Origin: Euborellia annulipes
Lineage: Eukaryota > Arthropoda > Insecta > Dermaptera > Anisolabididae
Length of the DNA: 64,000 bases
Direction: 5' to 3'
Assembly: GCA_023213315.1 (NCBI GenBank)
Contig: JAKCPI010009364.1
Span: 49,826 to 113,825 of the forward strand
The translations under genes were made by a program, and so were the position numbers. This document shows positions 1 to 64,000 of this stretch, piece by piece. A model generated the notes under the pieces. That model was given only the letters and a program-made list of their open reading frames with translations. It ran no database searches and was not told the origin of the DNA. The first letter of the stretch is position 1, and each line of letters opens with the position of its first letter.

Positions 1-326
1 AAGTACATCAGTAAAGTACTAATACTCTTTGGCCGATTTTGTTTAAAAGATTGTTTTCAAGCCTCAGGGAGGGTGCCTTACTTAAATATAAAATTTCAAC
101 CTCCTAGCTCTTTTTGTTCTTGAGATATTTTGTTTGCAGACAGCCACACACACACACACACACACCATGTTGCGAAAACCACTTTTTTTGTTTCAGGGGA
201 CCTCAAAACATATATCCATCAAAATCTCGACTTCGAATTTTTAACATAAATCCAATACTTTTTCAGTATATATACCCTGGTATATATATTATTAACATAC
301 GTATATATGTAAGAGAATATAAAAAC
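1..326 (-). repeat. Family B dispersed repeat, cut by window edge
   Basis: Part of a repeat with at least ten copies here. In its own orientation it begins ACTTTCTCTTACC, has a block about a dark-conserved aattcgatgtcgagattttg, a GTCTGTCTGTG stretch, a GTACTAGTACTTTACTGATG block, and ends in a long hairpin. This copy keeps the 5' part, inverted, with a (CA)n expansion at 149-166. No coding capacity. Confidence 0.8.
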
Positions 327-635
327 AAATGAATGAACTGACAGATGTAATGGAATGCTGAAAAAATTTTGTACTTTCACAGTGCATATAGGATGACCTA
401 TCGAATCATACAATAAAATCAGGATTTTAATAAAATTGAAATGATATCATAGTCACCAGCAGGTGTTGAATAGTTTCTTGAGAAAGAAAAGATAACTAGC
501 TATCGGTTCGATAAAATTCAGTTAAATTTTATGTTTTTGTTCTCAATTTTTTGAATCACACCTAGTTCAGTTAATAAATATTAAATTTAAAATTTATCAA
601 GCAGGTATTATTCGTTAACTCAATTATATTTTCAG

Positions 636-898
636 GTAATCTCTGCAGATGTACAGGTTATCGATCAATCATTGAAGGATTTAAAACCTTATTAATTGAT
701 GGAGATGAAGAAATCCTAAACAAAGCATGTAATAATGCATCAAATAAAGTCTGTGCTTTGGGAGACAAGTGCTGCAAAAATGGAAATGGTCATCCAAGAG
801 ATGATCCTTGTGAAGAAGAAAATGAGAAACTCTTCGAACCGTTGAAATTTACTCCATATGATGCTAGTCAAGAACCTATCTTTCCACCAGAATTACAG
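636..898 (+). CDS. XDH: XDH exon a (2Fe-2S domain C-terminus)
   Basis: Begins with two bases completing a split Gly, then NLCRCTGYR; the two Cys are ligands of the second 2Fe-2S cluster (bovine 148 and 150). An acidic linker follows, then FPPELQ, leading towards the FAD domain. Acceptor is ttttcag, donor is cag/gtacct. The ATG at 758 is internal, not a start. Confidence 0.93.
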
Positions 899-3800
899 GT
901 ACCTAATTACATTATTAAAATTATTATTTATAAATTGCAAAACTAACAATATTTCTCATTAAACAAAACCTTGCTTTGTTTTAACAACCTTTAGTTAGTC
1001 ATAGACATAATCCATCATTAGTAGGAGTCAGTGAATTTGATTTATTTAAATTTTTTTTTTTTAGGTATCAAACAAGTTGGATAATGAATATCTTTTGATA
1101 CATGGAGAACAAGTTGAATGGCATCGACCTACATCTTTACAACAGCTTCTTCAACTCAAAGTTAAACATCCGAATTTGAAAATTGTTGTTGGAAATACAG
1201 AAGTTGGTTAGTTTTTATTTATTTATTTATTATTGAAGAGAGAATTTGAAGATAAGATAAGATAAAGATATTATTTTCCATTCACTTAAATAATATAAAT
1301 AATAAATATCTTAACCAACAACTCTTGACTTAAGAGATCTGATATGATTTTTGGACAGCAAAAAAAATTTGGTTTGTGATCCACTTAGGGCATGATTTAA
1401 TTTATTTAAAAGGAGTCATTTTATAAGGGAAGGAGGATTATTATATTGCCTATTAAAAAACCCTAATAGCATCAATTCAATTAAATTGGAGTGTATAGAC
1501 TTTATTAAAAAAAATTCACCTCTATTTTTAAATGAATGAAATTCCGATATATATATATATATATTTAAAGAATTTGATTTTTTTTTAATTTGTTTTTATT
1601 AGAAACTTGTTTATTTTATTTCTTAGTCTACTTTTATTGGTTTAAATTATATATATATTATTAGATCTACAAATTTATGAAACTTTTTAATAAGATATTG
1701 ATCTTGGATATTGAGAAATTGAGAGTAAGTTTATTGAGAGAGTATAATAATATTAATAATAAATGATACAACAAGAAATTATCAGAAACACATATTAAGA
1801 TAAACGAGGATAAATGTATATATGCCGCAATGATGATGAATGTATAAATAGAGTTTGTTCTACAGTGCATGTTTAATTGACTAAATTGTAGGCTATGTAT
1901 GAGAATAATAGGGTCATTCCATGTCAAGTGTTTATATGGTCTCAGTTCTATCATTTTTAATTTTCTTTGATGGTAAAAATTGCCGGTTCATTTGACCTCT
2001 CTTTGTTTTACTACACAAACTCTTTGAAAAAGAAAATTAACTTTTTTTTAAAGCGAGATATTTCAAAAGCATCATCATCTGAATTATTTAAAAGGGTAAA
2101 TTTTGTGCTACAAGAATCATCCATATCCAAGTCGGAACTTGACATAAAAAGGCTTCACAAACATGAGATGAAATCTTAAAAATGTAAAGACATTCTTTCT
2201 TTAAGGTTCGATTGCTTAAAATCGTCCTAATTTCTTGTTGTTTGTTTCGGTTGGGATAGTAAATTTCCCTTGTTCGATTTTATTCAGTAGATGTCAGGAA
2301 AAATGTCTCCTTCAAAACGCTTCCATGGAAAATACATTTTTTTTTTTATATTAAATCATCTTGGAGGGGTCGATATTGGTTGCTTCGGACCAAAGAGAAC
2401 CGACTTGAACTGAGCGGACGTCAAAGATGAAGCTCACGTGAACTGAATCGCAGCCGTTATCAAGTACTCTGCACTTGCTCCGATTCAAGTGAACTGAATC
2501 GGAGCAAGTGCACAGTACTTGATAAAGGCTGCTTCTGCAGTATAGTATTTATATTTTTAATAAATAATTAATACAAAAATGTGGTCTATAATTAAAAATT
2601 CCCCTATTAATAATAATTCAAACCACAAAAGCTTTAATAAATATATCATTATTTCTCAAATTTTAGATTGCGTGGACTAATTCTGTGGTACAAAACAATA
2701 CAAGATCACCTAAGGCCTAATAATAATTCTCTACAAAACGCATTTTATAGCTGTGATGTTATATTAATAAGAGGGTAGAAAATGAGAGATTCAGCTAAGG
2801 TTTTTTTTTATTTTTTCCGCACGGCTGATGATTCGGTTCCGTGTTTGAACCATTTTCAGAGCTGGCGAAGATGGTTCAAACACGGAATCGAAAGGTCGGC
2901 CTTACGGATTTTGTATTTAATGTATTTAAGCACTTAGGCCACACCAAATTGGGCCCTTTGTGCCTGTGGAGTGAGATCTTTTCTCACTTTCCTACCCTAT
3001 GAGGAGACTTCGGCAAATGATAGAATTATGTGCAGCAACCTGGATTCGAACCCGAGCCGTGTTGAGACTTCGAACTGCCTAATCAACCGCATATCCGACT
3101 TAGCCACTTGCCTCCTCAGCCGTACTGATTAAATAAATAAAGAAAAAAAACCTTAGCTGATTTTCTACCCTTTATTAATAATTCTCTAATGTCAATTAGA
3201 TAAATAAATAGTAATTTTAAATATTTTTTTTATATTTTATTTATAGGCGTGGAAGTAAAAGCTCGCCGAATAATCTATCCAGTTCTGGTACAGCCTACTC
3301 AAATTCCTGAATTGTGTGTACTAAATAAAAATGATAAAGGAGTTGTTATTGGAGCTGCAGTTACTTTGGAAACAATGGAAGAATATCTAAAAGAAATAAT
3401 TTCAATTATGCCAGGTAAAACACTCAAAAAGAGGATATAACTTAAATCAACAATAATCAAAAAAAATAAGCACAATATTAATTAAAAAATAAATAAAAAC
3501 ACAAATAGAGAAGATTCAGAGGGGTGAATTTAATACTATAGGGATTACTATGAACTTTTTCATATAAGTTGAATCTATACAACGAAATGAGTTGAAATTG
3601 TTTTTAAAAAAGTAATTTAAAAAAAATTTGGTATAAAATAATTAATAAGAAATTTTTCAAAAATGTAATTAAATGTTTTTATGATTTTCAATAATTATTT
3701 TTTAGAAGCAATTTATATTATGCTAAAAGTAATTTATAAAATTACCATATAAATTTTATATATTATCTCACCAACAGATATTTTATTCAAGAATTTTTTA

Positions 3801-6800
3801 TTTGTTTTTTAAATAATATCATATACTCCTTTTAAATTGAAATTAAAAATAAAAAATGTTTTACATATAGAATATATCGAAATTGTACATTGAATTATTA
3901 ATTTTTTTTATATATAGGTACTGTAAAATTTTCTCTGAAAACCAGGGCCTGAGAAAGAGACAATCTTTAATACATTTCGGCCAAATGTAATTAAATATAT
4001 AAATATATACTATATATATTATAAAATGTATATCGTTCAAATGAATTTTTTATAAATATACGAAAGAGCAAATTTAGTAAATGAAGTATGGAAGCAGAGG
4101 CAGCCAAGAAAGAAAATTCTCCGAATGCTTTGCCAAACAGCTGGAGACGTTTCGGTCCATTTATTATGAACCATCCTCAGTCCATTAATTGGTGTATATT
4201 TAGTATTCTTTTTAACAAATGATGTATATTATATATTACCTGACTAACTCTGAGCAAATATAATAATATAAACCAGTTAATGGACTGAGGATGGTTCATA
4301 AAAAATGAACCGAAACGTCTCCAGCTGATTGGTAAAGCATACAGAGAATTTTCTTTCTTGGCTGCCTCTGCTTTCATACTTCCATACTTCCTTTACTAAA
4401 GTTACACAGACACAACTTTCAACTCAAAGAGCACATTTGCTTTGTAGAAGAGTGTGTCAAGTGTTTGAACTAGATTCAATAAAATTTTAGAAAAAGCAAG
4501 TAAAATTTAATTAAATGATTTAAACTTTCATGATTATTGTTATTAGAAATCAAAGCCATTTTTTGCCCTAAATCATGGTCTATTTAGCAAATAATATACA
4601 ATAAAATGTGTTACTAATTACAATAACATACGTTTCGGCTGCTAATTATGCAGCCGTCATCAGGTAGATGCATTCACTTTGAATATGCCAACAACTAGGC
4701 ACTAGTGAATAATTATTCAAAGTGAATGCAAAGTTATATTTTATTATAATTAGTAACACATTTTATTGTATTATTATTTACTAAAATAAACCCCGATTTA
4801 AGCGAAAAAATGTCTTTTATTTCTAACAAATAAAATTTAAATTATTTATAGAAAATAATTGAAAAAAAAATTGTATAAATGAGCCTACTTGTTTTTCTAT
4901 TAATAATACATATATCATTAGGCACAGCACAGAAGAAATAAGACGGTAATAAAATTTCCTAACGTCTTGGAATTAGGGATCCTAATTGACTCACGCATAA
5001 CAATGCCCTGTCTGTGTGAGACAGACCTTTGTTCAAACAAATAATAGAGACCTTTTTCACAAATATACTAATCTCTATTATTAGTTTTGACAAGTTTCTG
5101 GAGGGCGTAAATGTGTGAGTGTCATTTGTGATGCCTAACTCCTTGGCGTTAAGAAATTAAATTACCCTCTCATTTCTTATGTGACTCGTTGTATATTCAT
5201 GTTCTAATAACGGAGAGAATGCCTTCAACGTTATTCTTGTTTTAGTAGGTAAAAATTCAAAAAAATGAAAAGCTTTTTTCAAATATAAATATTTATAAAA
5301 TATACAATCTATATGTTTATAATACAGGATATATTGATATAAACATTAAGAAAAAAATTTCCTATTACAAATCAAATATTTATCCTTAATTTCATCATCT
5401 CAAGATGAGGCAAAATAAAAAGCTTTCAGTTTCGATTTGGGTTCCGGACCCAACTTAATTAAATGTTCGCCTCCATCTCTAGAACCAACCATATTAAGTT
5501 AACAAAACCCATATGTGGTCATCATCTTATTTAACAAGAGACAAATCAATATAAAAATAAGCTCTATTCATTTCCAGTTCAATAAAATAAAATTAAGCCT
5601 TGCCGTCACGACCTCAAAACCAATAAGCCGATATTTAGTAATTCATTTGGTCAATTTATATATTTAATTATAATGGCAATATCATATAACTATTTATTCA
5701 AATTTTATATTCAATTTCATATTTAAACATGTTTTAATTAATTATAAATTAATATGAATATTTAATCACAATTTCATTAAAACCTTTGACCATTTTAAAA
5801 TGATATTACTTAACACAATTTCAATGATAAATCTAATTTACAAAATAATCTGATGTGACTAGTCGCACAACACACAACTTACCTTAGGTAATCGAAAGTT
5901 GTGTACTGTGCTTGTCACACTAAATTTTTTCGTGTCGAGATATACTGTATTTAATTTTAGCTATATACCTTAGTTCCGAACTTGGGTTTTAAATGTTGAC
6001 TGCTTGAAATAAACTATGGTTATTTTTTGAAATTTTAATCTCATATTTGGATATTTTATACACAATAGGGAATCTTAAATAAATACAAAATTTCATAAGA
6101 AGTGGAAAATTTTTTTTTAAATGTGTAAAAAGTTCCAAAGGGGACCCCCTTTTGAATCTAAATTAACATGCAAATTCCCATAGGGATTTAACATTGGCTC
6201 TATGGAAGGAAGAACCGGAAATGAATTTGAAAAAAAATGGAAATACTACATCAGTAAAGTGTACTTCAGACAATTTTCAGGACGAAATGAGAATATACAT
6301 TTTAAAGAGGTTCTAAAAATAATTGATTTATGAATTTTAATCAAAATCGTTAGAGCCGATTTTGAAAAATTCAAAAAAAAAAAAACTGAAAATGTATTTC
6401 AGTAAAGTACTAGTACTTTTTGGCCGATTTTTTTCAAAAGCTTAGTTTGAGTGTCTGGGAGGGTACGTAACTTAAATATAAAATTTCATGAATTTCCTTC
6501 ATTCTTAAAATTGTTACACACAGACAGACCAATTTGCGGGACCCACTTTTTTGGACTCGGGGGGGGGGGGGGACCTCAAAGCATGTATATCCATCAAAAT
6601 CTAGACATCGAATTTTTGGCAATACTTTCTTTATATATTTCATATATAGGGTAAGAGAAAGTAAAAACAGTGATTTATTCGCATACGTATTGCTCGTACT
6701 ATTACAATCTTCAGTGTTTCAACTCTTTTTACTTAGCGATCCTGTAGCCATCGTCTAAAATCGAAACGGAATAAAAAGAGAATAAAACATATTAATTTGT

Positions 6801-9800
6801 TGCACATCTGTATAAAGACATACTTCGATTGTAATAAAAAAAGACTATCGATTATTTAATATAAATATTTAGTCTATGACTCTAAAAAAAATATTATCTT
6901 GCCTTTAATTCTTTTTAATTTTATTTTCAGAAAATAAAACACGAATTTTTAGAGCTATTGTTGAAATGCTACATTATTTTGCTGGGAAACAAATCCGTAA
7001 CGTTGCTGTGAGTATTTATAAAAAAAAAAAAGTTAGAATTGACTTTTTTTTAACTTTATTGAAATCCACTTTAAGGCTATTGGTGGGAACATCATGACCA
7101 GCAGTCCCATTTCCGATCTCAATCCGATATTGTTGGCTGCTGGGGTAATTTTACAATTAGAAAATAAAGGTAATTTATAATTAAGTTAAAAGTTTGTCTA
7201 ACAAAGCTTCAAAGTATAAAAACCAACTTCTAATTTCCATTTAAACTGGATTCATACTGAAAATAGTGTTAAATATAAACGACAGTAATTTAAGAAAAAA
7301 GTCTGACATAATAAAAAAGAAAAATGAAAAGTGATTAAGAAAACCAAAAGGGAATTTATCTTGGTGTTGACTTTGTATATTTTACAAATTACAAACATTT
7401 CAAAAGTAAACTTCATATATCGTATTTTTCTTTCATTTATCTTTCTTTTAATTTTCTTGAAACCTTCTTATTACTCTAATATTTTTTAATTTTAATAATA
7501 TAATATATTATCGCTGAGCTTAAAAGAAAATTTCTTATACTTTTTTTTTATTTTCTCTAATAAAATTAAAATACATTAGGACCTCGCTCAACGAGCACCT
7601 TTCATATCGAGTAATTTGCATAACGAGCAAAACAAATTGTAAACTTTGCTTAACAAGCGACGTTTCGCATAACGAGTACAAAACACGGACTGGGTCAAAA
7701 TAAAGGTCTGTCCAATTAGTTTATAATTTGGCTTTTATATTTAATATTTGCGCACTTTTAAATTTAGTGATTACAATTTATAAAAAAAAAAAAATTAAAT
7801 TATAAATCTAAATCTTATTATATTAAAGTGATTTTTTTTAAACAATCAAATTTTCCATTATTAATAATTAATTACATATTAAAAACAAGATGAAATAAAC
7901 TCTAATCCACAAATATCTACTTTCTAGTTCCAGTAGCCTCTTAGTTTCGCTTATGATCTTGTGTCTATATTGTGTTATATATGTACAGTGAGGGACAATA
8001 TTAAGTCCCACCCATGCGTTTTCTACTTGTGATTATTTCATTGTTTTTAAAAAATATTAAATATTTTGAATGCTTTCATTGTTCAAACCTAGAAAATTTC
8101 AAAAGATTTTCATTTTCTTTTATAAAAACAATGAAATAATTACAAGTAGAAAACGCATTGGTAGTACTTAATATTGACCCTCACTGTACATAAATAAAAA
8201 TTAATTGAATTAATTATTCAGAAGAAGATAATCAAGAAATAGATTTGAAGATGATTCAATCTCCTTAACAATATGTAACTAATTTCCTTTGATTAAACGT
8301 TATACATAACATTTTCTGAGTATTTTTCTACTTGGAACGCATTATCGTATTTTACATTAATTTATATGAGAAAATTTGTTTCGCATAACAAGTGTTTAGC
8401 TTTACGAGTAATAAACTGGAACGAATTATACTCGTTAAGCGAGGTTCCATTGTAGTTTGTTGCTGGATACTAGATAATTCCAGTACTTTGATAAAATAAT
8501 GACAATAGCTCTTAGTATAATAGTTGGAGTTGAGAGGTTGCATTTACGAAATGCAAACTTGTGTTTTTATATGTGATGTACAGTGAGGGACAATATTAAG
8601 TCCCACCCATGCGTTTTCTACTTGTGATTATTTCATTGTTTTTAAAAAAAATATTAATTTAAATTATTTCACAAAACAATTGACAATTTTTAAGACGTTT
8701 CGGCCAAAATTAATTTACCCAACTTCAATCCGCTAAATAAATTTTGGTCGAAATTTCTTAAAAATTATTAATTATTTATTGAAAAACATTTCTTGTCAGC
8801 ATCAGCTCAACTTCAACAATTATATTTATTTAGAGATTTCATCCAAAAAAAATTTAATTTTGATTTTTTTTCAAAAGACAGAGGCACACGTTACGTTGAA
8901 ATGAATGAAAATTTTTTCACCGGCTATCGAACAAATGTAGTTCACTCTGATGAGCTTCTTATTTCGGTACAAATACCATTTACAAGTGAAAAACAAGCAT
9001 TTGTCGCCTACAAACAAGCAAGAAGACGAGATGATGATATTGCGATAGTAAATTCAGCTTTAAATATAACTCTTGATCCCGAATCAAATAAAATCAAATC
9101 TTGTAGAATGGCTTTTGGTGGAATGGCACCTATAACTGTAATGGCAGTTAAAACTAGTCAATTTCTAATAGGCAGGTAAATAAACATTTATAAAAAGAGA
9201 AATATCAATAAAATTGTTTATTTTTATTTTATTCAATAATTATTTCTATTTCAGAGAGTGGACTTCTGAAACAGTTGAACTTGGATTGGATAAATTAAAC
9301 GAGGAATTTCCATTGGATCCTGGTGCGCCAGGAGGTCAAGCACCTTACAGACGAACACTCACTCTGAGTCTCTTTTTCAAATCATATTTAGCTTCGTTGA
9401 TTCAATTTGGACAAGAATTACCACCTGAACAAATCTCAGGAGCTAAAACATTAAAAACACTAAAGCCAGCTAGTTCGCAATATTATCAAGTGGTATGTAA
9501 ATAACAATTTAATAAGGATAGCGGATGGCAGACAGGAAAAATCAAATCAAATTCTATCAGATTTTCTTTATTTGAATGTCGACGTTTCCTTCCTCAGGAC
9601 CTGTATTAATATACATTAATAATTACAATAAAATATCACTAAAGACAATTATCTCCTTGCTTCGATCTCTCTCTATACTTACAATCAATCGTCAAGAAAA
9701 AAAAAATATAAATGGACGTATTGGTACTTTAAAGAAAACTGAAATCGTGCATGGAATAGACGGCAAATTAAATTTTGCCCCCCTAAAAATCCCCTAGTTC

Positions 9801-12800
9801 CGGCCCTGAATAGACCTGATACAATTTCAATAGTTGAAAAACTGAATGTCAGTCTAGTGAGTGCACAGCTAGAGAGTGGACGTACAGTGAGGGACAATAT
9901 TAAGTCCCACCCATGCGTTTTCTACTTGTGATTATTTCATTGTTTTTATAAAAGAAAATAAAAATTTTTATTGGAAATTTTCTAGGTTTGAAGCATGAAC
10001 GATTCCATTAAAAAATATATAATATTTTTTTAAAAACAATAAAATAATCACAAGTAGAAAACGCATGGTTGGGACTTAATATTGTCCCTCACTGTACGTG
10101 ACTGGAGCTCTTCTTATCCTGAACTGAATTCGATTACATTGTCTTTACTGATATTTTATTGTAATTATTTATGTTTTGATCATAGGTTCTGAGGAAGGAC
10201 GCGACTGGCGTCCCAAACGTCGACATTCAAATAAAGAAAATTGATTTTATTTATTTTTCCTGGCTGCCATCCGCTATCCTTATTAAGATATACAGCCATA
10301 TTCTTCATCAACAATAATTTGTATTTAAAAAAAAAAGATAATTAAAACATCTAAGTGTGCAACTCATGACTTTCTTGTACGACTATTAAACTACTCCTTG
10401 TAATGATATATCTGCTTATTTGATTTAGTTTGAAATAATGCCCTAAACGAATCCGCAATCAAAAAAATAAAATTGGAAAGTAATTTTCTAGATCAATGAA
10501 GTTTTTCTATAGACAAGAAAAGGAGCTTGTGCAACCAAAAATAAAAGCCTCAGGTTTATTACAATTCAACGAGACGTTCATTCCCACTTAATAAGTATGA
10601 TGGGCCAACTCGCCAGCACATATGCATGGGTGTAACTAGAAAATTTGGCTGGGGGGGGGGCATGGGACCAGCTATCCACCGGTGGGCCTGGAAAGCCCCA
10701 TATTTTCTCAATTTTTCTTGGGGCAAGGAACTTTCTGGGGGGGGGCAGGCCATATAGTACGCCATAGTTACGCCCATACACATATGATACTGTACATAAA
10801 TTCATATGTATAGTCCTATTGACCAACTCGGGTATTTTAACAATTTTGGAGGACTGAAGATGGGTAAATAAAATTCACCCGAAATGTCTCGTTGAATTGC
10901 AATAAATTGAGAGGCTTTTTATTTTTGGCTGCACCTGCTCCTTTCCCTGTCTATAATTTTCTAGATGTTAAACAATCCTAACCACAAAATTTCAACATTC
11001 TAGGACTAGCTGTTTTTAAATTAAGCGAGATACCATCTATTGCAATAGTATTTGAGACTAAAGCCCGATAGTTAGGCAGCCCAAATGGGGCACGCTCACT
11101 AAACTTTTTTCTGATTAAAACATTCAGATAATTTTTATTTCGATATATCTTGAAATTTATACTAAAAAGATCAATTTTTATGGTTATTTTGTAAAAAAGG
11201 GATCATTCGGACAATTGTCTGCTTTGAAAAAGGTATTTCTCACACAGACAAACTGCCATTTTGGCTGCCTAACTACCGGGCTTTAGTCTCAATACTATTG
11301 CAATAGATGATACAGCCCTTTTTTACAAAAGAATAACGACGTAATTGGATTAGGGCTGGTTAATATGAATATTTTAATTGAAATCTCGAACTTTAAAATT
11401 ATCTGAATGTTTTATACTTCCTTAACTTCGTACAAAGAAGTAAAAATGATAGATTAAATACAATATTCTTTGCCAGGTGTTAGAGATTAAACGCTACATG
11501 ACCTCAAGTATAATTTTTCATTATTGATTTTGGATTGGTCCTTTAACGTAAATCTTGTTTACCCTCTCTCTGCTTGCATGTTATAAATAATACAAATATT
11601 TATTTATGTGAATATTTATAGGCTTCACACGATAGACCAGATTCAAGCAAATTGGGGCTTCCTATTATACATAAATCAGCGTTAAAACAAGCAACTGGTG
11701 AAGCGATTTATTGCGACGATATGCCTAAATTTGAAAACGAGCTCTACCTTGCTCTTGTATTATCTACTCGAGCACATGCTAAAATACTTAAAGTTGATGC
11801 TACAAAAGCACTTCAGGTGCCAGGTGTGCACGCATTCTTTTCTGCTAAGGTATTTAAATCTTAAATAAAAATTATTATTTTTTTCATCAATTTTACTTTA
11901 ACTCCAGTCTTTTCTCTATTTTAGGACCTCAAACCAGAAAATAATAAATGGGGAGCATTAACGCACGATGAAGAATTATTTGTTTCTACTAAAGTTACTA
12001 GTATTGGTCAAACAATTGGTGCTATAATTGCCGAGGATCAACTTATAGCCCAAAGAGCAACAAAATTAGTCGAAATTGAATATGAAAATATAGAACCAAT
12101 TATTATTACTATAGAGGTATTATTTAATTTTTAATTAAATTTAATATAATATGAAAAGGGATTATATTTTATTTATAATATAAAAGAGTGAAAAACATCG
12201 TATATAATGGTTTAATTTTGTTAATTAAAACTTCCATTTTTATATAAACGAAAACAAAAAAATAAATTAAACCCATTGAATTCTATATTTTCATAAATTT
12301 TCCAAAAAAAAAAAAGATTAAAATCTATCCTTCCTTTCATATGAATATAAATAATTGAACATTTCGCATTTGGAAAGAAAAATAATTACGCTCTTTTAAT
12401 AATGTAAATTAACTTTTCTTTTTTAATTAAAAAAAAATCTGGTATGATTGACCGCACATCATCCCAGATTATTTTTGAGACATGCGGTTTTATATCCGAA
12501 CCAAGATATAATCATTTATAATCATTTAAATAGGAAAATATTTGTATTTTGTTAGTGTAACAACTATCCTATCTTTTATAAAGTATAAGAATAAAGAGGA
12601 TTTTAAACCATTTGGGAAGAATATACATTTTAAAGATCATCTAGAGATTTTCATATGAAGGTAGAAAAATGAGATGCAGCTAGAGTTTTTTCTTTATTTA
12701 TTTAATTCATACAGCCAACGTTTCAGTTCCGTATTTTGAACCATCCTCAGAGCTGGCGAAAAGTCACTATGAGAGTGTCACAGTGGTTTTTATATATAAT

Positions 12801-15800
12801 TGAACCAAACCCTTATATAATAAATATATTTATTAATTATTAAATATGTATACAATCCATTGTGACACTTTCATAGTGACTTTTTGCCAGCTCTGAGACT
12901 GGTTCAAATACGGAGCCGAAACGTCGGCTTGTGTGAATTGAAAAAATAAAGCGTCTCTCATTTTTCTACCATCTTATGAATATAACATCACATCTATAAA
13001 TTGCCTTTTGCATCTAGAGATTTATAAATTTTACTCAAAATTACTAATAAAAAAATTTTTGAAGAATATTTTAATAACTTAAGAAATAATTAAATCAAAT
13101 TTTTTCCTTCAATTGGATACCAATTGATATAAATAAATATGCTTAAATTATATGTTAAATAAAAGAAATAATAAATACTACATATTTTTTTTAATCAATT
13201 TTTTATAGGAAGCGATTGCTGCCAATTCATTTTTCCCTGATTGCTATAGAAAATTGTCATGTGGAGATACAGAAAAAGCATTTAAAGAATGTAAATATAT
13301 AGCAGAAGATGAAATTCATATGGGTGGTCAAGAGCATTTTTATTTAGAAACTCATTGTACTATTGCCGTTCCACATAATGAAGACGATGAAATGGAGATT
13401 TTTTGTTCAACCCAAAATCCAGCAGAAACTCAGGTAATTATATTTTTTTAAATAATTAACAACAAAACATAATACTTCATTAAATTTGTTATAGAAATTG
13501 GCGGCAGAAATCCTGGGAGTGCCACAGAATCGAATTGTTGTCCGTGTGAAACGGATGGGAGGTGGATTCGGAGGCAAAGAATCGCGTTTTTCTCTTGTCT
13601 CCCTTCCCTGTACCTTTGCAGCACATCGCCTTCGTCGTCCAGTACGATGTATGCTCGATCGAGATGAGGATATGACAATCACTGGTGGACGACACCCGTT
13701 TCATGCAAAATACCGAATTGGTTGCACCGAAGATGGTCGCCTTTACGCCTGTTCCGTTAAAATTTACAATAATGCTGGTTGCACACAAGATTTATCGTTT
13801 GCGGTAAATGACCGATAAACACTTTTCAATTTTAACTTTAAAACGAAATGTGGAAAAACATTCTATTATTATGAAATAAAAGTAACTAGATTGAATCCAA
13901 GGCCCCTCCACAATTGTCAAATTTGGTTAAATAAAAAATTAGATATCTGGAGCTGTATAATTTTTTGAATAAATATTTAATAATTCGGCTTCTGACCTAA
14001 ACCAGTTTTCCCAATTAGCACTAGCTTTACGAGAGAGTATTTATCTTTTTTTTTTATTGACATAGATATTCAAAGGTTTCCTCAAGCTGAGTTAAACGAA
14101 AATTTTGACCTATATAAAAAAAAACTTCGCAAAATGTTTTTTTTTTTTTTTTTTTAGAAGATTTTATATGTATTACTTTCTCTTACTTATATAAGTAATA
14201 TATAGTGAGAAAGTATTGCGATCATGTCAAAAATTCGATGTCGAGATTTTGATGGATATACATGATTTGAGTCCCCTGGGTCCAAAAAAAGTGTTTTTTG
14301 CAACATCGGGTGTATCTGTCTGTCTGTGAACAAAATATCTCCCCTAGAACGTGACACGAAGCTTTTGAACCAAAAAAGTATTAGTACTTTACTCATTTAC
14401 TTTTTCAGTTTTTTTCAATTTTCTCAAAATTGGCTCTAACGATTTTGATTAAAATTTCTATTTTTTTTAGATGCTCTTTAAAAAGTATATCAGTAAAATT
14501 ATTCGATAAAATTGTTTGAAGTATATTTTACTGATGTGGAAGCTCAGCGCTATCTATGAAACGCGTGGTCAAGTTTGAAACTAAGGTGCTATAGGCAACT
14601 AAATATATCTCGACACAAATAAATCTGGCGTGACGACAGTACACAAATTTCAATTTCCAAAGTTAAGAGAAAATCGTGTGCTGTGCGTTAACCACACCAG
14701 ATTTTTTAAAATTGATTTTAATTAATTTAATCGAGGGATAAGAACATAAATTACATATTAACGACAAATCGTTGACAAAAAATTAATTTCTTCTCCCCGA
14801 ATTTCCTTTTTTATTAATAAAAAATATAATTTGTCAGGGTTTTCTATATATATATGCTATCGTTTTTTTTTTACATTAATTTTTGAAGTGTAGATCTTTT
14901 TTTTCGGAGGGGGTGGTTTCAATCTTGATCTGTGCAACAGTCACGACTCTATTACGTTTGCGTGTTCAAATTATCTCCTACCGGCTGTGATCGACCAAAA
15001 ATCTCTTCGTGATCGACCTGTTGGCCATTCCTGCTTTAGAGGATAGGATTAATCTGAATATGATCTTTATTATTCGCCTTTAGAGAAATGGTGTATGCAA
15101 ATTATAATAACCAGACGTTCTCTTTAGTTTTAATGTATTTCAAGTGTGTTAATTGTAAAAGGCTTTGTTCGTTTGGAGCATTGAGAAAGACAATTGAGTG
15201 CATTATAATATTATATATTAAGTTTGGTATATCCACGAGTGGCTATTCGTTGGTTGAAATAGTAATAAACACGAATGAATTTGAACAAAAGATTTTATAG
15301 TTCGAAATAGTTGAATAGAAGAATGAAACTGGTTAGTTTAAATTAAAGCTTTCATTTGCCTTTTAATACTCTCTCATATTAACGTTTAATATTCGACTGT
15401 TGTTCAAAAATTAATTAAATCCTATTTATAAGATTTATTTTCATTGATAATATAAAATTCCATTTCAGGTTCTTGAACGTGCGCTCTTTCACATCGAAAA
15501 TTCATATAAAATTCCTAATCTTGTAGTAGAGGGGTGGGCTTGTAAAACCAATCTTCCATCGAATACTGCTTTCCGAGGATTTGGCGGGCCTCAGGGCATG
15601 TTCGTAGCTGAGACTATGATCCTACATTTGGCAACCATCGCCCAAAAACCGATTATTGAGGTTGGTATATTTTCTTCTTGTTTTATTTTTATTAGTACTT
15701 TTACTTTCTCTTACCTATATACAATATATATATAGAGGGAAAGTATTGAGATCATGTCAAACATTCCATGTCGAGATTTTGATGGATATATGGTACATGT

Positions 15801-18800
15801 TTTGAGGTTCCCTGATTCCAAAAAGTGGTCTGTCTGTCTGTGTGTTACACAGTGGTGGATTAATGCAATTTTGTCGGGGGGGGGGCGGTTTTTTTTTTTT
15901 TTTTATTTAAGGACTTTGTGGGCATCTATGGCCATTTAGACCCCTTTCCTATTTATTTAAATTGATTGGTAACAAATTCAATTGAAATTAAAGCCCGGAA
16001 ATCATAATTTCTTTAGATTACTAGTTTTTATAACATTGTGAATTTCAACTCGGGGGGCGATCGCCCCCCCCCCCCCTTTAATCCGCCCCTGGTGTTACAA
16101 TTGAGCTACGGGATTGAAATTTTATATTTAAGTTGGATACCCACACGGACAATGAAAATAAGCTTTTGAACAAATAAGGTACTAGTACTTTACTGAAGCA
16201 CTTTTTCAGTTTTTTTCGAATTTCTCAAAGCCTTTTAACGATTTTGATTAAAATTCAAAAATCAATTAATGCTCTTAAAAAAGTATATCACTAAAATTTT
16301 TCATGATAATTGTTTGAAGTAGACTTTACTGATGTACTTTTTCATTTTTTTTCGATTTTCTCAAAATTGGCTCTAACGATTTTGATTAAAATATATATAT
16401 AAATCAATTATTTTTTAAATCTTCTTTGAAATGTATATTTTCATTTTGTCCTGAAAATTGTTTGAAGCACACTTTAGTATTTCAGATTTTTTCAATTCAT
16501 ATTCCGACTCTTCTTTCCATAGAGCCAATGTTAAATCCCTATGGAGATTTGAATGTAAATTTCGATTCAAAAGGGTGTTTTGAACTTTTTACACATCTTA
16601 AAAAGTTTTTTCGAATTCTTATGAAATTTTATATTTATTTAGGATTCTCTATTATGTATAAAATATCCAAATATGAGATTAAAATTTTGAAAAATAACCA
16701 TAGTCGACATTTGAAACACAAGTTTGGAACTAAGGTGCTATGGGAACCTAAATATATCTCGACACAAAAAAATCTGGTGTGACAAGCTCAGAATAAAACT
16801 TTGCTTTACCGAAATTAAGAGAAAGTTGTGTGCTGTGCGACCAATCATACCAGATTTTTTATTAGAAAATATTCATATTATACCATAGACTGCCCCATAT
16901 GTTCCTCATATATTTAATTATTAAAATAACGGGAAAATAAAAGTTTAAACTGAATAAACTTTTTTTTTAATTTATTTGTTTGAATGGATGTTATTTTTAA
17001 TTGAAGCCGAGTTGTAATTTTTCAAGCGGAATTAAATAAAACAGATTATTTTGTTATCGACATTTTCAATGTTTTAACTCACACTTTCTCAAGAGTGACA
17101 ATAATATTTGAAATGTCGATGACAAACTAATCACTCCGCTACAAACGGTAGTAGGTCGGAAAAATTCTATATAGATTGGAAAAAAATATTTTAAAATTTT
17201 CAGAGGATATTTATTTTTTTAATCCCTTGGAAGATATTTTTTTTTATTTAAAACCAACATGAAAGAGTAAATAGATTTTTTCGTAATATATTTTAACTTG
17301 GCAAATTTACTGCCTAATTTAAGCGTATCAGCTTTGATATATGTATAATATTAATTTATTAAATAAATATAGATAGAAACGCATTCAACTGAATGTTCAT
17401 ATTTATAAATTTAGAATCTATATAGAGCCCTATCTTGCAATCAGTTGAATGCACATCTCTTTATGATTTGATTAATTAATCTATTAACGTATATCAAAGT
17501 TGATTGAATGAAAAAAAATAAAGTAGCTGAATTGAATTATAATTATTCTATTGTATTGTTTTTTTATCAAGAATTATTTTTCTTTACAGATGATGGAGCT
17601 CAATCTCTATGCTGAAGGAGAAAAAACTCATTACGGACAAGAATTAATTAATTGCACACTAAGTCGTTGTTGGGATGAATGTAAAACACGTGCCAAAGTA
17701 CAGGAACGATTAGCAGCTATTGAGAAATTTAACAACGATAATCGTTGGCGTAAACGAGGCCTTTCTCTAATCCCAACGAAATTTGGTATTGCCTTCACTG
17801 CTAAATTTTTAAACCAGAGTGGAGCTCTCATTCATGTTTATACGGATGGTTCGATTTTATTAAGCCATGGTGGAACAGAAATGGGACAGGGATTGCATAC
17901 TAAAATGATTCAGGTAATTTTTTGATTTTATCCATATGAATTTCACAATGGTACCAATATGAAATTTGCGCTAAATCTCGTCTTTGGGAAAATTCGGGTA
18001 CTAGTACTTTACTGATCTACTTTTTTAGATTTATCCAATTTTCTCGAAATTCTATTTAATGATTACTTCAAAATTGTAAATATATACCATTTCACGAAGA
18101 GAAATAAATTTCCACTAGGTCTCGTCTTTGGGAAACTTTGAGTACTAGTACTTTACTAATGTACTTTTTTAGTTTTTTTCACTTTTCTCGAAATTCGCTT
18201 TAATGATTTCTTTAAATTTTTAAATATTTACTATTTCTGGAAGAGAAAACAAATTCTGTTTGATCTCGTCTTTACAAAACCTCGGGCACTAGTACTTTAC
18301 TGATGTACTTTTTTAGATTTTTCAAATCTTCTCGAAATTCTCTTTAACGATTTTTTTCAAATTTTAAATATATACTATTTACGGTATACAAAACAAGTCA
18401 GGTTTGATCTCGTTGTTTGGAAACTTCGAGTACTAGTACTTTATTGATGTACTACTTGTTTAGTTTTTTCCAATTTAAAAAAAAGAAAACGACCTATCTA
18501 CAGCTCGGTTAACCAAGAAGTGATTTATGTGGCGCATTTAAGGAGGTGAGGTATAGAAAACAAATTCCGTAGTAATTTATTGATGTACTACTTTTTTAGT
18601 TTTTTCCAATTAAAAAAAAAAACGACCAAGCTCCAGCTAGCTCAACCCGGAACTACTATAGTCTTAATTTTTTAGGTTGCTGCTCATGTTCTTGAGGTGG
18701 ATGAATCTTTAATTCATATCGCTGAAACTTCGACTGATAAAGTTCCCAATACTTCACCGACAGCAGCCAGTGCAGGCTCTGATCTTAATGGAATGGCAGT

Positions 18801-19303
18801 TATGGTAAATATCTTTATATAAATTAAAAATAATCTCAAGTCTTGGGAAAATATACTCCAAATACCGATTTCAAGAATTAATTCGATTTTAATCTCAATC
18901 GGTTTTAAAATAACCATAATTTGTTTGAAGATCAAAATTATATATGAATTGAAAGCCTCGTATTAACCACACCCTGTTATTTGGAATATTTCGAGCTATT
19001 ACCATATATAAAATTAAATCATAATAATATATTCTAAGCAATTTGGATGTTAAAATGTATGAAAAAATCACTGTGATAAAAGATAAGATTTATTGATATC
19101 TATTTGAAAGAATTTTCTAAAAATAAATAAATTACCATTTTGTATGACTTTTTTTAACTTTGCCCATCAACCGTAGGTTGGACAGGTAATCGTAAAAAAA
19201 ATCGAAATTTTTCTGAAGCTGGCAAAATGCGTTTTGAGGTCCCCTGAATCCATTTAAGTTGTTTTTGGAATGATGTCTGTGTGTGTGTGTGATGTAAAAT
19301 CAA

Positions 19304-19339
<36 letters not shown>

Positions 19340-22300
19340 CATTAGATCCAAGTAATAAAATAAATTAGGCTAAATAGTCTCAAATCGAAATATCTAAAAA
19401 TACACCAAGCTTTAAGAACCAAAACCTTTAACTAAAACAAAAGTATTAAAATCTTAAATCAAAACAAAAGTATTAGAATAGTAAATTAAAACAAACCACT
19501 GATAAAACAACGTCACTATATACCATATATCACTTTAACTAAAATTAGACAGATTTTCATTTTGACACCAATCACTCCAGCACTGGTGGAGCTGAGGCCA
19601 ATTTCCTATCCACACAAGCTCACATCACCTCTTAATCAATTACAAAGCCAAAATAACACTAAAATGGAAAAAGGAAAATTTACCAGTAGGCCAGAATGAA
19701 AAAGGAAAAAAAATCTCTTAAGATCAAAAGTTAAATTTCTCTCTCTGTTTCTGACATCTTAAATTTCAGCGTCGAAAAAAAGGGAAAAAAAAATTTTCCT
19801 GACTGTACTGCCTCAACAGTAGTAAGAAGACCAATATTGTACTGTAGATAAGATCCGCGTAGTGGCTGATCAGTCAGGGAACTCCCAGCTCTGATTCTGG
19901 TGTTCAGACAAGACATCACCCCCTAGGAAACCCAGTTGTAATTTTAATACATAATGATAGAAATAACAATAAAATTAACAAACGGATAAAATGATGTTCA
20001 CAATTAGCACCTAAATCTGTTATGAGTCCTTAAAAAAAGTTTGCTTAAACTTGATAATTCGGTATAATAACAGATAAGAGAAAAATCAAAACAAGTAAAT
20101 AAACGCCTCGCGTCATTTTTGAACAGTGGGCAAATTCCTTCGCCCGCCTTAGTCCGACCATCTGTATATCTGTTTTCCCCATCGGTTTTCCTTAACATAA
20201 ATTGAATGAGTTAAAAACCCAAGTGTTTATCCAGTTAGAAAAATCTCGGCTTAGTAAGCACATAGTGTCTACTCGTAAATTCTTATCTCCACGTGCGAAT
20301 GATTAAAAATGCTAGCCAGAAGGTCCCTGACGTCACTCCATTCATGGTTATCGAAGTACGGCTTTAGAAGAGCCAACTTACATATCCCACTGTTTTTCAA
20401 AATACCCCCAATTTCCGGGTCCGTGTTTTAGCTGCCACCAGTTGTTGTGTTGTGCTGTCGTCCTCCGGGATGCCTGTTGTCGTCGCTGGTTCGCTGGCCG
20501 TTGGTGAGGGAGGGAGTTTTAGGGTATTCAAAAGAGACGTTTTGTGATAATTTGGGTTTTATTCAAAATGTAATATTGTACAGCGACGGGTCCCAGAGTT
20601 GAGTAGTGACGAGCTCCAGGTTTGCGGGTAGACGGACCGGGCTCCGGGTCGTCGATTCGTATTTATGCGAGACCAAAATCCATCAGTCGGCGAAAGAGTT
20701 AGGTTGGACGTGTTTTTCATTCGAATGTATAAATTTGCAATCTTACTTTATTTAATATAGCTGAATAGACCAAAAATATAATTTCCAAATTAAACAATTT
20801 TGCTTAGGCTAATTCTTTCGAGATTTTTTACCTTTGGTCTCGCAACCCCATAACAAGAGCATTAACGCATACATATTTTAAGGTTTGATTGTGCATGAAC
20901 ATCCGGGCTCTAGTAATAATATTTTTGAGTTTCCTTTTTGTTTCTTGACTGATACTTTCGTCTGATGGAATTACCAACTATATTACTTCGGTCGTTAAGC
21001 GTTATTTCTTCTTTCATCAGTTTCTAACCCTTTACAAGGCTTTTTCTGCTTTTCTAGTATGGACCCCATCTGTGAAGATGATTCTCCCTTCCTTGAATGC
21101 GATTCATAACCATCCGTTGAAATTGATCGGAGATATCAATACCTCAACAAGCATCTTCTTGATTTTCCATCTTTCATCTTGCATATGGCCACTGGTCCTT
21201 AGGATCTTATGCATACAGTAAAAAAGATATTTTGTTTATATTTACAAAAATTGACATCTAGAGGGTCCATATATTTCAATAATTTTTTATCGCATTTTAT
21301 GGATAAAAAATTAATCTTCTATTTTGTAAATTTTATAAAATTTATACACCCTAGATAAGAAAATATTATCGAATATAATTTATTTATTATTAATCGTTAT
21401 CAACGTTTGATATAATGACAAAGTCATTAATCATCTTTTGAAAGAGAGCTAAATATATGGAGTTTTTTTTCTTATTAAATATTTCTAGATTAATGATGAA
21501 TGAAATGAGTTTCAAAAGTTGCATTCATCCAGTGTATGTATTATTGGGACTTCATTTTGAAGAATTTATTTATTTATCTTTGAATGAAATATAAGTTTGT
21601 GAGATAAAATATTTTATTATCCGCATTTCTTCGCTGGAATCTTATTGAAAAATAATCATATGGAACGATAATAAACAAATAATGAATAATAGAAGAAAAA
21701 TTAGGGTGGTGGTCACAAAACAATACTCTAAAACTATATACGCCAATATATGTTAAATGAAACAAATGGTTAAATTGATATGAAAAAAACGATAGAGAAT
21801 GGATCGAATTTTAAAAATCTAATTAATTACATTTTAGAGAGCTTGCGAGACAATCAAAGCGCGTTTGGAACCCTATCGCAATGCAAAACCAGAAGCTGGA
21901 TGGGCCGACTGGGTGCGCACTGCATATTTTGATCGAGTTAGTCTATCGGCCACAGGATTTTACAGGTGAATAATATTTTCATAATTCAGTCCGTTTTTAG
22001 CGAAAACTCATTGGTATCCCATTTGTATTTATTATTTCTAAAGTCGTTCATTACCATCTATTTAAAATAGATTGTTAAAAATTCTGATCAAAAAATTTTT
22101 CTTTTAAATATATCCCTCTTTAAACAGTCGCCCATATATTTTTAGTTCTTTCTAGGGAGATCAATATCATAAAATGAGAGTTTCCGTTTTTAAGAGATGA
22201 TACCGAACCAACTTCAAATAGAACAAAGTTTAGATATATCATACCAAAGATGATTTAAATAAAGAATCAAAAAAATAATTTTTTATATGTAATTAATAGG

Positions 22301-25300
22301 GTGGGATAGTCATTTTTTATTTACTTTTCTCTAAAAATATTTTTCAAAAAAAATTTACAATTACAATTGTTTATTTCTTCAGGACACCTGATATTGGTTT
22401 CGATTTTAACGTTGGTACTGGAAAACCCTTCAATTACTTTACTTATGGTGTCGCCTGTGCTGAAGTTGAAGTCGATTGTCTTACTGGTGATCATATGGTA
22501 ACTATATATTATATGTTTATTAAACCTTTTGTGGTTTGTTTTATTATTATAATGGGATTTCGTATTAATTATTAATTAAAAATATAAATACTGTTCAACG
22601 TTTCGACTGCTTTCTCAGTTCACTTCAATCGGAGCAAGTATACAGTACTTGAAAACGACTGCAGAATAAGCATTCGAAACGTTGTACAGTATTTATATTT
22701 TTAATAAATAATTAATAACAAAATGTGGGCTATAATTAAAAACTCCCATAATAATAATAGGCTATATATATTATAACTAACTAAAATTATATTTCTATTG
22801 ACTGATTTTTTTCTAATTCAGGTTCTTAGTACTAATATAGTAATGGATTTGGGATCAAGTCTAAATCCAGCTATAGATATTGGACAAATTGAAGGCGGTT
22901 TCATTCAAGGCCTTGGATTATTTACTCTTGAAGAAATGATTGTGGGCAGTAACGGGTTTATATTATCAAGGGGTCCAGGAGCATATAAGATACCAGGCTT
23001 TGCTGATATACCTGCAGAATTCAACGTTAGCCTCCTTAAAGGAGCACCTAATCCAAGAGCTGTTTTTTCTAGCAAGGTATATATATATTTTATATTTAAA
23101 TTTTATATTGTTGAATACGAGAGGTATATATGTATTTCTATTGTAAAATTTCTAATTTCGTACTTCTATATATCATGAGAGTGTATTAATCATTTGAAAA
23201 AGACATATGATGTAAAGTCCGCACGTATAACAAAACGAATAACCAATTCCAATAAAATGAAACGATAAACCTTTCAATCTTCTGAAAATTTGCTGGATAA
23301 TGAAAAAATATTTTTATTTGGAGATCTCAACTTTGAAAATAAATAAATAATTACTAAGCTGAAGACATCTCAGATTCAAATCCATCTCATGACAAAAATT
23401 ATTCAAACCTATCAGTAATACGAAGAAGGAACCCACCTCGCTTACTTCCCTGAGTTACCACAAATTGTCAGTTCTGACACTAATGACTGAAGAGATTATA
23501 CTATATACATATTTGTTTAATGACATAACAACGTCTTACTATGTTGGTATAGGGACCGGGTAGGGAGGCATGCACGAAAAAGTTGGATAAAAGCACATGA
23601 AAAATTGCTCGTTATCGGCTCGTCTTAAGAAGTATAATTATTTTGAATACACGGTTAAAAAGAATTATTCTTCAGATAAAGATTTTATTTTTTTTCTTAA
23701 TATTTCATTTTACCACGTGAGAGCGCGCGGTGGGAAATTCTTATTTAAAGGTTTAAACCATTGTAGATTCCGAACAACTAATCAGATCAGACTAAATTTA
23801 ATGTCAATTTATGCAGAAAGAAAAGCTCTAATTGAGTATTTATAAAAAAAATCGCAATTAGTAAACTCTAGAATCAATTTTTTTTTTTTTTTTCAAAAAA
23901 CCTCATTTTTTAAGCAAAAAAAAATTCATTTTTCCGCAATGGATATCTATTTGACCATAAAAGCTTTTTATTTTTTCCGATTGAAACCCTTAAGTAAAAA
24001 AATATTTTTCCCATTATATTAATATTAACTAATTCGGGGAGAGGTTTCCAACTAAGGTCAAATATTTGATGTAGAAAAAAAAAGGAAATTCTACTCCCAA
24101 CATATTCCCTAAAAATACGTTGATTACCGTTTGTTCCGGTCGATGCAGCACACAAACGGAGATGTATGAGAATGGATCGATGATATTATCGCCTTGGAGC
24201 ATGAGGAATTCTTTCATCACAGCTGCTGTTGTAAAGATGGCACAAGGTGGTCCTAAAACATTGAATGAAAAATTCCATCATTTCTTTTATATTAATAAAA
24301 AAATACTAGACATATTTTCATATTATATAGATTTTTAAAATATTAATATGACATATCTTGATATAGCATATTTAAAAATCTGGTGTGAATAGTCGCACAG
24401 TACACAACTATCTCTTACCTTTGGTATGAGAATGTTGTGTTCTGTGCTTGTCACACCAGATATTTTGTGTCGACATATATTTAGTTTCCGGCAGTCTATA
24501 CTGCATATGTAAAATTTATAAAGATGAGAAAATATTTATATTCTGTTACCATGGCAACCATTTCTTTTATCTTTCCTATGAAGTACAAGAGTAAAGTGTG
24601 CTTCAAACAATTTTGAGGGCAAAAGGATAATATACATTTTAAAGAGTATCTAAAAAATAATTGATTTTTGAATTTTAATCAAAATAGTTTGAGCGAATTT
24701 TTAGAAAATCGAAAAAAACTGAAAAATTACATCAGTAAAATACTAGTAATTTTTAACAGATTTTGTTCAAAAGCTTCATGCTATGTCACATGGAGGTACC
24801 GAATTTAAATATAAAATTTCAACCTCCTAGCTCTTTTCGTTCTTGAGATAAATTGTTCCCTGACACCCAGACCATGTTGCGAAAACCACTTTTTTGGTCT
24901 CGCTATACAATTCGGGTTCAAATCCCACTTGCCATGAAAATTTTCTAACATTGCCAATGTCTCCTCCGTCTCTCTGTAATTGGGGTTAATCTCTGTTGAG
25001 AGATGGGAAAATTAAAAAAAAAAAAAAATCTCGACATCGAATTTTTGACATGAATCCATTACTTATATATTTACATATATAGTAGGTAAGAGAAAGTAAA
25101 AATTCAATGTGCTATTTAATTTGTTTTCTCTATTAATAAAATATAATGTCCAGTCAGGGTATGCTAAAACAAATTAATACAGAAATTAAAATACATACCC
25201 TGGTATTTCTTTTAATGACTGTAAAAGTGGGGGGGGGGGTAATGCCTATGGCTATTTGCTACATTATATAAAAGAGAGAATGCTATTCTCATATGTAATA

Positions 25301-26640
25301 ACAATAAAACAAAATATTTTATAAATGTATATAATCTTCCCATTTAGAAATTGGTTTGACAAATAAAAACATAGAGATGAAGATTTTATTTTAATAGAAA
25401 TGTTCCATTTATATAATAAAAATGTGAATTCTTGCTTTTCCTTTAAAATTGTGTTGACATCTTGTTGATTATTTAAAATCTTATTTGTTGAATGGCAGAT
25501 TCATTTCGAAATTAATTTCCAGGCTGTTGGAGAGCCGCCACTTTTCTTGGCCTCGTCAGTTTTCTTTGCAATACGAGAAGCGATACTTGCAGCCCGCAAT
25601 GAATCTCAACCGGACAAAAAACACGAATGGTTCAGATTTGATTCTCCAGCAACATCCGGGGAAATTAGGATGGCAATACAAGATAATATTACAAAGAAAG
25701 TATGTTTCTAAATAATTATTTTCGAATGTTATTTTTATAATATTTATTTATTTAATCAGGATCCGAAAGAACTTTGCAGTCAGGAGATTAAATAAAAAAA
25801 CATTTTATTTAATTTTTATTCGCCGGCGTTTCGGTCGCCAATCACGATCTTCATCAGGGCAAATATTGTTAACTATACAAGATTTTTAGGAATTTTAATG
25901 TCTATTACAATCAGAGACATCGAGTAAGCAAGTAAATGATAATTTTTGTACATATGAAATTAAAAGGAAATTGTATATGCTTACAATAGACATTAAAATA
26001 AATGCCCGTCGCACGGTCTGACGCCAGTCACAGCTAGGGCAACTCGTGGTCGCCATCCACGTACCCACAAGATGTGGGCCCCTGAGCAAAACTAAGATCA
26101 TGTATAGCTAACAATATTTGCCCTGATGAAGATCGTGATTGGCGACCGAAACGCCGGCGAATAAAAATTAAATAAAATATTTTTTTATTTATCTCCTGAC
26201 TGCAAATTTCCTTCGGATCTTGATTAAATCTCCACAACCATAAAATCTTAAGAAAAGTAAATGAAAGTTGTTATTAAGTAGCAGGATGAAGAAAAGAAAA
26301 AGCAGCTAGCATTTATTTAATTTATTTAAGGCCCATTTGGCTAACGTTTCGGTCTCGCTATAATACGCCTTAAATAAATGAAATAAATCCTAGCTGCTTT
26401 TTCTTTTCTTCATCCTGCTACTTATTAATAAAATCTTAAGTTTTTATTAAAGCTTTTGTGGTTTGAATTATTATTATGGGAATTTTTAATTTTTTCAAAT
26501 TCACTTGAGTCGGAGCAAGTGCACAGTACTTTAAAACGACTGCAGAATAAGCAGTCGAAACGTTGTACAGTATTTATATTTTTAATAAATATTTAATAAC
26601 AAAATGTCTAAAATTAAAAATTCCCATAATTATCTTAAGT

Positions 26641-26671
<31 letters not shown>

Positions 26672-26737
26672 TTTTTTTTTTTTTAGATTCCAATCGCTTC
26701 GCCAGGAACATTCAAACCTTGGAATGTTAAACCATAA
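636..26737 (+). CDS. XDH: Xanthine dehydrogenase, 19 exons, 5' end outside window
   Basis: Cytosolic molybdo-flavoenzyme that oxidises hypoxanthine to xanthine and urate, normally with NAD+. Exons: 636-898, 1065-1206, 3247-3414, 6931-7007, 7076-7169, 8878-9175, 9255-9492, 11622-11849, 11925-12116, 13209-13433, 13495-13803, 15469-15660, 17590-17913, 18676-18804, 21838-21965, 22383-22497, 22822-23076, 25523-25699, 26687-26737. All borders are GT..AG, phases agree and 1200 codons stay open; the family is about 1330-1350 residues, so about 145 N-terminal residues are missing. Seen: NLCRCTGYR (2Fe-2S), VVGNTEVG and [15 protein letters not shown] (FAD), [40 protein letters not shown] and GEPPLF (Mo site). 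By bovine numbering the Glu of GGKE (802), Arg of ERALF (880) and Glu of GEPP (1261) are kept; the first two mark XDH rather than aldehyde oxidase. It looks intact. Confidence 0.96.
1065..1206 (+). CDS. XDH: XDH exon b (FAD domain start)
   Basis: Encodes a [14 protein letters not shown] segment and ends in [10 protein letters not shown], the flavin pyrophosphate-binding loop of the XDH FAD domain. The last Gly codon is split with the next exon. Acceptor follows a T tract; donor is gttagt. Confidence 0.92.
1911..2060 (+). repeat. Repeat end with GGGTCATTCCA terminus
   Basis: Starts gggtcattccatgtcaag, like the unit that begins at 63661 (ggggcattccacgccaac) and the ends near 60755. Only one end is recognised, so limits are uncertain. 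It overlaps a 70-codon open frame that shows no family match. Confidence 0.35.
2430..2640 (+). repeat. Foldback element, 'cagtac' subfamily, hammerhead relic
   Basis: The centre (2471-2511) is an inverted repeat of gcacttgctccgattcaag. The right side has cagtacttgataaaggctgc, a decayed form of the hammerhead-like core seen in sister copies, then agtatttatatttttaataa and the aattaatacaaaa tail shared with copies near 22650, 26520 and 48800. Confidence 0.6.
2762..3180. repeat. Foldback element interrupted by a SINE
   Basis: Arms tattaataagagggtagaa and its complement at 3160-3180 enclose ccttagctga and a degenerate ribozyme-like centre near 2836-2895 (CTGAAAA and GAATC in place of CTGANGA and GAAAC). 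The right arm is split by a tRNA-derived insert. Confidence 0.65.
2905..3116 (-). mobile_element. tRNA-derived SINE
   Basis: Read on the minus strand, it starts with a tRNA-like head: A box TGGCTAAGTCGG (3095-3106) and B box GGTTCGAATCC (3042-3052), both perfect matches to the pol III internal promoter. A non-tRNA body follows. The cloverleaf is incomplete, so it is not a functional tRNA. Inserted into the right arm of the surrounding foldback element. Confidence 0.75.
3247..3414 (+). CDS. XDH: XDH exon c (FAD domain)
   Basis: Two bases complete the split Gly, then [16 protein letters not shown] and IPEL, matching the family segment after the FAD loop. Ends one base into a codon at donor gtaaaa. 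The 2-kb intron before it holds two foldback elements and a SINE. Confidence 0.9.
4142..4184 (-). ncRNA. Hammerhead ribozyme-like motif (left arm)
   Basis: Minus strand: helix I strand TGGA, CTGAGGA, one extra T, stem II of GGTTCAT with AATGGACC, GAAAC, triplet GTC, then TCCA that pairs with the first strand. All conserved core positions are present. Stem II has a mismatch that the right-arm copy lacks. Activity is inferred. Confidence 0.6.
4281..4323 (+). ncRNA. Hammerhead ribozyme-like motif (right arm)
   Basis: TGGA 4281-4284, CTGAGGA 4285-4291, extra T, perfect 7-bp stem II GGTTCAT/ATGAACC with AAAA loop, GAAAC 4312-4316, GTC 4317-4319, TCCA 4320-4323. Helix I is 4 bp. Helix III would be only AC with GU, with no loop, so a single molecule could not close it; two copies could pair through ACGU. 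Confidence 0.65.
4573..4795. repeat. Foldback element with one hammerhead-like arm
   Basis: Arms aataaaatgtgttactaatt and its complement at about 4741-4765, with internal attcactttgaat pairing. The left arm carries the core; the right arm has lost it. Confidence 0.7.
4629..4666 (-). ncRNA. Hammerhead-like motif, helix I weak
   Basis: Minus strand: CTGATGA, extra C, perfect stem II GGCTGC/GCAGCC with a 7-base loop, GAAAC, GTA. Core and stem II are intact. The flanks (CATCTAC and TGTTATTG) do not form a convincing helix I, so it is probably inactive. Confidence 0.45.
4933..5185. repeat. Inverted-repeat element
   Basis: agaaataagacggtaataaa and its near complement at the right end, with taattgactcac and gtgtgagtgtca inside. 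The internal part resembles the termini of the 61398-63655 element and the 11033 element (gcagcccaattgactcac), so the three may be one family. Confidence 0.5.
5845..6667 (-). repeat. Family B repeat, full-length copy
   Basis: Both ends are present: the hairpin end at 5849-5940 (tctgatgtgact to cacactaaatttttt) and the gtaagagaaagtaaaaa end at 6651-6667. A run of G interrupts it near 6550. About 820 bp. The short open frames inside are not genes. Confidence 0.8.
6931..7007 (+). CDS. XDH: XDH exon d (FAD domain)
   Basis: Short exon encoding [20 protein letters not shown] then NVA, the helix before the second FAD-binding loop. Acceptor is ttttcag, donor gtgagt. The 3.5-kb upstream intron is filled mainly with repeats. 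Confidence 0.9.
7076..7169 (+). CDS. XDH: XDH exon e (FAD-binding loop)
   Basis: Encodes [20 protein letters not shown], an almost invariant FAD-contacting motif in XDH. The intron before it is only 68 bp. Ends in phase 1 at donor gtaatt. Confidence 0.93.
7574..8452. mobile_element. pogo/Tc1-type MITE with nested MITE
   Basis: Termini cattaggacctcgctcaac and the complement of gttaagcgaggttccattg, flanked by TA (7572-7573 and 8453-8454). The 'acctcgcttaacgag' end is typical of non-autonomous pogo/mariner elements. Another MITE sits inside at 7986-8186. No transposase. Confidence 0.7.
7986..8186. mobile_element. MITE-A (Tc1/mariner type), copy 1
   Basis: 201 bp, nearly a perfect palindrome. 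Ends cagtgagggacaatattaag and complement, flanked by TA. The RNA would fold into one long hairpin. TA target sites and cagtgagggaca ends indicate Tc1/mariner. Nested in the pogo-type element. Confidence 0.85.
8579..8655 (+). mobile_element. MITE-A half copy
   Basis: Only one arm (tacagtgagggacaatatta to cattgttttta) before sequence changes to an HHR-relic foldback at 8652. Truncated. Confidence 0.7.
8652..8790. repeat. Foldback element, hammerhead relic
   Basis: Arms ttaatttaaattatttcac / attattaattatttattg with gacgtttcggcc in the left arm. Minus strand reads TTGAAGT, GG..GGCC, GAAACGTC, so the 5' core has decayed. Confidence 0.5.
8878..9175 (+). CDS. XDH: XDH exon f (FAD domain)
   Basis: The acceptor after ttttttttcaaaag gives Asp at the split codon, then [17 protein letters not shown] (family FFPGYR) and [17 protein letters not shown]. 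It closes with [14 protein letters not shown]. The reading frame extends upstream to 8793, but those codons do not match the family and lie in the intron. Confidence 0.93.
9255..9492 (+). CDS. XDH: XDH exon g (end of FAD domain and linker)
   Basis: Encodes [20 protein letters not shown] and FFKSYLASL, the conserved end of the FAD domain, then the variable linker towards the Mo domain. The first base completes an Arg codon shared with the previous exon. Donor gtatgt. Confidence 0.94.
9505..10290. repeat. Foldback element with nested MITE-A
   Basis: Arms aataaggatagcggatggca and its complement near 10270-10285; atgtcgacgttt and aaacgtcgacat inside. The left arm has lost stem II of the hammerhead core; the right arm (10186-10224) has CTGAGGA, stem GGACGC/GCGTCC and GTC, but CAAAC instead of GAAAC. 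A MITE-A splits the centre. Confidence 0.7.
9885..10094. mobile_element. MITE-A copy 2
   Basis: 210 bp palindrome, ends cagtgagggacaatattaag, TA at 9883-9884 and 10095-10096. Inserted in the centre of the foldback element at 9505-10290. Confidence 0.85.
10625..10778. mobile_element. hAT-type MITE, 8-bp TSD cacatatg
   Basis: Ends catgggtgtaactag and catagttacgcccata, with identical 8-bp repeats cacatatg at 10617-10624 and 10779-10786. The 8-bp duplication indicates hAT. The middle has G-rich runs. Confidence 0.75.
10852..10890 (+). ncRNA. Hammerhead-like motif, weak
   Basis: CTGAAGA, extra T, stem GGGT/ACCC with a long loop, GAAAT (C to T), GTC. Helix I has only about 2 bp. Probably a decaying copy. 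Confidence 0.35.
11033..11311. repeat. Inverted-repeat element
   Basis: Arms catctattgcaatagtat and its complement, with gactaaagcccg and cgggctttagtc and the gttaggcagccc motif inside. About 279 bp, with a 60-bp arm match. Shares gttaggcagccca with the 61398-63655 termini. No ribozyme core. Confidence 0.7.
11622..11849 (+). CDS. XDH: XDH exon h (Mo domain start)
   Basis: Encodes [20 protein letters not shown] and [21 protein letters not shown], the start of the molybdopterin domain. Phase 0 at both ends. The 2.1-kb intron before it carries nested foldback and hAT-like elements. Confidence 0.95.
11925..12116 (+). CDS. XDH: XDH exon i (Mo domain)
   Basis: Encodes [14 protein letters not shown], then [20 protein letters not shown] and [16 protein letters not shown], matching the family GQ.IGAVVA region. 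Phase 0 at both ends; a 75-bp intron precedes it. Confidence 0.94.
12655..12978. repeat. Foldback element with hammerhead-like arm
   Basis: Arms atgaaggtagaaaaatgaga and complement at 12955-12975; gtcactatgagagtgtcac pairs with its complement near the centre. The left arm has an intact core (12712-12755). The right arm reads CTGAGACT, so its core is mutated. Confidence 0.75.
12712..12755 (-). ncRNA. Hammerhead ribozyme-like motif, GTT site
   Basis: Minus strand: CAGCT, CTGAGGA, extra T, stem GGTTC/GAACT, GAAAC, GTT, GGCTG. Helix I is 5 bp (C-G, A-U, G-C, C-G, U.G); cleavage triplet GUU obeys the NUH rule. Stem II is 5 bp with one G.U pair. Confidence 0.6.
13209..13433 (+). CDS. XDH: XDH exon j (substrate pocket)
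   Basis: Encodes [19 protein letters not shown]; its Gln matches bovine Gln767 beside the molybdenum. Ends in [11 protein letters not shown]. Phase 0 at both ends. Confidence 0.95.
13495..13803 (+). CDS. XDH: XDH exon k (GGGFGGKE, catalytic Glu)
   Basis: Encodes [20 protein letters not shown]; the Glu corresponds to bovine Glu802, which positions the purine (Val in aldehyde oxidase). Continues to [14 protein letters not shown] and GCTQDLSFA. Base composition is less AT-rich than in neighbouring exons, without sign of transfer. Confidence 0.96.
14171..14707 (+). repeat. Family B repeat
   Basis: Starts ttactttctcttac and ends in the tctggcgtgacg ... accacaccagatttttt hairpin. Internally shorter than the 820-bp form. 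Lies in the XDH intron after 13803. Confidence 0.8.
15469..15660 (+). CDS. XDH: XDH exon l (catalytic Arg)
   Basis: Encodes [17 protein letters not shown], with Arg matching bovine Arg880, then [20 protein letters not shown], with Arg912 and Phe914 equivalents at the right spacing. The donor gttggt is chosen because it keeps phase 0 and gives [13 protein letters not shown] across the junction. Confidence 0.95.
15709..16860 (+). repeat. Family B repeat with nested MITE
   Basis: Starts ttttactttctcttacc just after the XDH exon at 15660 and ends with gaccaatcataccagatttt. Enlarged by a hAT-type insertion at 15850-16091 and a local duplication of the block beginning near 16200. Confidence 0.8.
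15850..16091. mobile_element. hAT-type MITE, 8-bp TSD gtgttaca
   Basis: Ends cagtggtggattaa and ttaatccgcccctg; identical gtgttaca at 15842-15849 and 16092-16099. Interior has runs of G, T and C. Inserted within the GTCTGTCTGTG block of the family B copy, so it is the younger element. Confidence 0.85.
17045..17130. repeat. Short inverted repeat
   Basis: ttgttatcgacattttcaa pairs with tttgaaatgtcgatgacaaa across about 45 bp. May be a small foldback remnant. Confidence 0.4.
17590..17913 (+). CDS. XDH: XDH exon m (MGQG loop)
   Basis: Encodes [43 protein letters not shown] and [16 protein letters not shown]. The last motif binds the molybdopterin dithiolene. Starts right after the acceptor; the ATG there is internal. 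Confidence 0.96.
17950..18655 (+). repeat. Tandem array, about 144-bp units
   Basis: At least four units, each with a ctagtactttactgatgtac phrase (near 18000, 18145, 18288 and 18433), then ttctcgaaattc and a tttcaaatttt stretch. The phrase is shared with family B, so the array seems to have grown from an internal part of B. It lies in an XDH intron. Confidence 0.7.
18676..18804 (+). CDS. XDH: XDH exon n
   Basis: Encodes [20 protein letters not shown] then [20 protein letters not shown], a conserved Mo-domain block. The upstream intron contains a tandem array of about 144-bp units. Confidence 0.94.
18805..19560. other. Intron sequence, low complexity
   Basis: AT-rich XDH intron. Contains (TG)n at 19274-19290 and (TA)n at about 19306-19337, and a degenerate family B scrap near 19200-19280 (tgaggtcccctgaatcca). 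No coding signal. Confidence 0.6.
19561..20442 (-). mobile_element. Possible leader of an LTR retroelement
   Basis: Less AT-rich than its surroundings. Read on the minus strand, it begins at tggtggcagc (20431-20440), which sits two bases past the probable LTR end where a primer-binding site belongs. No gag or pol domain is seen; two minus-strand open frames of 62 and 64 codons have no recognisable match. Confidence 0.3.
20443..21220 (-). mobile_element. Probable solo-type LTR or LTR end
   Basis: Minus strand: tgtatgcataag at the right edge, a cataaata TATA-like box near 20665, a tgaataaaaccc poly(A) signal near 20560, and an acaacacaaca end at 20443. This order (U3, TATA, AATAAA, CA end, primer-binding-like site) is that of an LTR. 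The left edge is guessed; no partner LTR is in the window. Confidence 0.4.
21221..21837. other. Intron, nothing recognised
   Basis: AT-rich, no repeat termini and no coding signal on either strand. Confidence 0.5.
21838..21965 (+). CDS. XDH: XDH exon o
   Basis: Encodes [19 protein letters not shown] then [20 protein letters not shown], as in the family. Ends two bases into an Arg codon. Preceded by a 3-kb intron with a probable LTR remnant. Confidence 0.94.
22383..22497 (+). CDS. XDH: XDH exon p
   Basis: Encodes [20 protein letters not shown] then [18 protein letters not shown], matching the family block that begins the last Mo subdomain. Phase 0 at donor gtaact. Confidence 0.94.
22540..22760 (+). 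repeat. Foldback 'cagtac' subfamily, hammerhead relic
   Basis: cagtacttgaaaacgactgc, hairpin, cgaaacgttgtacag, then the tatttttaataaataattaa tail. Helix I (GUAC/GUAC), stem II and GTT are kept, but the core reads TTGAAAA rather than CTGAAGA, two transitions away. Confidence 0.65.
22822..23076 (+). CDS. XDH: XDH exon q
   Basis: Encodes [35 protein letters not shown] and [20 protein letters not shown]. The [10 protein letters not shown] loop holds the Gln equivalent to bovine Gln1194 that contacts the cofactor. Phase 0. Confidence 0.95.
24128..24252 (-). pseudogene. Orphan coding-exon candidate in an XDH intron
   Basis: On the minus strand, 41 open codons between acceptor gttttag and donor gtaatc, starting [15 protein letters not shown] and including DPFSYISV and HRPEQT. 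Codon choice looks genic and the piece has no repeat termini. By memory the pattern (a helical AAxxMKE segment, then a second helix ending in HRP) recalls the N-terminal HEAT region of exportin-4; this is a weak resemblance. No companion exon is visible on the minus strand nearby. It could be a transduced gene fragment, an exon of a nested gene, or chance. Confidence 0.3.
24374..25102 (-). repeat. Family B repeat with inserted SINE piece
   Basis: Hairpin end aaaaatctggtgtgaat at the left, gtaagagaaagtaaaaa at the right. Interrupted at about 24895-25029. Confidence 0.8.
24895..25029 (+). mobile_element. SINE fragment with B box and A tail
   Basis: gggttcaaatccc (24915-24927) matches a tRNA B box, followed by a non-tRNA body and a 15-base A run at the 3' end. 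No clear A box, so it is 5'-truncated. Inserted within family B. Confidence 0.55.
25523..25699 (+). CDS. XDH: XDH exon r (general base Glu)
   Basis: Encodes [20 protein letters not shown]; the Glu of GEPP equals bovine Glu1261, the base that activates the Mo-OH. Then [19 protein letters not shown]. Acceptor aatttccag, donor gtatgt. Confidence 0.96.
25819..25863 (-). ncRNA. Hammerhead-like motif, GCC triplet (left)
   Basis: Minus strand: TTTGCC, CTGATGA, extra A, stem GATCG/CGACC (one A.C mismatch), GAAAC, GCC, GGCGAA. Helix I is 6 bp. The triplet is GCC where NUH is expected, which would weaken cleavage. Confidence 0.5.
26117..26161 (+). ncRNA. Hammerhead-like motif, GCC triplet (right)
   Basis: Same as the left arm: TTTGCC 26117-26122, CTGATGA 26123-26129, GAAAC 26048+100 (26148-26152), GCC 26153-26155, GGCGAA 26156-26161. 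Mirror copy on the opposite strand, so the pair points outward. Confidence 0.5.
26268..26437. repeat. Foldback element, core deleted
   Basis: Arms ttattaagtagcaggatgaa and complement. The centre keeps aacgtttcggtc but no CTGANGA, so the ribozyme part is lost. Confidence 0.7.
26455..26640 (+). repeat. Foldback 'cagtac' subfamily, hammerhead relic
   Basis: cggagcaagtgcacagtact, then tttaaaacgactgc, hairpin, gtcgaaacgttgtacag and the usual tail. Core is TTTAAAA, more decayed than the 22540 copy. Confidence 0.65.
26687..26737 (+). CDS. XDH: XDH last exon and stop
   Basis: Encodes [16 protein letters not shown] then TAA at 26735-26737. The family ends in a similar KPWSVRV-type tail. The acceptor follows a long TTTA repeat and T tract. 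Confidence 0.92.
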   Translation: MPIASPGTFKPWNVKP

Positions 26738-26764
26738 ATATCGCTAATATCTTTCCTTTTAACT

Positions 26765-26770
26765 ATTAAA
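26765..26770 (+). promoter_or_regulatory. Possible poly(A) signal ATTAAA for XDH
   Basis: ATTAAA lies 27 bases after the XDH stop and runs into an A tract. It is the common variant signal, but it is very close to the stop, and the A tract may simply be low complexity. The next clear AATAAA is near 27429. Confidence 0.25.
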
Positions 26771-26794
26771 AAAAAAAAAGATTTTTTATTTAGG

Positions 26795-27000
26795 TTGGAT
26801 GCTGGGTATATGAGATTGAAGTTGAGAGGAATGGAACCAGCTTTTACACTTTAATCAAGGCAGACGTTTCGGTAACCATAACGGTTATCTTCAGTACCAA
26901 TGTAAGTTTCTCCTGTCTTATAAGAAAGTTCTATAAGCATTACATTAAGATGGCAATCGTTATGGTTACCGAAAGTCGTTCGACTAAAAAAGCTGGCTTC
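26795..27000. repeat. Foldback element just 3' of XDH
   Basis: The left arm carries gacgtttcggtaaccataac; the right repeats gttatggttaccgaaagtcg, then aaaagctggctt, complement of aaccagctttt. Right arm truncated. The 109-codon open frame beginning at 26950 starts in it and is not a gene. Confidence 0.6.
26859..26898 (-). ncRNA. Hammerhead-like motif near XDH 3' end
   Basis: Minus strand: GGTA, CTGAAGA, TAACC/GGTTA hairpin with two extra C, GAAAC, GTC, TGCC. Helix I is 4 bp with a U.G pair. Stem II looks as if two G were lost. It lies about 120 bases past the stop and, being minus-strand, is not in XDH mRNA. Confidence 0.45.
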
Positions 27001-27499
27001 ATTTATCCTGACTCCGATATTATTTTTTTATTTTTGGAGCAGCTGATATTACAATTTTTTATTGGAAGTTTCACAAATACACTTTGTGTAAATGGGAATA
27101 TGGTTATTGTTTATATAGGAGTGGAAGGTTTTGTTGGTTTAAAACCAAATTCCATGACTAGTCTTTCTAACAAAATTGGTGAAAATACAGTTTATCACCA
27201 AAGTACTCCTAAATTTATTCTAATAATTTGTGAAACATATGTTTTTTATGTAGAGGATAAATCATTAACTGTAACGTGAATACTCTATTTACCTACATGT
27301 ATAATTATACATATTGTTGATTAGTTTTAGTATTTGTATATGAAATTTTATATTTTTTATAATTATTTTGGTATAATGAAAAAATATAGCCTATATTTTA
27401 ATTAGTAATAGGTGTTACTTCTACAAAAAATAAATATTTTTTGATAGGAGAAAGGGTTGCTTGCTTATCAGTAACATGTATATTTATATTACAGAACAT

Positions 27500-27682
27500 A
27501 TACCCATGCGTTTTTTACATGTGATTATTTCATTGTTTAAAAAAAAATATATATTTTTTAATGGAAACTTTCATGGTTCAAACCTAAAAAATTTCCAATA
27601 AAGATTTTCATTTTTTTTTATAAAAACAATGAAATAATCACAAGTAGGAAACGCGTGTGGGACTTAATATTGACCCTCACTG
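27500..27682. mobile_element. MITE-A copy, 5' truncated
   Basis: Begins within the arm (acccatgcgttttttacatg) and ends accctcactg with TA. One terminus missing. Confidence 0.75.
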
Positions 27683-27719
27683 TACGTTTGTTTGTTAATA
27701 TGTAAGCACATCAGTTCTC

Positions 27720-28190
27720 GAAAACGGCTCAATCGATTTTTTTCAAATTTTAAATATTTTCTATTTCCGGTATAGCAAACAAATTACACTATTCCTCGTC
27801 TTCAGGAAACCTCGAGTACTTGTACTTTATTGATGTACTTTTTTAGTTTTTTCCACTTTTCTCGAAATTCGCTTTAAAGATTTCTTTCAAATATTAAATA
27901 TTTTCCTATTTATGCTATACAAATCAAATTGGGCTAGTTTTCGTCTTTGGAATACCTCGATTACTAGTACTTTACTGTGTACTATTTGAGTTTTTTTTTT
28001 TATTAGTTTTCTAGACATTTTCTTTAACGATTTCTTTCAAATTTCAAATATTTCCAGTATACAAAACAAACTACGTTTGATTTCGTTTTTGGAAAACCTC
28101 GAGTACTAATACTTTATTTATGTACTTTTTTCCAATTTTATAAAAAAAAAAAAACAAGCTCCAGCTCGGTCAACCCGGAACTATAATAAA
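27720..28190 (+). repeat. Second tandem array of 144-bp units
   Basis: Three units with tactagtacttt-type phrases near 27816, 27962 and 28103, same unit as the XDH intron array at 17950-18655. Ends with caagctccagctcggtcaac, also found at the end of the other array. Confidence 0.7.
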
Positions 28191-29592
28191 ATACTCGTAA
28201 GGAATGAATTTTAATTTCTTTATTATTTTTCAATATTTGAAATACGACAGTTATAAGAAATTTTCCAACTAAAGATGTAAAAATGATAATTAGAACTATT
28301 TTATAGATGGGTATTATTTCACTATAGTAAAGTTTTATTTTAAGATCACTTAATATTTTTCTCTATATTATAGGATTTCTTGAAATCCTTTTTAAAAATA
28401 AAACAGAAAACACCCCCATCCTCTACTGATAATATCAAATTAAATAAATGAATAAAATCAAATAACAAAAACATAATATCTTTTATAATGAAACTTTCAT
28501 GTTTTATATAATGTAAAATGATATGGAAATAAAAAAAAAAAAGAAAATACCAAAAAGATGATAACTTCCTTTTTAAAAGATAGGATAAAATGAATCGGAT
28601 GTTTATCTGTATTTTAAAATCTTTTGGCTTTTATTTTCTCTGTTGAATATCACGAAAACGTATGAAGAATATATAATGAGAAATTCAAATTAAATGATTA
28701 AAATATCAAAGATGAAAAATTATTTGATATTAGTATTCGATTTATATTCACCAAACGTTCCAAATCCATCTTTCCCTCTCATAATCCTTATTTTACATTT
28801 AGCCCTATATATATATATATATAATTCTTTTAAACGGATCATATTTTCCCAAATAATTTAACATTATTTTTATTTGAATATTGTTGGAAAAATATGCTTT
28901 TAAAATTTTGGTAAGCATTGGAAAATTACATAAGATTTTGTTTTAATTAATTTTCGCTTGAAAGACATTAAATGAGAAATATTAACATAAATAAAATAAA
29001 AATTTGATTATTAAATTATTTGTAAATATACAGCTTTTTCTTGTCCCCTGCTGATTTGTATAGAGTTTAATTTAATAAAAAATCTCACGCCCATTTCTCT
29101 GTTGAAGATCTTTTATTAACTTCAGTGGCGCAATGTTGCACTCTATATAAACAGTTCTATTAGTGATGTTGATGTTTATTTAATTATATTTGTTGAGTGG
29201 CAAACTTAATTTGATGATGACGTTCATTCGCTCTCTTTTCAAACATTATTAATATTTTATCAGAATAATTTAATTATATAAAGATATAATACACCTAGAG
29301 GGAAAAATATATAAATAAATTTATATAGAAAATATTGATTCAATTTGAGATCTTCTTACAACCAGAATCAAATTAATTTTTTCCTCTCCAGTGAAAAGAA
29401 AATAAATTAATTAAATTTAACCAGAAATATACATTCAAAAGAAAATGTTAAATAAGATGATGATAAGATAATTTAATTATTTAATTTAATAAGGCCTATA
29501 TAAAAAAAAAATTATTCTGAAAATCTTTTAAACTTAACAGCTGACTGGTCAGAGATGGTTTGTGAGGTCAAGGTCATGGAGACGGATTTTGT
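28191..29592. other. Intergenic, nothing recognised
   Basis: AT-rich with short TA microsatellites (28806-28822). No repeat ends, no conserved open frame. Confidence 0.5.
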
Positions 29593-30241
29593 TTTTACTT
29601 TCTCTTACCTATATGTATATGTTAATATACATATATATATATAGAGAGAAAATATTGGATTCATGTCAAAAATTCGATGTCGAGATTTTGATGGATATAG
29701 GCCTACAAGTTTTGATGTCTCCTGAATCCAAAAAGGTGGTTTTTGCAACATGGTCTGTCTGTGTTCAATTTAAAGCATAAAGGAATTGAGCTAGGAGGTT
29801 GAAATTTTATATTTAAGTTAGACATACCCCTGAGTCGTGAATATAAGCTTTTAATCCAAATCGGCTAAAAAGTACTAGTACTTTACTGATAAACTTTTTC
29901 AATTTTTTTTCGATTTTCTCAAAATTCGATCTAACGATTTTGATTAAAATTCAAAAGTCAATGATTTTTCAGATGCTCTTTAAAATGTATATTCTCATTT
30001 TGCTCTCAAAATTCTTTGAAGACCACTTCACTCTTGTACTTCATAGGAAAGATAGGAGAAATGATTGCCATGGTAACAAAATATAAATATTTTCACATGT
30101 TTATAAATTCAACATTTTGAATTCTAATATATCGGCGGAAATTAAATATATCTCGACACAAAAAAATCTGGTATGCCAAGAACAGCACACAACTTTCTCT
30201 TACGTTCGGTAATAGTCGGACCAGTCACATCAGATTTTTTT
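29593..30241 (+). repeat. Family B repeat, near full length
   Basis: ttttactttctcttacc start, tcgatgtcgagattttgatg block, hairpin end at 30166-30240. Good reference copy for the consensus. Confidence 0.85.
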
Positions 30242-30330
30242 TAATATTGTTTCCAAAAATGTTATTAGGGGGATTTTAAAACTAAATATGTAGAGTGAAA
30301 GATGGTGTTGAAATTTTAAATACTAATTAT

Positions 30331-30742
30331 AAAAAATCTGGTGTGCTGGTTGCACAGCACACAACTTTCTCTTAACTTTGGTAAGAGAAAGTTGTGTTCT
30401 GTGCTTGTCACACCAGAGATTTTTTGTGTCGAGATATATTTAGTTTCCGGGGGGGGGGGGGGGGGGGGGGTCCGGGGGGGGGGGCCGCCAACATATTAGA
30501 ATTCAAGATGTAAAATTTATAAACATAAACAATAATTATATTTTGTTATCATAGCAGTCATTTCTTTTATCTTTTCTATGAAGTACAAGAGTTAAGTGTG
30601 CTTCAAACAATTTTGGGACAAAAGGAGAATTATACATTTTAAAGAGCATCTAAAAAATAATTGATTTTTTTTTTTGTTAGAGCGAATTTTAAAAAAATCG
30701 AAAAAAAAAACTGAAAAAGTACATCAGTAAACTTTTTGGCTA
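30331..30742 (-). repeat. Family B repeat, truncated
   Basis: Keeps the hairpin end at 30332-30424 and the middle, stops at acatcagtaaac. Contains G runs at 30449-30485 that may be sequencing or assembly artefacts. Faces the copy at 29593, so the two hairpin ends lie 90 bp apart. Confidence 0.8.
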
Positions 30743-32929
30743 CACCCCTAGGGTATGACGCCTCCCCACCCTTATTTTATAAAATAATACAAAAACACAC
30801 ATTTTTAATGCCAAAAAATTTAAATTTATATAAAAATATTTTTTTAATTTATATTTATTTATTATTTTATTTATAAAACTAGCAATCATTTGGAAAATTG
30901 CTCGCTGTTGCTAATATTCGCGCCTCTCCTTAGATGCATTCCCTCCATTTTTTATCTCTCTCAATCACACACACACTAGCATTTATGGATCATCTTTATT
31001 TAACAGTTTTTTTTTATATATTTTCATTCCATATTTAATTGTGGTATAATAAAAATTTTGTCAAATAATAATTTTAAAATTTATATTTTATTGATATAGA
31101 AAGAGAAAAAATTTTTAGAAAAAAAATATGGTGGAAAATCTTGAATGAAAAAATCATTGATGGTCTAACAATAAGCTCCTTTCTATTTTTAGCAAACATC
31201 AAATCACCATAAATAAAATTTATAGATATTAATTAATTGATAAGAAATATATAATAAACTTACCATTTGGAATATAAAGGTGACCGTATTATATTTGAAG
31301 ATAATTATTAATTAAACACTTACACAATTTATAAAAACTTTCACTTCACACATGGAATATTCTTCAACTGTCCATCTTCCCGCTGGCAAACTATGCAAAG
31401 AATACATAAAATAAAGAGCGCTTTCATAAAACGGGATATGTCTATTTTAAAATAAAAATAAACTATTTAAACTTAAAAATATTTATACAAAAAAATTAAT
31501 TATTTTAATAATAATAAGATTTATGTTATGTTTCATTTTCAAAAATAATTTGTTTTAATTATAAGAAAAATAGACCAAATAATAAACATTGAATAAAAGA
31601 TATCTTTAGGAATTAATTACTCAAAAAGTTATAGAAATTTCGGGATGAAAATAATTTTCCTGTAATCCAGATGCATTGTCGAGGGGTGGGGGCGCCCCGT
31701 TTTGCCCTCACAAAAATATGTATCATTTGGTTCTCAAATTTTTTGCTTCCGAATTAAAGTGCTTTGAAAAACCCTCGTCAGGATGAGTTAGTCAAACGAG
31801 CAAATAATAAATAATTTTATAATAAAAAAAATATTTTGAATTAATAATATTATTATAAAAATAGTGAAAATTTATTATCCCATTTAATTAATATTAATTG
31901 TTTTGTTTTTTAATTTAATAATTTAAATAAAAGAATATTTTTTTTTTTTTATTAATAAAAGTATTTATTTGATTATATTTATTAATTTAACTATTTTTTT
32001 TTTTTTTTTTTTAATAATTTTAAATTAAACATTTATTAAAAATATATTCTTTGCTGGTGCGTCTCAAAACTCTTTCAGAAATCCTCCACTTTCGAGTTTC
32101 TTTTGCTTACGCAAGTGGAAAAAAAAATTGGCGCCTAACTGATTTCCATTATATGAAAAAAATTAATTTCCAAATTAAGTTTATAAAGTGAATAAAGTGA
32201 AAAAATTTTCTTCAATCATTACTTCATGGTATGTAGTTCATTTTTGTAATATAGCTAATCATAAATTTGCTTGTTAATAATTTATCCCGGCATATTGCAT
32301 AGCATGTTCTTGTCCCCTTTAGAAGAAAACATGGAGGCCATCGTTGTTAATTCATTAAAAAGAGATTAAAATTAAAATCATTTTTTATTTTTATTTATAT
32401 ATAAATAATATATTTATAAAAATATATAATTGCATTATAATAATAATTCAAGAAGAAATTTTATGTGTTAACCAATTAAATTAAAAAATAATAATAAAAT
32501 GAGTTTTTTATATGATTTATTATAAAATAATTGTATATTTAATAGATTTTAAAATTTCTAACTCAAAATTAGCACTTGATTTTATACATTTATATATTAT
32601 ATAAGTATTAATAAAACTCAAGGGGTAAATGTTAGGATCCCTAGCTATATGATTAAAAGTTTGTTTAATAAAACATAACAGTTTAATTATTAAATTAATA
32701 ATTAATAATAAACTCCCAAAGACATGACATGCTAAAAAGACTTGAAAAAATTTATATTACTTTTGTTTCATTAGGAAAGGGGCTATTATTCCTTGCTTAT
32801 TTAAAAATTCACAAATAAAAGATTTTCTTTCTATCAACAATTTTGAATATCAAAATCCTGGACAAAATATGTCAAGGAAACAAAATTTACTAACATTGAT
32901 TGCGCGAATTTTTGTTAGTTATTTTTTTT
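30743..32929. other. Intergenic, AT-rich, nothing recognised
   Basis: Long A/T runs and no repeat termini or coding signal on either strand. Confidence 0.5.
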
Positions 32930-33431
32930 TACTTTTTTTACCTCTATATAATTTAATATATAGAGAGGAGAAAGTATTGGATTCATGTCAAAAATTCGAT
33001 GTCGAGATTTTGATGGATATACAAGTTTTTAGGTCCCCTGAATCAAAAAAGTGGCTTTCGCAACATCTCTGTCTGTGTGTGTGTCTGTCTGTTCAATTTT
33101 AAGCATGAAGGAATTGAGCTATGAGCTGAAATTTTTTATTTCAGTTAGACAATTGTTTTTTAGATGCTCTTTCAAATTTATATTCTCATTTTGCCCTCAA
33201 AATTGTTTGAAGCACACCTTACTCTTGCACTTCATAGTAAAGATAGGACAAATGGTTGCCATGCTAACAAAATATAAATATTTTCTCATGTTTATAAATT
33301 TTACATCTTGAATTCTATCTAATTCATGTATATCGGGTAAACTAAATATATGTCGACACAAAAAATCAGGTGTGACAAGCTCAGAACACAACTTTCGATT
33401 ACTAAAGGTAACCAGTCACACCAGATTTTTT
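32930..33431 (+). repeat. Family B repeat with internal deletion
   Basis: Start and hairpin end (caggtgtgacaagctcagaa) are kept; the GTACTAGTACTTTACTG block is missing. Confidence 0.8.
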
Positions 33432-34332
33432 ATTTTGTTTCAATGATACATGTTCTTTATTAATGGACATACATTTCTATATTTTTTGTTTGTTTTGTTA
33501 TTGTATTTAAATTTATATTGTTTGTTTGGACCTAGCCCCTGAGAACTAGTGCCCCTAAGCGAGTGGTAATAAATATTATATTTATTTTTAATTTTAAACT
33601 TTTACTATTTTTTTAGGATAAAGACTGGCTTACTGACTCTTGGTTTCATAATTCGTATTTACTGTTAGTAATGATATATTTCCATTGATTCATCCATATT
33701 TTTCTACATCTTCAATGTTTATCAGGTAATTAATCAATTTAAATTGATCATTGACTATTATAGATAAGATTAATAAGTAGATAATAAGAAAATTTCCCAC
33801 CAATGGTCACTTAAAATTTCGTCCTAATTGGAGAAATAAATTTTATATTTTTTTTGCCAACATAGTAATAAATTATAATAGTTGAACTTGAGTTGACCAA
33901 TTTTAACAATGATATTCCAACGTCACATTCCTGTGAAGGGGTTGCGCCAATTGGTGGAAACAATTTGCCAGGAGTTTTAATTAAAACTACGCATCTCCTG
34001 ATGCCATCATCAGAGTTGTGTATTTAATTAAAAATCTATAGATGACTATTAACTAGGCCTCGGGACTCCGAATTGGAGCTAGGAGCTAGGTAGTTTTCGG
34101 AAGAGCCATTAAAATTTCCTCTGGTTTCTGCTTCTTCCCATCTAATTAATATTTTAGTTAACATTTTTACCTCTTATTTTGAAAGAGTTGGTCGTTTTAA
34201 AGACCCAAAATTAATATGTCACTATATCTTTTCAGATAAGTGAGAAATGATTGCTTAGACTGGGCATGACGGTGCTTACCGGACTCGAACTAGGGACATT
34301 CCCCCCCGCTATGAATTTATAAGTCATCCCCC
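33432..34332. other. Intergenic with tRNA-like scrap
   Basis: Mostly AT-rich. On the minus strand, tagttcgagtccgg (34283-34296) resembles a tRNA B box without an A box. At 33985-34020 a CTGATGA hairpin lacks the GAAA partner. Nothing else seen. Confidence 0.4.
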
Positions 34333-34509
34333 CAGTTGCGTAACGAACACCCCCGCGGCGCAGGGTGGCCCTTGGGGGGGGGAGGGCGGGGCTGGGCCGT
34401 GCGGGCAAAAAGCCAAAAAGATTTTGACGAAAAGGGGAAATATTTCCCCTAAAAAAATTTAAGAAAAAGGGGGGGGGAAGAGAAAAAGCTAAAATACGTT
34501 ACGCCACTG
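34333..34509. mobile_element. hAT-type MITE, 8-bp TSD catccccc
   Basis: Ends cagttgcgtaac and gttacgccactg, identical catccccc at 34325-34332 and 34510-34517. Same end type (cagtggcgt) as the copy at 45119-45386. Confidence 0.8.
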
Positions 34510-35494
34510 CATCCCCCTCAAAAGTATAATATTCGAGTCCAAAACACCCAGTCAAAACAATCATATTGTATTTATTTGAAATCATATACAATTTTTTGAC
34601 ATGTTAGTTATAAAATACACTAACTTTTACAAAACAAATCCCTTTTATTCAGGAAAAAAAATTACTTAATAATTTTTTTAAATTTTTCTATTCAATTATC
34701 TATATGTCTACTGCCTCTGCATCCACAGAATTGTGATTAATTAATATTCTTGAATTTGCTTGACATCATAGATAAGATTTATATAATTTCAAAATATTAC
34801 ATATATTTTCATAATGTAAGATAAGATTAAATATACAGATTATTATTATTATTATTAATTAAAAAAACAAAGACTTAAGCAGAATTAACATGTCTATTTC
34901 ATCATTCCAAAATATACTGTATTTTTTGAAAAATATCTCAAAATGAATAATTATTAAAAAAAAAAAAATGAATTTATTAAAGTGTATAAATATGGGGAAG
35001 CGTTATTTGATGAGCCTGGGAGGTGAGGGGGGGGGGGGCTTTCCCACCTGAAAAATCAAAGTTAACTAACTACTGCATGAACTACATTTTTGAATCCCAC
35101 ATTACACTAAGATGAATTTTCGACAGAAACTCTCTCAGTAAAAAATGTCGTCTGTCCTTTTGTCTTTTGTATTTCATGTGTTAGTGAGACCAAAACGATA
35201 ATATAATGGAAGATTAAGTAACAAAAATTTTAATAATATCCATATCTCTCTCGTCAAAAGCTTTTCATAAACCATGAAAGGTCTACAGCTGTTTTTTAAT
35301 TACAATATGGAACGATTATAAATTTTTCCCACCACTTATTAAAACTACTTGAGTTTTTATCTATAAATCAATAAATCGAATTTCCTCACGAAAATAAGGC
35401 CTACTCATTGATTGGTTGTTAGTCATATAGAAGTGTATACGTTCATTTTTTTTATTTTAGATTTTTCACTAAAAATGCATATGACCTTGACCTT

Positions 35495-35560
35495 TGGCTC
35501 AGAGGTAAAGCTTTGGCTTCTTGCTCCAGCGGCCTTTCTTCCCATTTATTTCAATTGACT
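35495..35560 (+). mobile_element. Possible tRNA-derived SINE head
   Basis: tggctcagaggtaaagc resembles a tRNA A box and D arm, but no B box follows at the expected spacing. Could be a truncated SINE. Confidence 0.25.
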
Positions 35561-35689
35561 TGGCTATCAAATAAATTTCAATGCCGACCCAGATATGCGC
35601 GATAGAAAGAATAAGATTAGACATAAAAAGATCATTTGAGGTGACGATTTGACACTATACAATATCAGTCAAGTTCAAAGCGTGAGTTC

Positions 35690-36385
35690 TCTCTAATGAT
35701 TATTTCATTGTATTTTTTTTAATATGAAAAGTTTTTAATAAAAACATCTGGATTAAAAAAAAAACATAAAATAAAGATAATCCAATAAAGATTTCCATCT
35801 TATTTTATAAAAACAATGAATTAATCACATGTGAAAACCTAAACGGAGATGGGTATTGCCCCTCGTCTAATTTCTTGTTCTAGGAGACAGAGATACGCTT
35901 CCCTTCTTATAGTGATAAATTTTTATTTATTGACTGAAAGATCTTTAATGGAAACTTGTGGATTTAAAAAAAAATATACATAAAGATAATCCGATAAAGA
36001 TATCCATCTTATTTTATAAAAACAATGAATTAATCACATGTGAAAACGTAAAGGGAGATGGGTATTGCCCCTCGTCTAATTTCTTGTTCTAAGAGACAGA
36101 GATGCGCTTCCCTTCTTATAGTGATAAATTTTTATTTATTGACTGAAAAATCTTTAATGGAAACTTGTGGATTAAAAAAAAAAAAAAAAAAAAACATAAA
36201 TAAAGATAATCCGATAAAGATTTCCATCTTATTTTATAAAAACAATGAATTAATCACATGTGAAAACGTATAGGGAGATGGGGATGCTTTAATATTGCCT
36301 GCCCCTCGTCTAATTTCTTGTTCTTGGGGACAGAGATGCGCTTCCTGTCTATAGGGATAACATTTTATTTATTGACTATCAAATA
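35690..36385 (+). repeat. Three tandem copies of a 210-220-bp MITE-A derivative
   Basis: The phrase ttttataaaaacaatgaatt recurs at about 35806, 36015 and 36235. Each unit carries taatcacatgtgaaaac, ggagatggg, cccctcgtctaatttcttg and cttcc. The first part is one arm of MITE-A; the rest is flanking DNA amplified with it. Confidence 0.75.
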
Positions 36386-36779
36386 AAAGTCCTTAAAACA
36401 AATATTGATTTGTATTGATAAAAATTTTTACAATTATCCTTAATCCCACCCTTTAAAATTAATTCAAATTTGCCGCTTTCTTTAATTATTTTTAATTATA
36501 TTCTACAATCATTTATTTATTCTAATTATTATTAGATTTTTAAATTTGAAATAACTATGTAATTTTGATATACATTTTTTTATTAGTAAAAATAATAAAA
36601 AAAAAACAAATATTTTTTGGAGGTTTTTTAAATTTTACAAATTCTTATCAGGATATTTTTTTTTTCCAAAAAATCAGAAAAACAGATTTTTTATTTTATT
36701 TATTTATTTATTTTTAAATAACTTCTGATTGCTTGATAATTTAAATATTATTGTATCTGGTAACTGATTAAAATGTCCT

Positions 36780-37180
36780 TGAGGGGAATGTTAATAATCC
36801 TTTTTCTGTTGCCAGAAAGACAGTGACAGACAGATGTCTCACAATGAGGTCATCATGACGTTGCGCATTCTTTCTTTCTTTTAAGCGGCTTTAAGTTTTG
36901 ATTCAAGGGAGACGAGAAACAAACTGAAACTGGATGTTCTGTTTGCAAACTTGCCATTTGTAATTCGCGACCACCCACTATCTAACATTTGCCAACGGAA
37001 CGAACATTCGCTAAAACACATTTATAACCTTCCCACCTTCTTATTCCAATCGGTTAGCACTAAGACATTCGCACGCTTCTTTTTTTTTTCATCTTAACTA
37101 AATATTGCATATTATTTCGAAATGACATGAAACAATATATATTAACCCGTTTTTTTTACTTTTTTTGCATTTTGCCTTAG
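36780..37180 (+). promoter_or_regulatory. Candidate promoter and 5' leader of the MRP gene
   Basis: Less AT-rich than the flanks. Holds atgacgttgc (36855-36864), an exact fit to the antioxidant-response consensus RTGACNNNGC bound by Nrf2/CncC, and ccaatcgg (about 37046), a CCAAT box. An acceptor-like tttgccttag ends at 37180, so an upstream non-coding exon and start site are likely within this stretch. No TATA box at a useful place. Inference only. Confidence 0.35.
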
Positions 37181-37270
37181 GTGTTCAAGTAAATTCAAAA
37201 CTGAAGGAGACAAGCAAGTAACTGATGAATTATTATTTGGAAAAAACTTTCATTCAAACCAATTATTATA

Positions 37271-54711
<17,441 letters not shown>

Positions 54712-56244
54712 GTAGGTAGCAGAATCACACAAAAAGGTCGTCCTCTTCCTTCAGCACTATTTTCCATTTGCCTAAAAATCTTTTTCCTCATGTTTTTTAA
54801 TCAGCCATTGTCTTGTATTACTACTTATTAACAATTTTTTTTTGTTTATTGTTAAATGTTTATGGAAATTTCATTGGCAGATATTTTATAATTTCTTTGC
54901 TAGTTCATCGATTAAAGAAGATGAAAAATAATTAAATATAAAATTCCTGTTTTTAATATTTTGAGGTTGATAATTGTTTGTCCTTTAGCTGTTTCTTTGT
55001 TTCAAATGTTTTGTTTTACTTACACTGGCGCTCTTTGTTTTTTTTTTTATAGGGACCCCAATTGTTCTCACATTTGCTTTTGGATTTAAATTGATACGCC
55101 TTCTTTTATTTCTTGTAAAAATTCATAAATTTACTGAAGTATGATTGAAGATAAGAATATACTTGCAATTCAACTGAAAAGAACTGGAATTCAAAGATAA
55201 ACAGGATGGAGAAAATACCAGCAGTTTCATTCCTCCACGTTACTTCAAATATTCCGGCGCACCTAATTTGCATTATCATCAGTAAGGTGAAGACTACGGA
55301 GAAGGACTTTCTCCAATTTTAAAATATATAGCATTCATAACAAACTGCTAAACTAGGTGCCGATTTTATAATTTGATGATCAAGTAAATATTAAATATGA
55401 TATATAATATAATACTTTTTTTATTTTTAATACATGACTGACTGCTTAGCATTAAAATTTTACCAAAAAAATCATTCAGCCAGGTATGAAATATATATGG
55501 TATATACATAATATTTATATTATAACTTGGCAATCAAATTACAGAAACGGGACTTACTAACTATACATTTTAAAATAGGACGAAGCCCACCTCCTTTGCA
55601 CTCGCCGCGCACGTCATAATATTTACGAATAACAAAAAAAACATCGATGAGTCTGCTGGTTTTTTCCCTAGAAATTATATTTTTTGTAAAATATACAAAT
55701 AATATATTGAAGGAAGACTTTATCAGATAGAAGTTGAATAAAAAATGATCATGATATGAGATATGATCCTCATTGTCATCCTCATCACATGACAATTATG
55801 TTTTGACACTTGATGTCATTAGCACCAGTGACGTTTAATCTCTGAATGAAAAAAATAGAATAGAGTTCATTTATTAATCAACTCCTAAATAAAATTTTTT
55901 TTTTTATTTTTCACTTCAAAATTCCATTTTAAAAAATTTCCTATCTTCAATCAATATGGAATTTTAAAAATTCTGTCAAAGAAATTTTGTGCTTATTAAT
56001 TGGATCTAATTCAAATACTTGTGGGTATCTGCTAAATTGATTTCCAAGTATTAGAACGACTGATTAAAATAAAACTCGAGGAAAAATATTTTTATAACAA
56101 TATATATATATATCATCTCACAAAATATTTAAATACTGCTCATTATATTTGGACTTATTCTGCCTAAATATCTTATTGGAAATACGACGGGTATTTATAC
56201 AAATAATATGCAAATATAATGGCTCCTGTTCAAATATCTTATTG
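54712..56244. other. MRP intron 18, first part
   Basis: AT-rich. An open stretch after acceptor tttttttatag (55053) reads TPIVLTFAFGF but is out of phase with exon 18. A CTGATGA hairpin near 55255-55272 lacks a proper GAAAC. Nothing else. Confidence 0.4.
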
Positions 56245-56709
56245 CAGCGGTTCCCAACCCGTGGACCTCGAACTGATTGTAACTGGGCCGCGGACGTCTA
56301 AGATAAAATTATTAAAATAATAATAAAAGAAAAAAATAAAAAGTAAAAAGGTTGAATGCGATTTAAGGCTAAACTATCCAGTTTTTAATCAAATATTGAC
56401 CCTCTTGTAGGTCTAAAACAAGGTCATAAAATCGCATTTACTTTTTTCAAACATGACCGTATTAAGTAGTTTTTAATATTTCTTAATTTAAAGTAAAAGC
56501 AATAAAATCAATTTTTGATTTTTAAAGCAATTATTTGATTAAATCAAATCTTTCTTGCACACTGTTTTATTTTAAGAGTACCAATTCATTTTACTTGCTC
56601 ATACACCCACACACTTTATATATATATATATATATATATACTGGGCTTCAGCGTTTTTTTTTTTTACTGATAAATTGGGCCACACATCAAAAAAGGTTGG
56701 GAACCACTG
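56245..56709. mobile_element. hAT-type MITE, 8-bp TSD tcttattg
   Basis: Ends cagcggttcccaaccc and ggttgggaaccactg, the classic hAT terminus, with identical tcttattg at 56237-56244 and 56710-56717. 465 bp with a (TA)n run. No transposase. Confidence 0.9.
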
Positions 56710-56805
56710 TCTTATTGCATGATGGTATATATATTATACAATCAGGTAATATTTTTCTTAAATACTTTTAAGTGAATTAAATATTATTTAACATAACAAA
56801 TTTGC

Positions 56806-56920
56806 TATGTTTTGTGTGCTTAAGTTTTGGTAAAATTGCGCCCTTGGAGTCGAACCAGGACCTTCGCAGGTCCTGATTCGACTCCAATTTTGCCCAATCT
56901 TAAGCACAAACACATCTCGC
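56806..56920. repeat. Hairpin made of a tRNA-like B box
   Basis: gtgcttaag ... ggagtcgaaccaggacctt pairs with aggtcctgattcgactcc ... cttaagcac. The minus strand contains ggttcgactcc, a B box. It looks like a tRNA or SINE 3' half that became inverted-duplicated. Confidence 0.5.
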
Positions 56921-57870
56921 AAATTTGCTATTTTAAACGAAATATTGACTGGCTAATTAATAATGAACAGTCTATTTGAGCGTTGGTTGAAAAAATTCTT
57001 TCTTTTTCAAACAAAGCTCTACCTAGTAAATATTATTTAATTAATATTTGATAACTATTTACTTAGAATGTTTATATTAACTAAAAAATAGCTAATTTTT
57101 TTTTTTTTTGCGTTTCATAATTTTAATATTATTATTTTAAATTCTCAATAAGTGTGGTACGAATAGTGCATTTAAATTGCCCTGCGATTTGTTATTATTT
57201 TCGATAAAGAGTCAGGAGACCATTTTAGTGTTATAATAAATATTGATCCATTTCTTACATAATTCATCAAGTCAGGCTGGATTTTCTTATTAGATTGTCA
57301 TTTTAGTCTTTTCTATTTTATCATCATTCATTCTGATTTATTAATTATAATGAATTTATATATATATATGATTCATGAAAAAGTTTTTTTTACTATGCAG
57401 AAAAATCAGGATCGAACAAAATAAATTCCTAGACAATACTTTTATGGTGTTTATAAAATCTTCTCATTTTTCTTTCTCTTATGCAATTTGCATGTTCAAA
57501 AAGAAATTTCTTTTTATTTTTTTTCCAATAATGATTTTTTATGATTAATTTTCCATTTCCTATGGTCGATAGATTATTATTTTTATCATTGTTGTAAAAT
57601 ATTTTCTTATACTATAGAATTAGAGGTTCTTCCTTCTCTTTCATTCCAGTTTTCATATTCATTTTCTCAAAAATAGCAAAACCAAAGATGGAAGATTTTT
57701 TTTTAAAGTTTTATTTATTTTGTTAGACTTTTCTTTGTTAGTGTATTAAATAAATCCTAAGTCGCACTTATTTAAATCATTACGAGAGAATGTCATTTGA
57801 TATTGGCTTTTTTTTAAAACAAATTTTGCATCACCTGATATATATATATATATATATATATATACTAGTA

Positions 57871-58045
57871 CAGTGACAGCCACAATTAAGTCCCACTCTG
57901 TAACCTAGAGCTCTAAGTAATGGTATAGTATATGTCCGAATTAAAATTATGGTAATGGTATAGTATATATTGAAATAATTTTAATTTTCAATATATGCCA
58001 TTAGGCTCTAGCTCACTGGTGGGGATTTAATTGTGGCGTTCACTG
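57871..58045. mobile_element. Tc1-type MITE, second family
   Basis: Ends cagtgacagccacaattaag and complement of taattgtggcgttcactg, TA at both sides (57869-57870, 58046-58047). 175 bp palindrome. Upstream is a (TA)n run. Confidence 0.8.
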
Positions 58046-58669
58046 TACTAGTATATATAAATTTTCAAGCTTTTAAATCTTTTTTTATAATTTCGCCTTA
58101 TTTTTATATATTTGTGATAATTTTTTTTTTCTATTATTTACTATCTTTTTCGTTCTACATAAGTTTTTCTGGATCATATGCGTGCTAATCTTTCTACCAA
58201 CACTCAGGCGTCTGATTCAACAGCATAATTTATATTTATTTATTTTAAAACATTAAATTTAAGAAACCAAAGTAGTGTCCGAATGCTGGTATCTTTATAT
58301 TATTATTAATATTATTATAAATTTTGAAATTAAATAATTTTCTTAGCAGCTAGACAAAACCCTTATAACAAGTAAATATTAATTATTATGCTGCAGATGC
58401 TTAGACTCCCCATTTTCAAAAATACTTTAAAAGTTTGGCCAGAATTTCATTGGGTGTGAGGTAGGTTGCTGAAAGATTTGAATTGATTGTTGCTAAAAGT
58501 TGATGCTATTGTCAGTTAATTGTTGAACTTTTAAAATACAAAAAAAGAAATGGAGAAAATAATAAGTATATAATTAATATTTACTAAATGATCTAGTAAA
58601 TATTAATTATATAAGAGTTAAGGAAAAAATAAACCAGCGGTTGCTTTCCACATTAAAATAATTTATTTG

Positions 58670-58710
58670 GCAAATATTTCGGATTGCCTAACTCACTCCA
58701 TCCTCAGTGC
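58670..58710 (-). ncRNA. Hammerhead-like motif, degenerate
   Basis: Minus strand: GCA, CTGAGGA, extra T, short stem GGA/TCC with a long loop, GAAAT, ATT, TGC. Helix I is 3 bp. AUAU replaces ACGU near the site, so self-pairing is kept. The right-arm copy reads TAAAT and is dead. Confidence 0.4.
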
Positions 58711-58792
58711 ATCAACTGGACTGTGCATCAACATAAAAAGACATATATGATACAATTGATAGGCAATTTTACAATATTATATAATATACGTA

Positions 58793-58915
58793 CAGTGAGG
58801 GAAAATATTAAGTCCCGTTTTTTATTTGTGATTATTTTATTGTTTTTAAAAAAAAATATATATTTTTTTTGAAAAAATTTTTTGTTTAAAAAAAAAAAAA
58901 TTTTTAAAAAAAATT

Positions 58916-58920
<5 letters not shown>
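58793..58920 (+). mobile_element. MITE-A half copy
   Basis: tacagtgagggaaaatatta then collapses into A/T runs up to 58960. Confidence 0.65.
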
Positions 58921-58964
<44 letters not shown>

Positions 58965-59217
58965 AATATTATATAATCAATATAAAATCCGTATATTATA
59001 CATATGTGGAGCGTGTTTTAAAATGATAAAAATTAATATGAGAAGCCATTCTACAATTGGAGAGGACCCAACGTTTTTTGATGACCAGGCTACAGAGGGG
59101 GAAACTGAAAACATTTTATTATTACAAGATGTCACATAGTACAATCATATGTTATAAAATTTATTATTAACTCATATAACTGATATAACTGGTTATATTT
59201 TTAAAACCCCCAAAAAG

Positions 59218-59425
59218 CAGTGAGGGACAATATTAAGTCCCACCCATGCGTTTTCTACTTGTGATTATTTCATTGTTTTTATAAAAAAAATGAAAATCTT
59301 TATTGGAAATTTTCTAGGTTTGAACCATGAAAGTTTCCATTAAAAAATATATATATTTTTTTTAAAACAATGAAATAATCACATGTAGAAAATGTATGGG
59401 TGGGACTTAATATTGTCCCTCACTG
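59218..59425. mobile_element. MITE-A copy 9
   Basis: 208 bp palindrome; ends cagtgagggacaatattaag. Flanks are AG and TG rather than TA, so the target site has changed or the copy moved within a larger unit. Confidence 0.82.
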
Positions 59426-59610
59426 TGCATATATTGATTATATAATATTATAAAATTGCCTATCAGTTGTATCATAAACGAGTATGTCTTTTAATGTTCC
59501 AGTTGATGCACTGAGGATGGATTTCGTTAGGCAATCCTAAATAATTGCCAAATAAATTATTTTAATGTGGAAAGCAACTGCTGGTTTATTTTCTCCTTAA
59601 CTCTCTAACG

Positions 59611-60744
59611 AATTGTCCCAGCATTTTTAATTTATATTAATTTTCTTCACGGACCCGGACGTGATATATATATAATTCCTTATTTAATAAGAGTTATAAA
59701 TCTTTTTAGGACCGGTTTTTCATGTATTTTAGATTACTACCCAGTCCTGAATAATCTAAAAAAAAATATTCCAATATATTCTTAGACTTGATTGAGTTCC
59801 AAGGAAGTAATTTTCTTTTGTTATAAATGATTTTTCTTATTTTATAAATGAAGTAATTGACCATTGGAGAGATTTTTCCTTTTAATAAATTTATTTAAAT
59901 TATATATATACGTTTTGTCCACTCATTCTCATTGGGACCATCATCAGGTACTCAATAATACTAACTTTATTGTCTATATAATCTACTTTTCTGTGAACTA
60001 ATATTAGATTGATGATTACCAAAGAATGAGACGATTAAACGTTTTATAATTTCAAATAAAATATATATTTCACTCACAAACAAAAAGTAATTTATTGTTT
60101 TTAGTTTTTATATAAATAGAAAAATAATTCCATTCATATTTTTGTTTTCCTTTATCGCATGTGTGTATGTCTATATATTATTTTAATAAATAAAACTCAA
60201 CTAACAAAAATTAGTCAATGTAAATATTTGTTTGTTAGCATGAAAAAGCATGTGGTGTTATGTGTTTGTTGACTATAATAACATTATTAACATATATTTA
60301 TTAAATTATGCAAATACTAACATTGCACATTATATCACCAATTTATAACATTCATTTAAAATCTATTCATTTAATTTCTAGCAAATTTTTAGATCCAGAG
60401 AGAGATAATTAAATTATCTCCCTTGATTTATCTACAAAGATAGATGATAATAAATCAAATAACATTGATATTTTATTAATAGAAACTAAACTCTAGAATT
60501 AAACCATTAACTTGCATATTAATTATAATCTTAATTTTTAAATTTCATAGTGATCTTGATATTTATGTGTATTCGTAGTAAGTATATATATAGGCCTATA
60601 GTAGAAAATGTGATCTAATTTTTTTTTCCTTGTTAATTCTTATTTTTTTTTTTTTTTTTTAATTTCGCGAAAATTAAATTGAGGAAAATTATTAGGTATG
60701 ATAATTTCAATTATTTTAAGCAAAAATAAGTCATATATATATAG
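59611..60744. other. Nothing clear recognised
   Basis: AT-rich. At 59909-59955 (minus) a CTGATGA, GTCC/GGAC hairpin and AAAAC form a decayed hammerhead-like core. No coding signal. Confidence 0.4.
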
Positions 60745-60751
60745 GTTATAC

Positions 60752-61397
60752 ATATGGGCCATTATACAAAAATGGGTTAACTTTGGGATCGAATTTGAAA
60801 TGCACAATTTTTAACTTTGATTTCAATTGTTTGTAATGATTTTGATAGACAATAAGTTAATTTTATTGTATTCATATAGTAACACTCAGATTTTTTTTGT
60901 ATTAATATATAAGCTCATCAGCCTCTTTGCTTTACGGTTGAAAAACTTCCAGAGGACTGACGTTTTTGATTTTTTTCTTATATATTAAATATAACAATGA
61001 AAAGGCAGCAAATCTAGTATATAGTTGATATAATTATTAATAAATTTCAAAAATATTACCAGGGGACTGACAATTTAAGTGTTTATATGCTGATTCTCGA
61101 CACAAAAATAACAATAAAAGTAAATAAAAGATGGCTAACGCCCGGTATTTGGGTACCAATGCCATCTTTACACCCTAAACTTATATAAAACATAATTATT
61201 TTATCAACAGTGTATAATATCAGATGTTTTTAGTGTTAAAAAGACCAATATTTTCATTAAATTTTTTATATTTATCATGTGTGCCTAAAAATTATTAACT
61301 CTTACTATTAGCTGATGTTTAAAAAAATCAATATGTTTGGTAGTCACTGAATTATTTGCAATTACACGGAGTTAACCCATTTTTGTAGAATGACCCA
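60752..61397. repeat. Element with 30-bp inverted termini
   Basis: tatgggccattatacaaaaa...gggttaac pairs with gttaacccatttttgtagaatg...cccata. 646 bp, non-coding. Confidence 0.6.
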
Positions 61398-61778
61398 TAT
61401 ACCATGGGGAACATAAACATTTGCACCCTGAGCCATTTGAAAGACGCCTACTGTTAGGCAGCCCAATTGACTCACCACTACATATGCAGTGTCTGTGTGA
61501 ATTTACCTGAGGTAGGGTTCTGAGGGTCTTTTAGGATAGACCATAAACCACCTCTTTTCAGCAATATAGCGTAGCCTTTTTTTTTTATCTCAATATTTAA
61601 ACTTTTTTTTTAATTTCATCTTGTTATTTGGAAAAAATTAACTTATTTCAAATTTTGGACGAAACTTGCACCCTGAGCCATTTGAAAGACGCCTACTATC
61701 CCAATTTTTAATAAAATTTCTCCGATATCTATAGACCTTTATAATAATATCTCGGGTGTTAAAATATTCTTATTAAGA

Positions 61779-61927
61779 AAAAAATCTGGTGTGACTGATC
61801 GCACAGCACACAACTTTCTCTTATCTTTGGTAATCAAAAGTTGTGTTCTGTGCTTGTCACACCAGATTTTTCGTGTTGGCATATATTTAGTTTCCTCTGA
61901 TACCGGTATATTAGAATTCAGATGTAA
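61779..61927 (-). repeat. Family B repeat, hairpin end only
   Basis: aaaaaaatctggtgtgactg to gtcacaccagatttttcgtg, an almost perfect hairpin. The rest is missing. Another B start, ttttactttctcttaccc, lies at 62227. Confidence 0.75.
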
Positions 61928-61975
61928 TTTTTTTTTTTTTTTTTTTTAACATTCATTCTTTTTTCTCATTTCCAC

Positions 61976-62040
61976 TCACATTCACACACAGATTCACACA
62001 GTCTTTTCGGCAACTTAGGCCATTTAAGACTTTGAAAATC
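61976..62040 (-). mobile_element. SINE body fragment
   Basis: cacacagtcttttcggcaac and ttaggccatttaagactttg match the body of the SINE at 62395-62665. Confidence 0.5.
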
Positions 62041-62394
62041 TATTAATTCTGGCCTATTCATTTGTTGCCCAGATATTTAAATGTATAAGTTATGATGGAC
62101 TTATATTTTATAATATCACGATGATATTTGTAATATTGTAATTTTTTGAAATATTTTTTTTAGGGTATTTATAATTCGTTTTTTTTTTAATTTTTTTTTT
62201 TTTAGCTAGAGTAAATTATCAATATTTTACTTTCTCTTACCCTATATGAAATTTAATTTGTATTATATATCTTAAATATCTAGTCATGGCTTGGGTCCTA
62301 TGGGGGAGATTTGAACCCCCCCCCCCCCCGCTACGTCGAATAAGACAAAATAATATGAACACCGGACATATAGACAATATTTATTTATTTATTT

Positions 62395-62665
62395 TTTTTT
62401 TAAATCGAAACACTCACACTTTTTTCTCATTCACACTCACACTCACACACACATTCACACAGTCTTTTCGGCAACTGAGGCCATATAAGACTTTTTACGA
62501 TATCCGTTATTGATAAATATACATATATGGGGTCCAGGCATTCTTATTTAAGCCATTTGGTATCCAAGTGCCTTAAATAAAATCATCGGACTGCCTGGGG
62601 TCCGAACCCGCGACGTTTGGAATATGAGGTTAGCACGCTAACCTCTACGCCATGCCCCGAGGGCA
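62395..62665 (-). mobile_element. tRNA-derived SINE
   Basis: Minus strand: tRNA-like head with A-box-like tggcgtagaggttag (near 62640-62655) and B box gggttcggacccc (near 62596-62610), then a body ending in cggcaactgaggcc and a TG/GA-rich tail. Different head from the 2905 SINE. Confidence 0.65.
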
Positions 62666-63660
62666 TATTTATTTATTAATAATGTGTTGAGCCATTTGCT
62701 TGTAGAAATTTTTACAGGTTATTTGGGGGTACTCTAGGATCTATCCAAAGTTTTTGACCTCGAGGACCCTGTACTAACTTGGGGGGAGTGGGAGAGGGGG
62801 TTGCAAAAACCTCAAAATTTTAGAACTTTTTCATTTTTTATTTTGTTTTCTATCTCATAAACTAAGCATATTTTGTGCACCAGAGTACAATACAAAGTTG
62901 TAGAGCATTAAATTTGCTAAAATTTCGTTATTAAAACGCGTATTTAGACCCAATATTAACCGATATACCGTCGATCAAAGTTTCTATTTGTTTTACATTT
63001 CGAGGAACTTGGTCTAACTTTAATCGGCCGTATCTCGGTTAATATTGGGTGTAAATATTCGATTTATTAACCCAATCTTAGCAAATTTAATGCTCTACAA
63101 CTTTATTATGTATTAAAATGCACAGAATATGTTTAGTTTCCGAGATATAAGCGAAAAACTGAAAAAAGTTCAAAGTATTTAGAAATGAAAAAAAGAAATT
63201 TTGATCAGCCCAATCTCGGTTAATATTTGGTCTGAAAATTCGTTTTATCAACCAAATTTTATACTCTTTCTAATTTATTATGGGGGAGTGCACAAAATAT
63301 GCTTAGTTTAAGAGATATAAGCGAGATACTGAAAAAAGTACACACATTTTGAGTTTTTTTTTTTTTTTGTTTTTCTCCAACCCTACGAATTAAACAAAAG
63401 CAAACATTAAAAGCTAAAAATTGAATTTAAGTTTTTTTTCGGTGTCTAGAAGAGGAATTCGCAAATTCTTTATTTAAAATTTATTTATTGTCCAAAGGGA
63501 TGGTTTATGGTCTATCCTAAAAGACCCTCAGAACCCTACCTCAGGTAAATTCACACAGACAGTGCATATGTAGTGGTGAGTCAATTGGGCTGCCTAACAG
63601 TAGGCGTCTTTCAAATGGCTCAGGGTGCAAATGTTTATGTTCCCCATGGTATATATATAT

Positions 63661-64000
63661 GGGGCATTCCACGCCAACTCGACCACTTCTGAACCCGACC
63701 ATTTTTGATTTGGCTGAAAGTTTGTCATCTTTTTGTACCCTATTGAAAACGTGTTTGAGAATTTTTTCAGATTTTACGACCCGGCCAAAAAAGTTATAGC
63801 ATTTTCAAAAAACATCGATTTTTCAAATAACCGTAAAACTGTCAAAAAATTAACTTATCGGGACGATTTTTTTTTTTGAAATTTTTGTCTTTAAATGTAC
63901 TTTTCAGAAAAAAAATATGACAAAAATTTTACAGATTCATCTTAAACGTTTTTTTGACATTTTCGGAAAAAAACAAAAATTTCGAGATGAATGACACTTT
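63661..64000 (+). repeat. Start of a repeat with GGGCATTCCACG terminus, cut by window edge
   Basis: ggggcattccacgccaactc begins just outside the previous element and continues with long A/T-rich, non-coding sequence to the edge. Same terminus type as 1911. Confidence 0.45.

Follow-up and report, generated by a model that had tools for sequence, protein, structure and literature searches.

The inverted-repeat elements (foldbacks) in a 64,000-nt stretch of the Euborellia annulipes genome (contig JAKCPI010009364.1, positions 49,826 to 113,825; hereafter the window) are best read as ORF-less insertions of Penelope-like elements (PLEs) and not as a free-standing family, because a coding PLE carries a hammerhead with an extra core base like theirs and a similar tail. 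PLE machinery is their likely carrier, to judge from sequence, and the foldbacks are probably made by two-ended target-primed reverse transcription from two start sites. A preliminary description of the window had proposed hammerheads under RNA-level selection, set within genes and ranging from intact to dead, all of which stands; its free-standing family is not supported.

A minimal hammerhead with an extra core base

The core pattern CTGANGA-N8-30-GAAAC matches the window 10 times, against a mean of 0.39 and a maximum of 3 in 100 shuffles, which bears out the hammerhead cores of the preliminary description; the match at 45903, which has no model match, is probably due to chance. We built a model, R1, from 10 window copies, one per element. 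In the window it gives 23 matches at E<=1 and 20 at E<=0.031, 10 of these 20 being training rows, and the other 10 include three that belong to a divergent subfamily (48821 on the minus strand, 22639 and 26520 on the plus strand; 32.2-36.5 bits). A search of 219 kb beyond the window with a model trained on the window alone returned 74 matches at E<=0.1.

Two further claims, a single extra base before helix II and covariation of that helix, hold up well. The extra base is exactly one in 10/10 training rows and one in 30/37 hammerhead copies from an unselected 200 kb; it is A or T in most cases and C in some. Helix II is paired in 56/66 cells, with none of 20,000 permutations equally good. Helix I, which the description had not considered, also covaries (44/66 cells paired; 8/20,000 permutations equally good). 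Jointly, 80.8% of helix I and II cells are paired, compared with 56.3% after shuffling and 23-44% when slid, and the matches in the outside 219 kb pair at 81.3% versus 55.6% in shuffles. Unlike the remaining covariation measures, which exceeded shuffles, the count of pairs in which both partners change was not above them, either in the window (10 vs 7.8 shuffled, 33/500) or in the 219 kb outside it (11 vs 10.9, 435/500).

The copies have the CUGANGA ... GAAA core and covarying helices I and II of a type I hammerhead, and most window copies carry an NUH triplet (GTC, GTA, GTT, ATC or ATT), the other triplets being GCC (E7), GAT (E9 and B4) and AAT (E12, right); outside the window the triplet is mostly GTC. 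At helix III, GAAACGTC gives two pairs and no loop. The architecture supports a predicted ribozyme maintained by selection at the RNA level, although one that, lacking a real helix III, would function only when dimeric or aided by protein, and perhaps not even then. Core variants with U3 and A8 are also abundant, with 8,010 matches to UUGANAA (control 509) beside 3,454 to CUGANAA (control 131), counts from which we claim no 3-8 covariation. A search of the window with Rfam, at gathering cut-offs and at E<=5, returned no hammerhead among 26 matches, every one of them below its family's cut-off and most from miRNA families. The description had named beforehand such an absence as grounds for refutation, and as worded this is what we obtained; yet the purpose-built model finds the copies.

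Across the genome, 66,001 sites match the strict core pattern, compared with 75 in a reversed control, and divergent hammerhead pairs 70-100 nt apart give 2,928 matches compared with 0, with most of the places listed entering this count once for each strand. Among neighbouring copies less than 500 bp apart in the unselected 200 kb, 9 pairs are divergent, 3 convergent and 0 tandem, with 18/37 copies in divergent pairs. If this sample with its nine pairs is typical, the genome holds tens of thousands of foldbacks.

Foldbacks in the window

Thirteen foldbacks in the window have an R1 match at E<=0.031, two more were added by eye (B1, near 2450, and P26268) and one copy stands alone, close to the "at least fourteen" elements first proposed. 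They lie, as had been described, in two genes, one for xanthine dehydrogenase and one for an ABCC/MRP transporter, and there between exons; their copies range from intact to dead. Their arms had been called unrelated, which is not universally so: by eye, E1 and E6 (2734-3175 and 12651-13010) form one family and B1-B4 another.

E1 is flanked by the target-site duplication (TSD) TAATAATTCTCTA (2721-2733 and 3176-3188) and has a long left and a short right tail, a probable nested SINE in its right arm and a minus-strand hammerhead in its left (2818-2869; 42.3 bits, training row). E6, short on the left and long on the right (TSD CATCTAGAGATTT, 12638-12650 and 13011-13023), carries a minus-strand hammerhead in its left arm (12708-12760; 50.8 bits, training row), and its centre differs by eye from that of E1. 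E2 (4076-4425; tails 73 and 109 nt) has a weakly scoring TSD with one mismatch, AAAGAGCA[A/C]ATTT (4063-4075 and 4426-4438), and hammerheads in both arms, at 4137-4190 on the minus strand (46.0 bits) and at 4275-4328 on the plus strand (54.3 bits, training row), in the latter of which the core, the GTC and helix I all look intact by eye. E3 (4511-4830), whose TSD TAAAATTTAA also scores weakly (4501-4510 and 4831-4840), has a training-row copy with a poor helix I in its left arm (4620-4673, minus; 47.2 bits). E4 (9509-10310), to which no TSD was assigned, contains a nested mariner-like MITE (9880-10099) and a hammerhead in its right arm (10179-10230, plus; 49.2 bits, training row). E5 (10494-10953; TSD TAATTTTCTAGAT, 10481-10493 and 10954-10966; end difference 16 nt) has its hammerhead in the right arm, at 10844-10897 (plus; 49.4 bits, training row).

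Further along lie B2, of the divergent-core subfamily (22514-22764; TSD TATATATTATA, 22503-22513 and 22765-22775), and E7 (25760-26239), with tentative ends, no assigned TSD and two hammerheads that both have GCC in place of GTC (25816-25867, minus; 26113-26164, plus). P26268 (26253-26427; TSD ATAAAATCTTAAG, 26240-26252 and 26428-26440) has by eye a partial hammerhead, the left arm of B3 (26444-26631; TSD ATCTTAAGTTT, 26433-26443 and 26632-26642) is tail alone, and the lone copy E8 (26854-26904, minus; 21.4 bits) is decayed. E9 (43283-43554; TSD TATATATAAAGAT, 43270-43282 and 43555-43567) has its hammerhead at 43362-43415 (minus), and the divergent-core B4 (48760-49266) has its own at 48821-48874 (minus) and a weakly scoring TSD with one mismatch, AATC[T/C]ATTATAAA (48747-48759 and 49267-49279). 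E11 (53094-54173; TSD AATTTAATTATTAA, 53080-53093 and 54174-54187) contains a nested MITE (53893-54102) and the highest-scoring hammerhead of the window (53183-53234, minus; 56.8 bits). E12 (58609-59633), also with a nested MITE and with a weak 9-bp TSD, has hammerheads at 58664-58717 (minus) and 59501-59554 (plus). The window elements are too short for an ORF of their own, and by eye frames of at least 78 aa hold no RT or GIY-YIG; they are therefore non-autonomous. A Pfam scan of 10 of the 156 window ORFs returned host-gene domains or nothing.

The span 2430-59610 first given to the hammerhead foldbacks also takes in palindromes of another kind: those at 7975-8197, 9880-10099, 53893-54102 and 59218-59425 have no hammerhead and look like mariner-like MITEs, which is what we take palindromes with TACAGTGAGGGACAATATTAAGTCCC to be from their ends and TA flanks. 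A tandem array at 35725-36377, considered as a retrozyme, proved by eye to have a unit of mariner-like MITE interior sequence.

Unequal ends around a tail stem

All 12 window elements with placed ends are unequal, by 16-53 nt, the TSDs of E2, E3, E12 and B4 among them being weak (score 9-10, where 54/210 null pairs reach at least 9). We then take 58 paired loci, chosen for two good hammerheads. A TSD with a score of at least 11 is present in about half of them (27/58, versus 46/3,306 in the null) and absent in 31/58, and the asymmetry therefore rests on the 27. In 26/27 of these the end lengths differ by 24-39 nt, whereas 11/46 chance repeats fall in a 20-42 range; the longer end is the right one in 13 and the left in 13, and the exception, L021, has two short ends. 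Inverted pseudo-LTRs (pLTRs), a tail of about 31 nt at one end and a short TSD, the ends of a PLE, are thus found in 26/27 confident-TSD loci of the 58. TSD length in the confident loci varies from 11 to 18 bp. The 27 come from a revised TSD script; the first version recognised 34 loci, with 17/19 in range. By eye, the longer arm goes with the long tail in L014, L060, L065 and L081 and is apart from it in L061, L066 and L071, so arm length does not track the site.

The short end, S, lies about 11 nt before the 3' strand of a tail stem and the long end, L, about 15 nt after it, so that one strand of the stem sits between the two end sites. Genome-wide the stem covaries, with 6,621 G-C, 4,024 A-U, 390 G.U and 152 mismatched cases. 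Scored by best contiguous helix, the stem was not significant after permutation (941/20,000), because AT-rich chance helices swamp it; the case is made by an aligned two-letter test and the four genome-wide counts. A motif scan of long tails left 14/39 without a motif of the searched form, and in L055 and L061 the script picked a later motif, CAGCCA being visible by eye in both.

Coding relatives and the origin of each foldback

GIY-YIG matches number 118 among 150 scored candidates, several of them as -/+ pairs, and two coding PLEs were read. One, L089, has an 852-aa ORF with RT (PF00078) and GIY-YIG (PF01541) domains, both above cut-off, and hammerheads in both pLTR copies (1213-1266 and 4145-4198; 37.7 bits). 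A ribozyme and tail of the foldback kind, the extra base included, sit at its pLTR/ORF junction. It ends at 4282, by eye after a tail stem of the foldback kind, and E12 resembles it by eye on the 3' side of the ribozyme and in the tail. In the other, L090, the hammerhead is weak (12.7 bits, E 0.17); the protein scan gave RT alone, below cut-off, and GIY-YIG scored 30.5 bits in candidate scoring. One of the two is thus a coding relative whose single ORF holds both RT and GIY-YIG and which has the common cis parts.

The repeated spread of a self-copying family, as first proposed, is where the evidence turned the other way. In 11/11 close same-family pairs spacer lengths differ, as do the centres when compared by eye, and the foldbacks therefore form anew at each insertion. 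The one shared-centre case that we followed (L051, L091 and L092) has flanks that are alike by eye, and is therefore one insertion duplicated with the surrounding host repeat.

Discussion

We infer a two-primer mechanism in the following order. The mobilised RNA would begin at its 5' end with pLTR sequence, followed by a minimal type I hammerhead in which a single additional base precedes helix II and helix III is all but absent, then by a short linker and, last, the tail stem-loop. During insertion the two strands of the target would be cut some 11-18 bp apart, and each exposed 3' end would prime reverse transcription inside the tail, one at the proximal site S and the other at the distal site L. 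Both cDNAs would extend through tail and ribozyme toward the pLTR for variable distances and be joined head to head, giving a TSD-flanked palindrome with one short and one long end. The ribozyme might process or fold the RNA, and a dimer or protein might make up for the missing helix III. Two independent primings alone would not force one S and one L end. A stronger form of the model, which we regard as evenly balanced, holds that PLE insertion is a concerted two-primer reaction in which both start sites flanking the 3' strand of the tail stem are obligatory, one per target strand; short cDNAs would then normally yield S+L palindromes, with the foldbacks as footprint and the U3-A8 lineage as a natural compensated core.

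One cDNA might instead suffice, if L primed on one target strand and the cDNA folded back, copied itself to the S region and joined the other strand. Such snap-back is possible but unlikely: the arms within an element are alike (54/58 elements compared; 77-100% identity), and for the inverted repeats of Adineta PLEs a self-priming step, with an antisense template, has been suggested (PMC3846280), but the stop would have to be fixed every time, and S acts like a genuine start of reverse transcription, to go by the Anolis system. That the palindromes themselves are copied, as self-contained MITE-like or SINE-like mobile units, is very improbable; a common centre does occur at several places among the divergent-pair matches listed, but the single case followed was a duplicated insertion by eye, the 11 close pairs do not share spacers or centres, and the ends of one element are unequal.

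Two other explanations are scarcely credible. Animal retrozymes, tandem type I hammerhead repeats that move as small circular RNAs, have the right ribozyme architecture and co-occur with PLEs (PMC7229834), but 0/12 neighbour pairs in the 200 kb are tandem direct repeats, half of the copies there are in divergent pairs, and there is no real helix III. Inverted ends and target duplications would suit terminal inverted repeats of DNA transposons that merely resemble hammerheads, yet these explain neither two covarying helices around an RNA core nor the match to a coding PLE, and the equal ends and fixed TSD length of such elements are contradicted by the 26/27 unequal loci and the 11-18 bp TSDs.

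Two-ended priming by PLE machinery has close counterparts. In the Penelope/Poseidon-type PAc element of Anolis, both strands are cut and extended and reverse transcription starts at two adjacent sites, alike between strands and separated by a 30-40 bp "tail"; a hammerhead lies at the pLTR/ORF junction, an AC-rich stem-loop at the start site, and ribozyme mutants were without effect on insertion in vitro (PMC11167929). The likeness of the start sites on the two strands and the neutral mutants speak against the two-primer reading. The foldbacks share this layout but differ from PAc in being ORF-less palindromes present in many copies, almost every one with an S end and an L end, in the extra base of the ribozyme and in a tail stem seen to covary. 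The Penelope families of Adineta vaga (PMC3846280) likewise have inverted pLTRs, short TSDs (8-10 bp), a 31-bp tail on one pLTR and palindromes at inverted junctions; unlike the foldbacks, it is mainly ORF-bearing copies that are described there, self-priming is proposed, and the tail is called optional, whereas the foldback tail is tied to one end of each insertion. Type I hammerheads that lack a real helix III also occur in the pLTRs of PLEs and scattered through animal genomes (PMC7761336); set beside these as described, most foldback copies differ by the additional base that follows CUGANGA and precedes helix II, and one subfamily differs in having UUGANAA.

Minimal PLE-associated hammerheads are said to act as dimers, reportedly in work by Cervera and De la Pena in 2014 and by Lunse et al. 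in 2017. In chrysanthemum chlorotic mottle viroid, an extra A adjoins helix II. This A is natural to the catalytic core of the viroid's plus hammerhead, as described in PMC3705267, but type and context differ from those of the foldback copies, in which A or T predominates at the extra position and C is occasional.

In an insect genome, minimal hammerheads can thus be present en masse and yet go unseen by Rfam. The Anolis in vitro study did not settle what the two start sites and the ribozyme do (PMC11167929). The foldback footprints are numerous enough to indicate that the two ends of an insertion almost always fall one at each of two fixed sites, which flank one strand of a covarying RNA stem; they thereby offer a model that is concrete and can be tested, together with a large data set provided by nature.

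Hammerhead cores and their helices

Within the window, CTGANGA-N8-30-GAAAC has ten matches against 0.39 expected. When helix I is scored as well, a descriptor search recovers that helix in all but one of the ten best copies; in every one of the ten, a single extra base separates CTGANGA from helix II. The preliminary description had claimed covariation in stem II, and a permutation test on 11 rows, one copy per element (row B4L is out of register), bears this out: 56 of 66 helix II cells are paired, against a shuffle mean of 40.4 and a best of 54, and none of 20,000 shuffles did as well. Helix I pairs in 44 of 66 cells in the same rows (shuffle mean 30.6; 8 of 20,000 as good). In a 10-row alignment the two helices are jointly 80.8% paired versus 56.3% shuffled, and sliding their 3' partners lowers pairing to 23-44%. 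The Rfam hammerhead models gave no matches in the window. When 219 kb of other contigs are searched with R1, a covariance model built from ten window copies, one per element, 74 matches reach E<=0.1; of this sequence, 200 kb (from C11) is unselected and the remainder was chosen for pairs. In the alignment of these matches, which is fitted to the model, 81.3% of cells are paired versus 55.6% shuffled, and two-sided changes number 239 versus 93; base pairs with any two-sided change show no excess (11 versus 10.9). Since GTC follows GAAAC in most copies, helix III has only two base pairs and no loop. The ACGT within GAAACGTC is self-complementary, so hammerheads could possibly dimerize through it; that the motif acts as a ribozyme is something we infer.

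Four window elements, B1-B4, grouped by eye into a subfamily, have the divergent core TTGANAA-X-helix II-GAAACGTT (TTTAAAA in B3), and R1, trained without them, recovers three of their copies at 32.2-36.5 bits. The C3-G8 pair was used for hammerhead mutants in a study of an Anolis Penelope-like element (PLE; PMC11167929), and if C3 pairs with G8, U3-A8 in the B1-B4 core would preserve that pairing. Genome-wide, UUGANAA has 8,010 matches versus 509 in the control, and CUGANAA 3,454 versus 131.

Abundance and genomic setting

Across the assembly (903 Mb, 25,949 contigs), CTGANGA-N8-24-CGAAACG has 33,063 + 32,938 matches versus 35 + 40 in the control. The unselected 200 kb of C11 holds 37 copies by descriptor, versus 1 in the reversed control, with one extra base before helix II in 30, two in 4 and none in 3. 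Nine divergent pairs account for 18 of the 37; three further neighbour pairs are convergent and none in this stretch is tandem.

In 2-kb steps, the GC content of the AT-rich window (C6595:49826-113825) runs from 24% to 35%. Two genes have exons here, xanthine dehydrogenase at about 0.6-25.7 kb and an ABCC/MRP transporter at about 42-55 kb. The joined exon string of the former best matches insect xanthine dehydrogenases, judging by the named proteins among 120 listed of 6,461, which places the host among the insects. Also present is a palindromic MITE with ends TACAGTGAGGGACAATATTAAGTCCC, presumably mariner-like by its signature, at 7975-8197, 9880-10099, 53893-54102, 59218-59425 and, in part, 8564-8656; it is nested within three foldbacks. 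By eye, its interior resembles a 209-bp unit in three tandem copies (35725-36377), and two tandem arrays of a 144-bp unit (17962-18476 and 27735-27996) are related to each other. A probable tRNA-derived SINE, with a B-box-like motif by eye, occupies the right arm of foldback E1 (about 2915-3120, reverse strand). The hammerhead is not convincing in a palindrome with GGACCGAAACAGAC (46971-47233) or in a layered inverted repeat (62805-63359), and a palindrome at 8667-8784 has a marginal R1 match (8685-8734, minus strand, E 0.35).

Insertions with one short and one long end

Flanking direct repeats score >=11 in 7 of 15 window elements, against 7 of 210 null pairs, and P26268, a palindrome outside this count, has 13 exact bases of flanking repeat. 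Scores of 9-10 were obtained for E2, E3, E12 and B4, where 54 of 210 null pairs reach >=9, and the flank search in the window placed no target-site duplication (TSD) for E4, E7, E10 and B1. With a common landmark picked by eye as the reference point, end lengths are unequal by 16-53 nt in 12 of 12 placed elements; B4 has an (AAT)n expansion. P26268 and B3 (26240-26642) are immediate neighbours next to E7, and their target duplications overlap.

Outside the window we analysed 58 loci with divergent hammerhead pairs (L009-L026 and L049-L088), 18 of them hand-chosen among the first 100 places of a strict-core genome search; the other 40 come from a divergent-pair search, again within its first 100 places. 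Direct repeats score >=11 in 27 of them, versus 46 of 3,306 mismatched flank pairs; the other 31 have no such repeat, and by eye some of these are nested or decayed. The two tails are 24-39 nt apart in length at 26 of the 27 loci, while 11 of the 46 chance repeats give a difference of 20-42 nt. Right and left sides carry the long tail equally often, at 13 loci each; the remaining locus, L021, has tails of 66 and 63 nt. An earlier script version, which recognised 34 loci, placed 17 of 19 in the tail-difference range. By simple arithmetic, independent choice of site at each end would give at least 26 unequal loci of 27 with a probability of at most 28/2^27, about 2e-7.

On reading, most tails contain TGGCTG ... 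CAGCCA and others TAGCTG ... CAGCTA, with single-family pairs GCTGG/CCAGC (E12, L015 and a coding PLE) and CACAGTT/AACTGTG (E9). A blind best-helix test gave no support for this tail stem. In 322 kb, its second position is G-C in 21 cases, A-T in 8 and crossed in none, plus two TTGCTG-CAGCCA. Genome-wide counts, which come from related copies and hence are not independent, are 6,621 for TGGCTGC/CAGCCA, 4,024 for TAGCTGC/CAGCTA, 390 for the G.U wobble TGGCTGC/CAGCTA and 152 for the A.C mismatch TAGCTGC/CAGCCA, each with 0 in the reversed control. Both Watson-Crick pairings are thus far commoner than either crossed combination, and the wobble outnumbers the mismatch. Of 28 placed elements, 26 have the motif; relative to the 3' strand of the stem, their short ends are 11 +/- 3 nt upstream and their long ends 15 +/- 4 nt downstream.

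Coding Penelope-like elements

The genome has at least 118 listed GIY-YIG matches, from 150 scored of 710 candidates, in open frames of up to 852 aa, and several are -/+ pairs a few kb apart. The coding PLE L089 (C15649:1-4700) has an 852-aa frame (1267-3825) with RT (PF00078) and GIY-YIG (PF01541) domains, and hammerheads at 1213-1266 and 4145-4198 (R1, 37.7 bits). Among the homologues of the frame is a protein of 860 aa from the butterfly Euphydryas editha. The locus also has a direct repeat of 300 nt and inverted arms of 681 nt, both 100% identical, possibly an assembly artefact. The second pLTR terminates at 4282, by eye after ...GCTGG...CCAGC..., and a small foldback (hammerheads 4335- and 4461+, TSD ATTTAAATTCTA) abuts it, adjoining in the same manner as P26268 and B3. 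A second coding PLE, L090, has an 849-aa frame for which a protein scan shows RT alone, at a score under the Pfam cut-off; in the genome profile search, GIY-YIG of this frame reached 30.5 bits. The hammerhead of L090 is weak (12.7 bits).

Formation of the foldbacks

We favour two-ended target-primed reverse transcription, in which one primer would be used at each of the two start sites in the tail, and the main rival is that snap-back copying makes the palindromes. We compared eleven same-family pairs with tails >=94% alike, which share members and so are not eleven independent tests (L012/L054, L012/L076, L054/L076, L013/L059, L013/L066, L059/L066, L014/L060, L024/L061, L025/L026, L065/L071 and L080/L081). 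Hammerhead-to-hammerhead spacers are unlike in 11 of 11, by 11-117 nt. Because gapped alignments of several pairs extend through the centre, the centres themselves were compared too. By eye, every pair differs in the reach of at least one arm or in upstream sequence; in L014 and L060 the long arm has a common upstream end. Three further loci, L051, L091 and L092, share both centre and flanks, and thus appear to be a single insertion copied with its host repeat. Each of the three copies of that repeat bears a single foldback, always in the same position.

As for precedents, the Anolis PLE protein cuts and extends both strands, and RT begins at two adjacent internal sites that bound the known tail of 30-40 bp; the ribozyme of this element needs the protein for cleavage, and ribozyme mutants retain insertion (PMC11167929). 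The parts consulted of a study of Adineta PLEs describe a typical insertion as having a 9-bp TSD and pLTRs in inverted orientation, one of them with a 31-bp tail, and propose self-priming (PMC3846280). Minimal hammerheads were already known in PLEs and scattered across animal genomes, according to the portions seen of two further papers (PMC7761336, PMC6155905). The kind of element is therefore already known. The open-licence literature searched yielded no near-obligatory one-short-one-long rule, no covarying stem between two start sites and no case in which PLE insertions that are palindromic and lack an ORF make up a mass component of a genome. Under two-ended target-primed reverse transcription, the near-universal use of both sites might reflect a dimeric enzyme acting on one RNA, or a first strand that occupies one site.
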